From NCBI RefSeq assembly GCF_048128805.1, contig NC_136006.1, positions 2,593,235 through 2,657,234 on the forward strand: 64,000 nucleotides of DNA, written 5' to 3'. The notes below the pieces were generated by a model. That model made no database searches. It saw only the letters and a program-made list of their open reading frames with translations, and was not told where the DNA came from. Positions 1 through 64,000 of the stretch are shown here, in pieces. The first letter of the stretch is position 1. Every line of letters begins with the position of its first letter. Source of the DNA: Centroberyx gerrardi (lineage: Eukaryota; Chordata; Actinopteri; Beryciformes; Berycidae). A program made the translations under genes and the position numbers.

Positions 1-338
1 ATGTAAAAAATTGGTGGGGCACCAACCACTTCAATAGATAGGCTACATACCAGGAAAACTACAGTACTCTCTCTTGCTACTGATGTGTTTTTTTAACACG
101 TCAACAAACAGCGCTGTCCATTGTTCTGAAACAACAGCTAAGTCACATGTATTTTTGCTATTTTTCTATAGATACATACAGCTTAAACAGAGGGGGCAAA
201 AAATACAACTGAGGGGGCTAAGCCCCCTTAAGTCATGGGTCCGTGCATGGCTCCACAAAACACTTTTAATGACAGAGTGGCTTGCTTCTAGCAGGTGTTG
301 TACACATACACAGAGGAAGAGAGAGAGAGAGAGAGAGA

Positions 339-413
<75 letters not shown>

Positions 414-763
414 AGAGCAATTACACAAGTTACATTACCACTGTCACAAGCCTAAATTAAGGATGGAATATTTAAGCCGACACAACCAAGCTCAGAACAA
501 ATGAGCCTACAGGGCCATAAGCGAACAGCAAAGAGCTCAACACCACTGAAGGCCACCACAAAGCGCACAGACAACATTTTAGGGATACAGATCCATTCTA
601 TGACAACAACATTATGACAACAACCTTAATAGATAAGCATGGACACACTGACACTCGTCACCATCTATATCAATCGATCCAGCACAACAATATGGCCAAT
701 GCACGGAGCAGCACCACAAACGCAGGATGATAAAATATGCTTTCACTCACCAAAGCTGAGGGC
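1..763. other. Gene-free left edge with repeats
   Basis: No gene is recognised here. A GA/GT microsatellite occupies 317-417. Around 186-232 there is a G/C-clustered segment with the short palindrome GGGGGCTAAGCCCCC, of the kind often seen near the ends of hAT-type elements; it may belong to the transposon whose transposase starts at 2846 on the minus strand, but no matched terminal inverted repeat was established. The low-complexity reading frames across the microsatellite are not genes. Confidence 0.5.
317..417. repeat. (GA)n/(GT)n microsatellite
   Basis: About 100 bases of alternating GA and GT dinucleotides, with a GA run, then a short GT run, then a second longer GA run. Simple-sequence repeat, probably length-polymorphic. 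Confidence 0.95.
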
Positions 764-2846
764 TCACTTGAAGAGAAAGGCGGCACGGCGGTTCTTCCTC
801 TGGGCAAACTTCTCGATGACTTTGGGGATGAAGTCATGTAGCTGCTGAATCAGCTGGCTTTCGATGGACAGCATGGCCAATGCGTTGAGTCGCAGCTGTC
901 CCATGGTATTGCGAGTGAAAGTTTTTATCCTCTTCAAGGTGGAAAAGTTCCTCTCTGACTCAGATGTCGTCATAGGAGTTGTTACGATAATTTTCAGCAG
1001 AGTGACGGTCTCAGCAAAAGCCTCCTCTAAGTTGTTCTCGTGGATGGATGTTAACAGAGACAGGGCCGTCTTACGTATGAAGCTCAGTGTGGCGGTACAG
1101 AGTGGTCAGCTCAGACTTCAACTTTTCCTTGTTTCCTACAGGCCATAGTTTCACAGCACAGTCAAGCTCAGATGTAGGGAATGACAGGACAAATTGTGGG
1201 AAGAGCGAGCTGTCAACCAGCTTTGCAGCGATCAGGTGGTCACTCTGTGAAAACCTCTGTTCCACCTGAGAGATGACTGTGTCGCATGCCTCCTTCATCA
1301 CCGGCGCTGTGTTGGTTACTCGTCGGCCTGGCTCGTCTGCTCCATCATGAGCGTTGGCGGCCAATTCATCAGTTTGCTGCCGCATATTCTGGACATTCTC
1401 CTTGAAACGGGTGAGCGCACTGCTAATCCCAGGTGCATCGATGCTCCGTTTTTGCAGAGTGTTGTATAAAACATCCACTTCTGGCATAAGCAAGGAAAAG
1501 AATTCCAGCAGCTGCAGAAAGGCTCTGTCCCGGAGTTTCTTTGACAGGCCGTATGCCTCACTTATGGTGGACTCATCCCATCCTGGTTGTGTGCGTATGT
1601 CCTCCATACACTGGAGCAGCGCAACGCGGTTCTCCCAAACTGCACTGACAGTTCTACTTTTAAAGTTCCATCGCACAGTGGGTGGCCTTGGAATGCGTCT
1701 CTGTGTTGCCTCTGCAAGAGCCGCAACACGTTTTGGAGCGCCAGAGAAAAAGGTGGCAAAAGCAGTTAAATCTGCAAAAAACACCTTCAGGACGCTCATC
1801 CTTGCTGAACAAAGTTGCTGCAAGGTCAGGTTCAGCTGGTGGGCGTAGCAGTGAACAAACTGGGCATGTGGGTATGTCTCTTTCATTAGCGTCTGTACCC
1901 CACGGACGTTCCCGCTCATTACAGCCGCACCATCATAAGTCTGAGCGATCAGCTTGTCTCCCAGCTTCAGTGGTTCCAGCCCACCCTTGATGATATTAGA
2001 GAGGCCGAGTCCAGTTTTATCTTTGACTTCAACAAACTCCAAAAACCTCTCTGTCACTGTATTGTCAGGCAACATGTATCGCAGCACAACCACCATTTGT
2101 GATTTACAAGAGACATCGGTTGTCTTGTCTGCCTGTATGGCGACAAATGATGTCTCGTCCACTTGCTTGGCTATCTCTTCCCTGTACACTTCATACATAC
2201 AGTCTAACAGCTCGTTTTGTACAGTGCTGGATGTCCCCTTGAAGATGGGCTGAGCGTCATAGTGCCTCTGAAGCCTCGAATCGCCCTCACACATGGTCTC
2301 GAAAATGCATCTGAATATTCCCGGATTCAGAGAGTCCGCCGACTCGTCGTGGCCCCGCAGTGCTGTTTCACATTTTCCACACAGTTTAATACACGTTATG
2401 ATCCGACTGAGCACGTACCTGTTTTCCTCCACCTGTTTGTTATGCTGCTCAATGGAGCGCCTGTATGCACTGTCAATTTGGGCAGCGACGTTTACCCTTC
2501 CAAGTAAGCCCAACTTCACAGCATTGTCCAGATGACTCCCGCTGCTCTCATGTTTTGCAATCCTCTCAGAAAGATGTTTAAAATCTTTGTAACCCGTCCT
2601 CGACCAAGTACCATCTCCACCAAATAGCAGACATGGAAAACAGAAGAGTGCCTTCTTTTGTATGCTAACCGTTAGCCACTTTTTCTTTGAAAACCACTCC
2701 ACGTTAAACCCGCGGTTACTTTTACCAGCAGTTTGAGTGATGACAATATCCCGTGGCTGGTGGGCACCAAGGCGCTTTAATTCCAATTTCTCCTCCAAAT
2801 TAAGGGTTTCAAACCTGTGCTTGAGTATGAAATCCACTTCGTTCAT
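764..2846 (-). pseudogene. hAT transposase, ZMYM1/TTF-finger type, one frameshift
   Basis: The first 591 codons (2846 down to 1071) are open and read as a hAT-superfamily transposase resembling the zinc finger MYM-type 1-like proteins of fish. A TTF-type zinc finger is visible (CFPC at residues 69-72, with H91 and H99), then a DUF4371-like region. Candidate catalytic acidic residues lie in ADKTTD (about 239-244) and TYDGAA (about 303-308), followed by a HCYAHQLNL motif at 332-340. The conserved C-terminal dimerisation segment (SESERNFSTLKRIKTF) is in another frame between 973 and 764, so a single frameshift near 1075-1085 separates it from the main frame. Otherwise the gene looks whole, about 690 codons in all. 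Its nuclear role would be cut-and-paste transposition. An alternative is a domesticated host gene with a sequencing or intron artefact at the shift. Confidence 0.8.
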
Positions 2847-3344
2847 TTTCTCAAGTTAGCTGGCGTTAGCTAAACTAAGAAAGTCTCCCCTCTTCTTGCC
2901 GACTAATGTTGGCGCCAGACAGACAGATAGCCAATCAACTCTGAAATATGAAATGACGCTGTAGTGGGGCTACGGGCTGTCAGCCCCACTTGTCATCAAA
3001 TTCGCGTGATCTACATTGAATACACCAACACTCTGAGCATGCGTATTCATATTTTCCCACGTACAATACACATTGCATTGTGAGACAGGGGCTAGCCCCA
3101 CATTCACGCCACAGTACTGCGGACACGAATCGGGAGAACGCAGTCTGAAGCAGCTTCAGACTGCGTTCTCCCGATTTTAGTTCAAAATCCTAACACAAAT
3201 GATATGCAATTTTGGAAGATGCTATATTCATAGATAATAAATTATAGCAGATAATAATCTTTGAGAATTAATAATAACATCATTTGTTTGCACAGTTCTT
3301 TCTGGTGACAACAGGTGGGGCTGTGCCACTGCTTGTTATGATTG
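2847..3344. other. Flank of the hAT gene with GC palindromes
   Basis: No gene. It contains repeated GGGGCT/AGCCCC palindromic motifs (near 2964-2990 and 3090-3101) that may be subterminal parts of the hAT element, and a perfect hairpin listed separately. Beyond about 3180 the sequence becomes AT-rich and unremarkable. Confidence 0.4.
3128..3176. repeat. Perfect 23-bp inverted repeat with 3-base loop
   Basis: Bases 3128-3150 are the exact reverse complement of 3154-3176, separated by CAG. The stem includes CGGGAGAACGCAGTCTGAAG. It could be a recently formed palindrome, a transposon end or the stem of a structured RNA; nothing nearby decides. Confidence 0.9.
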
Positions 3345-3440
3345 TTCAACCACCAGAATGCTATAAAAGCTCTTCATCTGTTTTATTCTGGTCCAGTAGA
3401 GGGGGGAGGCTGGACCATCAGCTCTCATCTGGAGGAGGGT
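3345..3440 (+). promoter_or_regulatory. Putative core promoter and first exon of OR gene 4705-5649
   Basis: A TATAAAAG box begins at 3362. An initiator-like CCAGT has its A at 3395, 33 bases downstream, followed by a G run (3401-3406). The sequence CAGCTCTCATCTGGAGGAGG then leads into a possible splice donor GGTAAAT (GT at 3439-3440). A weak upstream box (TTCAACC, 3345-3351) lies 10 bases before the TATA. The same order and spacing recur upstream of the other receptors in this window. The ATG is 1.3 kb away, so a 5' intron is implied. Inferred from comparison only. Confidence 0.6.
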
Positions 3441-4704
3441 AAATAATCAATGAATAGAAGCATGTATATTTTCAAACTATTATTATTGTATTGCTCTAAC
3501 TTTTATTTATTATAAAAAAAATATAAATTTATAAAAATAAATATTTATTATATTTTATTTTCAATTACAACAACATTAACATCTCGAATGGCTCATCTGA
3601 GCTGATGAAATAACAATACATAAATAACACTTTTTGATGGCTCATGTGCATTGGCTCAGTTTTATGTGGCTGTACATTTAACGTGTTTCACCTTTTCCTG
3701 TGCAGATACTTCAGTTTCTTATGACCTTAAGCAAAATCAATATATTTTTTTAAAATAGCATTTTAAACCACACTTGTGCAAGCCAAGCTTTAAGTTATGA
3801 TTTTATGTCCTTGTATTCATACATTTTGTCAATTGTTTTTACTCCTGCTGTTACTTCTTTATGTTGCTTTTAAGTTTCTTATTTTACCTGATATTTACAA
3901 TGCTTTGGTTTCATTTTTCCTGTAGAATGTTTTTAAAAAAAATATCTATCACAATTGTTGGGGCTAACTGGAACAGCACACATCTAAATACTGTTTCTGT
4001 TGTAGCAGCTGGATGTTGATTATGTTTGATGAGTTGTTTTTTTTTCCAGCAATGGTAACGGAAACCATATCTGGAAATAATGTAAATGATGTAGAAGTGG
4101 TATAAATCTGTACGTCTGTAAATGCTATATGTAAGGAGGGTCGGTGATATGTTATGTTCATGATCAGAAACAGTCAGAAACAGTAGGAGAGTTACTGTAT
4201 GCCACTGAAATCAGCACAGGTTCATCAGTGATTGAATGGTCACTAAGATAATGGTCACTAAGATAATATTGCCTGGTAAGAAACTGGTACACAAAAAAAG
4301 TTGTTCTATATACTACAAGTGTTGCTGGAGTTTTTACCTTTTTAGACCTTTTTCCCTTCTCCATGCACCTTGGAAGTAGGTGAAGTTGTGCCAGAAACCC
4401 CTACTCTGATTCTACACAATAAAAGTTAACAATTCAACGAGGCTGGTTTCCCGAACGTATAGTTAAAACAACCTATATTAAAACTATTCCATTCTAACTA
4501 CACCATGTACATATTATTTGTTCTCAAGTGGATTTAACATGAATCCATAAGTGTCATAATTGATTTTTGCCTTGCTTTGCATAAATATTCTTTGAGTGAA
4601 AACTAGTTTGGCAATTAAAGTTTTGGAAGTCAAGTTTTTGTCTTGAATACTGACTTTGAGATCTTATATGTGCTATCTTCATCTTGTAAAAGTTTGTAGT
4701 ATCA
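3441..4704 (+). other. AT-rich stretch, presumed 5' intron/UTR of the OR at 4705
   Basis: No coding signal or recognisable repeat was found. The stretch is AT-rich, with poly-A/T runs around 3510-3560. It lies between the putative first exon and the start codon, so most of it is probably a 5' UTR intron. Confidence 0.4.
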
Positions 4705-5649
4705 ATGGCTACAACTAGGGAAAATTCAACATATGTGGTGTCATTTATTCTAATTCCTTATAGTAACATTGGACTGCTGAGATATCTGTATTTCACCATT
4801 ACAATTCTTTGGTACACTTCAATAATTGTGGCTAACACATTTCTTGTTGTGGTCATATGTATGGACAAAAAACTTCATGAACCCATGTACTTATTCCTCT
4901 GTAGTTTGTTTGTTAATGAAATGATTGGCAGCACAACTGTGTATCCGTGTCTACTGTCACAGATGCTTTCAGATACACATGAAGTGACTCTTACATACTG
5001 TTTCCTACAGATATTTATTCTTTATTCTTCTGCTTCTGTTGAGTTTTGCAGTTTAGCTGCCATGGCATATGATAGATATGTCTCTATCTGTTATCCTTTA
5101 CACTACCATGCCATTCTGAACACTAGAAGAGTGTGTAACATCATTGTGCTCATATGGGTATGTTCATTTATCAATTTTACGATCTCATTTTCTTTCACAA
5201 TTAATTTGAAATTTTGTGGGAAATATATTGACAAAGTGTTCTGTGACCACTATTTGTTGACCAAACTTGCATGTTCACTGACAACACTTAACAATATCTC
5301 TGACCTATTTTTTGCCTTTGTGGCTATTATTGGTCCACTGATCCTCATTTTTTTCTCTTACGTCAAGATTTTGACTGTTTGTTTGAAAACCTCCAAAGAG
5401 ACCAAGCAGAAAGCTATCAGCACCTGCACTCCTCAGATTGTCTCACTGGTAAACCTGTTTTTTGGCTGTATTTTTCACTTTGGTGATACTAGATTGGATA
5501 TGTCTGTAACTCATGTGCCAGATAAAGTGCGCATTCTCTTGTCAGTGTACCTTCTAATTTGTCAGCCGCTTCTAAGTCCTCTCATGTATGGGTTTAATCT
5601 GTCAAAAATTAGAAACGCTTGTAAAAGACTTATGTTTTATCGAAAATAA
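4705..5649 (+). CDS. Olfactory receptor, fish type, 314 aa
   Basis: Intact seven-transmembrane odorant receptor (class A GPCR), expected in olfactory neuron cilia and coupling to Golf/cAMP. The ORF is a single exon. An N-glycosylation sequon (NST, residue 7) lies in the short extracellular N-terminus. KKLHEPMYLFLC marks loop 1/TM2, C99 is the conserved TM3 disulphide cysteine, and MAYDRYVSICYPLHYH (from residue 120) is the family signature at the end of TM3. Cysteines 171, 180 and 190 sit in extracellular loop 2. FFSYVKI, KETKQKAISTC (231-241) and PLLSPLMYG (288-296) mark TM5, loop 3/TM6 and TM7. The length is normal. The ATG was chosen because it gives the short N-terminus shared with the other receptors. 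The odorant is unknown. Subfamily (probably teleost delta-like) is an inference. Confidence 0.96.
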   Translation: MATTRENSTYVVSFILIPYSNIGLLRYLYFTITILWYTSIIVANTFLVVVICMDKKLHEPMYLFLCSLFVNEMIGSTTVYPCLLSQMLSDTHEVTLTYCFLQIFILYSSASVEFCSLAAMAYDRYVSICYPLHYHAILNTRRVCNIIVLIWVCSFINFTISFSFTINLKFCGKYIDKVFCDHYLLTKLACSLTTLNNISDLFFAFVAIIGPLILIFFSYVKILTVCLKTSKETKQKAISTCTPQIVSLVNLFFGCIFHFGDTRLDMSVTHVPDKVRILLSVYLLICQPLLSPLMYGFNLSKIRNACKRLMFYRK

Positions 5650-6299
5650 ACTTTGCACAGAACCTCCATTTTTGGCTGCTATTGTTGTTTTGTAACTGGA
5701 CTAGAACTTAAAATGACAACACATACACACACACTATGTACTACACAAGCTAGGAAGGACAATTGATTATGTTTTACAATGAGAAAAGTGTGCATGAACA
5801 ACTCATAAAAAATGTTCTGCTGTGGAAATATTCTATAATGTAGTCTGGCAGAAAGAAAGTCACACCAGGGTAAAGGACTGCAAATGTGAGAGCGCTTTAT
5901 GGTTGATACCTTAGTAATAAAAGCATAGCAAGCAATACCAAGCAAATAAAAGCATGAATTACTATTTCTAGATCCTTAGTTGATAAAAACATATTTAACT
6001 TTGGAGGTATTTCACAATTGGAAAAAACATGACATAAGCCATAAAGTGAAGAAATAATACAAATAAGTCAATAATATAGATAAGTGAAAAATAATGCCAA
6101 GGCTTCCAGCATAAAGTTTTATATGTGATAGATCAGCCAGGCCCTTCTGAAGCAGACTCATCGTGTCTGGGGGACCAAACAATAGGCTATAACCTCAGGC
6201 TTGCTCTCATTTAGATGCAAAAAGTTATGAGACATCCAGTGCTTAAAGGATAAGGCTGGTGTTTTTTAATGCATTTGTTACCGTCAACAAATCCTATGA
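5650..6299. other. Intergenic, nothing recognised
   Basis: The region between the first receptor and the LINE fragment holds no recognisable gene or structured repeat. It is AT-rich and probably contains the 3' UTR of the upstream receptor. Confidence 0.4.
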
Positions 6300-7590
6300 A
6301 AATAACAAAATCAACAATGCGTTTGCTCTACTCCCGTTACTTTCTGACTTCCCACGTTCCCTTTTTAGCCTTCAACTCACATGACCTGTGGTGTACCACA
6401 AGGTTCTATTTTAGGTCCAATTTTATTTTCAATTTACATGCTGCCACTTGGCCAAATTATCCATAGACACAATGTCTCTTTTGATTGCTATGTGGATGAC
6501 ACACATATACCTTACCCTGAGACCTGATGACCCAAACAGCCTAGCTGCTGTAATAGATTGCCTCAATGATATCAACTGTTGGATGGCACAGAATTTTCTT
6601 CAGCTCAACAGTTCAAAATCCGACATCATATTGTTCGGTCCTGCTATTTCTATTTCTTCTATTGAGAGTGACTCCAACCTGAGCTTTGAAAAAAAAGTAG
6701 TCCAGTCCTGCTTCCTACAACTGAGAACCATTTCCAGAATTAAGCCAATGCTTTCACACAGCGATCTGGAGAAAGTAATCTTCTCACGACGAGACTACTG
6801 TAACTCCCTCCTTTCTGGCATAAACCAAAAGTCACTCTCTCGCCTCCAACTAGTTCAGAATGCAGCAGCTAGGCTTCTTACTAGTTTTAACAGACAACAT
6901 CACCATACCCCAATCCTGGATTCTCTCCACTGGCTCCCTGTCCAGTTTAGAATTGATTTTAAGATTTTACTGATCACTGTTAAAGCATGTTTGTGTCTGA
7001 CTCCAAGCTATATAACAGACATGCTGACCCCATATGAGCCAGTGTGCAGCCTTAGATCTTCGGGCTGGGCCCTTATGGCCATTCCCAAGTCTAGGCTTAT
7101 GACTAAAGACCCCTCGGCTTTGGAACGACCTGCCTGAGGAGATAAGGCTAGCAGAATCAGTGACTTCTTTTAAATCACTTTTAAAACCCATTTTTACAGA
7201 CTTGCTTTTATGTTATGTCGTCTTTTTATTGTCTTTTTATCATCTTTTTATTGTCTTTTATCTTTTTATCAAAATTGTTATCCTAATTGTATCTTACTTT
7301 TATTTTATCCTTACTCTTTATTTTGCTTACGGTTATCCTACTATTTACTTGAATGTTGCTCTTTTCCACCTCTGTCCTCCTATCTGAATATCCTCCTATC
7401 TGTTTATTATTGTTCCATTGCTTTTTAAATTCATTTTGAGTATTCTGCTTTTATTTTGACGGTCAAAGCACTTTGTAAACTCTTCCTGTCATCAAGTTCC
7501 TGTCATAATTATATCCGAGTCCAGGCCCTGAACTTTACTTCATGCACTTTACTTGTAATGTTCGAAGCACTTTGAATAAAGTGAACTGAA
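6300..7590 (+). mobile_element. LINE 3' fragment (L2/CR1-like reverse transcriptase end)
   Basis: This is the 3' third of a non-LTR retrotransposon, truncated at its 5' end and broken into several frames. [11 protein letters not shown]-like motif (about 6390-6420) and the catalytic CYVDDT (6486-6501, a YADD variant) are reverse transcriptase palm motifs. The longest open frame, from 6448 to 7137, ends with the family-typical tail including RDYCNSLLSGI and LQLVQNAAARLLT, then LHWLPVQFRIDFKILL. A WNDLPEE-like segment follows in another frame near 7120-7140. An AATAAA-bearing end near 7574-7590 probably closes the element. It is a fossil copy unrelated to the receptors it separates. Confidence 0.85.
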
Positions 7591-8452
7591 AATGCCTTTT
7601 TGCTATTGATTTTATTATTGTAGTTGATACACACATTAAAAATGGGTAAAAATACATAAAATCTGAATCCCCATAAAATAAAATGTAAAAAATGGAATTT
7701 GGGAAAAAAGTAAAACGATTTCGTAGGGACCTAATTGTACTCGATCCGACAGTCTCCCATTGTGAAAACGAAAGTGAAATTTAAAATTCCACAATTGCTC
7801 CAAAGAAAAGATGTGTTAGTAACAGGATTTGTAAACAGTAACTTGATAACTCGACTACTGCTGCCCTGCAAACTCTGAGTTGGTAAACGTTATTATCTTG
7901 TGATATTTAAGTAATGTTAGTGGAATTAGGTAGTTTAACCAATAACCATTTCGCAATGCTTAATGCATTGCATAGAATTGAAGTGTTAGTTTCTATGTTT
8001 GTTTTTTTTTTAATTTTCTCTTCCACTCAGTTTCTAAAGGTAACACATTTTTCTTTGGCTGTTGGCCCTGGTCGCTATTGGTGCTCATGCGAACTACCCA
8101 GTTCTTCTTCTATTTTTTCCAAACAACCCGGAAAAGCAAAATGCATCACTTCCTGTGCACCAGATAATTTTTTACCCCAGGTAAGATCTGCCTGCTACCA
8201 GGTGTTTAGAACAGCAAATGTAAAGGCTGTCATGAACTGGGTATCCGTTGAATCACTACTGTGTTATATCAATTGGTGACAGAGAGTAGAAGAATGAACA
8301 TTTATTGAAAAGAAAATGTCACAGATCATTACATTCAGTATTATGTGAAGGGCTTGACAACCAGCCTGTCATCCCTTCACCCCACCCATGTCCAAGGTAA
8401 AGAGAGTGATTGCCATTGTCCCATGATATCTGGGGTTACAGGAGTTAGGTCA
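7591..8452. other. Intergenic, nothing recognised
   Basis: A 121-codon reading frame at 7914-8279 has no recognisable domain or family resemblance and is not called a gene. No clear repeat ends were seen. Confidence 0.35.
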
Positions 8453-8557
8453 GTTTAGCTCAGCATCAGAATAAAAGCTGAGCAATGACTTCAAAGTTGC
8501 TCAGAAGGCGGGGGAGACTGCAGCAGCATAGAGGAACTCTCAGCTCTCATAGAGGGT
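8453..8557 (+). promoter_or_regulatory. Putative core promoter and first exon of OR gene 9002-9928
   Basis: The box GTTTAGC (8453-8459) lies 10 bases upstream of a TATA-like AATAAAAG (8470-8477). CTCAGA follows with its A at 8503, again 33 bases from the TATA start, then GCGGGGGAG. Downstream, CTCAGCTCTCATAGAGG runs into a possible donor GTATAAG (GT at 8556-8557), matching the equivalent stretch before the OR at 4705. The TATA box is one base off consensus. The ATG is about 0.5 kb away. Confidence 0.55.
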
Positions 8558-9001
8558 ATAAGAATTCCAGTGAAGGCCTCAGAGGTTAGGTTCTCAATAC
8601 AGTGGTCAAGTGTATGGTGGGACATTGATCACATAATATGTTATGGTGGCATAGCAGGCGGGTCAGTTTTATATTCAGCAATGTGGAGATATGATGTTGA
8701 GGATAGTCGAAATTCTGCGCTTCTGCACTGTTCAAATTCTTTCATCTCTATCACTGAAAGTGTGTTGTAATCAATACTTTTACTACTGTAGTCAAAATTA
8801 GGCAAAAAATGTATGGTCGTTTTGCTATAATGGAAGTTAGGGTTAATGTGTGGATTATCGCGTTTGATGGGATTAACAGGGCTGGAATATCTGGCTCGGG
8901 CATTCTCACACGTAACGAGATTACAATCCTATTCAACTGCTCACCATAACAGATTTCACAACAGCATTTCACAGTTTGGCACCTATATCTAATGTTGGAT
9001 A
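8558..9001 (+). other. Presumed 5' intron/UTR of the OR at 9002
   Basis: No coding signal. The stretch lies between the putative first exon and the receptor start codon. No clear repeat was recognised in it. Confidence 0.35.
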
Positions 9002-9928
9002 ATGGAGAACTCAACAGAGATCGTTTCATTTGTGCTGGCTGCATATGGGAACATTGGACAATTGAGATACCTGTATTTCATGATAATTATATTATGGTAT
9101 TTCTCAATCATTTTTATCAACTCAGCTCTTATTGTGGTTATATGCATGAACAGGAGGTTGCATGAGCCCATGTATATATTCCTCTGTAGTTTGTTGGTTA
9201 ATGAAATATATGGCAGCACAACAGTGTATCCTCTTCTAATGTCACAGATGTTTTCAGATACCCATGAAGTGAGTTTTGAAAACTGTTTTACACAGATAGT
9301 CTTTTTCTACACTTCTGTGTCAGTTGAATACTGTAATTTCGCAGCCATGGCTTATGACAGATATGTTTCTATATGTTACCCGTTACACTACAATGTCATA
9401 ATGAACACTGGGAGAGTCTGTGCAATCATTCTATTAGTGTGGATTTATTCAATTGTTAATTTTACGTTAACAGTGTATTTAATGGTCCACTGGAGATTTT
9501 GTGGGAATGTTATTGACAAAATTTATTGTGACATTCACTCTCTAGAGAAACTTGCCTGTTCAATCTCAGCAGCTAGGAGCATTTATGGATTAGTGTGCGC
9601 TACTGTTACTGTTTTTGTACCATTCTTATTCATTTCCTTCTCCTACATGAAAATTTTGATTATTTGTCTTAAAACCTCCAAAGAGACCAAGCAGAAAGCC
9701 ATCAGCACCTGTACACCTCAGATTGCCGCTCTAGTAAACTTTGCCATCGGCTGTTTATTTGATATTGCCCAAAGTAGATTTGATGTGACTCATATACCGG
9801 ATAAAATACGCATTCTCTTATCTGTGTATCTTCTTATTTGTCAGCCGATTTTCTCTCCTGTAATGTATGGTCTGAATCTATCCAAAATTAGAGATGCATG
9901 TAAAAGATTTCTGTTTTATAAAAAATAA
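9002..9928 (+). CDS. Olfactory receptor, fish type, 308 aa
   Basis: Intact single-exon odorant receptor, close in architecture to the gene at 4705 and in the same orientation; the two are probably an old tandem pair. The start MENSTEIVSFVL has the NST sequon at residue 3. RRLHEPMYIFLC marks loop 1/TM2, C95 is the TM3 disulphide cysteine and MAYDRYVSICYPLHYN begins at 116. FCGNVIDKIYCD and KLACS hold the loop 2 cysteines. FSYMKILIICLKTSKETK spans TM5 and loop 3, and PIFSPVMYGLNLSKIR marks TM7 and the helix 8 start. It is predicted to act in the sensory cilium membrane through Golf; the ligand is not predictable. Nothing looks broken. Confidence 0.96.
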   Translation: MENSTEIVSFVLAAYGNIGQLRYLYFMIIILWYFSIIFINSALIVVICMNRRLHEPMYIFLCSLLVNEIYGSTTVYPLLMSQMFSDTHEVSFENCFTQIVFFYTSVSVEYCNFAAMAYDRYVSICYPLHYNVIMNTGRVCAIILLVWIYSIVNFTLTVYLMVHWRFCGNVIDKIYCDIHSLEKLACSISAARSIYGLVCATVTVFVPFLFISFSYMKILIICLKTSKETKQKAISTCTPQIAALVNFAIGCLFDIAQSRFDVTHIPDKIRILLSVYLLICQPIFSPVMYGLNLSKIRDACKRFLFYKK

Positions 9929-10594
9929 ATATTTTCATGTTTATGTTTTGTACATTGATTTTATTGGTTGTTGTTCAAGCAGATACATAAAAGTATGCCG
10001 AGACAGAAATAAATGCACCTGTACTAAGGAGGATGAGGAACATAACTGTCAACTTGATAAAAGTATGAAATTTGGCAGACACCCAGGGGAGCTCACTGGA
10101 AGTATTTTTAGCTTCATTGCCAGTTTAGATTTTGCCTGCTCTGATGGCCTTTTTTAAAACAGCCAACAGCAACCTTCATGGGACAGACTGTAACAGCATT
10201 GGGCTCATAAGACAAATGGTAGCTTAAAATATTTACAGGAATACAAAGATAGGAAGTGGATTGCTTTTATGCATCAAGTGCAGGCACATTTTCAATTACA
10301 TGTAAATGGTGAGTACAAGTACCCCAAAACTGGAATTTTCCTGAATAGCAATAGCAGGTAGTTAGGCTCAAAATATTTTTTAATGCAACACTGTGACACT
10401 CTGATGTCGGCTGATCACAGTGATGCAATATGTAGCCTATGTACCAAGGTAAACACAAAGGGAGCAACATGCTGGGCTGCTCAAATGACCACATAAAAAA
10501 ACAAAAATAAAGTACAAGCATACTCGTGAGTCGTGGGTGGGTTAAATTTTGCTGCAGGTATTACGTGTTCCCAGTGGAAGAATATAACAGAAAA
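9929..10594. other. Intergenic, nothing recognised
   Basis: The receptor's 3' UTR is likely at the start. The remaining sequence shows no gene or repeat structure that could be recognised. Confidence 0.35.
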
Positions 10595-10790
10595 GGGGCA
10601 GCTGGGTGGCAAGTGGAAGGCCCAGGTTCAATCCCCTGTGGCAGCAAGCATACACCCTGTTGAAGTGACCTTTAGCAAGACACTGAATCCCTACCAGCTT
10701 CAGTGGGGCTGTTCTGTAGCTGACCCTGACCTCTGACCCCACTGTGGAGGTGGGCATGAAAAGGGGTTTTTCCGTTCAGGGATTATTAAT
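10595..10790 (+). mobile_element. tRNA-derived SINE copy (old)
   Basis: A degenerate fish SINE. The RNA polymerase III B-box-like GGTTCAATCCC lies at 10625-10635, after a GGGCAGCTGGGTGGC head. The body contains the family-typical TTTAGCAAGACACTGAATCC, followed by CTGACCTCTGACCCC. Its 3' end is unclear. It is a repeat, not a functional tRNA gene. Confidence 0.65.
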
Positions 10791-11351
10791 TCCCAGAAAA
10801 CCATCCTGAGCACTGTCAGGGCTGCCTTTTTCCCCATGTTTTCCAATTCTATGCTATGCTCCGATGTGTTTGACATGCGAGCCTCCCAGCACTGGCAGAG
10901 AGCTGGTGAGAGAATATAGGTTACCACACATAAGAACGTGTGGTATTCTAAGGTATGGCAAGGTATGTTTTTTCTTGGTTTTTTTAGTTGATCAAGTTTT
11001 AGTTTCCGCGGGTAACAATTTTTGCTGGGCCCATGGAACCGGCCTAGAAGTGTGAAAGTAGCTAACTGACTGACTGACTGTTGAAAGTTGTGCGAGAAGT
11101 GGCGTCAAGACCTACACAGTTACAGTGGTATACGTGATATTGCGTTGTTTGCACTGTTAATGTTTGCTCACATTATGACGTGCCTTCACTGTGTCATATG
11201 AAAAAAATAAATTCAACATGCACAGATCCTGTACAGACCCACGGTGCATGTGTTCAATTCAATTCAATGCACTGAAGCATTACGACACAGTTATCGGTTA
11301 AATAATTCCACTAACGTCACTTAAATACCACAGGAAATAACATTACCTAAT
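10791..11351. other. Intergenic, nothing recognised
   Basis: No gene or repeat could be assigned. Short TGACTGACTGACTG motifs occur near 11066-11080. Confidence 0.3.
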
Positions 11352-11580
11352 GTTAAGCTTAACACCTTCTATGCTCGCTTTGAGGCCCTCAACAGTGAGC
11401 CACCCAGGAGGTTCACTACCACCCCCAGCACACAAGAACCACCACTGTCAGTGTCCTATGCTGACGTGTGCAAAACCCTGCAGAGGATTAACCCACGCAA
11501 GGCTGCAGGACCGGACAACATACCTGGGCGGGCCCTAAAGGTATGCGCCACAGCACTGGCGGATGTTGCCACCATTTACA
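11352..11580 (+). mobile_element. LINE reverse transcriptase fragment
   Basis: About 75 codons read as the region just upstream of and into a LINE reverse transcriptase: LNTFYARFEALNSEPP, then VCKTLQRINPRKAAGPDNIP (RKAAGPD is the conserved fish LINE motif) and ALKVCATALADV. It breaks off abruptly on both sides. The family differs from the L2-like pieces elsewhere in the window. Confidence 0.75.
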
Positions 11581-11753
11581 ATAGTTGAAGAGATGTATTT
11601 GAGGGCACCAGAGCTGTGAAAAAGAAAAACAGATCCAATATTTCCTTTACATTTGTTTAGCTGCAATAACCACCTCCAGCTACCAAAATGCAAATACAGT
11701 GACAACTGCAAAGATGCCCCCACATCTAGACAAATGTCCAATGACAATCATCT

Positions 11754-12210
11754 GGGGCCTCATTTATAAAACTGCATAGATTCCACACTAAAAGGTTATG
11801 GATGTACAAAAGAGGAAAAGTGTGTATGGCAAAAAATAATCTGGGCCTTCATTTATCAATGTTGCATAGAAAATGTTTTAAATTGTCTTTTTTGAATTTT
11901 GAATGTTTGTATGGAAATTGATATTCGTCAAATGTGCATAAACATTGCTGTAAGTAATCTCCCTTGATAAATACCACATCTCCTAAACCACCATCATGCT
12001 TGTGCACAGCCACTCAACAAAGATAAACCCCTAATTAACCAAATCTGGTAACAACTTAACTTTAAATACTGGGGAAAACATCACTGATGTCTCCTTCACA
12101 CTTAACATGGCTCAGGCAAAGAGATGTGAAAGAATAAAATTTCTGATGCAGAAACTGAACTTTTGGTAACTGAGTTTGAGGCAAATCAAAAGTACTTTTT
12201 TACTTTTTTA
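11754..12210 (+). mobile_element. Harbinger-type element remnant with Myb/SANT-like gene start
   Basis: GGGGCCTCATTTATAAAA at 11754 is a typical terminal motif of a common fish PIF/Harbinger-type family, and a second similar start occurs at about 11841. At 12107 an ATG opens MAQAKRCERIKF, continued after a one-base shift by SDAETELLVTEFEANQK, which resembles the N-terminus of the Myb/SANT-like DNA-binding protein encoded by these elements. The rest of the gene is missing. Confidence 0.6.
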
Positions 12211-12589
12211 TTCTATCACCCTGACCCATTCAGAAGTGTATGACAACCACTGTTATATATTTGGGAAGTCAGCAGTTGTTTGGCAGGATATTCTGAAGCA
12301 GAAAACAGCCCCTTAGGCAAACAAGCTTTAAGGACATATACGTACATAATTAATTTGTATAAAACAAGAACACAAGTGAAGTAGGAATGTTTGCGCTCTT
12401 GACAAAAAGGCTTACCAAAAATGTAAGTCAGGTGCGTAGGATAAGGAAATAATCAGTGGGTTGAAGGAAGTAACCCGCACACTGACAAAAAATACAGAAG
12501 AGGCTCCTTACATTCAAAAAAAGGGAAAATATTTATTTACATAGTGCCCAACAAAAAAGTGGCAAAACTGCAGTGAACAAACAAAAGGT
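12211..12589. other. Intergenic, nothing recognised
   Basis: No gene or clear repeat could be assigned. Confidence 0.3.
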
Positions 12590-13473
12590 GAACGTTTCGG
12601 TCATCAGACCATCCTCAGCACCATACAAAGACTCACTATACCATGACCTATTTATAGACTCCTCTCCAGAATCAGTGTGAGCCAATCAGAGAAGTCAGTG
12701 GCAAACAAGGAGTGCCAGCAATCAGTCCATCACCAAGGCAGCTGAGGCCATAGGAAATCTATACAATCGCATGAATATAGGTATAATTTGACATGAGATT
12801 CCAGAAACACATTGCAGCATACCCAGACAGAGCCCTGCAAGAGGGGACATGAAAGTCACAAAAAGGTTACTGAAAAATTATTTTACAAAAAACAGGCAAG
12901 AGATAATTCTTCATTAAGACCATCCGGATGTAAAGTTTTCATGTAGAAAATCCATTTGCATTCTGACCTAAGTAACCTCTGTTCTATATTACCACCCCTG
13001 CGTGTCTTACTTATCTGCTGTATGACACAGAAGGAGAGGTTTGAGACAGAATGACCGCCATCATGAAAATGTTTGGCTATAGGAGATTTGACATCATTCC
13101 TGCCTATGGCACTTTTGTGTTTCTGTAATTCGCGTTTTCACAGGTCGAATAGTCTTACCTATTGTAGCCCACATGGGCATGAGATAAGGTAAATGACACC
13201 AGCAGACGTACACGTAACACATTGTTTTATGCTATATGTTTTAGAAGTAGTATGGCTGGTGAAAGTATTTGTTTTCTTTCTCACATGCCGTACATTTGCG
13301 GCATGGGAAGAAACCAAACGTCTCTGGGTACATGTAGAGGGGATGAAGGTGTCTGCACGCACAAGAAAATCTCTTACATTCTCAGACCTGTAATAGGAAA
13401 AGAGAGGACCGTCAGAGAAAAGTTTAAAGTATAAAACAAGGACAAAATTAATTTTCAATACTTGTTTTTTCAA
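12590..13473 (-). mobile_element. Penelope-like retroelement fossil with GIY-YIG nuclease
   Basis: The minus strand reads as the C-terminal end of a Penelope-like element. A reverse transcriptase tail (ENVRDFLVRAD) is followed by a GIY-YIG endonuclease (GVIYLISCPCG, then YVGKTIRPVKTRI, then AKHFHDGGHS). The closing segment TLHPDGLNEELSLACFL is typical of the family's end. The 3' part (about 12590-12640) contains GAACGTTTCGGTCATCAGACC, of the type found at the ends of such elements. The copy is 5' truncated and broken in a few places; it looks old. Confidence 0.75.
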
Positions 13474-13790
13474 GGAATCACATGCTAACTATACAAAACA
13501 AATGAACTGCATTCACAAATGAAAATTCAACATGACATAGATGTAAAAAAACACTTCTTCGCTCTCACTTCACACACTGTAATTATAATTATTTATTTCT
13601 ACTGTGAAGCTGGGCCTCCTTCCTGTCATGTCTGCAGTCAGATTGCAGCTATCTGTTGCTGTGACTGCCGGCGATAGCCTGCATCGGATAGCTAGCAAAT
13701 CACAGTATCTGGTCAGCTAACCATAACTGCCTTGTTAACATATCTGATTTTTACACCAGCTAATATATCCAGTAGAAGCTTGCATTAGTA
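13474..13790. other. Intergenic, nothing recognised
   Basis: Non-coding sequence between the Penelope fossil and a hAT insertion. No gene was recognised. Confidence 0.3.
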
Positions 13791-14015
13791 GTGGCTAGTA
13801 GGGGTGGGCGATATGGCCCTAAAGTAATATCACGATATTTCAGGTTATTTCTGCGATAACGATATTCTTGACGATATGACAAAATACTGAAAAATATTTT
13901 ATTATTAATTTCAAGAACATACAATTGCAACAAAATAAGTGTTATAGTTTTATATGTCAGCATAAACGTAACAGTTTGCCTTCAAATATTCAGTAAAAAC
14001 TAAACAAAAATGCTC

Positions 14016-14294
14016 TCAGTTATTTTGTCTGCTTGGTTTTGAACTCACAGTAGCTGTTGAGCTCTCCTCGTGGGATTTTTGGCTTTCCTCGTACTGAACC
14101 GGGTGCTTCTGCTTGAGGTGGTGAAATAAGTTTGATGTATTGCCCCCTTTTGTTGTTACAGTCTTCTTGCACTGCTTACATATTACCGTGGTTTGTTGTA
14201 CATCTGCTCTTTTGTAACCAAACCACTTCTGCACTACTGAAGTCGCTCCCTTTTTTGGAATTAACTCCTCCACCGTGGAGCCGCTTTCAGCCAT
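14016..14294 (-). CDS. BED zinc finger N-terminus of a hAT transposase (remnant)
   Basis: A 92-codon frame starts MAESGSTVEELIPKKG. A BED-type zinc finger follows: ICKQCKKTV, then the spaced histidines in LFHHLKQKHP, preceded by the aromatic WFGY. This is the DNA-binding head of a hAT transposase; the catalytic domain is absent because the element is internally deleted. It could at most make a DNA-binding fragment and is not considered a host gene. Confidence 0.7.
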   Translation of the reverse strand: MAESGSTVEELIPKKGATSVVQKWFGYKRADVQQTTVICKQCKKTVTTKGGNTSNLFHHLKQKHPVQYEESQKSHEESSTATVSSKPSRQNN

Positions 14295-14318
14295 GCTTGT
14301 TGTTGCTGTGCGTAAGTT

Positions 14319-15263
14319 CAGGCCTGGAATTAAGTCATTTTTAGGGCAAGGCCACTTTGGCCTTTGATAAATACAAATTTATTGGGGCATCACGGCCAAA
14401 ATGTAGGGCACCAAGGCCAAAACCAATGGTTATTAAAATCCTTTTTTCAGTCCTTTTTCCTCAACAAAATAAATATCCTAATAGAAAAATTAAGTGCTGC
14501 AGTGTGATACAGCACATATGTAAGATGGCTCAGACTGCAAAGTTAGTTACATGTCCAGTAACACACGATAACGTAAGTGTAACCCAGGTTATTTTCTGTA
14601 GCTACAAATTACAGATGTCCCCTAAACGCCTCACATGCAGACTATCGGTAGACGCTACAATTTACCAATGTTCCCTAAACGCCTCATATGCAGGCTACTG
14701 CTACTGATAGCGTTTTTGCTGCTCTCAACCCGGTTAGTTTTGCTATATTCTTCATTACAGCGGCTAATTACCCGCTGTACATTTAAACTTACACTAGTTC
14801 TGCTCAAGCACTCATAGCTCTCTCCTTCTTTTAGCGACTTTCTCACTAATCCCACAGTTGTTTACACGCTTTTCAGATCTGCTAGTTACTTAGCTTAGCA
14901 GTTAGCGATAGCTTAGCAGTTAGCGATAGCTTAGCAGTTAGCGATGGCTTCTCTCTCCCTCTCAGTTTAATTTATAATTAGCTGTTAATGTTTACGTTAA
15001 CGTTTAACATATTTGCGGGAGTGGGAGAAATCTCGCGCTACTGTTGATGTCCAGCGTGATGACGGAGACACTGGGAAACGTGAGTTTGTTTATTTGCTGC
15101 GTCGCATGTAGTTTTAAATGAGGAAATCAGCAACTTTCTTTTAAGGGCACAACAACAACGGCCAGTTCAAAACAGGGCATGCCAAACTGGCCGTGTGGAT
15201 AGTTACTTGTAGAAGGGGCATTACGGCCACACTCCGGGGCATCCACGGTATAATTCCTGTCCT
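14319..15263. mobile_element. hAT-like element nested in the 13799-15427 element
   Basis: The left end CAGGCCTGGAATT and the right end AATTCCTGTCCT are imperfect inverted repeats. Both are followed inward by sequence rich in GGCAAGGCC/GGCCTT motifs. The flanks GTAAGTT and GTAAATT resemble a target duplication with one mismatch. The same family occurs at 26711-27612, where the target duplication is perfect. No transposase was seen. Tandem TTAGCAGTTAGCGATAGC copies lie near 14894-14945. Confidence 0.7.
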
Positions 15264-15435
15264 GTAAATTACGCACGTAACGTACGTCATACCATTACGC
15301 AGCGTAACGGTGTGACATCACTACGTCAACAAGTCAGAATATTGCCATTATCACGATATGAATTTTTTTTATCATATTAAAAATTATACCGGTATTATCG
15401 TGAACGATACGATATGGCACACCCCTAGTGGCTAG

Positions 15436-16253
15436 TATTCGCATGTTAACATTGACATCGGTTGCTTTGCTAAATTAGCTTGCTGGCTAGTTGGCTAGGA
15501 AACAAAGCCAAAAAACAACTGATTATTTTGGCAAATGGAGCTGACTTGTCTCTAGCTATTGTACAACCCTAGCAGAGGCTAGGGCTCAAGTGTGTGTGGA
15601 TTATTTGCACATTTTGACAACTGTGATGGCTGACCAATCAAGATTGTCGTTCTGCCATTTTAGAACTGCATGTCAACAAGGGGAACAACTTCACTACAGA
15701 GACAATAGAAAAGTTGAGAGAAGCTATCCAAAATACATTTATTCATAGTGACATACTGACATTGTTACTACAGCAAGTGAAACAGTAAACATGTAACAAG
15801 CAGCAAATAAAAAGTGGTAAAAAATATGACTGGAATCATACATTGGTCAGGTTTTTAGAAAGGAGTTGGAGTTCCTGAGATGCATTTGCAGTCTTACTAG
15901 ATGGTAAACTACATCCCAGTAGAATCACACCACATGCATGCAGATGACTGACAACTTGATGAATGATACACATTGACACTCATGTTTAGGCCCAGTTGTA
16001 ACCTTGACTAATGTCAGCCCCTCTATCAAAAACACTGGGAATTTGAGAATTTAAAGAAACCATAAATCTGAAGGGGCAACAGTAATCCCTGTAAATAATA
16101 ATAATAATGAAAATAAGTGTAGAGTTTTGAATGAGAAGACTTAAGATCAACGTGATTTCTTACAGTATCTAAGAATATAGATATAAAAGAAGATAGCATA
16201 GTTATTATCAATAATCTGTCCATTTCATTTTCACACAGATGGCATTATTTTTC
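15436..16253. other. Intergenic, nothing recognised
   Basis: The right part is likely the 3' UTR of the minus-strand receptor ending at 16254. No other gene or clear repeat was seen. Confidence 0.35.
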
Positions 16254-17189
16254 TTATTTTTTATTCTGCAGAAAACCTTTGCCCACATCTCTAATTTTTG
16301 ATAAATTCAGGCCATACACAATGGGGCTTAAAAGAGGCTGACAAACCACAAGATACGCTGATAAGATCACACGCACAGTACCTGACAGATGATTTATGTC
16401 AAATACACTCTGACACATCTCAAAGAAACAGCCCATGGCAAAGTTTGTCACTGCAACAATGTGTGGCATGCAGGTGCTGACAGCTTTCTGCTTGGTCTCT
16501 TTGGAGGTTTTTAAACAAACAGTGACAACCTTGATGTAAGAGAATGAAAGGGGAATCAATGGGACAATGACACTCGCCACAGCAACAACTAAAATATAAA
16601 CATTATTAGCTGTTGAAACTGAACAGGATAGGGTATGTATCACATGGATGTCGCAATACACTTTGTTAATCAAATTCCTACAAAATCGTAAGCGGACAGT
16701 TAAGGAGTACGGGACTGTAAAAAGAAGAACTGAGTACACCCACACTAGCAGAAGCAAAACACATACTCTTCCTGAAGTCATTATAACATGGTACTGTAGA
16801 GGATAACAGATAGAGACATATCTGTCGTATGCCATGACTGCTAAATTAGAGTATTCAGCTATAACATAAGTATAAAGACAAAATAATTGCAGGAAGCAGT
16901 AAATAAATGGCACTTCATGAGTATCTGACAACATTTGTGACAATAGGCAAGTAAATATAGCTGTGCTGCCGTATAATTCATTAACAAACAAACTACAGAG
17001 AAACACGTACATCGGTTCATGCAGAGTTCTCTCTACATATATCACCACAATAAGGCCTGTGTTTGCCACAACTATTGTGATGTATGACAAAAATATGATG
17101 GTGAAATACAAGTATTTTAGGTGTCCGAGATTACCATAAGCAGCAAGAATAAATGAAACAATCTGTGTTGAGTTAGTTGAGTTATCCAT
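16254..17189 (-). CDS. Olfactory receptor, fish type, 311 aa
   Basis: Intact odorant receptor. The start was placed at MDNSTNSTQIVSF, which carries two sequons (N3, N6) and matches the N-termini of its neighbours. An in-frame ATG seven codons upstream exists, but TTTCTTTGCAG just before this start looks like a splice acceptor, which favours the shorter form. RTLHEPMYVFLC marks loop 1/TM2 and MAYDRYVSICYPLQYH starts at 119. The usual YCNLA before it is YSNLA, so one cysteine is lost. FCRNLINKVYCDIH lies in loop 2, TSKETKQKAVSTC in loop 3, and PLLSPIVYGLNLSKIR in TM7. It heads a run of three minus-strand receptors. The membrane GPCR role is as for the family; the ligand is unknown. Confidence 0.95.
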   Translation of the reverse strand: MDNSTNSTQIVSFILAAYGNLGHLKYLYFTIIFLSYITIVVANTGLIVVIYVERTLHEPMYVFLCSLFVNELYGSTAIFTCLLSQMLSDTHEVPFIYCFLQLFCLYTYVIAEYSNLAVMAYDRYVSICYPLQYHVIMTSGRVCVLLLLVWVYSVLLFTVPYSLTVRLRFCRNLINKVYCDIHVIHTLSCSVSTANNVYILVVAVASVIVPLIPLSFSYIKVVTVCLKTSKETKQKAVSTCMPHIVAVTNFAMGCFFEMCQSVFDINHLSGTVRVILSAYLVVCQPLLSPIVYGLNLSKIRDVGKGFLQNKK

Positions 17190-17622
17190 TCTTCCTGCAA
17201 AGAAATACACAGTGCTATTTTGACAAATTAATTACACAGCTAGTAAGGAGGGAAGCTATCTCAGCAAACAGAGACAGGCCTTGACATTGGTATTGCTGAA
17301 AAACAAGCAGTTATTTTCAATCCGTGCCCGCACCCAATCTAGAATGATTCCAATAGGTCATCCAGATCAATCTGTTTAAATCGGAAATGTGCTGCTGTTC
17401 TTTGCTACGACAGTAGCATAGGAAATGTCACAACCAGAATGCTTGTGTAAAGCTCATTAAAGCCCCAGTATTTGGAATTTATACAAGCCTAACTTCCATT
17501 CTCACATGCTGTATACTCAACAAACTTCTATTTGAGTCCTTTACAATTAAACTGGACTATATGTGCAAGTCTTGTGTCAAACTTGACCATGCGCATCAGC
17601 CTAAAGGAGAACCATTGCTGCA
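17190..17622 (-). other. Presumed 5' intron/UTR of the OR at 16254-17189
   Basis: No coding signal. The stretch lies between the start codon and the putative promoter on the minus strand, and the acceptor-like TTTCTTTGCAG lies at its proximal end. Confidence 0.4.
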
Positions 17623-17681
17623 CCCCCCCCCCCCCCCCCCCCCTGCACTGAGCCAACATTTATGCTAGTCTGTTGGTAATC
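17623..17681 (-). promoter_or_regulatory. Putative, diverged core promoter of OR gene 16254-17189
   Basis: Read on the minus strand: GATTACC (17681-17675), ten bases, then CATAAATG in place of TATAAAAG (from 17664). GGCTCAGT has its A at 17649, followed by a run of more than 20 G (17643 downward). The box-to-TATA distance is conserved, but the TATA-to-initiator distance is 15 instead of 33 and the TATA is degenerate. This is the weakest member of the promoter set. Confidence 0.45.
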
Positions 17682-17780
17682 AAACAACATCCTGAGAATC
17701 AGGATGACGTCTTGTAACACAAGGCTTGGGATCAGATCAAGGGAGAACATCACATTCTCCATTGTGTATGTGTATTTGTA

Positions 17781-17816
<36 letters not shown>

Positions 17817-17840
17817 TGTGTGTGTGTGTGTGTGTGTGTG
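17781..17840. repeat. (GA)n(GT)n microsatellite
   Basis: A run of GA followed by a run of GT dinucleotides, about 60 bases. Confidence 0.9.
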
Positions 17841-18280
17841 GCTATAGCCCTATTTTTAAATACATTTGCGCAGGATAATGAAATTCCCTGAAATCACTGA
17901 GATTCTCTGGTTGTCCATGTGCTTGTCTTCAACCTCCCTAAAACTCCCATGTAACCTCCCTCCTATCCACACTGCACTGGGTTCACTGTTCAATAGGTGT
18001 TAGCCTACAAGGTGACCAAGCACCCCCATTCCTCCAGACCATGATTCAACCCTCCACTCCGGCCCACGGGGGCTTTGGGCTTTGCCACTACTGGTCGACT
18101 GTCCCTCCCTTCTCTGCAACAACCTGGCCATCTCTCTGCCCGGTCCCCACTCTTCTCCCTCTTGGCCCCCCCAGTGGTGGAATGATCTTCCCACCTCTGT
18201 CAAAACTGTACTCCCCATTTTCTGTCACAGGCTGAAAACCCATCTCTTCAGGCCCAAGCCCCTTAACCTCCAGCCGTCCG
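17841..18280 (+). other. Possible LINE-like 3' tail remnant
   Basis: Around 18090-18270 the plus strand reads QWWNDLPTSVKT followed by CHRLKTHLFRPK. This resembles the WNDLP...LKTHLF tail of fish non-LTR elements. The surrounding sequence is too degraded to assign. No host gene was recognised. Confidence 0.4.
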
Positions 18281-18990
18281 CGGATGTAACGGTATGAAAT
18301 TTCACAGTACGGTACGGTATCTACTAAAATACCACGGTATACGGTATTTCACGGTATTCTTTTTTTTCCCCCTTTTAATTAAACGTACTATGGCCCATCA
18401 AAAAAACAAACAAGTATTTTGCTTTGAAGAAAAATATTGCTTTATTGAACTGAAACGTGTGTGCGTGCCTGTGCGTGTGTGTGTGTCTGTGTGTATTTAA
18501 CTGAAACTCTCATGCATTAGCATTGTAACATTTACATAAAAATATTTAACGTAAGGGTCCTCCTGCTGCGTGAGTAGTGAGATAATGTTAATGTTCTAGC
18601 GCCCTGCAGTGCAACATCGGATAGTTTATTTTGCATTAAAGACGGAAAATACACTGTTCCACCTGGTTGGAACGTCCATAATGAGTTTGTGCTCTGGCAA
18701 CTGTAGCAGGGTCTATTTAGAAGCCAACACAGCGGTCGCTGTAGACCTCCTGTGAAAGAACGCTGCCACTCGTCTCACCCAAAGTATTGCCATACTGTTG
18801 ACTTAAACGCAGATGGAGCATCCTCAATTAAAATATCCTTGTTTGTCCGCCATGTCTGCCACATGGCCTCGCGGTTTTGCATTGCAAAGTGTTTGCTGTT
18901 CAAACTGTAATGGGTGGAGAAGGAGAAGGACATTGTGATGTTTTTACATAGCAAATTATCGTACTACGATATATCGTCCCATCCCTAATG
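18281..18990. mobile_element. Degraded hAT-like DNA element
   Basis: The left side has GGATGTAACGGTATGAAATT followed by repeated ACGGTAT motifs, and the right side has GATATATCGTCCCATCCCT. These are the kind of ends found on common non-autonomous fish hAT elements. A clear target duplication was not found, so the limits are approximate. A GT-rich stretch lies at 18456-18495. Confidence 0.4.
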
Positions 18991-19073
18991 TTAGTCATTT
19001 CAGTTACAAAGATGTATCATGTGAAAATGACAATAACATGTCTGTCTAAAAGTTAAATTCACTTGAACACATT

Positions 19074-20607
19074 GGGCCTCATGCAAGAACCACTCGTATA
19101 AACAGATTCGTTCTTAAGTCACTCGTACGACCGATTTAATACATTTTTTCGTATTTAGAATTTTCTCTTAGGAACAAACAACATTTACGAGTGGTCCAGC
19201 CCTGTCGCATGAGTCATGTACAATTAACCTGCCGTTCTCCAATGTAAAAAAAGCCAAAAAAACTTTGTAGTTCACTAATGGATTGTATCTCTTTCATTAC
19301 TTTCTATATATAAATTACACTTCATAATGTATAATCATGTTGAGATTATCCTGGTTATAGTCACAGGAAAAAATAGCAAGGGAGCACTGTTGGCTTTTTC
19401 AAAAGAAGGTAGTGTGTAATTTATTTTACCAGAGCTGCATAAAACTCAAAAATATCCCTGCGGGTTAGTATAAATGTGCTCAGTACAAAGAGAAAACAAA
19501 AAACACTAATAATTACCAGGTCATTTGACACTCAGGCAAAAAGGCAAGTTTTGATTGTATTGGGGAAAATACATTATAGAGGGAGATGAATCGGATTTCT
19601 AGGCTATATGTCTATTTTACTTTATGTGGTTAAGTGTAAGTGAATCTAAATTTTAAAAAGAGAAATGGTTTTTGGTCTTGCATCTATGCACAGGCCTATT
19701 ATCATCACATGCTGCAGCAGGTTGAGGTACTTCATGCAAGTCGCTGTCCAGGGCGACATCCTCCACTGAACACCTGACAGCCATATCGCCAATTATGGCA
19801 GGTATAGGCCTATTCTTTCATCGGTCTGTGTAACGGAGACTTCTTCTTGGCCCCCTCCTGTTGCGGTCATGGATCGCCTTGCTTTTTGTATCTAATTTCA
19901 TGTCAAGCCATTTTGTCCTAACGAAAAATCACTGTAATATAATTAATAGTAATAGTAATATAATATTCCTATAATACTCCGATACGGACTTATAGTGTCT
20001 GTGGTACTCAATAGTGAGTTTATAGTGACCTTATGGTATTTTTGTCTTCTTCCTGAATTTCTCCAAGGGGATTAATAAAGTGCTATCTTATCTTATCTTA
20101 GTATCACTATAATATTCCTATAGGGAATTATTGTTGTGATATTTATTTAGTATTTGTCTAAAATGTAGGCTATAGGAATACTAGTTGTTTTTTTTGTAAG
20201 GGAACACACAACAGACAAGTAATTTTTCCCATTCCTTGTCTTTAGCAGGGCCTTTGATTCCACTATTGACGCTATTAAATATGATATGCTTTCGTTGACT
20301 TATTTCTGATAGCAGGACTTCAATCTCAGGGCTGGTAGAATTCTTCTTAGTCTTCCATATAATTTTTATGAATGAAGCTTCCCGATAAATAACCTTATAT
20401 AGGTTATTGGGCCGTCAATTATGCTAATTCACAATTCTCGTGAACGCGCGTTCTTTTAGAACAGGTGCCATTCATCATGTTTACGCAGGTCATTCTGAAG
20501 ATACAAGCGTTTGGTGAATCTGACGTGGCACACTCGTACGAGTCCACCTCACAAAAAAAGTAAGAGAAATTTAAGATAAGAATACAAATTCTTTTTGCAT
20601 GAGGTCC
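19074..20607. mobile_element. Non-autonomous TIR element (GGGCCTCATGCAAGAA ends)
   Basis: The left end GGGCCTCATGCAAGAA and the right end TTTTTGCATGAGGTCC are inverted repeats with few mismatches. ATT flanks both ends (19071-19073 and 20608-20610), a candidate 3-bp target duplication in the PIF/Harbinger style. Inside, near 20050-20100, GGATTAATAAAGTGC followed by TCTTA repeats looks like a LINE 3' tail that had inserted. No transposase was recognised. Confidence 0.7.
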
Positions 20608-21093
20608 ATTGTTTTATCACTCACAGACTGTCTAGTTTCTTCTTGTCTGCACTTGATTGTGCGATTGTGTAATGTCGCCCAGCTTGCCAGTCGGGTGGAG
20701 TTTTCCATTTTTAAGCACTGTGATTGGCTCGAAGGTCCAAACACCACCCAGTCAGAAATCTTTAGTGAAAAAACAAACCAAACCAGTTGTTTAAGTACTA
20801 TGATTTTATTATTGTTAAACACAGGTATCTCATTTGTCCTGTTACCATAAGCAACCAGCAAACAATGAAAAATAACTGAACAAAATATTATGATCACCCC
20901 TCTTTTTTATGGAGATTTCATGTGTTAAATCCACTTCAGTCATGAAAAATAAATGCAAATTTAGGGGAGGAGAAAGATTAAAGAAATCTTGCGGCAAGTG
21001 AGACATGGATTATGAGAAAAGGTGGTGCAACTCAATATTAATAAGGTGGCCCTAATATTTTGGACACTCTGTTTGGAAAAGTTTGCCCCTCTT
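20608..21093. other. Intergenic, nothing recognised
   Basis: The stretch contains a 108-codon minus-strand frame without family resemblance. Probably partly the 3' UTR of the receptor ending at 21094. Confidence 0.3.
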
Positions 21094-22008
21094 TCACTTT
21101 TTGAAGCACAACTTTTTGCATACATTTTTAATTTTTGTTATTTTGAGTCCATATATAATTGGACTTAAAAAGGGCTGACAGATTAAAAGATACACTGACA
21201 AAATAACACGCACTGGACTTGGAACCTGAGTCATCTCAAACTTAGTTTGGAGTACCTCAAAGAAACAGGCAATGACAAAGTTTGTCAGACAAACAATGTG
21301 TGGAGTACAAGTCCTGAGGGCTTTCTGTCTGGACTCTTTGGAGGTTCTTAAACAAACAGCTAATATCTTGATGTAAGAGAATAAAATGGGGATCAAAGGG
21401 ACGGTAAAAGTCACAAAGCCACCAACTAGAGTGAATGTACTGTTAACTGCTGAAATTGAACAGGCCATTTTGTTAGGATCACAAAAGACTTTGTCAATTA
21501 GGTTCCCACAAAATTTAAAATGAACAACAATAAACATAGTAACAGTAGATTTCATGAAAGAATATACCCACACTAGTAGAAGTATTGCATACACTTTTCC
21601 TGTGGTCATAATGATACTGTAGTGTAGCGGATAGCAGATAGAGACATATCTGTCATATGCCATGGCTGCTAAACTACAGTATTCAACAGATCCATACATA
21701 TATAGACAAAATAACTGAAGTAAACAAAAGATGAAAGACACCTCATGAGTCTCTGAAAACATATGTGTTATAAGGCAAGGAAAAATAACTGTGCTGCCAT
21801 ATAATTCATTAACAAACAAACCACAGAGAAACAGATACATGGGTTCATGCAGAGTTCTCTCACCACAAATGACCCCAATAAGCAAGATGTTGGCACAAAT
21901 AATTGACAAGTATGATGAGATTAATATGGTGAAAAACAGGTACCTCATGTGTCCAATGTTACCATAGGCAGTGAGCACAAATGACACAATCTGTGTGGAG
22001 TTCTCCAT
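21094..22008 (-). CDS. Olfactory receptor, fish type, 304 aa, short loop 2
   Basis: Intact odorant receptor starting MENSTQIVSFVLTAYGN (sequon N3). RTLHEPMYLFLCGLFVNE marks loop 1/TM2, EYCSLAAMAYDRYVSICYPL contains the TM3 signature (MAYDRY at 116) and FSYIKILAVCLRTSKESR spans TM5/loop 3. PFLSPIIYGLKITKIK marks TM7. In extracellular loop 2 the stretch between FCD and ACS is PNKM, whereas sister genes have seven residues there, so three residues are missing from the loop that caps the odorant pocket. The cysteines are kept. The C-terminus is very short (VCKKLCFKK). It is in the same orientation as its neighbours at 16254 and 25163. Confidence 0.95.
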   Translation of the reverse strand: MENSTQIVSFVLTAYGNIGHMRYLFFTILISSYLSIICANILLIGVICGERTLHEPMYLFLCGLFVNELYGSTVIFPCLITHMFSETHEVSFIFCLLQLFCLYMYGSVEYCSLAAMAYDRYVSICYPLHYSIIMTTGKVYAILLLVWVYSFMKSTVTMFIVVHFKFCGNLIDKVFCDPNKMACSISAVNSTFTLVGGFVTFTVPLIPILFSYIKILAVCLRTSKESRQKALRTCTPHIVCLTNFVIACFFEVLQTKFEMTQVPSPVRVILSVYLLICQPFLSPIIYGLKITKIKNVCKKLCFKK

Positions 22009-22361
22009 TTTTTTCTACATAAAACTATGAGCATTACTCTTTACAAAAATGGCAGCTACTAGATTTCAACATTCAAAGCAAGTTAATATAAATATAGCCT
22101 GATTGATATAATAGCATTTTCACCAATCTTACTAAAATCAGAGCATGCTGGTTCGTAAGACATACAAATTCAAAGTGACATAGAATAGGAATTTCCTGTC
22201 TTATTGGATTTAGCCTGCTCTCACCCAATTCTACACATACTATACAGTGTACAAATACCCATGAGTATTGTGGATAGGAATTAAAAAAAGCAAAGGCACT
22301 GTTGTAAAATTCTATTTTCTATTGCGTGATTAGTATTAGTATAAACTTGACCTTAGCCTAT
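22009..22361 (-). other. Presumed 5' intron/UTR of the OR at 21094-22008
   Basis: Non-coding AT-rich sequence between the start codon and the putative promoter/first exon on the minus strand. Confidence 0.4.
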
Positions 22362-22464
22362 TTGAGAGTTGAGAGTCAAGAAGTCCTTCGACCAGACGTA
22401 TCCCCCCCCCCACTGAGCCGGACTGAAGCAGCTGCTGAACTTTTATACTGGTCTGACGGTAAAC
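22362..22464 (-). promoter_or_regulatory. Putative core promoter and first exon of OR gene 21094-22008
   Basis: On the minus strand: GTTTACC (22464-22458), ten bases, TATAAAAG (from 22447), TTCAGCAGCTGCTTCAG, then GGCTCAGT with its A at 22414, then a run of ten G. The TATA-to-initiator distance is 33. About 40 bases further, CTCTCAACTCTCAA resembles the CTCAGCTCTCAT of the promoters at 3.4 and 8.5 kb, followed by AAGGTCAAG as a possible donor. The start codon is about 0.4 kb away. Confidence 0.65.
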
Positions 22465-23323
22465 AAACACATGGCAAGTAGAGGATGCTTGATCTTGAAA
22501 GTTTGATTTACATTAACAGAGCCTTCAGGGAGCATTCAACCCTCTTGACTATTTCCACACTTTGTGGTGTTACAGCTTATACGAAAAGGTGAAAAGAAAT
22601 GTTTGTGGCCAATTTGTTTGGATGAGTTACTAAGTTGTTTGGGTGAGTAATTAAGTCATTTGGACAAGATAAACTTAGCTTAAATTAGCAGCACATTTTT
22701 CTTCTTGTATTGTCGTTCACGGCTTCCGCTAGTAAGTCGACTGGAATGGAGTAGGTTTTCCACAGCCTAAAACAGATGCATGAAACAGACCAAATCCCTT
22801 TCATATACTGATGGAAACATAAGGTTTAACCAAAATCTAAGTTATAATCAAAAGGTCCTTAATATTCTTGCCTCGTTATACCAACTCAAACGCTATGCAA
22901 ATCTAACTTATAAAAGAGATCTGCTTATGAAGGCAGATAGTATATTGAAAGCAGGGGCTCACGGTGCAAAATAACCTAGCCATATCCAAGCTGCAGGGAG
23001 ACATGAAATAACCCATGTAGCAAGATTAGAACCCAAGCATCTAATACACCCCGGACATTAATTGCATTCAAATCTCCCCTTAGTAAGAGCAGGCAAAATT
23101 AAAACAATTAGGTGGAATTGGAAGAACCCACTGTGCATAGGAGATCATATCACAGGCTGATGGAAAGCATGGGAGTGCACATACAAAGGGCACTGAAAGT
23201 TTCACCAAAATCTAGGAACCAAAATCTATATAGGTTCCTAGGAACCTACAGTATATACAAAGTTACAAACATTTTGATCTCTAAGGAACTGTTTTATTAA
23301 TGCAAGCGCATCATCTCACTAAT
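22465..23323. other. Intergenic, nothing recognised
   Basis: No gene or repeat with clear limits. Short frames at 22780-22974 and 23112-23300 show no recognisable family. Confidence 0.3.
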
Positions 23324-23832
23324 GGTACGTTTTCACAGGGGCATCATTTCACACAAGGGGTCGCGCTGCTTCCCAGTATTGGATGCTTGATAGGCGTGCT
23401 TCGATATTGGTTCCTTGCTGCACCTGATTGCTTTCACTCGCTGGGCCGTCTGCCCCTGGATTTCAAACTGGAAAAACATGGCGGCTCATTTGCAAACTTT
23501 CTCTTATATTACGAAAATAGTTCACCGAAACGTGTTTCTGAAAACATTTGAGGCGAGAAATAAGCCATGCAGTTGCTGAATATGTCTTCATTTTAGATCG
23601 ACAACGGTTAGTTTAAAAGTTTGTACGCGAGTTTTGGGAGTTTCCAGAGGCAGCTGGACGCCCCTGATTTGCATAAAGTAGCCTAGACCTCAACTTTATG
23701 CAAATGTGGAGTGGCCAACGTGACACCCCGTCTCTCGAAACGCACCACGGCGCTACCAGAATGCATTGCAGGGCTGCTTACATAGAAAATGAATGGGAAG
23801 CGTGGAAATGACGGATCCTGTGGAAACATACC
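23324..23832. mobile_element. Short TIR element (MITE), 509 bp
   Basis: The left end GGTACGTTTTCACAGG and the right end CCTGTGGAAACATACC are 16-base inverted repeats with two mismatches. No coding capacity. The target duplication is unclear, so the superfamily is not assigned. Confidence 0.7.
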
Positions 23833-23840
23833 ATAAGCAT

Positions 23841-23981
23841 TGCCTGCCTGCCTGACTGACTGACTCACTGACTGACTGACTGACTGACTGACTGACTCAT
23901 TGACTGACTGACTGACTGACTGACTGACTGACTGACTCACTGACTGACTGACTCACTGACTGACTGACTCACTGACTGACC
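23841..23981. repeat. (ACTG)n microsatellite
   Basis: About 140 bases of GACT tetranucleotides with interspersed CACT and CATT variants, preceded by CCTG units. The Ser-Val-Ser-Gln reading frame on the minus strand is a by-product. Confidence 0.95.
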
Positions 23982-25162
23982 TGAATTTGGCTCATGATGC
24001 CCTCGGCTGCATCATGGGAAAAACATATTCATTTTGAAGGTTTATATATAAGCTATTGCATGAGCTTTTGGATAACATTAATAACCGTTGTGGCTTTTTA
24101 CTAATCTGCTGAATTAAAGGTCATTTTTGGGCTGAGGTCGATTTCCACTGCAACGCACTTAGCAGGATAGCAGGATAGGTTATGACCAACAGACTTACAC
24201 TACAAAACCTTTCACAGACTTGCACTATAATCACAATTTACAGGTCAGACTTAATCATCCTTTTTCCACTTTGTAAAACATGACCTTCATTCATGGCCCT
24301 TAAATTACATTACATGTAAGCAGTGCGGGTGTAGCATGTCTCTTAGTGCTATTCTAGTTAGCCAGTATGAATTATTCTATAGTTCAGTTGGGCATAAATC
24401 ATGGAAATCCATTGTAAAAATGCAGACAATTGGCTTTAAACAGACTACATTCTTCTGGGGGAGGGCGCCCAGATTAAACTTGTATTCAACATTTCTAGGT
24501 TTCGTGATGATTGGACAAACCGTTATTAAGTTATGGCCACTTTTGACATAGACTGTGTATCAATTTTGACTAGATTGTTTATCTGACTGGACTTGTTTAT
24601 ATTGGGTATATTATCTTTCACTTACCCTTGTGCTCCTGGCTTTTTTGTCCCTCAAATCACAAGCATATCTAAGCAAAGTGCTTTCTCTGTAGAGCCTTGC
24701 ACACAGTCAGTCCTCTCTTGATAACATGACATATTAGAGTTTTGTTTCTCTGGACTCTGGCTTTGGTATAAAATTTGTTCATTTACAAATATTGAATCAA
24801 ACTGCCCAACAGAATACAACCCATATGTAGACATGGCCAAGAACTGAACCATGTAAAATAAGTTCTACACTGTATCTAATAAAATACATTGTGTCTTTAA
24901 TGAAGGATCTTAACAAAATTCAGTGAAATTTTTGACTCCATTCCCAATTCTTGACTCCAGCCCGGCACAAAGTTATACTAATACTGTTCTCAAATGAAAA
25001 AAATATCCTGCTTTGGTCATTACTTTTATTTTTTATTTTTGTTTGTTTTCAGATAAACAAGAAGTTCAAGCAATGTATTGCTCTTTGTAAAATCAGCTAA
25101 TTTATTCAACAATTTATTAAAAAAGGTCTGTGCCCAATAAGAAAATCAAATCACTCCTAATA
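23982..25162. other. Intergenic, nothing recognised
   Basis: No gene or repeat with definable ends. The right part is probably the 3' region of the receptor at 25163. Confidence 0.3.
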
Positions 25163-26167
25163 TCAAACAGAAAAGATTATCTTAATGAAACAAAAAAACA
25201 AACAAACATTGCAGGTTCTAGTTGTTTGGAAATTAAATTGAGACATTATATACACTAAAAACTTATGGCACACATTTCTTATTTTTGAGATATGAAGACC
25301 ATACATAATTGGACTTAAAAGTGGTTGGCAAATCATAAGATACATAGATAAAATGATACGAAGTGCTGCTGGTATCCATGTTATGTCAAATCTACTTTGG
25401 AGAATGTCAAAGAAACAGGCAAATGTAAAGTTTACAAGAGAAGCAATGTGTGGAGTGCAGGTGCTGATGGCTTTTTGTTTGGTTTCTTTGGAGGTTTTTA
25501 AACAAACTGACAAAATCTTGATGTAAGAGAACGAAATGGGGATTAAAGGAACACCAACAGTCAAAAAACCAACAACATAAATAGATATGCTGTTAAATGT
25601 CGACACAGAACAGGCTAGTTTATTTAACAGCCAGATGTCACAATACACCTTGTCAATAATATTCTCACAAAATTTCAAACTGACAGTGACAGGCACGGTT
25701 ATTGTAAACTTAATAAATGAATATGTCCACACGAGCAGAATGATCATATTCACTCTTCTTGTGGTCATAATGACACTGTAGTGTAAAGGATAACATATAG
25801 AAACATATCTGTCATAAGCCATGGCTGCTAAATTGCAGTATTCAACAGAGGCATATGTGTAGAGAGTAAATATTTGCAGGAAGCAATGGCTGGCTGGCAC
25901 ATCATGTTTATCTGAAAGCATTTGTGTCATTATAAAGGGTAACATAGCAGTACTGCCATATAATTCATTAGCAAATAAACTACACAGGAAAAGGTACATG
26001 GGCTCATGCAGTGGTTTCTCTACACAGATGACCAAAATGAGAACTGAGTTGGCCACAACTATTGCGATGTAAAAGATGACTACTATGGAAAAATACAGAT
26101 GCCTTAATTGATCAATATTACCATAAGCAGCCAGCACAACTAGTACAATCTGTGTTGTGTTCTCCAT
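25163..26167 (-). CDS. Olfactory receptor, fish type, 334 aa, extended C-terminus
   Basis: Intact odorant receptor beginning MENTTQIVLVVLAAYGN (NTT sequon at 3). KPLHEPMYLFLCSLFANE marks loop 1/TM2, YCNLAAMAYDRYVSICYPL contains the signature (MAYDRY at 116) and KVYCDIWLLNKLACS lies in loop 2. FSYIKILSVCLKTSKETK spans TM5/loop 3 and PLLSPIMYGLHISKIRNVC marks TM7. After the usual stop position the frame runs about 25 residues further (TRTCNVCLFFCFIKIIFSV), giving an unusual Cys/Phe-rich tail. This probably reflects loss of the ancestral stop codon. A hAT insertion splits its promoter region (see 26711-27612). Ligand unknown. Confidence 0.94.
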   Translation of the reverse strand: MENTTQIVLVVLAAYGNIDQLRHLYFSIVVIFYIAIVVANSVLILVICVEKPLHEPMYLFLCSLFANELYGSTAMLPFIMTQMLSDKHDVPASHCFLQIFTLYTYASVEYCNLAAMAYDRYVSICYPLHYSVIMTTRRVNMIILLVWTYSFIKFTITVPVTVSLKFCENIIDKVYCDIWLLNKLACSVSTFNSISIYVVGFLTVGVPLIPISFSYIKILSVCLKTSKETKQKAISTCTPHIASLVNFTFACFFDILQSRFDITWIPAALRIILSMYLMICQPLLSPIMYGLHISKIRNVCHKFLVYIMSQFNFQTTRTCNVCLFFCFIKIIFSV

Positions 26168-26653
26168 TGTTGCATATGTAATAGATCTTCAGAGTTATTT
26201 TCAACTGAAGTTACGTAGTCCAGTACAACTGATTTCTACATTGGTATTAGAGAAAAGATCAGCTGCCGTTCACCCAGAACGTCACTCAGCCTGAGTTCTA
26301 TCTTCATAAGTCTGTCACAGCACATTTAACAATCAGTGTTTCTGTAATGACCCATCTGACCTGACGATTTAGGAATAGGCCTTTTCTCCCTATAATGCTC
26401 ACATGCTATTCACTATTAAGTGTATAACAAATTTAATATGCATGCATACATTACATAAGCAGTAGGAGTGGGCTGCCTTTGTCAGTTAGGCCAACCTGGG
26501 GTCCAACTCAACATCAGTCACCTATCATGAAAATCAGGTCCTCATTGTTTAAAAATGAATTTTAGTTCTAGAAGTAACTGATCAGTTCACAAAGCCTCAA
26601 AAAGGCCCAAGTGAGCAGTGATACAGCAATACAAGATGAAATGGTATACTGCT
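26168..26653 (-). other. Presumed 5' intron/UTR of the OR at 25163-26167
   Basis: Non-coding sequence between start codon and putative promoter; no repeat was recognised. Confidence 0.4.
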
Positions 26654-26710
26654 ACCTCCCCCTTCTACTAAGCTACACTGAGGCAGTTGTTGAACTTTTA
26701 TACTGTGGTG
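26654..26710 (-). promoter_or_regulatory. Putative core promoter of OR gene 25163-26167, split by a transposon
   Basis: On the minus strand: TATAAAAG from 26702, TTCAACAACTGCCTCAG, then GCTTAGT with its A at 26669, then AAGGGGGAGG. TATA-to-initiator spacing is 33. The upstream box expected about 10 bases before the TATA is not adjacent: it is found as GATTAGC at 27627-27621, beyond a 902-bp hAT insertion that starts at 26711. Removing the insertion and one target copy leaves 8 bases between box and TATA, close to the 10 in the other genes. Confidence 0.65.
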
Positions 26711-27612
26711 CAGGCTTGGAATTTCGTCATTTTAGGGGCAAGGCCATTTGGCCTTCGGTGTCACACATTTTTTAGGGCACAAAGGCCACATGCCAGGGCA
26801 CAAAGGCCATTGAGTGAAATAAGAGGATTTAGAGCCTACAAATATCCTGTTAAGCCCGACGGACCCGGTAACATTACCGGGTCCACCCCCATGGTGTAGT
26901 TATGAAAAATCTCGATGGAAGATGGTCTATTTATAGAAGATATGAATGCTATACTGTTTTGAAAACATGGGGTCTTCAGCTTTCAGAATCCGTATTGTAT
27001 GTTGTATGTTGTCCAAACTATGTCTTATTACGAAGTATTTTAACAATAAAGTCGTACAAATATAAACTTCGTAAATATAAGAGCAAGTTGTGATCAAAAG
27101 ATCCGGGATAATTTTCTCGTCAGTCTACAATAACATGCTTGCTTGGTATCGATGGAAACTAGAAATTCCGAGCTTTCCAATGACCCTAAACGCACCACGA
27201 TTGGAACGATACAACGTCCACCATTTCCGGGGAAACGTAGCAGTCAAACTTCACATTTTAAGTCACACTGACAAAAATCTATGTTCTTGCCAAAATATTT
27301 CACCAAGGCTTATGTTATTTTCGCCAAAAACGGCAGAGTTTAGTTACTCACGTTTCTACCGTAAGTTCTACCGTGAGTTGTGTCTGACTCATAGCAATCT
27401 TCCGTGGATTTTCACCAGCCATTTCACTCCAGACAGACTGGAGCTCTATGGTGGGAGCTCTGGCTCTTCGTCGCCATCTGTATCGAAGTACTGACACCAA
27501 TGAGCCTTATACCATTCTATTCCTCTGACTCTGACAGTAACAGGGGATCACGGCCAGAGCGAGGGGCAACGACGGCCATGGCTGTCGTGGCCGCCGTGAA
27601 ATTCCTACCCTG
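26711..27612. mobile_element. Non-autonomous hAT element inserted in an OR promoter
   Basis: The left end CAGGCTTGGAATTTC and the right end GAAATTCCTACCCTG are 15-base inverted repeats with three mismatches. The flanking 8-mers CTGTGGTG (26703-26710 and 27613-27620) are a perfect target duplication. The family is the same as the element at 14319-15263. Internal reading frames (such as 27090-27494) have no transposase resemblance. It sits immediately upstream of the TATA box of the OR at 25163-26167. Confidence 0.93.
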
Positions 27613-27627
27613 CTGTGGTGGCTAATC

Positions 27628-28859
27628 AAACACATCACATAAAGAGTGTGGGTGACCTGTCCTCTTCTGACATCAGATATCATGGGAGAATGGAGTCACT
27701 CACTCGACCTCTGATTTGGATAAGGATGAAAGCTAAAGGCCCTCTGGAGAATTAGCTAAAACAGAAAACTATGCTGGAGTGCTTATGCTTATTTTTGGAC
27801 TCTGGGTAAAAGGCCACGGGTAGTTCTTTAACTGTGCATCCAATATGCCTGGAAATACTCACATTAATGCTTACAGTCTGTACTTTAACAATAGAAAGGC
27901 CAAATGTCTATACCGCTGGATGTTGAGATTTAAAAATTAAACACTTCAACACTGTAAATGTAATGTATTCATTCCACAACTTTTCTGAAATACAGTACTT
28001 GGGCTTTAAATGCTGTAGCATTCACAAAAATTTAACTTGATAGACAAAATGATAGACAAGTGTAATAATTTTACCAACAGAAAATAGATACAGAGAATAG
28101 AAGCAGCAGGAAAGCACCATTTGGACTAACAAGACAGATTAATCATGAGCAGAGGATGGCCTTCATATAATATTCTCACAGATACAGCAAGCCCGACTCA
28201 TCTGGTAAATGTGACTTTATTCAAGTGACTTGGACATGTTGACACACGCTGCACAGCACACCCATCACTCCAGGGAAGAAGACGTGTCAGGCTAGATGTA
28301 CAAGAAATAATGTGATTGATACCATTGTGAAATACAATCAACTTGTGTGAGACTTGTGTTGCCTCTGGGTTGGAGGAATAAGACAAGAGATGGTGTAAAA
28401 GCCCATTTGAAACATACAAGTAGGGAAACAGTGTACAGGCTGAAAAGTGGGTTTTGAAAGCAAGAAATCTCAGCGCCTGACCAAGTAGCCTAATCGTTGA
28501 GTCATTGGTATTGATCAATAACCCTATCAACCCCCGCGGATATATTATGGTCATTTTGTGCTATGGAAAGTGGTTCAAAATGGATTATCTGCACACTGGA
28601 TTAGAGCTCCTTTCTAAATACTTTATCTAATGCAATGCAATGTTCCAAGCCTAAGGCCTTCAGTCATTTAATACCTTGTTTAGGAAGAAGTCTGAAACAT
28701 ATTTGTCCCGAAGTAAAACATGGATCAATATTGCGATTTCAATAATTTGTATAATAATTAACTGGGCAGCCCTAATTATATATGAATTTCTATAGGAAAG
28801 TTTTAAACCATATTCATCTTTACTTTGTTCCTGTAGTTAAACATTATAAGAAATTATCT
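27628..28859. other. Intergenic, nothing recognised
   Basis: No gene was recognised. On the minus strand near 28200-28240 an AATAAA lies in sequence that could be an old 3' UTR, and a 118-codon frame (28198-28554, minus) overlaps it without family resemblance. Confidence 0.3.
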
Positions 28860-29830
28860 TTGCGTAATTATTTGCTATTGCTATTATGGCCCCTAACCGG
28901 GGCCACCAGTCCCAATGGCGGACCCAATCCTGACAGCCTATACGCCAAGGAGATCAGGTCCACTATCCAGTGGGCCAGTGCTTTGATACAGCACGGCAGA
29001 GTGTGTTTCCCACGTAAGAGACAAAAAGCATATCTGAGGTCCAATGTGATGTAGTGTGGTCCACATAGCACCTAAGAGCCCTCACTGGGTAACTTATGGC
29101 ACTGGGGACCAACCTATCTCCTTCTCCAAACCTGAGAAAAGCCCCATCCACAGACACTCTGCTCATTCACCCGCTTGGCCGAAACAATAGCCAGGAGGAA
29201 GGCTGTTTTTAAAGAGAAAAGCCACAGACCAAGGCCCAACAAAGACTCAAAAGGAGGCAGACACCACTGAGCACCACTTGAAGGTCCCAGGTGGGGAGAA
29301 GACACTGCCAAGATGGTCGGCTTCTCCTCACCTCCTTCAAAAACGGCGATGCCAAGGGGTGAGCCCCAGGGGACACCGTGTCACACTTGTCATGACCTAC
29401 AGAAATAGCTGCCAGGTAGCCACTAATAGTTAACTCTGCCTGCCCTATGGCGAAGAGGTGCTGAATGAAAGACAGAATCACAGAAATGAGACAAGTCGAG
29501 GGGTCTTCCCCTTTAGAAACACACCAATCAACACCTTCCACTTGCTGCTGTACTGCAGCCTGGTGGAGGGAGCCCAAGAGGCTTGCAGAGTGTGTATCAC
29601 ATCCCTGCCTAAGCTGAGCCCCTGCAAACGCTGCTGTTCAAGGGCCACACATGAAGGCCCAGAGCCTGGGGCTTAGGGTGCCATATTTTGCACTGCACCA
29701 GCGAGGGGGCCATGGGCTGCCCTCCAGCAGCTCCTCGATCCCCACCATCCATAGTCTTTGTGGCCAATTCGTGGCCAACAAACATACCTGGACTCGGATC
29801 ATTTTGGAATGCTGCCAAAATGATGAGTAA
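28860..29830 (-). mobile_element. DIRS-like retrotransposon fossil (tyrosine recombinase part)
   Basis: The minus strand reads as the tyrosine recombinase end of a DIRS-type element. The N-terminal linker region contains QASWAPSTR and YSSKWKV. The core has ISGYLAAISVGH and HPLASPFLKEVRRSRPSW, then LPTWDLQVVLSGVC, AFLLAIVSAKRV and YPVRALRCYV. The final segment includes LFVSYVGNTL and HWIVDLISLAYR. It is a broken, 5'-truncated fossil with several breaks and appears old. DIRS elements use a recombinase instead of an integrase and leave no target duplication. Confidence 0.8.
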
Positions 29831-30006
29831 TGATAATTCACCTATTTACCTATACTGACAAACTGGTCAAACAGAACAGGATGATCCAATGTACGTGGCA
29901 TCATGAGTACAGGGTTTTTCCTGCATAGAAAATTACGAGGCCACCGTGATCAAATTTCGTGCCGCCTCGATCGGCAAAACTCCACAGCTCCTGCATGAAA
30001 CTGATT

Positions 30007-30130
30007 ACACAACCTTTTGTGGTGGCTGTATAGGCCTAAAGGTCAAGTGGGGTTAAAATAAGATCATCATCAGTCAATATTAGCAACTAATGTCAGCAGA
30101 GAATTGTGGCCAAACACTGTCTTAACTGTT
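30007..30130. repeat. Diverged direct repeat, copy 1
   Basis: It shares ACACAACCTTTTGTGGTGG, then GGTTAAAAT.AGATCATCAT, TTAGCAACTAAT and CCAAACACTGTCTTAACT with 30835-30920 in the same order and orientation. Copy 1 has extra bases in the middle. Probably two copies of one interspersed repeat, or a local duplication. Confidence 0.75.
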
Positions 30131-30834
30131 TAATTACATGAACTTTTCCAGTTTATAAGAGATCATCATGCAAGGAAAACAGTGGGACCCAGTACATCCT
30201 AAAAATGATGTAATGGCACTGTACGGATTTGTGTGTGTGTGTGTGTGTGTCTCAAAACTGACGTAATCCTTTGCCAGACTAATTTAAACAACTTTCATAC
30301 CAACAGGCCGTACACAGAAGCCCACAGGTCATGTCATTAGTCCCTCTGCCCTGACGCCCACGGCTACTATGGTGAACCTCAGGCCTTGGGGAGCCTGACC
30401 TAATATTTTCTCAATGTAAATGATGACTACATTAGATCAGATTTCATCATTTCTTGTTGAGAATAGACATTTGAAACTATAGAAATATCAGAAACAGTAA
30501 TACGTAATTATTAATGACAGATCAGTGGCAAATAACAGTAAGCGATGGAGTACAAAAGTGTTAAAGTGATCCTGGTTTTGGCCTTTCTGTGAGACCGGTG
30601 TGCCACTGATTTCTATGATTTTAACTAATTCAGGAAACAGTGATAACAGCAAATAGTAACTCCAAGTTTGAACGATACTTTCTTATTCCTCCTGCGTGTG
30701 GTTTTCTATACTACTTCCTGTTTAGGTGTAGGACAAATTATTTTCTGTTAAAGCCATGACCACCGTTTTCATATAGTGATTCATTTTCTAAATACAACTA
30801 AAATAAAAATAAAAAAACAGGGCTCTCTAGTTTG

Positions 30835-30920
30835 CACAACCTTTTGTGGTGGGTTAAAATGAGATCATCATTTAGCAACTAATATAAGCAGAGAATCGTG
30901 CCCAAACACTGTCTTAACTT
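30835..30920. repeat. Diverged direct repeat, copy 2
   Basis: Shorter version of the segment at 30007-30130, about 0.8 kb away in the same orientation. Confidence 0.75.
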
Positions 30921-31434
30921 TTTCCACTTCAACTACACTTCAACTTCACTTTCCTAAAAGTGATATAATGTTACTGTACATATTTTCTGGGCCTTTTGAT
31001 AAGACCTTTGTCATGTATCTACCACTCCTGGGCTCCTCTCAGTCAGTGTATCCACTCAGGCTGCTGGGTCCCTGAGCGTGGTACTAGCACTAAATTGATG
31101 TCCTGGGGATGAAGAGATATGATGGACTAATGACCTAGAGGCTTAATCAGCATGTTTACTTCGTGTATATCTGTGTGTGTGTGTGTGAGAGATAGTGAGA
31201 GAGTGTGTTTGTGGCAGAACGGATGGCGGTTACATCAGCCAGTCATTAATTATCTTATGAGACAACAACATGTTAATCTCATGTGTATTAAGATGTTTCA
31301 AAGGAAAATGTTTTGGACACATGATGTCCACAACTTCTAAGGCCGCTGTCATTTAGCCAAAGTTGACATAAAGTTAAGTTTCACTAAAGTAAACCCAGGT
31401 GGGGTTTACTTCACACATGGGCGCCTGCATGGGT

Positions 31435-31467
<33 letters not shown>

Positions 31468-32415
31468 TGCACACAGGCTTAGTATTTTGACATATAACTG
31501 ACTACCAGGCCATCTCAGCATATGACCTTTAACTGGTATTGCAAGTTCAGTGGACATTTCCAGTGTTTGTTCTATTCTATTGCCGTACTGGCAATAGTCG
31601 CATTATTGTGCGCATGTAAACCTAGCCAATGACAAACTGAATGCAGCCTTTTTAATCACCTAAGTAAAACAAACTACAGGTAGTTGAAACACATTTTATT
31701 GTACTAGAGTTAGTTGTATCTGCACGTGTTTATTGAGTGAATGATTGTCTTAAAATAAAACTGTCAATACGCATCATTACGCACAGAAAACATGGCGACA
31801 GGGATTTCAATATCACCAGAAACATGAATTCAACTTAAAGCTTGATTTTCCCCTAACCAATCACTAATGACTGACGTATCCGGCCGCTCTGACATTATTT
31901 TCAGTCTCACTGACGTATTTACCAACTTCACCAAGAATGTTGGTCGTCTTTGCAAAGACAATATGTTGGTTAAGGGGGTGATTTCAACAAATATTATTCT
32001 GCCGAAACGCCAATGAAAAAACGCTGCACGAACGGTTCAGACATTAGTCCCGCCCACAAAGGCGCTGATTGGCTTGATCATTTCTAGAGCTAGAAATCGC
32101 CATTGACTAGAGCAACACCAGACTCTACACAGAAAATGGCTAACAAGGAGGCAATGGCTGAATAATGGAGTGGTAATGAAATGGCCATTCAGTCTGAATA
32201 TCAGGCTAATACTAGGCATGATTTTTTATATACACCCATCTTATTAGCCTAAATCACAAATTGGGGCTCCAACAGAGAAGAGCGTCTGATCTCCTCTAAA
32301 TGATACACCATAGATTTGTCCTATTTGCCCAAATGCAATTGTGGTGTTGGGTATGTGCACTGGTGGGAAGTCTTCGCTACCCACAAGAGGTAAGGAAGGA
32401 ATCAAAACTTAAGAG

Positions 32416-34302
32416 TAGAGGTGCACCGATACTATCTGTAGTATCAGCCCCAAAGTACTCATACTCGGAACGGAAGATGAAGTTGTTCCGATACCGATAA
32501 CTTAATGACATTCGTAATGAACAATAGGCTTATATGTCGGCGGGATAGAAAAATCAACAAACCTCATAAAACATCTGAAGGCACGTCACCATAAGGAGCA
32601 CAAAGAGTTCACCACAGCTAAACAACAAGCTAGTGAGACTTAACTTAAACCTGCAATAAGTGATTTCAGACCCTGTAACCAATCCTGAAGCTAACGTGTG
32701 CTACGTGGAGATTTCCATGAGACGTGATAATGTAAACAAACAGCCACACAGCAGCAGCTGTGTTGTTGTTTTCACCTCTTTCCTGAAGTGTGTTGTCAAA
32801 GTCGGCCCGCGAAAAGGCGAATCAATAAAGCGAGCGAGCAAACGTTTTCAACTAGTAAACTTGCTACCTGCCTCTTCACTTGTCATTGTGGGTCATGTGA
32901 CCTTCAGCGGGAGAAAAATCGGTCAAAGCGAGACTGGTTTCCGGCGATATTTCTCCGTAGCTACGTTTATTTTAGCCATTAGCCTTTATGCACGGTTTGT
33001 CCTTAAGGGCTTCCGTCGCCCAGTAGCTTTGAGGTGTGTTTACAAAATGAGTTGCGGTTTCTGTCGCCCTCTAGTGGTCAGGAAAAAACGCTTAGTGCAG
33101 CTTTAAGCACCAGCCAAGCAACACAGCACGCCGCGAAAACGCCACTGACAGCGGCAGGAAAACAATGAAATCTACCTTGCTAGACACGGTGGAACAGCGA
33201 TTTGCTACGGTGGAGATAGAGCCGCTGTATTGTGTCACCACAATCTTAGATCCAAGGTGTGTGTAGATGCCTATATTATCTGCTAGTATGTCATCTATGG
33301 GCTGTTTGTTTTATTAGCCTATAACGGTAAACATTTGTATCACCGGGGCATGTTTTTGTTTTGTTTTTTTGACAGGAGCAGCAGGTCCGTCTTTTCATGA
33401 CACAAACTGCCCACAGCTGTTGCCTATACAGAATTTCATATTTAATGATCAGTCTCTTGCATAAGGAAATACAATTTATTAAATAAGCCACTTTAGAAAC
33501 TAAAGTCTTTATATGAGCCAATTCGAAGTTGTAGGAGAGAGAATATTCACTGCAGCCTCACGCATAGCGGAGAGGAGAAGCCGACTGACGAGCCGGCTTC
33601 TCAGACACTTGGAGGCGTAGGCTACCGCATTATTCAGCCTGTTTGTATGTGCTGTAAAGAGAGAGACACTATAACCTCTATCCTATGTTATTCTGGCTAT
33701 TATTTTTTCGCTCATCATTATTATTTACGAAAGGGGCGCAGCCAAACTGTGTGAAATGTGAAATGCTGCTGTTCGCAAAGAACCGTTTCCTCACATTCAA
33801 GTAGGTCACATCCCATAACTTGTTTTATTAGCCTACAATATTAATAGTAGTAGCCTACCTTTTTTAGAAGATGTCTTGGCTGTAGGCTGTTTTATTAGGC
33901 ATATCAGCGTTATTGTTTCCTTCTCTGTTTAGTCCTTAATGAAAGGCTGAAACAAGGGAAACTGAGTGGACCCAAATGCAGAGAGCGGTCATCAGAGGCA
34001 GCAGCAGTAGCTCTAACAAAGACTATCCTCGAGCCTACCATATGCTGTGCTATTTATTTATTTTTTTTCATTGTTATTTTTTACTTAATGAAATACAATA
34101 GCCTGTATAATATGGTCAAATTAATAAAAAATAATTGGCTCACTTGTTCCTGTAATTATTATTAGAGGCCAATAGCCTACTAGATGGCATAAATGACTAT
34201 TAATTGAAAAGTACTCGGATCGGTACTCGGAACGGCCGATCCACTTGATCAAGTACTCGGTACTCGGATCGGTTCTCAAAAAATGGTATCGGTGCATCCC
34301 TA
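32416..34302 (+). mobile_element. hAT element with 8-bp target duplication and transposase remnant
   Basis: The left end TAGAGGTGCACCGATAC and the right end GTATCGGTGCATCCCTA are inverted repeats. Perfect 8-bp target duplications CTTAAGAG lie at 32408-32415 and 34303-34310. Near 33166-33260 the plus strand reads MKSTLLDTVEQRFATVE and LYCVTTILDPR, a conserved piece of the C-terminal half of BED/hAT transposases. The rest of the gene is gone or unrecognisable. Subterminal ACTCGGATCGG motifs repeat near the right end. A smaller element is nested at 32645-33106. Confidence 0.93.
32645..33106. mobile_element. TTAA-flanked MITE nested in the hAT element
   Basis: TTAA lies at both ends, with inverted repeats ACCTGCAATAAGTGATT (left) and AACGCTTAGTGCAGCT (right). 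A TTAA target is the piggyBac habit, though the family is not certain. The 148-codon frame that nearly fills it is not a real gene. Confidence 0.65.
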
Positions 34303-34310
34303 CTTAAGAG

Positions 34311-34913
34311 TGAAAAAAAAGCTGTCTCCTAAACACCAACAAGCAATCACTCCATCCAGAGAAAGCTGAACTAATCAATGGTACATCTTTTGCCTCTCTC
34401 GTCTTTTATATTACTGATGTCATGTTGCATGATTTCTGGGCATTAAGGTTCAGATTTTTAACAGTTACCTCTCAATGCCATTTTGAGCCGCCACTGTGCA
34501 AAGTTGCCTAGCGAAGCTTTAAAGATCCCCAAGGGTCTACATGTAGTTTCTGCTTATGGAGAGGCAAAAAAGTAGTACACAATTTCATAAATATCAAGAC
34601 CAGACAATCAAGTTTTCAAAAGCAATTTAAGATTGAAAGTAGACTGTGTATTCATGCTAAGATAACACAGCTGTCAGAAAGCCACAGATCTGTGTGCACA
34701 GTAAGCAGTATTATCTTAGCAGGAAGCATTTGGCAAATTTATAAAAAGTGATGATACTGGAAGATTCTATAACATAGAATGTTAACTTCATCTTCTAAAA
34801 CTTTGTAAATTTAAAAGTATGTATCCCAGCTAAAGGAGGAAAGAACACAAAAATCAATGGGTTGTGTTTAAAGTTTGTTTGTTGTCAAATGTGTAAATTC
34901 ATGAAGGAATTGA
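34311..34913. other. Intergenic, nothing recognised
   Basis: Unique-looking AT-rich sequence just before the duplicated unit A. No gene or repeat. Confidence 0.3.
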
Positions 34914-35125
34914 AGGATGTCAATCAGACAGAAATCATATAAATATCAACAAAAACCATTGGCACATTTATATGGGCTATATATTATAAGGAAACTGCAA
35001 CTGAATGCACACAAACTTTTATTTCTGCTTTTAAAAGGAATAAGGCCCTCTGCCTTCCAGACACCTCTGTTTAGCTAGTAGTGCTCAGCAGATGCAAGCT
35101 GTGACTGCGGTGACTTCACTCACAA

Positions 35126-36215
35126 ACAATCAACATCCTTTTATTGCTGACACTTTTGCATCTTATTGCATTAAGGAACAATGGACTAAACACTCATTTC
35201 CATCAACCCAGGCCATCTGGTCATCGTAGCAGGGTAGCTGTTATTCACAAAGATCACATAAAATATTCCCCTATCTCTTATGGCATTTTTTCCACCTTTG
35301 AATCACTTAGTTTCCTGGTTAATGGTAAGGCTCCCTTGCTATGTGTCTTAGTCTACAGACCCCCCAAACTGAACTATGATTTAATCCAGGAATTCTCTGA
35401 CCTTCTGTCTCTCATCGTGCCTAAATACGATAGAATTTTAATACTTGGTGATTTTAACATCCATGTGCGTTGCCCATTATATGCACTTATTACTGATTTT
35501 ATGCAGTCTTTCAACCTTGTTCAATCTGTAAGTGAGTCTACTCTTGCAAAGGGCCATACTCTTGACCTTGTACTCTCCTTTGGTCTGCCCTTAAATAATG
35601 TTCAGATAAAGGATATGCATGTGTCTGACCACAAGGCAATTGTATTTGATGCACCGCTACTTCCTTCTACCTCCTCTCCGCTCAGCTGTTGATTTTTAAA
35701 ACATCTGCAAACAAATTTCCTGAGGCTTTCTTGGCGACTCGCAGTGATATATCTTTCATGACATCCCAGAGTCACACTGATGAGCTAGTCACTCATTTTA
35801 ATCAAATCTGTTTGGCCATACTCGACTCCGTTGCTCCTCTCAAAAACAAGAGGTCAAAACCACAAGCTTTTCCGTGGATCAATGATAAACCTCGGGACCA
35901 ACCCTGAGTGTAAATGGAAGGCTACCAAATTACAGATCTTCCACGATATTTTGAAAAATCTAATGCTCACATATTAGAAAATGGTTAAGGATGCAAGAGC
36001 TGCATTTTTCTCAGACCTTATATCTAAAAATTGTCACAACTCTAAGGTTCTGTTCAAAGCTATATATTCTGTCATTAGCCCTTCCCCCAGCCACAGCATT
36101 GAAGCCTCCCCAGAGAAGTGTGAGGAATTTTTAGTTTGTTTTACTCAAAAGGTTGAAAATATAAGATGTCTTCTGATAAGAGCAAATAGAGGACCTCATT
36201 TGAGAGACAATATCC
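35126..36215 (+). mobile_element. LINE endonuclease-domain fragment (unit A)
   Basis: An L2-like LINE piece covering the endonuclease and the linker before the reverse transcriptase. The main frame (35144-35692) reads RSRVAVIHKD, LCVLVYRPPK, ILILGDFNIHV (the LGDFN motif of AP-like endonucleases), LAKGHTLDLVLSFG and VSDHKAIVFD (SDH catalytic motif). Further frames give LVTHFNQICLAILDSVAPLK and ARAAFFSDLI. It lacks the reverse transcriptase and is broken by stops. The copy in unit B (53588-54650) is nearly identical. Confidence 0.85.
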
Positions 36216-36216
36216 T

Positions 36217-36519
36217 TTTTTTTTTTTTTTTTTTTTCACCTTTATTTATTCAGGGGAGTTTCACTGAGAGCAATGCTCTCTTTTTCAGGAACGCCCTGAT
36301 CACATTCACACACATTCACACCTGGAAGCTGACCAGTACAACCACAGTCTGATCTGCTGGCCACTGAGCAGCTCCACTGGAAATTGGAGAAATTGGTTGA
36401 AAACAGCTGAGTTATCTGACATGAGAAAGACAAGAGAAAAGTCCCTGTCAGCAGGGGAAGTCTGACATCTTATATTTTCAACCTTTTGAGTAAAACAAAC
36501 TAAAAATTCCTCACACTTC
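36217..36519 (-). mobile_element. Retroelement 3' end with A-tail plus inverted LINE scrap
   Basis: A long T run (about 36219-36236) followed by CCTTTATTTATTCAGGGG is, on the minus strand, an AATAAA-type end with a poly-A tail, so a 5'-truncated retroposed copy. At 36463-36519 a 57-base segment is the exact or near-exact reverse complement of 36114-36170 in the LINE fragment. The retroposed end is therefore bracketed by inverted copies of one LINE piece. Confidence 0.75.
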
Positions 36520-36535
36520 TAACCCTAACCCTAAC
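36520..36535. repeat. Telomere-like CCCTAA tract at the palindrome edge
   Basis: TAACCCTAACCCTAAC, between two and three units of the vertebrate telomere repeat, touches the outer end of the left arm. The right arm at 46913 lacks it. Repeated in unit B at 54969-54984. Confidence 0.8.
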
Positions 36536-36876
36536 ACCAAAACCTAGATACCCCCATCACCTGTCTGAATTTAGATTCTGTCCCCTCACTTTAATCTAAA
36601 GTTAGGCACCAGTGATCAGGGGGCCCCAGGTTGTTGTTGACAACAGGCCTAATCCTTTAACCTGTTTGCTCTCCATTCACAAACTTCAAATTCTGTTGCA
36701 AACTTTAATTTTCTTTCATAGAATGCACATGTAGTCCTTTTTTAAAAATGTTTGACGAATTAGTTTTAGCAGTGTGAGATAGTCTGGCCAAGAATTGTCT
36801 GAATAAATTAGTTTTTTTCCTTTGATAACTATAATCCGGTGATAGATGGCGTCATCACCTTCTGCTTGTTGTGTGT

Positions 36877-36946
36877 GTTTACCTATGGACCACTATAAAA
36901 GTTCAGCAGCTGGTTCTGTCTGTCTCAGTATGGGTGGGGGGTGGGG
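36877..36946 (+). promoter_or_regulatory. Putative core promoter of OR gene 37447-38382
   Basis: GTTTACC (36877-36883), ten bases, TATAAAAG from 36894, TTCAGCAGCTGGTTCTG, CTCAGT with its A at 36927 (spacing 33), then a G-rich run GGGTGGGGGGTGGGG. The upstream box contains TGTTTAC, a forkhead-factor core. The start codon is about 0.5 kb downstream. Confidence 0.68.
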
Positions 36947-37446
36947 GAGTTACAACAGCCTGGAGGCCTTACTCACTCTGCCATCTCTGAGATCTTTCTC
37001 ATCACGTTTGGTAATTATCTTAGGAAAAGGGCATAATATGACTGATGTGTGTTAGCGCTGAAGGCTGGCTGTTTATTTTAATGATCTGATAATCTTATGA
37101 CTGACAAGTACAAGACATCTCCAGCATGACTCTCAGTGATTAGATCCCACACATGGTTTTTATCTCTGTTACTTTCTTTAATTGTTGATGTTTTGTGTGA
37201 ACTCTTAAGACACTTCCATATAGAATAACCACCATTTAAAAAATCTTGATTGATAGTAAAAGAGCAAAGGAAAGTACCAGTTATATTTCCTGTACAAAAT
37301 GATCGATGGCAAAATAGCCACTACTAAAATGATATGAATGAATTCCTCCCATGTTAGATTACATCTCTATTTTCTTGGTGCATTACTTTTCAAAAGTTGC
37401 AGTTGCAGGCTCAGTCTGCCTAAGCCTGTATGTTATTACTGCTGAC
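36947..37446 (+). other. Presumed 5' UTR/intron of the OR at 37447
   Basis: Non-coding in appearance. The last 96 bases are open in frame with the receptor (ATG at 37351), but no other receptor has such an extension. Confidence 0.4.
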
Positions 37447-38382
37447 ATGGGAAACTCAACACAGATTGTGTCATTTGTGTTGGCTATGTATGGTAACATA
37501 GGAAACTTAAAGTACCTGTTTTTCACCCTGGCAATGCTATTATACACATTAGTAATTTTTGCCAACATAGTTCTCATTGTCATTATATATGTGGACAGAA
37601 ATCTGCATGAGCCCATGTATCTATTTCTCTGTAGTTTGTTTGCTAATGAAATATCTGGTAGCACAACTTTGTTGCCCTGCTTAATGACACAATTATTGTC
37701 AGACACACATGAAATTTCTGTCTTTTACTGTTTTATACAAATATTTTCTATTCATGCATATGTAGGTGTTGAATATGCAAATTTAACAAGCATGGCATAT
37801 GACAGATATGTGTGTATCTGTAAGCCTTTACATTACAATGTGATCATAACCAAACGAAGAGTACAACAAACCATTGTAGCTATCTGGATACTTTGTTTTA
37901 CGGAAGTTGGAGTTTTGTTGGCTTTCACTATTCGTTTAAAGCTTTGTGGAAATATTATCAACAACGTTGCTTGTGGGAACCATCTTGTAGTGAAACTTTC
38001 TTGTTCATTAGACACAACAGTGTCAGAGATTCATGATCTGCTTTTTGGTCTTATTTTTGCCGTTGTTATCCCTACAAGTTTTATTTCATACACATATATA
38101 AAGATTCTGGCTGTATGTTTAAAATCTTCCAAAGAGACCAGACGGAAGGCTTTCAGTACCTGCACTCCACATCTTGTTTCTCTCATTAACTTTGCTTTTG
38201 GCTGTTTTTATGGGTTAATAACTCAGAGACATGGCACAATGTTTCTTCCATATCCACTGCGTGTTATGTCATCTACATACCTCTTGATTTGTCAACCTCT
38301 TCTAAGTCCAATCATGTATGGTCTTAAACTGTCAAAAATTAGACATGCTTGCAAAAACTTTCTGACATCAAAGATGATGTAA
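37447..38382 (+). CDS. Olfactory receptor, array copy A-left, 311 aa
   Basis: Intact odorant receptor. The start was placed at MGNSTQIVSFVLAMYGN (sequon N3) by alignment with the single-copy receptors; an in-frame ATG 32 codons upstream would add a hydrophobic leader not found in the others. RNLHEPMYLFLCSLFANE marks loop 1/TM2, and MAYDRYVCICKPLHYN starts at 116. EYANLTS replaces the usual EYCNLAA, losing a cysteine. KLCGNIINNVACGNH lies in loop 2, TYIKILAVCLKSSKETRRK spans TM5/loop 3 and PLLSPIMYGLKLSKIRHAC marks TM7. It belongs to a four-member set with 45062, 55896 and 63508. Private residues relative to the other full-length copies include I in FANIV, S in NEISG, I in FTIRL and T in SSTYLL. 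Ligand unknown. Confidence 0.96.
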   Translation: MGNSTQIVSFVLAMYGNIGNLKYLFFTLAMLLYTLVIFANIVLIVIIYVDRNLHEPMYLFLCSLFANEISGSTTLLPCLMTQLLSDTHEISVFYCFIQIFSIHAYVGVEYANLTSMAYDRYVCICKPLHYNVIITKRRVQQTIVAIWILCFTEVGVLLAFTIRLKLCGNIINNVACGNHLVVKLSCSLDTTVSEIHDLLFGLIFAVVIPTSFISYTYIKILAVCLKSSKETRRKAFSTCTPHLVSLINFAFGCFYGLITQRHGTMFLPYPLRVMSSTYLLICQPLLSPIMYGLKLSKIRHACKNFLTSKMM

Positions 38383-39633
38383 TTTTACATTGTGATGCAA
38401 ATTCTTTGAAATCTTTAATAATATCTTTAATAATCTTTAATAATATCTTGTCTGGACATGAATCTCCAGACAAGTTGTCCCATGAAGAGACAGAAATAAG
38501 TGAAAACAAGTAATAAAACGAGAAACACAATTACAAAATTAAAAAGAAAATGGAGTAAAGTGAAATGGAGTAAAAAGTATAAGGAGAAATTCCCATAAAA
38601 GCCAGTCTTAAAAAGTGTGTTTTAGAAGATGAAACTGGATTAGCTAGCCTAACTTGCCAGGCAGGACATTCCAACAGAGCATCCTTAACAGAAGACGTTC
38701 ATTCATGAGTGTCTAAATTTTATAATGCAAAACTAAGATTGTTTTATAATATGACCCCTCTTCTTTGTGTTTGTGTGTGTGTAATATGACCTCTATTTTT
38801 CGTGTGTGTGTATGTATATGTGTATCAATGTATCTGTACGAATGTATGTACTTATGTGTGTGTATATTTGTGTGTATAAATGTATATACATATGTATATA
38901 TATATATATATATATTCTAGTATTTTTTATGTGTATTAAATTAAACCGTTTAATGAAAAGGTGAAAGACTGGCTGAAACAAAACCAAACCTGCGATTATT
39001 GATCATTGATCATGCACTTGTGCACGCACACATGCACATGGACATGTACACACAGATAGAGGAACAGACACACATGGACAAACATAAATATATACTCATA
39101 AAGACCACGTGCATGCATGTACACGGACATACACGTCTACAAACATTATGCATATACACTTACTGTATATTACCATGAATTAGGGAACATACACAAGTGC
39201 ACACATACACTTACGCAACACATGTAAAATGATTGTAATGTGATGTAAATATTGTAATTTTTGTATGATCATGTCACATGTATGAGAATGTCACTACTTA
39301 TTATGTGTTCAATTAACTAATGTACTTTTGGTAATGATGATATGTTATGACCATTTTTAAGTAGAAAAGCCTAACCAGGGACAGGGGTCGCAAATTAGCC
39401 TTGGCTAGAAATCCCATATGCAACACATCTGTATCATGTTATTGTAACCTGTTACAATGTTTGATTTGCATTGTCCCTGACAAATAAACTAATAAATAAA
39501 TACATAAAAAATATTATTTTTAGCCTGTGTCTCATAACTCTAAATGAGTGGTCCTCAACCTCCTTTTTTATTGGGGTACTGTGTTTGTTGCTCTGTTTGA
39601 CCTGTACGTTGAGGAGTGACACATAAATACAAT

Positions 39634-39665
<32 letters not shown>

Positions 39666-39689
39666 GATACCTACCTACCTACCTACCTA
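38383..39689. other. Spacer in left arm A: UTR, microsatellite, LINE 3' tail
   Basis: It begins with the receptor 3' UTR, with TAATATCTTTAA repeats near 38418-38448. A TA/TG-rich simple repeat spans about 38870-38917. About 39370-39510 reads like a common fish LINE 3' end (GGGACAGGGGTCGCAAATTAGCC through GTCCCTGACAAATAAACTAATAAATAAA). A TATC repeat followed by an ACCT repeat lies at about 39638-39690. Confidence 0.6.
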
Positions 39690-40732
39690 TCTTCCAAAGT
39701 CTAGGAGCTCTAATAGAGACACAGTCTAGTCTTGAGCCTAGACTGTGGAACAGAGAAAAGGGCCTTGCTTGAGGATCGAAGGATGCGCTCCGGCTCAAAA
39801 GGAGTTAAAAGGTCAGCAATATAGCTAGGGGCTAGACCTTGCCGTGCTTTAAATGTAATCACTAAAATCTTAAAATCAATTGAAATCAAACTGGTAACCA
39901 GTACAGATGTGCTAAGATTTGGGTAATATTATCTCTACATTTGGTTCCAGTTAAAATCCTAGCTGCAGCATTTTGAACAAGCTGGAGATGCGAGAATGAT
40001 TTTTGACTGAGGCAGGTATAGATAGAGTTGCAGTAGTCTAGATTATATTAAATAAAAGAATTGAATTACCTTCTCTCAATCAGAGATAAAAATGACTTGA
40101 TTTTTGATATATTTCTCAGTTGAAGGAACAGGACTCAGGAGGATGGAGCCAAGAATTGAGCACATAGACTGTAAAAAAAGATGGACATAGTGAGTGTGAC
40201 GTCACCCATAGGTTTCTGAAGGGCCGTTTTGAAGCCGTTTGTCTGCTGTGGTTGACGATGACTTGCCTATTGTGACAGAGATGGTCCTATTGGATAAGTG
40301 GGATTTAGGCCAACTCAGTGCTAAGCCTGAGATGCCTATCCACTGTTCAAGGAGCTCAATTAAAATTATATGATCTACGGTGTCAAAAGCTGCGCTCAGG
40401 TCTAGAAGGATTAAGACTGAACATTCTCCTGCATCTGCTGTGAGGAGGAGGTCATTAGCTACTTTGACGAGAGCTGTTTCTGTGCTGTGTAATGCTCTAA
40501 AACCTTTTTCAAACATATTATTACGGTTCAAATAAGATATGAATTGGGTAAAAACTATTTTTTTCTAAAACGGTTGATAAAGTGTAGAGATGGGCCTAAA
40601 ACTACTTAGATTAGATGGATCAAGGCTGGGTTTTTTAAGAAGAAGCTGAAGTACTATGTGCTTAAAACTAAAACTCTCTGTGGCCAGAGAACTGTTGATA
40701 ATGGACAGAATGCTAGGACCTACAGTGTCAAA
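39690..40732 (-). mobile_element. LINE reverse transcriptase fragment (left arm/centre, unit A)
   Basis: L2-like LINE on the minus strand. From 40730 leftward it reads FDTVGPSILSIINSSLAT, then LLKKPSLDPSNLSSFRPIS (RT entry motif). FRALHSTETALVKVANDLLL and VLILLDLSAAFDTVDH (first catalytic aspartates) follow at 40202-40531. A MITE fragment (about 40145-40236) interrupts it, and beyond that only the 3' part remains (to about 39700). It is broken by frameshifts and an internal loss of about 300 bp compared with the other arm. The Harbinger element starting at 40733 cuts off its 5' side. Confidence 0.85.
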
Positions 40733-42271
40733 GGCCCAATCCCATTTCTTATTTTTACCCCTACCCCTCGTTTTCGAGTGCCCCTCGCTTTTCAACTTGC
40801 CCCTCGGAACAGAGTTACAAGGGGTAGTGGTTGAAATCTTCCCCTGTGAAATTGGACAACCCTTCAACACCCTGATACGTCATCAGTAGTTGTCGATGGC
40901 GTTTACGTAAACAGACGCGACGAGTTTGTTGCCGGAATCTCACAATGCCATCTTCAGCTGTGGTGATTTCTCTTGCGTGGGCTATAGGCATCCTTTTGCG
41001 GTTGTCAACAGCAAATCGGAGAAATGTAAGAAAAAGAAGACGTCTTCAACGCCTGGGAATGCTGGTGGATCAGTTTGAGGTATGTAGGATAGACTGCAAA
41101 CAAGTTTTGTTGTAGTTAGCCTAGCTACACAACATGCTAGCTAGCTAGTATAGTGACTTGGTAACTAACGTTAATGTTGGATCAACCTGTTTGTGATACA
41201 CACGTAATGTCAAATAAACGACCGTTTACTTTATTGATTTATGTGTTGTGTGATGATCTGTGTGCAGGTCTGATAGGATAGAATACTGTACACATGCATT
41301 GTATGTAGCTATTAACGTGTTTGTGGCATATGCGTTTGGTTCCCTCAGTTTCACCTAGTAAAAGTGCTTCCAATTCAGACTATGATGTGAACTTATTTCC
41401 TTTTCCAGACTGGTCATCCTACGTCATACTGCAAGCTGAATCACAACATGCCCATCCTGCGTTTGCGGTTTAACGTAGAGGCCGAGCTGAAGCAGGACTT
41501 CCGCCTCAGCAGAAGAGCCATGCATGGTCTGCAGAGGCTCCTACAGAGGGAACAGGACCATGGCTGGGGTAATCAGCTGGAAGTCCTGATATACGTTTAC
41601 TGGCTGGCTCATGGACTGTCCTATCGGGTTGTATCCAGTGTCTTCAATGTGCCAAAATCCACAATCCACCGCGTCATCCACAAAGTTGCACAACACATAT
41701 GGATCAACCTGAAGCGAGCCATCTGTTTCCCACAAGCAGGAGAGCTTCATGCAGTTGGGCAAGGATTTGTCCAGTTATCAGGAAGCCCTGCCTTCAACAA
41801 CGTTGTGGGTGCAATAGATGGTTGCCATATCAGGATCAAACCCCCTCTACAGCACTGAATAGACTATTTGAATTACAAAGGGTTCTTTTCAATAAATGCA
41901 GGCAATTTGTGATTCTAATGGAAGATTCCTTGATATCTTTGTTGGCTACCTGGGGTCGGTTCATGACACGCATCATGAAGAACAGTAGCTTTTACAGGGC
42001 AAGACGGTACCCTCCCACAGGTTACATCCTTCTGGGTGATGGTGGCTATCCCTGTTTGGACTCACCAATCTGCCTAATCACACCTTACAAGGAGCCCATT
42101 AATGGACACATACAGGGGCGCTTCAATTATTATCATTCCAGAGGGCGCAGCATAATCGAAAGGGCTTTTGGAATGATGAAGACCAGATGGAGGTCTACCC
42201 TTTTCAGAGCCTTGGAGGTTAAACCCACATTTGCACCTCAGGTTTTTGCATCCTGTGCCTTTTTACACAAT
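40733..42271 (+). mobile_element. PIF/Harbinger transposon, centre of palindrome A
   Basis: The left end GGCCCAATCCCATTTCTT followed by ACCCCTACCCC repeats is typical of fish Harbinger elements. It interrupts the LINE at 40732. Inside is a HARBI1-like transposase (40945-42268). A right terminal inverted repeat was not found: at 42272 another left-type end (GGCCCAATCCCAATACCCCC) begins instead, in the same orientation, apparently a second Harbinger-type element inserted at, or fused to, the transposase C-terminus. Confidence 0.8.
40945..42268 (+). pseudogene. HARBI1-like Harbinger transposase, frameshifted (unit A)
   Basis: A two-exon DDE_4 transposase. Exon 1 (40945-41079, 45 codons) begins MPSSAVVISLAWAIGILLRL and ends at the donor GAG|GTATGT. 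Exon 2 starts after TTTTCCAG at 41409, in phase. It reads MPILRLRFNVEAELKQDFRL, the helix-turn-helix-like LSYRVVSSVFNVPKSTIHRV and VVGAIDGCHIRIKPP (first catalytic D), then loses frame at about 41850. Several frame changes lie between 41850 and 41990. GYILLGDGGYPCL and the glutamate motif SIIERAFGMMKTRW follow in the frame ending at CAFLHN, where the second Harbinger-like end begins. Such enzymes cut at TWA targets with a Myb-like partner; none is encoded here. Not functional as it stands. Confidence 0.85.
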
Positions 42272-42709
42272 GGCCCAATCCCAATACCCCCTTGCCCCTA
42301 CCACTTAGCCCTACCCCTCCGTTTTGCGCATTCACACGTAGGGGTAGGGTGTCCCGATTCTTGTTGGGATAGAGGGGTAGGGCAAAGTAGTAGGGCTATA
42401 TGGCCCTCCAAACAGAGGTTTTTCAGAGGCACACTCAAAAGCGAGTGTTATGAGAAATCTCCCAGAATTCCTTGCGAATCATCGGCAAGATGGTGGCTAA
42501 CGCTGCACAAGCAAAAAAGAAAACCACAAATGTATTTTCTTTGTTAATAAAGATTTAAAAATTATGATAACTATCGTATTATCTTAGTTTCATGTCGTTT
42601 CAATGTATTATAGACCTTTTCTTTATAACAAGCATAACAAAAAATCGCTAGTATGCTGATGTCTCTAGCTATCTAGCTAACGTTACAACATTTTCATTTT
42701 CAAAATAAT
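42272..42709. mobile_element. Second Harbinger-type end and AT-rich filler
   Basis: GGCCCAATCCCAATACCCCC starts at 42272, with ACCCCT/AGGGGTAGGG motifs on both strands to about 42400, then unassigned sequence with TCTAGCTATCTAGCTAACG near 42664. Probably a non-autonomous relative of the transposon to its left; its right end was not found. Confidence 0.5.
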
Positions 42710-42985
42710 TGCGTCATTAATGGGATATAACGGTTATAAACGGGGCAGTTTTCCGAATGATTGACAGGTCGCCTGTCCAGTTATTGCGCAGGTCGTCGAT
42801 CATGGACCAATAGCAGGTGGCGCTGCGGCGCTGTGGGAAACCCCCGGCTTCGCTCTGGCTGCTCCAGCTCCAAAACATGTCAACATGGCGGCGCTCGTGA
42901 ACCCCAACTTTTGGCTTCAAAACGGCCCTTCAGAAACCTATGGGTGACGTCACACTCACTACGCCATCTTTTTTTACAGTCTATG
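42710..42985 (+). mobile_element. MITE with GTGACGTCAC motif, inner edge of right arm A
   Basis: This resembles an abundant fish interspersed element ending ...CTATGGGTGACGTCACACTC...TTTTTTTACAGTCTATGG. It contains CAACATGGCGGCGCTCGTGA. It sits inside the [12 protein letters not shown] resumes right after it. Only its right about 90 bases are present in the left arm (40145-40236), so the arms stop matching inside this element. Its left terminus is not seen. Confidence 0.7.
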
Positions 42986-43790
42986 GGCTCAATTCTTGGC
43001 CCAATCCTCTCACTCTACATGCTTCCACTTGGTCATATAATTTGTAAGCATAATGTTTCCTTTCACTGCTATGCTGAAAACACACAGTTATATCTACCCC
43101 TAAGACATAATGATCCCAATTGCATTAATGATCTCAGAAACTGCCTCAAGGACATTAAGTGCTGGATCTGGATGTTCCAAAACCTTCTTCAGTTAAATGA
43201 ACGCAAAACTGAAATAATCTTACTCGGATGACCCAACTCTAGAAATCTTATTCTACATGATCTAGGTGACTTCATCTTCATCTAATATGCAATCAGTGGC
43301 CAGAAACGTAAGAGTGATTTTTGACAGTGACCTGAGTTTTGAGGAGCAGGTAAAGAGAGCCGTGCAGTCCTGTTCCTTCAACTGAGAAATATATCAAAAA
43401 TCAAGTCATTTTTATCTCTGATTGAGAGAAGGTAATTCAATTCTTTTATTTCATTTAATCTAGACTACTGTAACTCTATCTATACCTGCCTCAGTCAAAA
43501 ATCATTCTCACGCTTGTTCAAAATGCTGGAGCTAGGATTTTAACTGGAACCAAACTTAGAGACAATATTACCCCAATCTTAGCACATTTGCACTGGTTAC
43601 CAGTTTGATTTTAAGATTTTAGTGATTACATTTAAAGCACGGCAAGGTCTAGCCCCTAGCTATATTGCTGACCTTTTAACTCCTTTTGAGCCAGAGCACA
43701 TCCTTCGATCCTCAAGCCCTTTTGTCTGTTCCACAGTCTAGGCTCAAGACTAGACTGTGTCTCTATTAGAGCTCCTAGACTTTGGAAGAT
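42986..43790 (+). mobile_element. LINE 3' fragment in right arm A
   Basis: Plus-strand L2-like reverse transcriptase: [29 protein letters not shown] (degenerate YADD), CLKDIKCWIWMFQNLLQLNE, then in other frames KIKSFLSLIERR, DYCNSIYTCLSQKS and RAPRLW, before a GATA microsatellite (43787-43822). It is the fuller version of the LINE part in the left arm and is broken by several frameshifts. Confidence 0.85.
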
Positions 43791-45061
43791 AGATAGATAG
43801 ATAGATAGAAAGATAGATAGAATTGTATTTATGTGTCACTCCTCAACGTACAGGTCAAACAGAGCAACAAACACAGTACCCCAATAAAAAAGGAGGTTGA
43901 GGACCACTCATTTAGAGTTATGAGACACAGGCTAAAAATAATATTTTTTATATATTTATTTATTAGTTTATTTGTCAGGGACAATGCAAATCAAACATTG
44001 TAACAGGTTACAATAACATGATACAGATGTGTTGCATATGGGATTTCTAGCCAAGGCTAATTTGCGACCCCTGTCCCTGGTTAGGCTTTTCTACTTACAA
44101 ATGGTCATAACATATCATCATTACCAAAAGTACATTAGTTAATTGAACACATAATAAGTAGTGACATTCTCATACATGTGACATGATCATACAAAAATTA
44201 CAATATTTACATCACATTACAATCATTTTACATGTGTTGCGTAAGTGTATGTGTGCACTTGTGTATGTTCCCTAATTCATGGTAATATACAGTATGTGTA
44301 TATGCATAATGTTTGTAGACGTGTATGTCCGTGTACATGCATGCACGTGGTCTTTATGAGTATATATTTGTTTGTCTATGTGTGTCTGTTCCTCTATCTG
44401 TGTGTACATGTCCATGTGCATGTGTGCGTGCACAAGTGCATGATCAATGATGAATGATCGCAGGTTTGGTTTTGTTTCAGCCAGTCTTTAACCTTTTCAT
44501 TAAATGGTTTAATTTAATACACATAAAAAATACTAGAATATATATATATATATATATATACATATGTATATACATATATACACACAAATATACACACACA
44601 TAAGTACATACGTTAGTACAGATACATTGATACACATATACATACACACACACGAAAAATAGAGGTCATATTACACACACACACACAAGCACAAAGAAGA
44701 GGGGTCATATTATAAAACAATCTTAGTTTTGCATTATAAAATGTAGACACTCATGAATAAACGTCTTCTGTTAAGGATGCTCTGTTGGAATGTCCTGCCT
44801 GGCAAGTTAGGCTAGCAAACCCAGTTTCATCTTCTAAAACACACTTTTTAAGACTGGCTTTTATGGGAATTTCTCCTTATACTTGTACCTCCATTTTCTT
44901 TTTAATTTTGTAATTGTGTTTCTCGTTTTATTACTTGTTTTCACTTATTACTGTCTCTTCAGAGGATAACTTGTCTGGAGATTCATGTTCAGACAAGATA
45001 TTATTAAAGATTATTAAAGATATTATTAAAGATTTCAAAGAATTTGCATCACAATGTAAAA
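43791..45061. other. Spacer in right arm A: microsatellites, LINE 3' tail
   Basis: Mirror of 38383-39689. It holds a GATA repeat (to about 43822), the LINE-type 3' tail on the minus strand (about 43930-44100), TG-rich sequence, a TA/CA repeat (about 44538-44590) and the receptor 3' UTR. The short frames here are microsatellite by-products. Confidence 0.6.
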
Positions 45062-45997
45062 TTACATCATCTTTGATGTCAGAAAGTTTTTGCAAGCATG
45101 TCTAATTTTTGACAGTTTAAGACCATACATGATTGGACTTAGAAGAGGTTGACAAATCAAGAGGTATATAGATGACATAACACGCAGTGGATATGGAAGA
45201 AACATTGTGCCATGTCTCTGAGTTATTAACCCATAAAAACAGCCAAAAGCAAAGTTAATGAGAGAAACAAGATGTGGAGTGCAGGTACTGAAAGCCTTCC
45301 GTCTGGTCTCTTTGGAAGATTTTAAACATACAGCCAGAATCTTTATATATGTGTATGAAATAAAACTTGTAGGGATAACAACGGCAAAAATAAGACCAAA
45401 AAGCAGATCATGAATCTCTGACACTGTTGTGTCTAATGAACAAGAAAGTTTCATTACAAGATGGTTCCCACAAGCAACGTTGTTGATAATATTTCCACAA
45501 AGCTTTAAACGAACAGTGAAAGCCATCAAAATTCCAACTTCCGTAAAACAAAATATCCAGATAGCTACAATGGTTTGTTGTACTCTTCGTTTGGTTATGA
45601 TCACATTGTAATGTAAAGGCTTACAGATACACACATATCTGTCATATGCCATGCTTGTTAAATTTGCATATTCAATACCTATATATACATGAATAGAAAA
45701 TATTTGTATAAAACAGTAAAAGACAGAAATTTCATGTGTGTCTGACAATAATTGTGTCATTAAGCAGGGCAACAAAGATGTACTACCATGTATTTCATTA
45801 GCAAACAAACTACAGAGAAATAGATACATGGGCTCATGCAGATTTCTGTCCACATATATAATGACAATGAGAACTACGTTGGCAAAAATTACTAATGTGT
45901 ATAATAGCATTGCCAGGGTGAAAAACAGGTACTTTAAGTTTCCTATGTTACCATACATAGCCAACACAAATGACACAATCTGTGTTGAGTTTCCCAT
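45062..45997 (-). CDS. Olfactory receptor, array copy A-right, 311 aa
   Basis: Intact odorant receptor, the inverted partner of 37447-38382, starting MGNSTQIVSFVLAMYGN. It differs from the left copy at roughly a dozen residues, for example FANVV, NEIHGSTSLL, SIHVYIGIEY, WIFCFTEVGILMAFTV and HLVMKLSC. MAYDRYVCICKPLHYN, the loop 2 cysteines, SSKETRRKAFSTC and PLLSPIMYGLKLSKIR are kept. Several changes fall in TM3 and TM4, which line the odorant pocket in this family, so the two arm copies may differ in tuning. It faces its partner tail to tail. The 155 visible residues of the B-right copy at 63508 are identical to it. Confidence 0.96.
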   Translation of the reverse strand: MGNSTQIVSFVLAMYGNIGNLKYLFFTLAMLLYTLVIFANVVLIVIIYVDRNLHEPMYLFLCSLFANEIHGSTSLLPCLMTQLLSDTHEISVFYCFIQIFSIHVYIGIEYANLTSMAYDRYVCICKPLHYNVIITKRRVQQTIVAIWIFCFTEVGILMAFTVRLKLCGNIINNVACGNHLVMKLSCSLDTTVSEIHDLLFGLIFAVVIPTSFISYTYIKILAVCLKSSKETRRKAFSTCTPHLVSLINFAFGCFYGLITQRHGTMFLPYPLRVMSSIYLLICQPLLSPIMYGLKLSKIRHACKNFLTSKMM

Positions 45998-46493
45998 GTC
46001 AGCAGTAATAACATACAGGCTTAGGCAGACTGAGCCTGCAACTGCAACTTTTGAAAAGTAATGCACCAAGAAAATAGAGATGTAATCTAACATGGGAGGA
46101 ATTCATTCATATCATTTTAGTAGTGATTATTTTGCCATCGATCATTTTGTACAGGAAATATAACTGGTACTTTCCTTTGCTCTTTTACTATCAATCAAGA
46201 TTTTTTAAATGGTGGTTATTCTATATGGAAGTGTCTTAAGAGTTCACACAAAACATCAACAATTAAAGAAAGTAACAGAGATAAAAACCATGTGTGGGAT
46301 CTAATCACTGAGAGTCATGCTGGAGATGTCTTGTACTTGTCAGTCATAAGATTATCAGATCATTTAAATAAACAGCCAGCCTTCAGCGCTAACACACATC
46401 AGTCATATTATGCCCTTTCCCTAAGATAATTACCAAATGTGATGAGAAAGATCTCAGAGATGGCAGAGTGAGTAAGGCCTCCAGACTGTTGTA
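45998..46493 (-). other. Presumed 5' UTR/intron of the OR at 45062-45997
   Basis: Mirror of the stretch upstream of the left-arm receptor. No independent gene. Confidence 0.4.
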
Positions 46494-46567
46494 ACCCCCC
46501 CACCCCCCACCCGTACTGAGACAGACAGAACCAGCTGCTGAACTTTTATAGTGGTCCATAGGTAAAC
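46494..46567 (-). promoter_or_regulatory. Putative core promoter of OR gene 45062-45997
   Basis: On the minus strand: GTTTACC (46567-46561), ten bases, TATAAAAG from 46550, TTCAGCAGCTGGTTCTG, CTCAGT with its A at 46517 (spacing 33), then a G-rich run to 46494. Same layout as the left-arm promoter. Confidence 0.68.
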
Positions 46568-46996
46568 ACACACAACAAGCAGAATGTGATGAAGCCATCT
46601 ATCACCGGATTATAGTTATCAAAAGGAAAAAAACTAATTTATTCAGACAATTCTTGGCCAGACTATGTCACACTGCTAAAACTAATTCATCAAACATTTT
46701 TAAAAAAGGACTACATGTGCATTCTATGAAAGAAAATTAAAGTTCGCAACAGATTTTGAAGTTTGTGAATGGAGAGCAAACAGGTTAAAGGATTAGGCCT
46801 GTTGTCAACAACAACCTGGGGCCCCCTGATCACTGGTGCCTAACTTTAGATTAAAGTGAGGGGACAGAATCTAAATTCAGACAGGTGATGGGGGTATCTA
46901 GGTTTTGGTGTTATGTTTTTTCAAGTGTTGTCTGCAATTCTAAGCTCTCTAAAATTGTTGTTTTGAATAAGGCTAATCCAGTGATTAATTTAGTCA
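46568..46996. other. Outer end of right arm A and unique junction
   Basis: To 46913 this mirrors 36532-36876. From 46914 to 46996 the sequence is no longer mirrored, and an LTR element then begins. No gene. Confidence 0.5.
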
Positions 46997-47257
46997 TGTG
47001 GCGGACTCTATAGACGTTATTCATCATAATCTGTGGTTTGGGTATGTTTAACACACGCAGTTATATTGTGTGCTTCTCAGGGTTAAGGAGACACGGCCCC
47101 TTTAGGAAAGTCTGGTTTTCTGAGTCTGACGTCAGCTCGACCTAGGTTGTGTTTTTGATAAAAACTGTCTTGCTCTGTGGTTAAAAAATAAATGACACAT
47201 GAGTTGATGTAGTCACTGAGAGAAGTTGTCCATCTCAATTTTCCTTCCACTTCTACA
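46997..47257 (+). repeat. 5' LTR of the Ty3/gypsy-like fossil
   Basis: TG...CA-ended LTR of 261 bp. A TATA-like GATAAAAAC and an AATAAA-type signal lie in its second half. Confidence 0.92.
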
Positions 47258-50200
47258 CTGGTGACCCCGGCGTTTGTCTGCTGGACGTTTCCAGTGACAG
47301 CTCTTCGTGAACATGGCGACTAACGCAGTTTCCCTCAAACTACCGGAGTTCTGGGAATCGTCGGCCTCGGCCTGGTTCGCCCAGATGGAAGCGCAGTTCG
47401 CGCTTCGGGAGATCACCACGGACGCCACAAGATACTTTTACGTGGTGTCGGCCCTCGGGAGTTCAACTGCATCCCGAGTGGTGAACCTCCTCAAAACTCC
47501 CCCGCAGCAGGATAAATATGAGACACTCAAAGCCCACCTGTTGAGAGCTTTTGAACTTTCCGACGCCGAGCGGGCTAGCCGGCTCTTCTCTCTGCAAGGC
47601 CTCGGCGACAGCAAGCCGTCTGAGCTCATGGACAGGATGCTGGACCTCCTGGGTGGGCACAAACCCGATTTCCTCTTCGTCCACCTGTTCCTGCGACAGC
47701 TGCCTTCCCAGGTACGGGCTGCCCTGGCCAACACCGCCATCACTGACTGCCGTGCTCTGGCCGAGGAGGCTGATAAATTTATCCTGGCTGGTCAACAACA
47801 CTGCACGACTGAGCAGCACTACTGAGCGCCGGGGCCGGCGCTCAGTAGTGGCCCTGAGCGTCGGCCGAGCAGGCAGGCTGCTGTTCATCCAGGACACCAT
47901 CTCCGGACGGCGTCTCCTGTGCGACACGGGCGCACAGAGGAGTGTCCTGCCTGCATCGGTAGTGGACATCCTGGCCGGCGGACACGGCCCTCCCATGGAA
48001 GCTGCTAATGGCAGCCCCATCCGCACCTATGGTACGAGGTACGTGGCGCTGTGTTTCGGCGGACAGCGGTTTGGCTGGGACTTTGTCATGGCGAAAGTGT
48101 CCGTCTCCCTCCTCGGCGCAGATTTCCTATGCGCCTATGGACTGCTGGTGGATGTCAAACACCGCCGCTTGATCGACACTGTCACCTTCAGTTCATACGC
48201 GTGTACACTCAGCGGAGCAGACTCCATCAGACTCCATCAGACTGTCTAGCATGCTCTCCGCCGCGGACAACTTTCTCTGTCATCTCGCCCAGTTCCCGGA
48301 CCTCACGCAGACCACCTTCTCATCATCCACCGCCAAGCACGGGGTGGAACACCACATCGCCACCACCGCCCCCCCGGTCTACGCCCAGGCCCGGCGCCTC
48401 GACCCGGCCAAGCTCGCCATCGCCAGGACGGAGTTTGAGACTATGGAGCGCCTCGGCATCATTCGCCGCTCCAACAGCCCGTGGGCTTCACCCCTCCACA
48501 TCACTCCGAAGCCCAACGGCGGGTGGCGCCCGTGGGGCGATTACCGCCATCTCAACATGTCGACGCCGGACCACTACCCGGTTCCGCACATCCAGAACTT
48601 TTCCGCCCACCTGGCAGGGAAAGTCATATTTTCCAAAGTGGACCTCGTTCATGGATTCCACCAGGTGCCCGTCCACCCGCTGGACGTCCCCAAAACAGCG
48701 GTGATAAGCCCATTCGGACTGTTCGAGTTCCTGCGCATGCCATTCGGCCTTAAGAACGCCGCACAGACCTTCCAGCGCCTCATGGACTCGGTGCTACAGG
48801 ACCTGCCTTTCCTTTTTGTCTATCTGGACGACATCCTCATCGCCAGCACCTCCAAAGCGGAACACCTTTCCTGCTGGAGGGCCGCCAGTTCCCGGCGTTT
48901 GTGGACCACAAACCACTGACGTTCGCCATGGCTAAGGTGGCCGAACCGAGGTCCGCCCGCCAACAGCGGCGGCTCTCCTACATTTCGGAGTTCACCACGG
49001 ACATACGGCATGCTGCTGGCAAAGCCAACCTCGCCAACTGCCTCTCCCGGGCCATCGTGGGGGCTGTTCACTTGGGACTTGACTACCGCCGACGACCTGG
49101 ACATGCAGGCTTACAGGACGGCTGTCACAGGGCTGCAGCTGGAGGACGTGGTTTTCAACGACGCCAGCGCCACACTCCTGTGTGACGTCTCCTTGGGTCA
49201 GCCCCGGCCCGTCATTCCCTCTGGTTGGAGATGGCGTGTGTTCAACACTGTCCATGGCCTCTCCCACCCGTGCAAAAAGCCATCTATAAAGCTGGTGGCA
49301 GCCAGGTTCATCTGGCACAGGCTCAAAAAAGACATGAGAGACTGGGCTGGCACCTGCATGGAGTGCCAGCGCTCTAGAGTGCACCGCCACACCAAAGCCC
49401 CCCTGGCGCAGTTCCCGGTGCCCGAAAAGAGGTTCGACCACGTCAATGTGGACCTGGTGGGCCCCTTTCCCCCCTCCCACGGTTTCACTTACCTCCTCAC
49501 CATGGTGGACAGGACCACTCGATGGCCGGAAGCCGTCCCGCTGTCGTCGTCGATGTCCACCGAGGTGGCCCGGGCGTTCATTGGGTCCTGGGTCGCCCGG
49601 TTCGGCACCCCATCTGACCTGTCCTCTGACCGAGGCCCACAGTTTACGTCCGAGCTCTGGAACGCAGTTGCAGAGGGCCTGGGGGTGAAGCTCCACGGCA
49701 CCACCACGTACCACCCACAGGCCAACGGGTTGTGCGAGCGGTTTCATCGCTCCATGAAGGCTGCTCTTCGGGCCAGCCTCAAGGACAGCAGCTGGGTCGA
49801 CAGGCTCCCGTGGGTCATGCTGGGCCTCAGGACCGCCACTAAAGAGGACCTCCAGTTCTCATCTGCCGAACTGGTTTACGGCCGGCCGCTGCGGGTCCCA
49901 GGGGATTTCATCCCTAACACCACGGCTCCCTGGTCTGCAGCCCGCCAACGGGCCACGCTCCAGGACAACGCCAGTGTTTTCGCACCGGTCCCCACTTTGC
50001 ATCACGGCCTCCCACGGTCTCACGTCCCCGCAAGTCTGCAGTCGGCAGGGTACGTTTTCATCCGTCACGACGTCCACCGTGGGCCCCTGCAACCTCCATA
50101 CGACGGCCCGTTCTGCGTCCTGGAGGCCGGGGACAAGCACTTCGTGGTGGACGTCGGCGGCAAGCCGGAGCACGTTTCTGTGGACTGCCTCAAACCAGCT

Positions 50201-50425
50201 CACCTGGACTTGGATGACCCGTTGGCCTGGCACTACCCCCGCGGCGGGGGCGCCCCTCTGCCCTACCTCCACCCCCCACCCTGCCCCCATGCCGCCGCAG
50301 GCTCCCCAAGGCTCCTCCTGCGGGCCGGCCGGCCCCCGCTCCCATTCTGCGGCGTCGTTGCGGCCGGGTCATCCGTCCCCCTCCACGCTGACTTTCTCTG
50401 TTATGGTGAATTCTGGGGGGACGTA

Positions 50426-50645
50426 TGTGGCGGACTCTATAGACATTATTCACCATAATCTGTGGTTTGGGTATGTTTAACACACGCAGTTATATTGAGT
50501 CTGACGTCAGCTCGACGTAGGTTGTGTTTTTGAGCGCGATAAAAATTGTCTTGCTCTGTGGTTAAAAAATAAATGACACACGACACATGAGTTGGTGTAG
50601 TCAATGAGATAAGTTGTCTGTCTCAATTTTCCTGCCACTTCTACA
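50426..50645 (+). repeat. 3' LTR of the Ty3/gypsy-like fossil
   Basis: A 220-bp LTR with the same ends as 46997-47257, preceded by a purine-rich stretch (TTCTGGGGGG). The length difference and scattered substitutions show that the copies have been diverging since insertion. Confidence 0.92.
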
Positions 50646-50649
50646 GTCA

Positions 50650-52199
50650 CATGAATTGCTGAAAATATTTTTTATTGAAAATAATGCACTTGCAACTTTA
50701 TGATTTAGGTCTATGTACGGAACTAAAAATTACAAACAACTGTCAGAGACACCAGCAGGGACGAGGAGACACCAGAGCTCTCTCCTCTTGACAGACGTCT
50801 CACTTTGATAACGGGGGAAACCCTACTTAGTGGCATTGTGTTAGAAAAACAGGGTGACACCGACATGACAGAGGAAGATGAGACTGCTGCAGATGTCCCA
50901 AGTATTTATTTTATTTTCTGACTCAGTATATCAGACAGTGGGTGCGACCGGACCAGTGGTGAAGAGGAGGCTGAAGAGGACGGCTGTGCGCCCGGCACCG
51001 GCGTCTCCAATGTGCCCACCTTGTACGCCACCAAACAATAACGCCCCGTTATTTTGGAACCTTGTGCCATCCAGTCCAATTGCTTAACACCTTGAATATA
51101 TTGCACAATTATGTGGGACAAATTGGGGCTTTGTTAAAAGACTATAATGCACTTAATTGAGACTAATTGACACCATAAGAGCCTACAGCCAGATAGGCTT
51201 TCAAACGAAAGCCACAAAGACACTATTTAGTTGCAGATGTCTTTATGACTCAGTACGTTATTATTAGAGGGCTTTCTAATTTGATGTTTAGTAGGACTAG
51301 AAATTAACTGTGTAAAGCATTTTTGACATATTTCACGAAGTCATCGAAGTCGCTATTTTTTACTGTCTCCAAAGACAAGTTTGTTTTTATGAATCCTACA
51401 ATCTGCGTGAAGAGTGCCGTAAAACTTTTCAAGCCGGTTTTGTGTGCACGCCATGTTTTATAAATGAGGCCCCTGTTTTTCTCCAGTCTAAGGCTGCACT
51501 CTTCATCACAATATGCCACTCAAGCGAGGTAAGTTGTTTCACATCACAGAAAATATAGCCTAAAAATTGTCTGAATCCAAAATACAAAAGATGCAGGGCC
51601 TAGGTCTTACGTTGCCTATAAGCTTCCTACCGTTAGCGTTTGCCCACAATAACTTTGTGACTATTTGCTGTTAATGTGGCTCAAAAAGGCCGGGAATGGT
51701 TAGGTGGCTCAGGCTCTCTTCAAGCGGGTGGGTGGCGTTGACGGCCCGTGTCACACTATTAATATATTAAGGCACGGGGTGCAAACAATTTTTTTATGCT
51801 TATTTTTAAGTAATTGTGTTATTTATAAAATTATATTCTTAGTTATTGTTGTCAAAAATTGTGGTTGTCAGTGACAAAAATATGAGGGGTCAAAAAGACA
51901 TTCTTGCCCCCACAGAATTAAAAGTGTGTGGGCCAGAGCCCCATTGGCCCTATGGAGATTCACATGATGGCTCATCTCATTCACATTTCAGCCATCTTTG
52001 TAACTGAAATTACTATAGTGTAAAGTTTGCTACTGCAGAGTGAAGGGATATGTAGCTATCTACTGTTGTTTGATTGACTGTAATGTTAGCTGTATACTGT
52101 ATGTTGCAGTGGTGTATCATAATTTTTGAGTTACTCTGAATATAGTCATTTAAAAAGACATTCATCAGTCTTGCAACTTCATACTATAAAGCGAGGAAT
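50650..52199. other. Spacer between units: remnants, no gene recognised
   Basis: GTTTTATAAATGAGGCCCCTG at 51455-51475 is a right-end motif of the fish Harbinger-like family seen at 11754. The remainder shows no gene. Short frames at 50878-51087 and 51304-51519 have no recognisable domain. Confidence 0.4.
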
Positions 52200-52211
52200 C
52201 TCTGTCTGTGA

Positions 52212-52250
<39 letters not shown>

Positions 52251-52990
52251 AGTGTGTGTGTGTGTCCTTCGCATATCTCAAGAACCGTTCTTCCGATCTA
52301 CTTCACACTTGGCGGGTGTATTGCTGGGGACCCAAGGATGTGCAGTGTCGGATTTGGTGCAATTTGGACACGCAACACGTTCAATATTAATAAACTTTGA
52401 CTAAACAAGCAAACAGCGAGCCGCTCAGCTCTGTGTCTGAGTGCAGCGGGGGCTGTTTGATATAAACACTGTCACATCACAGCAGGAGCTTCAGGGCTCT
52501 GACTGGCTGAGCGGGACAAAGGCACGCGCCCCCCTCAGTTAAACTGCCCGAGAGAGAAGAACGAGCATACACAGGAGAAAAAAACAGAGGCGGAGCCAGT
52601 AAAACTAGCAAATAGGAGCGCAGACACGTTTGACTGGCAGCAGAATCAACCAATGGAAGGCCGTAAACTGCTTCTACAGTTCAAGCGCAGTTTAGTTTCA
52701 CTGGTGAAGTCTGGGGACTGGGGACCCAAGGACGTGCAGTGTCGGATTTGGTGCAATTTGGACACGCGACACGTTCAATATTACTAAACTTTGAATAAAC
52801 AATGCAGTGCTCTGTGCAGCAGCGGGGCTCAAGCGGTACGGGCAACATGCGGTTCTCGAGAAAGCTGCACTACGGGCTCAAGCGGTAAGGGCACACGCGG
52901 TTCTCGAGAAAGCTGCATTACGGGCACGAGCGGTTCTCCAGAAAGCTGCAAGCAGCAATCGGCCCGTTCCGGACAGGCACGTTTTGAACG
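52200..52990. repeat. Interspersed fish repeat with internal duplications
   Basis: It starts with a GT microsatellite (52215-52264), followed by GTCCTTCGCATATCTCAAGA, the head of a repeat I believe to be common in teleosts. The segment GGGGACCCAAGGA.GTGCAGT through ACACGTTCAATATTA..AAACTTTGA occurs twice (about 52325-52400 and 52718-52797). A minisatellite follows at 52825-52953. No coding capacity was recognised. Confidence 0.7.
52825..52953. repeat. Minisatellite, about 49-bp unit, three copies
   Basis: Units begin GGGCTCAAGCGG at 52825 and 52874, and GGGCACGAGCGG at 52922. Each contains CGGTTCTCGAGAAAGCTGCA or a close variant. The third copy is shortened. Confidence 0.85.
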
Positions 52991-53375
52991 GGCACTGCAC
53001 TAGTCTGAATAAATGCACTGATCTATTTAACAGAGCCAAATGAAGACAGGAGGATCAGTCTCAGATTAGAGGAGACAAGTCAGCAGAGTTGAGGTAATTA
53101 GATCGTCAAGAAAGTTAATAATAAAGCTAAAATGAGTGTATTCCTGGTTTTCTAAAGCTGTTGTTGATGCCATGAAAGTGATGCCCATTTCCTAACTGGT
53201 ACCCTTGTACACAATAGTATTCAGTTCATAAGCAAGGCTCAACATGGTGCATTAATTTAGACCAGTGATAGGACTACTATGTCAGAGTCAGGTTATCTTA
53301 AATTAATCAAAACCCATATGGCTTGAGTATTCAGATCATCTTTCTCATAAATATGAGAAAATAATGTTATAATGT
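52991..53375. other. Spacer end, nothing recognised
   Basis: Unassigned AT-rich sequence up to the start of unit B. Confidence 0.3.
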
Positions 53376-53587
53376 AGGATGTCAGACAGAAATCATATAA
53401 ATATCAACAAAAACCATTGGCACATTTATATGGGCTGTATATTATAAGGAAACTGCAACTGAATGCACACAAACTGTTTTATTTCTGCTTTTAAAAGGAA
53501 TAAGGCCCTCTGCCTTCCAGACACCTCTGTTTAGCTAGTAGTGCTCAGCAGATGCAAGCTGTGACTGCGGTGACTTCACTCACAAAC

Positions 53588-54676
53588 AATCAACATCCTT
53601 TTATTGCTGACGCTTTTGCATCTTATTGCATTAAGGAACAATGGACTAAACACTCATTTCCATCAACCCAGGCCATCTGGTCATCGTAGCAGGGTAGCTG
53701 TTATTCACAAAGATCACATAAAATATTCCCCTATCTCTTATGGCATTTTTTCCACCTTTGAATCACTTAGTTTCCTGGTTAATGGTAAGGCTCCCTTGCT
53801 ATGTGTCTTAGTCTACAGACCCCCCAAACTGAACTATGATTTAATCCAGGAATTCTCTGACCTTCTGTCTCTCATCGTGCCTAAATATGATAGACTTTTA
53901 ATACTTGGTGATTTTAACATCCATGTGCGTTGCCCATCATATGCACTTGTTACCGATTTTATGCAGTCTTTCAACCTTGTTCAATCTGTAAGTGAGTCTA
54001 CTCTTGCAAAGGGCCATACTCTTGACCTTGTACTCTCCTTTGGTCTGCCCTTAAGTAATGTTCAGATAAAGGATATGCATGTGTCTGACCACAAGGCAAT
54101 TGTATTTGATGCACCGCTACTTTCTTCTACCTCCTCTCCGCTCAGCTGTTGATTTTTAAAACATCTGCAAACAAATTTCCTGAGGCTTTCTTGGCGACTC
54201 ACAGTGATATATCTTTCATGACATCCCAGAGTCACACTGATGAGCTAGTCACTCATTTTAATCAAATCTGTTTGGCCATACTCGACTCCGTTGCTCCTCT
54301 CAAAAACAAGAGGTCAAAACCACAAGCTTTTCCATGGATCAATGATAAACCTCGGGACCAACCCTGAGTGTAAATGGAAGGCTAACAAATTACAGATCTT
54401 CCACGATATTTTGAAAAATCTAATGCTCACATATTAGAAAATGGTTAAGGATGCAAGAGCTGCATTTTTCTCAGACCTTATATCTAAAAATTGTCACAAC
54501 TCTAAGGTTCTGTTCAAAGCTATATATTCTGTCATTAGCCCTTCCCCCAGCCACAGCATTGAAGCCTCCCCAGAGAAGTGTGAGGAATTTTTAGTTTGTT
54601 TTACTCAAAAGGTTGAAAATATAAGATGTCTTCTGATAAGAGCAAATAGAGGACCTCATTTGAGAGACAATATCCT
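53588..54676 (+). mobile_element. LINE endonuclease-domain fragment (unit B)
   Basis: Copy of 35126-36215 with only scattered substitutions (for example LLILGDFNIHV for ILILGDFNIHV). It has the same truncation and the same stops, so it was duplicated as part of the unit and did not insert independently. Confidence 0.85.
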
Positions 54677-54968
54677 TTTTTTTTTTTTTTTTTTCACCTT
54701 TATTTATTCAGGGGAGTTTCACTGAGAGCAATGCTCTCTTTTTCAGGAACGCCCTGATCACATTCACACACATTCACACCTGGAAGCTGACCAGTACAAC
54801 CACAGTCTGATCTGCTGGCCACTGAGCAGCTCCACTGGAAATTGGAGAAATTGGTTGAAAACAGTTGAGTTATCTGACATGAGAGAAAAGTCCCTGTCAG
54901 CAGGGGAAGTCTGACATCTTATATTTTCAACCTTTTGAGTAAAACAAACTAAAAATTCCTCACACTTC
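54677..54968 (-). mobile_element. Retroelement 3' end with A-tail plus inverted LINE scrap (unit B)
   Basis: Copy of 36217-36519. The T run is slightly shorter and about ten bases (AAGACAAGAG region) are missing near 54882. Confidence 0.7.
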
Positions 54969-54984
54969 TAACCCTAACCCTAAC
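54969..54984. repeat. Telomere-like CCCTAA tract (unit B)
   Basis: TAACCCTAACCCTAAC, identical to the tract at 36520-36535 and likewise touching the outer end of the left arm. Confidence 0.8.
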
Positions 54985-55325
54985 ACCAAAACCTAGATAC
55001 CCCCATCACCTGTCTGAATTTAGATTCTGTCCCCTCACTTTAATCTAAAGTTAGGCACCAGTGATCAGGGGGCCCCAGGTTGTTGTTGACAACAGGCCTA
55101 ATCCTTTAACCTGTTTGCTCTCCATTCACAAACTTCAAATTCTGTTGCAAACTTTAATTTTCTTTCATAGAATGCACATGTAGTCCTTTTTTAAAAATGT
55201 TTGACGAATTAGTTTTAGCAGTGTGAGATAGTCTGGCCAAGAATTGTCTGAATAAATTAGTTTTTTTCCTTTGATAACTATAATCCGGTGATAGATGGCG
55301 TCATCACATTCTGCTTGTTGTGTGT

Positions 55326-55399
55326 GTTTACCTATGGACCACTATAAAAGTTCAGCAGCTGGTTCTGTCTGTCTCAGTACGGGTGGGGGGTGGGGGGGT
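55326..55399 (+). promoter_or_regulatory. Putative core promoter of OR gene 55896-56831
   Basis: GTTTACC (55326-55332), ten bases, TATAAAAG from 55343, CTCAGT with its A at 55376 (spacing 33), then GGGTGGGGGGTGGGGGGG. Nearly identical to 36877-36946. Confidence 0.68.
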
Positions 55400-55895
55400 T
55401 ACAACAGTCTGGAGGCCTTACTCACTCTGCCATCTCTGAGATCTTTCTCATCACGTTTGGTAATTATCTTAGGAAAAGGGCATAATATGACTGATGTGTG
55501 TAAGTGCTGAAGGCTGGCTGTTTATTTGAATTATCTGATAATCTTATGACTGACAAGTACAAGACATCTCCAGCATGACTCTCAGTGATTAGATCCCACA
55601 CATGGTTTTTATCTCTGTTACTTTCTTTAATTGTTGATGTTTTGTGTGAACTCTTAAGACACTTCCATATAGAATAACCACCATTTAAAAAATCTTGATT
55701 GATAGTAAAAGAGCAAAGGAAAGTACCAGTTATATTTCCTGTACAAAATGATCGATGGCAAAATAATCACTACTAAAATGCTATGAATGAATCCCTCCCA
55801 TGTTAGATTACATCTCTATTTTCTTGGTGCATTACTTTTCAAAAGTTGTAGTTGCAGGCTCAGTCTGCCTAAGCCTGTATGTTATTACTGCTGAC
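55400..55895 (+). other. Presumed 5' UTR/intron of the OR at 55896
   Basis: Counterpart of 36947-37446. No separate gene. Confidence 0.4.
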
Positions 55896-56831
55896 ATGGG
55901 AAACTCAACACAGATTGTGTCATTTGTGTTGGCTATGTATGGTAACATAGGAAACTTAAAGTACCTGTTTTTCACTCTGGCAATGCTATTATACACATTA
56001 GTAATTTTTGCCAACGTAGTTCTCATTGTCATTATATATGTGGACAGAAATCTGCATGAGCCCATGTATCTATTTCTCTGTAGTTTGTTTGCTAATGAAA
56101 TACATGGTAGCACAACTTTGTTGCCCTGCTTAATGACACAATTATTGTCAGACACACATGAAATTTCTGTCTTTTACTGTTTTATACAAATATTTTCTAT
56201 TCATGCATATGTAGGTGTTGAATATGCAAATTTAACAAGCATGGCATATGACAGATATGTGTGTATCTGTAAGCCTTTACATTACAATGTGATCATAACC
56301 AAACGAAGAGTACAACAAACCATTGTAGCTATCTGGATACTTTGTTTTATGGAAGTTGGAGTTTTGTTGTCTTTCACTGTTCGTTTAAAGCTTTGTGGAA
56401 ATATTATCAACAACGTTGCTTGTGGGAACCATCTTGTAGTGAAACTTTCTTGTTCATTAGACACAACAGTGTCAGAGATTCATGATCTGCTTTTTGGTCT
56501 TATTTTTGCTGTTGTTATCCCTACAAGTTTTATTTCATACACATATATAAAGATTCTGGCTGTATGTTTAAAATCTTCCAAAGAGACCAGACGGAAGGCT
56601 TTCAGTACCTGCACTCCACATCTTGTTTCTCTCATTAACTTTGCTTTTGGCTGTTTTTATGGGTTAATAACTCAGAGATATGGCACAATGTTTCTTCCAT
56701 ATCCACTGCGTGTTATGTCATCTATATACCTCTTGATTTGTCAACCTCTTTTAAGTCCAATCATGTATGGTCTTAAACTGTCAAAAATTAGACATGCTTG
56801 CAAAAACTTTCTGACATCAAAGATGATGTAA
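55896..56831 (+). CDS. Olfactory receptor, array copy B-left, 311 aa
   Basis: Intact odorant receptor, tandem counterpart of 37447-38382, starting MGNSTQIVSFVLAMYGN. It shares the left-arm residues HAYVGVEY, WILCF and HLVVKLSC. At four positions (FANVV, NEIHG, FTVRL, SSIYLL) it agrees with the right-arm copies, which suggests that the A-left gene changed after duplication or that the arms exchange sequence. Its own differences include CFMEVG, LLSFTV and QRYGTM. MAYDRYVCICKPLHYN, the loop 2 cysteines and PLLSPIMYGLKLSKIR are intact. Same expected membrane role as the other receptors. Confidence 0.96.
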   Translation: MGNSTQIVSFVLAMYGNIGNLKYLFFTLAMLLYTLVIFANVVLIVIIYVDRNLHEPMYLFLCSLFANEIHGSTTLLPCLMTQLLSDTHEISVFYCFIQIFSIHAYVGVEYANLTSMAYDRYVCICKPLHYNVIITKRRVQQTIVAIWILCFMEVGVLLSFTVRLKLCGNIINNVACGNHLVVKLSCSLDTTVSEIHDLLFGLIFAVVIPTSFISYTYIKILAVCLKSSKETRRKAFSTCTPHLVSLINFAFGCFYGLITQRYGTMFLPYPLRVMSSIYLLICQPLLSPIMYGLKLSKIRHACKNFLTSKMM

Positions 56832-58109
56832 TTTTACATTGTGATGCAAATTCTTTGAAATCTTTAATAATATCTTTAATAATCTTTAATAATATCTTGT
56901 CTGGACATGAATCTCCAGACAAGTTGTCCCCTGAAGAGACAGTAATAAGTGAAAACAAGTAATAAAACGAGAAACACAATTACAAAATTAAAAAGAAAAT
57001 GGAGTAAAAAGTATAAGGAGAAATTCCCATAAAAGCCAGTCTTAAAAAGTGTGTTTTAGAAGATGAAACTGGGTTAGCTAGCCTAACTTGCCAGGCAGGA
57101 CATTCCAACAGAGCATCCTTAACAGAAGACGTTTATTCATGAGTGTCTACATTTTATAATGCAATACTAAGATTGTTTTATAATATGACCCCTCTTCTTT
57201 GTGTTTGTGTGTGTGTAATATGACCTCTATTTTTCGTGTGTGTATGTATATGTGTATCAATGTATCTGTACGAATGTATGTACTTATGTGTGTGTATATT
57301 TGTGTGTATATATGTATATACATATGTATATATATATACATATATATATTCTAGTATTTTTTATGTGTATTAAATTAAACCGTTTAATGAAAAGGTTAAA
57401 GACTGGCTGAAACAAAACCAAACCTGCGATCATTGATCATTGATCATGCACTTGTGCACGCACACATGGACATGTACACACAGATAGAGGAACAGACACA
57501 CATAGACAAACATAAATATATACTCATAAAGACCACGTGCATGCATGTACACGGACATACACGTCTACAAACATTATGCATATACACTTACTGTATATTA
57601 CCATGAATTAGGGAACATACACAAGTGCACACATACACTTACGCAACACATGTAAAATGATTGTAATGTGATGTAAATATTGTAATTTTTGTATGATCAT
57701 GTCACATGTATGAGAATGTCACTACTTATTATGTGTTCAATTAACTAATGTACTTTTGGTAATGATGATATGTTATGACCATTTTTAAGTAGAAAAGCCT
57801 AACCAGGGACAGGGGTCGCAAATTAGCCTTGGCTAGAAATCCCATATGCAACACATCTGTATCATGTTATTGTAACCTGTTACAATGTTTGATTTGCATT
57901 GTCCCTGACAAATAAACTAATAAATAAATACATAAAAAATATTATTTTTAGCCTGTGTCTCATAACTCTAAATGAGTGGTCCTCAACCTCCTTTTTTATT
58001 GGGGTACTGTGTTTGTTGCTCTGTTTGACCTGTACGTTGAGGAGTGACACATAAATACAATTCTATCTATCTATCTATCTATCTATCTAGATACCTACCT
58101 ACCTACCTA
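56832..58109. other. Spacer in left arm B: UTR, microsatellite, LINE 3' tail
   Basis: Counterpart of 38383-39689, with a TA/TG-rich repeat around 57309-57352, a LINE-type 3' tail at about 57790-57935 and a TATC/ACCT repeat at about 58060-58112. Confidence 0.6.
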
Positions 58110-59155
58110 CCTATCTTCCAAAGTCTAGGAGCTCTAATAGAGACACAGTCTAGTCTTGAGCCTAGACTGTGGAACAGAGAAAAGGGCCTTGCTTGAGGAT
58201 CGAAGGATGCGCTCCGGCTCAAAAGGAGTTAAAAGGTCAGCAATATAGCTAGGGGCTAGACCTTGCCGTGCTTTAAATGTAATCACTAAAATCTTAAAAT
58301 CAATTGAAATCAAACTGGTAACCAGTACAGATGTGCTAAGATTTGGGTAATATTATCTCTACATTTGGTTCCAGTTAAAATCCTAGCTGCAGCATTTTGA
58401 ACAAGCTGGAGATGCGAGAATGATTTTTGACTGAGGCAGGTATAGATAGAGTTGCAGTAGTCTAGATTATATTAAATAAAAGAATTGAATTACCTTCTCT
58501 CAATCAGAGATAAAAATGACTTGATTTTTGATATATTTCTCAGTTGAAGGAACAGGACTCAGGAGGATGGGGCCAAGAATTGAGCACACAGACTGTAAAA
58601 AAAGATGGACATAGTGAGTGTGACGTCACCCATAGGTTTCTGAAGGGCCGTTTTGAAGCCGTTTGTCTGCTGTGGTTGACGATGACTTGCCTATTGTGAC
58701 AGAGATGGTCCTATTGGATAAGTGGGATTTAGGCCAACTCAGTGCTAAGCCTGAGATGCCTATCCACTGTTCAAGGAGCTCAATTAAAATTATATGATCT
58801 ACGGTGTCAAAAGCTGCGCTCAGGTCTAGAAGGATTAAGACTGAACATTCTCCTGCATCTGCTGTGAGGAGGAGGTCATTAGCTACTTTGACGAGAGCTG
58901 TTTCTGTGCTGTGTAATGCTCTAAAACCTTTTTCAAACATATTATTACAGTTCAAATAAGATATGAATTGGGTAAAAACTATTTTTTCTAAAACGGTTGA
59001 TAAAGTTTAGAGATGGGCCTAAAACTACTTAGATTAGATGGATCAAGGCTGGGTTTTTTAAGAAGAAGCTGAAGTACTATGTGCTTAAAACTAAAACTCT
59101 CTGTGGCCAGAGAACTGTTGATAATGGACAGAATGCTAGGACCTACAGTGTCAAA
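58110..59155 (-). mobile_element. LINE reverse transcriptase fragment (unit B)
   Basis: Copy of 39690-40732: LSSFRPISKL, FRALHSTETALVKVANDLLL and LLDLSAAFDTVDH on the minus strand, with the same MITE scrap at about 58565-58660. Broken in the same way. Confidence 0.85.
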
Positions 59156-60719
59156 GGCCCAATCCCATTTCTTATTTTTACCCCTACCCCTCGTTTTCGA
59201 GTGCCCCTCGCTTTTCAACTTGCCCCTCGGAACAGAGTTACAAGGGGTAGTGGTTGAAATCTTCCCCTGTGAAATTGGACAACCCTTCAACACCCTGATA
59301 CGTCATCAGTAGTTGTCGATGGCGTTTACGTAAACAGACGCGACGAGTTTGTTGCCGGAATCTCACAATGCCATCTTCAGCTGTGGTGATTTCTCTTGCG
59401 TGGGCTATAGGCATCCTTTTGCGGTTGTCAACAGCAAATCGGAGAAATGTAAGAAAAAGAAGACGTCTTCAACGCCTGGGAATGCTGGTGGATCAGTTTG
59501 AGGTATGTAGGATAGACTGCAAACAAGTTTTGTTGTAGTTAGCCTAGCTACACAACATGCTAGCTAGCTAGTATAGTGACTTGGTAACTAACGTTAATGT
59601 TGGATCAACCCGTTTGTGATACACACGTAATGTCAAATAAACGACCGTTTACTTTATTGATTTATGTGTTGTGTGATGATCTGTGTGCAGGTCTGATAGG
59701 ATAGAATACTGTACACATGCATTGTATGTAGCTATTAACGTGTTTGTGGCATATGCGTTTGGTTTGGGGGATGGGGAAATGCCACATTTCCCTCAGTTTC
59801 ACCTAGTAAAAGTGCTTCCAATTCAGACTATGATGTGAACTTATTTCCTTTTCCAGACTGGTCATCCTACGTCATACTGCAAGCTGAATCACAACATGCC
59901 CATCCTGCGTTTGCGGTTTAACGTAGAGGCCGAGCTGAAGCAGGACTTCCGCCTCAGCAGAAGAGCCATGCATGGTCTGCAGAGGCTCCTACAGAGGGAA
60001 CAGGACCATGGCTGGGGTAATCAGCTGGAAGTCCTGATATACGTTTACTGGCTGGCTCATGGACTGTCCTATCGGGTTGTATCCAGTGTCTTCAATGTGC
60101 CAAAATCCACAATCCACCGCGTCATCCACAAAGTTGCACAACACATATGGATCAACCTGAAGCGAGCCATCTGTTTCCCACAAGCAGGAGAGCTTCATGC
60201 AGTTGGGCAAGGATTTGTCCAGTTATCAGGAAGCCCTGCCTTCAACAACGTTGTGGGTGCAATAGATGGTTGCCATATCAGGATCAAACCCCCTCTACAG
60301 CACTGAATAGACTATTTGAATTACAAAGGGTTCTTTTCAATAAATGCAGGCAATTTGTGATTCTAATGGAAGATTCCTTGATATCTTTGTTGGCTACCTG
60401 GGGTCGGTTCATGACACGCATCATGAAGAACAGTAGCTTTTACAGGGCAAGACGGTACCCTCCCACAGGTTACATCCTTCTGGGTGATGGTGGCTATCCC
60501 TGTTTGGACTCACCAATCTGCCTAATCACACCTTACAAGGAGCCCATTAATGGACACATACAGGGGCGCTTCAATTATTATCATTCCAGAGGGCGCAGCA
60601 TAATCGAAAGGGCTTTTGGAATGATGAAGACCAGATGGAGGTCTACCCTTTTCAGAGCCTTGGAGGTTAAACCCACATTTGCACCTCAGGTTTTTGCATC
60701 CTGTGCCTTTTTACACAAT
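59156..60719 (+). mobile_element. PIF/Harbinger transposon, centre of palindrome B
   Basis: Copy of 40733-42271. The main difference is about 25 bp in the transposase intron near 59765 that unit A lacks. The same second Harbinger-type end begins at 60720. Confidence 0.8.
59368..60716 (+). pseudogene. HARBI1-like Harbinger transposase, frameshifted (unit B)
   Basis: Exon 1 is 59368-59502 (donor GAG|GTATGT) and exon 2 starts at 59857. The predicted peptides in each open frame (59896-60306 and 60147-60995) are identical to those of unit A, including the frame losses after GAIDGCHIRIKPP. Both copies were therefore already dead before the tandem duplication. GDGGYP and SIIERAFGMMK are preserved in the second frame. 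Confidence 0.85.
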
Positions 60720-61157
60720 GGCCCAATCCCAATACCCCCTTGCCCCTACCACTTAGCCCTACCCCTCCGTTTTGCGCATTCACACGTAGGGGTAGGGTGT
60801 CCCGATTCTTGTTGGGATAGAGGGGTAGGGCAAAGTAGTAGGGCTATATGGCCCTCCAAACAGAGGTTTTTCAGAGGCACACTCAAAAGCGAGTGTTATG
60901 AGAAATCTCCCAGAATTCCTTGCGAATCATCGGCAAGATGGTGGCTAACGCTGCACAAGCAAAAAAGAAAACCACAAATGTATTTTCTTTGTTAATAAAG
61001 ATTTAAAAATTATGATAACTATCGTATTATCTTAGTTTCATGTCGTTTCAATGTATTATAGACCTTTTCTTTATAACAAGCATAACAAAAAATCGCTAGT
61101 ATGCTGATGTCTCTAGCTATCTAGCTAACGTTACAACATTTTCATTTTCAAAATAAT
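60720..61157. mobile_element. Second Harbinger-type end and filler (unit B)
   Basis: Copy of 42272-42709, with the same GGCCCAATCCCAATACCCCC start and the same lack of a visible right end. Confidence 0.5.
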
Positions 61158-61433
61158 TGCGTCATTAATGGGATATAACGGTTATAAACGGGGCAGTTTT
61201 CCGAATGATTGACAGGTCGCCTGTCCAGTTATTGCGCAGGTCGTCGATCATGGACCAATAGCAGGTGGCGCTGCGGCGCTGTGGGAAACCCCCGGCTTCG
61301 CTCTGGCTGCTCCAGCTCCAAAACATGTCAACATGGCGGCGCTCGTGAACCCCAACTTTTGGCTTCAAAACGGCCCTTCAGAAACCTATGGGTGACGTCA
61401 CACTCACTACGCCATCTTTTTTTACAGTCTATG
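61158..61433 (+). mobile_element. MITE at inner edge of right arm B
   Basis: Copy of 42710-42985, ending at TTTTTTTACAGTCTATGG with the LINE resuming immediately after. Confidence 0.7.
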
Positions 61434-62240
61434 GGCTCAATTCTTGGCCCAATCCTCTCACTCTACATGCTTCCACTTGGTCATATAATTTGTAAGCATA
61501 ATGTTTCCTTTCACTGCTATGCTGAAAACACACAGTTATATCTACCCCTAAGACATAATGATCCCAATTGCATTAATGATCTCAGAAACTGCCTCAAGGA
61601 CATTAAGTGCTGGATCTGGATGTTCCAAAACCTTCTTCAGTTAAATGAACGCAAAACTGAAATAATCTTACTCGGATGACCCAACTCTAGAAATCTTATT
61701 CTACATGATCTAGGTGACTTCATCTTCATCTAATATGCAATCAGTGGCCAGAAACGTAAGAGTGATTTTTGACAGTGACCTGAGTTTTGAGGAGCAGGTA
61801 AAGAGAGCCGTGCAGTCCTGTTCCTTCAACTGAGAAATATATCAAAAATCAAGTCATTTTTATCTCTGATTGAGAGAAGGTAATTCAATTCTTTTATTTC
61901 ATTTAATCTAGACTACTGTAACTCTATCTATACCTGCCTCAGTCAAAAATCATTCTCACGCTTGTTCAAAATGCTGGAGCTAGGATTTTAACTGGAACCA
62001 AACTTAGAGACAATATTACCCCAATCTTAGCACATTTGCACTGGTTACCAGTTTGATTTTAAGATTTTAGTGATTACATTTAAAGCACGGCAAGGTCTAG
62101 CCCCTAGCTATATTGCTGACCTTTTAACTCCTTTTGAGCCAGAGCACATCCTTCGATCCTCAAGCCCTTTTGTCTGTTCCACAGTCTAGGCTCAAGACTA
62201 GACTGTGTCTCTATTAGAGCTCCTAGACTTTGGAAGATAG
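61434..62240 (+). mobile_element. LINE 3' fragment in right arm B
   Basis: Copy of 42986-43790, with the same frames ([38 protein letters not shown]) and the same truncation at a GATA repeat (about 62235-62270). Confidence 0.85.
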
Positions 62241-63507
62241 ATAGATAGATAGATAGAAAGATAGATAGAATTGTATTTATGTGTCACTCCTCAACGTACA
62301 GGTCAAACAGAGCAACAAACACAGTACCCCAATAAAAAAGGAGGTTGAGGACCACTCATTTAGAGTTATGAGACACAGGCTAAAAATAATATTTTTTATG
62401 TATTTATTTATTAGTTTATTTGTCAGGGACAATGCAAATCAAACATTGTAACAGGTTACAATAACATGATACAGATGTGTTGCATATGGGATTTCTAGCC
62501 AAGGCTAATTTGCGACCCCTGTCCCTGGTTAGGCTTTTCTACTTAAAAATGGTCATAACATATCATCATTACCAAAAGTACATTAGTTAATTGAACACAT
62601 AATAAGTAGTGACATTCTCATACATGTGACATGATCATACAAAAATTACAATATTTACATCACATTACAATCATTTTACATGTGTTGCGTAAGTGTATGT
62701 GTGCACTTGTGTATGTTCCCTAATTCATGGTAATATACAGTATGTGTATATGCATAATGTTTGTAGACGTGTATGTCCGTGTACATGCATGCACGTGGTC
62801 TTTATGAGTATATATTTGTTTGTCTATGTGTGTCTGTTCCTCTATCTGTGTGTACATGTCCATGTGCATGTGTGCGTGCACAAGTGCATGATCAATGATG
62901 AATGATCGCAGGTTTGGTTTTGTTTCAGCCAGTCTTTAACCTTTTCATTAAATGGTTTAATTTAATACACATAAAAAATACTAGAATATATATATATATA
63001 TATATACATATGTATATACATATATACACACAAATATACACACACATAAGTACATACGTTAGTACAGATACATTGATACACATATACATACACACACACG
63101 AAAAATAGAGGTCATATTACACACACACACACAAGCACAAAGAAGAGGGGTCATATTATAAAACAATCTTAGTTTTGCATTATAAAATGTAGACACTCAT
63201 GAATAAACGTCTTCTGTTAAGGATGCTCTGTTGGAATGTCCTGCCTGGCAAGTTAGGCTAGCAAACCCAGTTTCATCTTCTAAAACACACTTTTTAAGAC
63301 TGGCTTTTATGGGAATTTCTCCTTATACTTGTACCTCCATTTTCTTTTTAATTTTGTAATTGTGTTTCTCGTTTTATTACTTGTTTTCACTTATTACTGT
63401 CTCTTCAGAGGATAACTTGTCTGGAGATTCATGTTCAGACAAGATATTATTAAAGATTATTAAAGATATTATTAAAGATTTCAAAGAATTTGCATCACAA
63501 TGTAAAA
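62241..63507. other. Spacer in right arm B: microsatellites, LINE 3' tail
   Basis: Counterpart of 43791-45061, including the GATA repeat, a minus-strand LINE tail (about 62380-62550) and the TA/CA repeat (about 62986-63030). Confidence 0.6.
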
Positions 63508-64000
63508 TTACATCATCTTTGATGTCAGAAAGTTTTTGCAAGCATGTCTAATTTTTGACAGTTTAAGACCATACATGATTGGACTTAGAAGAGGTTGACA
63601 AATCAAGAGGTATATAGATGACATAACACGCAGTGGATATGGAAGAAACATTGTGCCATGTCTCTGAGTTATTAACCCATAAAAACAGCCAAAAGCAAAG
63701 TTAATGAGAGAAACAAGATGTGGAGTGCAGGTACTGAAAGCCTTCCGTCTGGTCTCTTTGGAAGATTTTAAACATACAGCCAGAATCTTTATATATGTGT
63801 ATGAAATAAAACTTGTAGGGATAACAACGGCAAAAATAAGACCAAAAAGCAGATCATGAATCTCTGACACTGTTGTGTCTAATGAACAAGAAAGTTTCAT
63901 TACAAGATGGTTCCCACAAGCAACGTTGTTGATAATATTTCCACAAAGCTTTAAACGAACAGTGAAAGCCATCAAAATTCCAACTTCCGTAAAACAAAAT
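63508..64000 (-). CDS. Olfactory receptor, array copy B-right, partial (5' part outside window)
   Basis: The C-terminal half of an odorant receptor on the minus strand; the frame is still open at the window end (IFCFTEVGILMAFTV). The visible part runs from TM4 through loop 2 (KLCGNIINNVACGNH), TM5, SSKETRRKAFSTC, TM6 and PLLSPIMYGLKLSKIR to the stop. It is identical in protein sequence to the same part of the A-right gene (45062-45997), as expected for the tandem counterpart. The gene is probably whole, with about 155 further codons beyond the edge. Confidence 0.94.
   Translation of the reverse strand, partial: FCFTEVGILMAFTVRLKLCGNIINNVACGNHLVMKLSCSLDTTVSEIHDLLFGLIFAVVIPTSFISYTYIKILAVCLKSSKETRRKAFSTCTPHLVSLINFAFGCFYGLITQRHGTMFLPYPLRVMSSIYLLICQPLLSPIMYGLKLSKIRHACKNFLTSKMM

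Follow-up and report, generated by a model that had tools for sequence, protein, structure and literature searches.

A probable inherited TATA/initiator core promoter in one odorant receptor subfamily of the fish Centroberyx gerrardi

INTRODUCTION

Published descriptions of mouse odorant receptor promoters differ on the TATA box. According to the portion of PMC3247239 used here, TATA is enriched near mouse receptor starts and is called in 39% of promoters, and another group failed to detect such enrichment; the excerpt of PMC5318403 describes receptor promoters as usually TATA-less. A preliminary description of the locus studied here had contrasted it with TATA-poor mammalian promoters, a contrast that agrees with the latter source but not with the enrichment in the former. 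For ordinary TATA promoters of mouse, the excerpted text of PMC1779604 gives a spacing range of 27 to 34, with pyrimidines preceding the start where TATA lies at -33. Conserved non-coding sequence between family members was not seen for mouse odorant receptors, as stated in the part of PMC1849887 drawn on here. Among the openly licensed papers listed in our searches, none had a title dealing with fish odorant receptor core promoters, and the portions of PMC1849887 and PMC8207432 used here describe no such promoter.

We analyzed a window of 64,000 nucleotides from Centroberyx gerrardi (NC_136006.1, positions 2,593,235 to 2,657,234) together with the receptor subfamily on the same chromosome. 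Upstream of these genes recurs a series which, judged by sequence comparison, is very probably the inherited TATA/initiator Pol II core promoter of this one subfamily.

RESULTS

A common block upstream of the receptor genes

The subfamily comprises 14 genes found on the chromosome. Upstream of 13 of them lies a block of about 70 bp, made up of a box, TATAAAAG, a spacer, CTCAGT, and a G-rich run; it is damaged in one of the 13, and in one intact gene it was not found within 3.8 kb upstream. Window loci are named below by their first TATA base.

3362..3395, plus strand: TATAAAAG at 3362-3369, predicted start A at 3395; spacing 33; weak box GTTCAACC directly upstream of the TATA, plus strand; receptor ORF 4705-5649
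8470..8503, plus strand: AATAAAAG, then CTCAGA; spacing 33; weak box GTTTAGC; receptor ORF 9002-9928
17649..17664, minus strand: degraded core CATAAATG, CTCAGT 15 away, then a long G run; box GATTACC; receptor ORF 16254-17189, open
22414..22447, minus strand: TATAAAAG, then CTCAGT; spacing 33; receptor ORF 21094-22008
22458..22464, minus strand: GTTTACC box with a forkhead-like core (TGTTTAC, that is, GTAAACA reversed), 10 bases upstream of the TATA
26669..26702, minus strand: TATAAAAG, then CTTAGT; spacing 33; receptor ORF 25163-26167
26711..27612, minus strand: hAT-like transposon, 902 bp, imperfect inverted ends
27621..27627, minus strand: GATTAGC, probably the displaced box of the 26702 promoter, on the far side of the transposon
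36894..36927, plus strand: TATAAAAG, then CTCAGT; spacing 33; GTTTACC box 36877-36883; receptor ORF 37351-38382
46517..46550, minus strand: recent duplicate of the 36894 promoter; spacing 33; box 46561-46567; receptor ORF 45062-46093
55343..55376, plus strand: recent duplicate of the 36894 promoter; spacing 33; box 55326-55332; receptor ORF 55800-56831
C10:2581620: promoter-less copy
C10:2586339: copy with spacing 32
C10:2726636: copy with spacing 29

Rereading of the sequence bore out the eight TATA-like coordinates reported earlier and their distances to the initiator, which are 33 at seven loci and 15 at 17664. The consensus TATAAAAG is exact in six of the eight window genes with 5' DNA (3362, 22447, 26702, 36894, 46550, and 55343), with AATAAAAG at 8470 and CATAAATG at 17664. 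When a pyrimidine-purine step is sought 27 to 34 bases downstream of the TATA, it lies at 33 in seven of the eight, the CTCAGT of 17664 being at 15. The promoters at 36894, 46550, and 55343 are recent duplicates and count as one example. A ninth receptor is cut by the right end of the window, and its TATA lies outside, at C10:2658230. The copies showed no shared first-exon splice donor of the kind expected for a leader intron.

The statement that the same series precedes every receptor goes too far for the box, which is weak at 3362 and 8470 and is replaced by a transposon end at 26702. A single layout for all genes was too broad a claim, as spacings of 32, 29, and 15 occur, one gene has no block, and the sister subfamily described below has spacings of 30 and 31.

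A transposon within the 26702 promoter

The transposon at 26711-27612 interrupts the 26702 promoter at a point 8 bases before the TATA, and an 8-bp target duplication, CACCACAG, flanks it at 26703-26710 and 27613-27620. It contains no long ORF, the longest stop-to-stop frame being 137 amino acids; the length of the duplication and the short inverted ends, but no transposase, point to a presumed hAT element. The TATA and initiator persist beside the insertion, and the original box was likely pushed about 0.9 kb from the TATA.

TATA-initiator spacing

The TATA-initiator distance is 33 in 10 of the 14 genes, corresponding to 6 of 10 upstream clusters. Four genes depart from it, with a spacing of 32, a spacing of 29, a spacing of 15 combined with a damaged TATA (17664), and no block found, respectively; their frames are all open. 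The spacing is thus well kept but not fixed, contrary to the strict rule first proposed, and it is 30 or 31 in a sister subfamily described below. At 17664 the spacer lacks about 18 bases relative to its paralogs in one alignment, and a second alignment places 17664 differently. In all six spacing-33 families, positions 30 to 32 are pyrimidines throughout and contain no pyrimidine-purine step, the last preceding step being at 28 or 29. The ratio of indels to substitutions obtained from the recent duplicates was too noisy to weigh the spacing formally.

Scanning 255 kb of the cluster on both strands with NATAAAAG-YYAG-GGGG at spacings of 14 to 51 gave 10 matches, all of them receptor promoters, 9 at spacing 33 and 1 at 29. 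This exceeds chance, for a pattern that was drawn after seeing the sites and that misses three weaker subfamily promoters.

Upstream box and candidate factor sites

The upstream box is the weakest part of the series. GTTTACC is exact at 22447 and in the three recent copies (36894, 46550, and 55343). The forkhead core ascribed to several copies is indeed found, as GTAAACA at -18 from the TATA and nowhere else in the 400-base windows searched, but in only three of eight diverged families (four of nine sequences).

We take TCCCNNGGGA to be an O/E site and TAATTA and TAATGA to be homeodomain sites; the names EBF, Lhx2, forkhead, E-box, and TCF/LEF are likewise presumptive labels for motifs. From -300 to +100 of the TATA, TCCCNNGGGA with at most one mismatch occurs in one of nine promoters (about 0.9 expected) and with two mismatches 26 times (18.9 expected), in sequences that are few and related. 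TCCCYNGRGA, the core of the matrix given in the consulted part of PMC3247239, occurs 3 times with one mismatch (1.6 expected) and 24 times with two (19.8 expected), again in few related sequences. These O/E counts represent a small excess but no strong enrichment, and one of the windows is partly transposon. The homeodomain motifs gave 3 matches in the nine promoters against about 5 expected, which is no enrichment. CTTTGATA with one mismatch gave 9 against 4.1, 5 of the 9 being the TATA itself read backwards. As candidate shared partner sites, O/E, Lhx2-like, and TCF/LEF-like (CTTTGAT) motifs show no clear enrichment. Separately, an upstream CCTTTGATA motif is common to the 36894 family and the sister subfamily on contig C6 and is absent from most families.

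Other receptors of the genome

The sister subfamily lies on contig C6 at 34.05-34.08 Mb. Three of its four genes resemble the present subfamily in that an aligned block contains TATAAAG and then CAGT, but with a spacing of 30 or 31 and without the GTTTACC box and G-rich run in that block; the fourth has TATAAAA and CAGT at 31 in a position that does not align. Among 41 other receptor upstream clusters, TATAAA-CAGT at 28 to 34 was found in 7 in sense orientation, 3 of which are the C6 sisters, and in 2 in antisense, against 1.1 in shuffles (at most 4), a modest enrichment. It disappeared when the loosest initiator was used (8 versus 7.3). A related test gave 8 sense and 1 antisense (shuffles, 2.3; highest, 6), and the strict form [TC]ATAAAAG gave 1 versus 1. 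A TATA-CAGT rule extending to every receptor in the genome has modest support only.

Inheritance of the block weighed against alternatives

Recent tandem duplication could have left a functionless block in copies too young to diverge, and one cluster does consist of five copies with the same promoter, with protein identities of 95-98% among the four compared. Between families, however, fourfold coding sites have a mean identity of 0.57 (range, 0.42-0.70; 21 pairs) and most flanking upstream sequence is unalignable, the few other upstream segments that align lying mainly near the start codon, yet ungapped identity among seven families is 0.90 in the TATA. In the same profile, which has one gap hand-set in one TATA run and a 26702 row of transposon sequence upstream of the TATA, identity is 0.78 in the initiator, 0.61 in the spacer, 0.52 in the box, 0.42 in the 24 bases past the initiator, and 0.30 in the 12 bases before the box. 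For 17 of the 28 pairs among eight diverged families, the best local alignment in 2 kb upstream coincides in register with the block, and 16 of these score above the highest of 28 shuffled scores; masking of the block brings 24 of the 28 to that highest score or below, and in 11 pairs the block is not the best in-register match. Silent-site divergence and the identity profile disfavor a duplication artifact for the between-family comparison, as does the survival of the TATA and initiator next to the transposon at 26702, and we consider it improbable.

It is far less credible still that the element belongs to a dispersed repeat that happens to adjoin receptors. The region is transposon-rich, and a 23-mer of the block has, at two to three mismatches, 39 further genomic places (four sharing one sequence, TGTAAAACTTCAGCAGCTGCCTC), whereas the reversed control has 7 rows, so the block bears a slight resemblance to some repeat. 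With up to three mismatches allowed, however, its 7 perfect matches are all at the cluster and no other place lies within one mismatch, the nearest being two away. The exact core 19-mer, TATAAAAGTTCARCARCTG, has 8 matches in the 779-Mb genome, all 8 upstream of subfamily receptors, and its reversed control has none, so that a repeat origin, raised beforehand as a test, is unsupported; near-exact copies with TATA and initiator were not seen away from receptors. The 24 rows found with the looser pattern TATAAAAG N14-34 CAGT N0-6 GGGGG comprise 17 distinct sites, of which 8 are at the cluster and 9 elsewhere (reversed control, 16 rows). The true repeat nearby, 26711-27612, differs from the promoter core in having about 40 dispersed matches. 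A weak promoter-like match (score, 38) at C10:2540406 on the minus strand, with no remnant of a receptor downstream, may be due to chance. The preliminary description's shared TATA and initiator core is supported: it is subfamily-specific in the genome, conserved amid mostly unalignable flanks, and recurs in the sister subfamily. There is likewise little likelihood that a spacing of 33 is itself required, whether dictated by an initiation complex peculiar to the subfamily or by the box. Spacer identity (0.61) close to that of fourfold sites indicates substitution at about the silent rate while spacer length is unchanged across six diverged families, but open-frame subfamily genes have spacings of 29, 32, and 15, the sister subfamily has 30 and 31, and ordinary mouse TATA promoters cover the range cited above from PMC1779604.

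DISCUSSION

The reading that we favor, an inherited TATA/initiator core promoter, would place the series in the ancestor of the tandem array, from which it would have been copied along with the genes. TBP would bind TATAAAAG, the polymerase would start at the A of CTCAGT, and selection would act on the spacing. A spacing of 33 is probably tolerated because no pyrimidine-purine step is present at 30 to 32, the next usable start being the initiator A; minor starts may arise from the step at 28 or 29. Both the box and the G-rich run may serve as accessories of the subfamily.

This raises the further, rather doubtful idea that the start-proximal code consists of a compact forkhead-like box with TATA and initiator and lacks O/E and homeodomain sites, such that receptor choice would operate via a TATA core and not via the mammalian O/E-homeodomain promoter. 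If so, that code would have natural mutants at 26702 (split by the transposon), C10:2726636 (29-spaced), and C10:2581620 (promoter-less). For most genes the array supplies a predicted start base, and since one cluster offers natural variants in spacing, box, and TATA, the role of each element in receptor expression is testable without making mutants.

Teleost V1r1 genes, in the portion of PMC1849887 used, likewise carry a short conserved 5' non-coding sequence in fish chemoreceptor genes, but it sits in the 5'UTR of V1r1 orthologues. Mouse odorant receptor promoters resemble the present ones in that some of them show TATA enrichment immediately 5' of the start (PMC3247239, as excerpted). They are marked by O/E and homeodomain sites in the excerpts of PMC3247239 and PMC5318403, and their TATA positions are only loosely related to starts in the latter, whereas the fish TATA is aligned to the initiator and the few fish sequences show no clear O/E or homeodomain enrichment from -300 to +100 of the TATA. 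The series also resembles the vertebrate TATA-plus-initiator Pol II promoters described in the available part of PMC1779604. The spacing of 33, measured to a start that is predicted only, exceeds the favored 30-31 of those promoters and lies near the upper limit of mammalian spacings. The fish promoters nevertheless share with them the TATA box, the pyrimidine-purine step, a spacing within 27-34, and pyrimidines ahead of a -33 start. They look like genuine promoters of a familiar sort, not a novel class.

Receptor set and subfamily

The window covers C10:2593235-2657234 of a 779-Mb genome in 278 contigs, and all eight of its complete receptor frames matched the Pfam Olfactory receptor family. 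Scoring was restricted to the best candidates, among which 14 genes on the contig of the window (C10), with protein identity to the query of at least 49% (the cut-off), form the subfamily and were grouped by upstream similarity into 10 clusters; among the same best-scored candidates, four genes on another contig (C6), at 51 to 53% identity, form a sister subfamily. Segment 36400-64000 contains a segmental duplication of about 18.4 kb with inverted receptor pairs, in which a DDE_Tnp_4 transposase frame (41699-42547) is repeated at 60147-60995. A long frame at 1071-2846 that matches DUF4371 is likely derived from a transposon.

Promoter layout and spacing

Promoters are named by their first TATA base in the window. 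A preliminary description had proposed one core layout in all eight receptors, with a fixed 33-bp distance from the first TATA base to the initiator A, and on re-reading of the sequence its eight TATA sites and distances were all correct. Across the subfamily, spacing 33 was found in 6 of 10 upstream clusters, each counted once, and in 10 of 14 gene copies.

Spacing from first TATA base to initiator A in promoters of the C10 subfamily
C10:2577608, spacing 33
C10:2597954 (3362), spacing 33
C10:2602236 (8470), spacing 33
C10:2615242 (22447), spacing 33
C10:2619401 (26702), spacing 33
Five-copy cluster of 36894, spacing 33
C10:2586339, spacing 32, TATA run one A short
C10:2726636, spacing 29, four spacer bases absent
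C10:2610408 (17664), spacing 15, TATA CATAAATG

For C10:2581620, no promoter block was found in the 3.8 kb searched upstream (region C10:2580697-2585427, L016). Its protein is 93% identical to that of C10:2586339 and its upstream DNA resembles that gene's over the last ~230 bases only, so its block either disappeared or was left behind. At 16254-17664, an open receptor frame follows a promoter in which the TATA is damaged, the spacer is shorter, and the G run is long; this run may stem from the assembly.

Three of the four C6 sisters have TATAAAG...CAGT in an aligned block, spaced 30 in two genes and 31 in one, and the fourth has TATAAAA...CAGT spaced 31 outside any aligned block; the G run after the initiator is absent. 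A CCTTTGATAA motif lies upstream, near their TATAAAG-CAGT, and occurs in the 36894 family as well.

C6 sister receptors with TATAAAG-CAGT at 30/31
C6:34057689-34059218 (L030)
C6:34075321-34076850 (L032)

Given spacings of 32 and 29 in the subfamily and 30/31 in the C6 sisters, what is constant is a TATA plus initiator at 29-33, not the distance of 33 itself.

Specificity of the layout

Counting both strands of the joined 255 kb of C10, there are 16 copies of TATAAAAG, of which 9 lie at subfamily promoters. In the same 255 kb, the full layout with spacings of 14-51 allowed matched 10 times, always at subfamily promoters (nine spaced 33, one spaced 29); this pattern was designed post hoc, with the sites already known, and misses C10:2577608, C10:2586339, and 17664 because of a differing G run or TATA. 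Genome-wide, TATAAAAG N14-34 CAGT N0-6 GGGGG gave 17 distinct sites (24 rows), 8 at the C10 cluster and 9 spread across nine other contigs, the latter in line with the reversed control (16 rows). The 19-base core TATAAAAGTTCARCARCTG had 8 genome matches, all upstream of subfamily receptors, and its reversed control had none genome-wide. A 23-base version, searched at up to 3 mismatches, had 7 perfect matches, all at the C10 cluster, and one more subfamily match (26702) at 3 mismatches. Elsewhere it matched 39 places at 2-3 mismatches (four being one identical word without TATA) versus 7 control rows; distant likenesses are thus in faint excess, and no copy within 1 mismatch lies outside the cluster.

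Conservation between families

Eight diverged families (28 pairs) were compared by best local alignment over 2 kb upstream, with 28 shuffled scores. The block in register was the best alignment in 17 pairs, 16 of which exceeded the highest shuffled score; in two of the other 11, both with 26702, the alignment picked a displaced promoter half beyond a transposon. Masking the block left 24 of the 28 scores no higher than the shuffled maximum, and the four exceptions include near-start-codon sequence and one longer segment common to 3362 and 8470.

Ungapped identity among seven families was 0.90 for the TATA, 0.78 for the initiator, and 0.61 for the spacer, with 0.52 for the box and 0.30 for the 12 bases before it, both lowered by the transposon in the 26702 row; mean identity at fourfold coding sites was 0.57 (21 pairs). 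That the spacer keeps its length while its sequence changes much as silent sites do hints, short of a formal test, at selection on the TATA-initiator distance. Spacer deletions do occur, as 17664 and C10:2726636 attest.

GTAAACA, presumably a forkhead-like word, lies 18 bases upstream of the TATA in three of eight families and is absent there in the others. CAGCAGCTG lies within the spacer in three of eight. In nine sequences, G makes up 8 to 17 of the 20 bases that follow the initiator A; a count of ten or more is reached by 1.25% of background 20-mers. Within -300..+100 of the TATA, in nine related sequences that give little power, O/E-like motifs showed a small excess in looser forms and no strong enrichment, and two homeodomain words showed no enrichment.

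A transposon-split promoter

26711-27612, 902-bp transposon, presumably hAT-like, with imperfect inverted ends, 8 bases from the receptor TATA

CACCACAG directly before the 26702 TATA recurs at 27613-27620, an 8-bp target duplication flanking the element. Genome-wide, the element matched 44 rows, including 12 at full length (itself counted), and its longest stop-to-stop frame is 137 amino acids. On its far side lie a box-like GATTAGC and further upstream sequence that aligns with the 8470 and C10:2586339 promoters; hence the box first read at 26702 is actually the transposon end. 26702 is a putative naturally split promoter, with its core intact and its upstream part displaced by 0.9 kb.

Predicted start site

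In all six families spaced 33, positions 30, 31, and 32 are pyrimidines and position 33 is a purine, the last earlier pyrimidine-purine step being at 28 or 29. According to PMC1779604, the vast majority of TATA promoters in mouse are spaced 27-34, most commonly 30-31, and starts at 33 have pyrimidines just before them and few usable earlier steps. From this shared pattern, transcription is predicted to start at the initiator A.

Comparison with known receptor promoters

A partial literature search found no account of fish odorant receptors in which a TATA and initiator are aligned throughout a subfamily. TATA/initiator promoters are a standard kind, and the subfamily promoter is a probable case of it. 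Mouse receptor promoters have already been reported to be enriched in TATA, with disagreement noted in the same paper (PMC3247239), and TATA in receptor promoters is described as unusual (PMC5318403). The shared block of the C10 subfamily is noteworthy because, according to PMC1849887, conserved noncoding sequence among family members was not seen in mouse odorant receptors, whereas the C10 subfamily has such a block.
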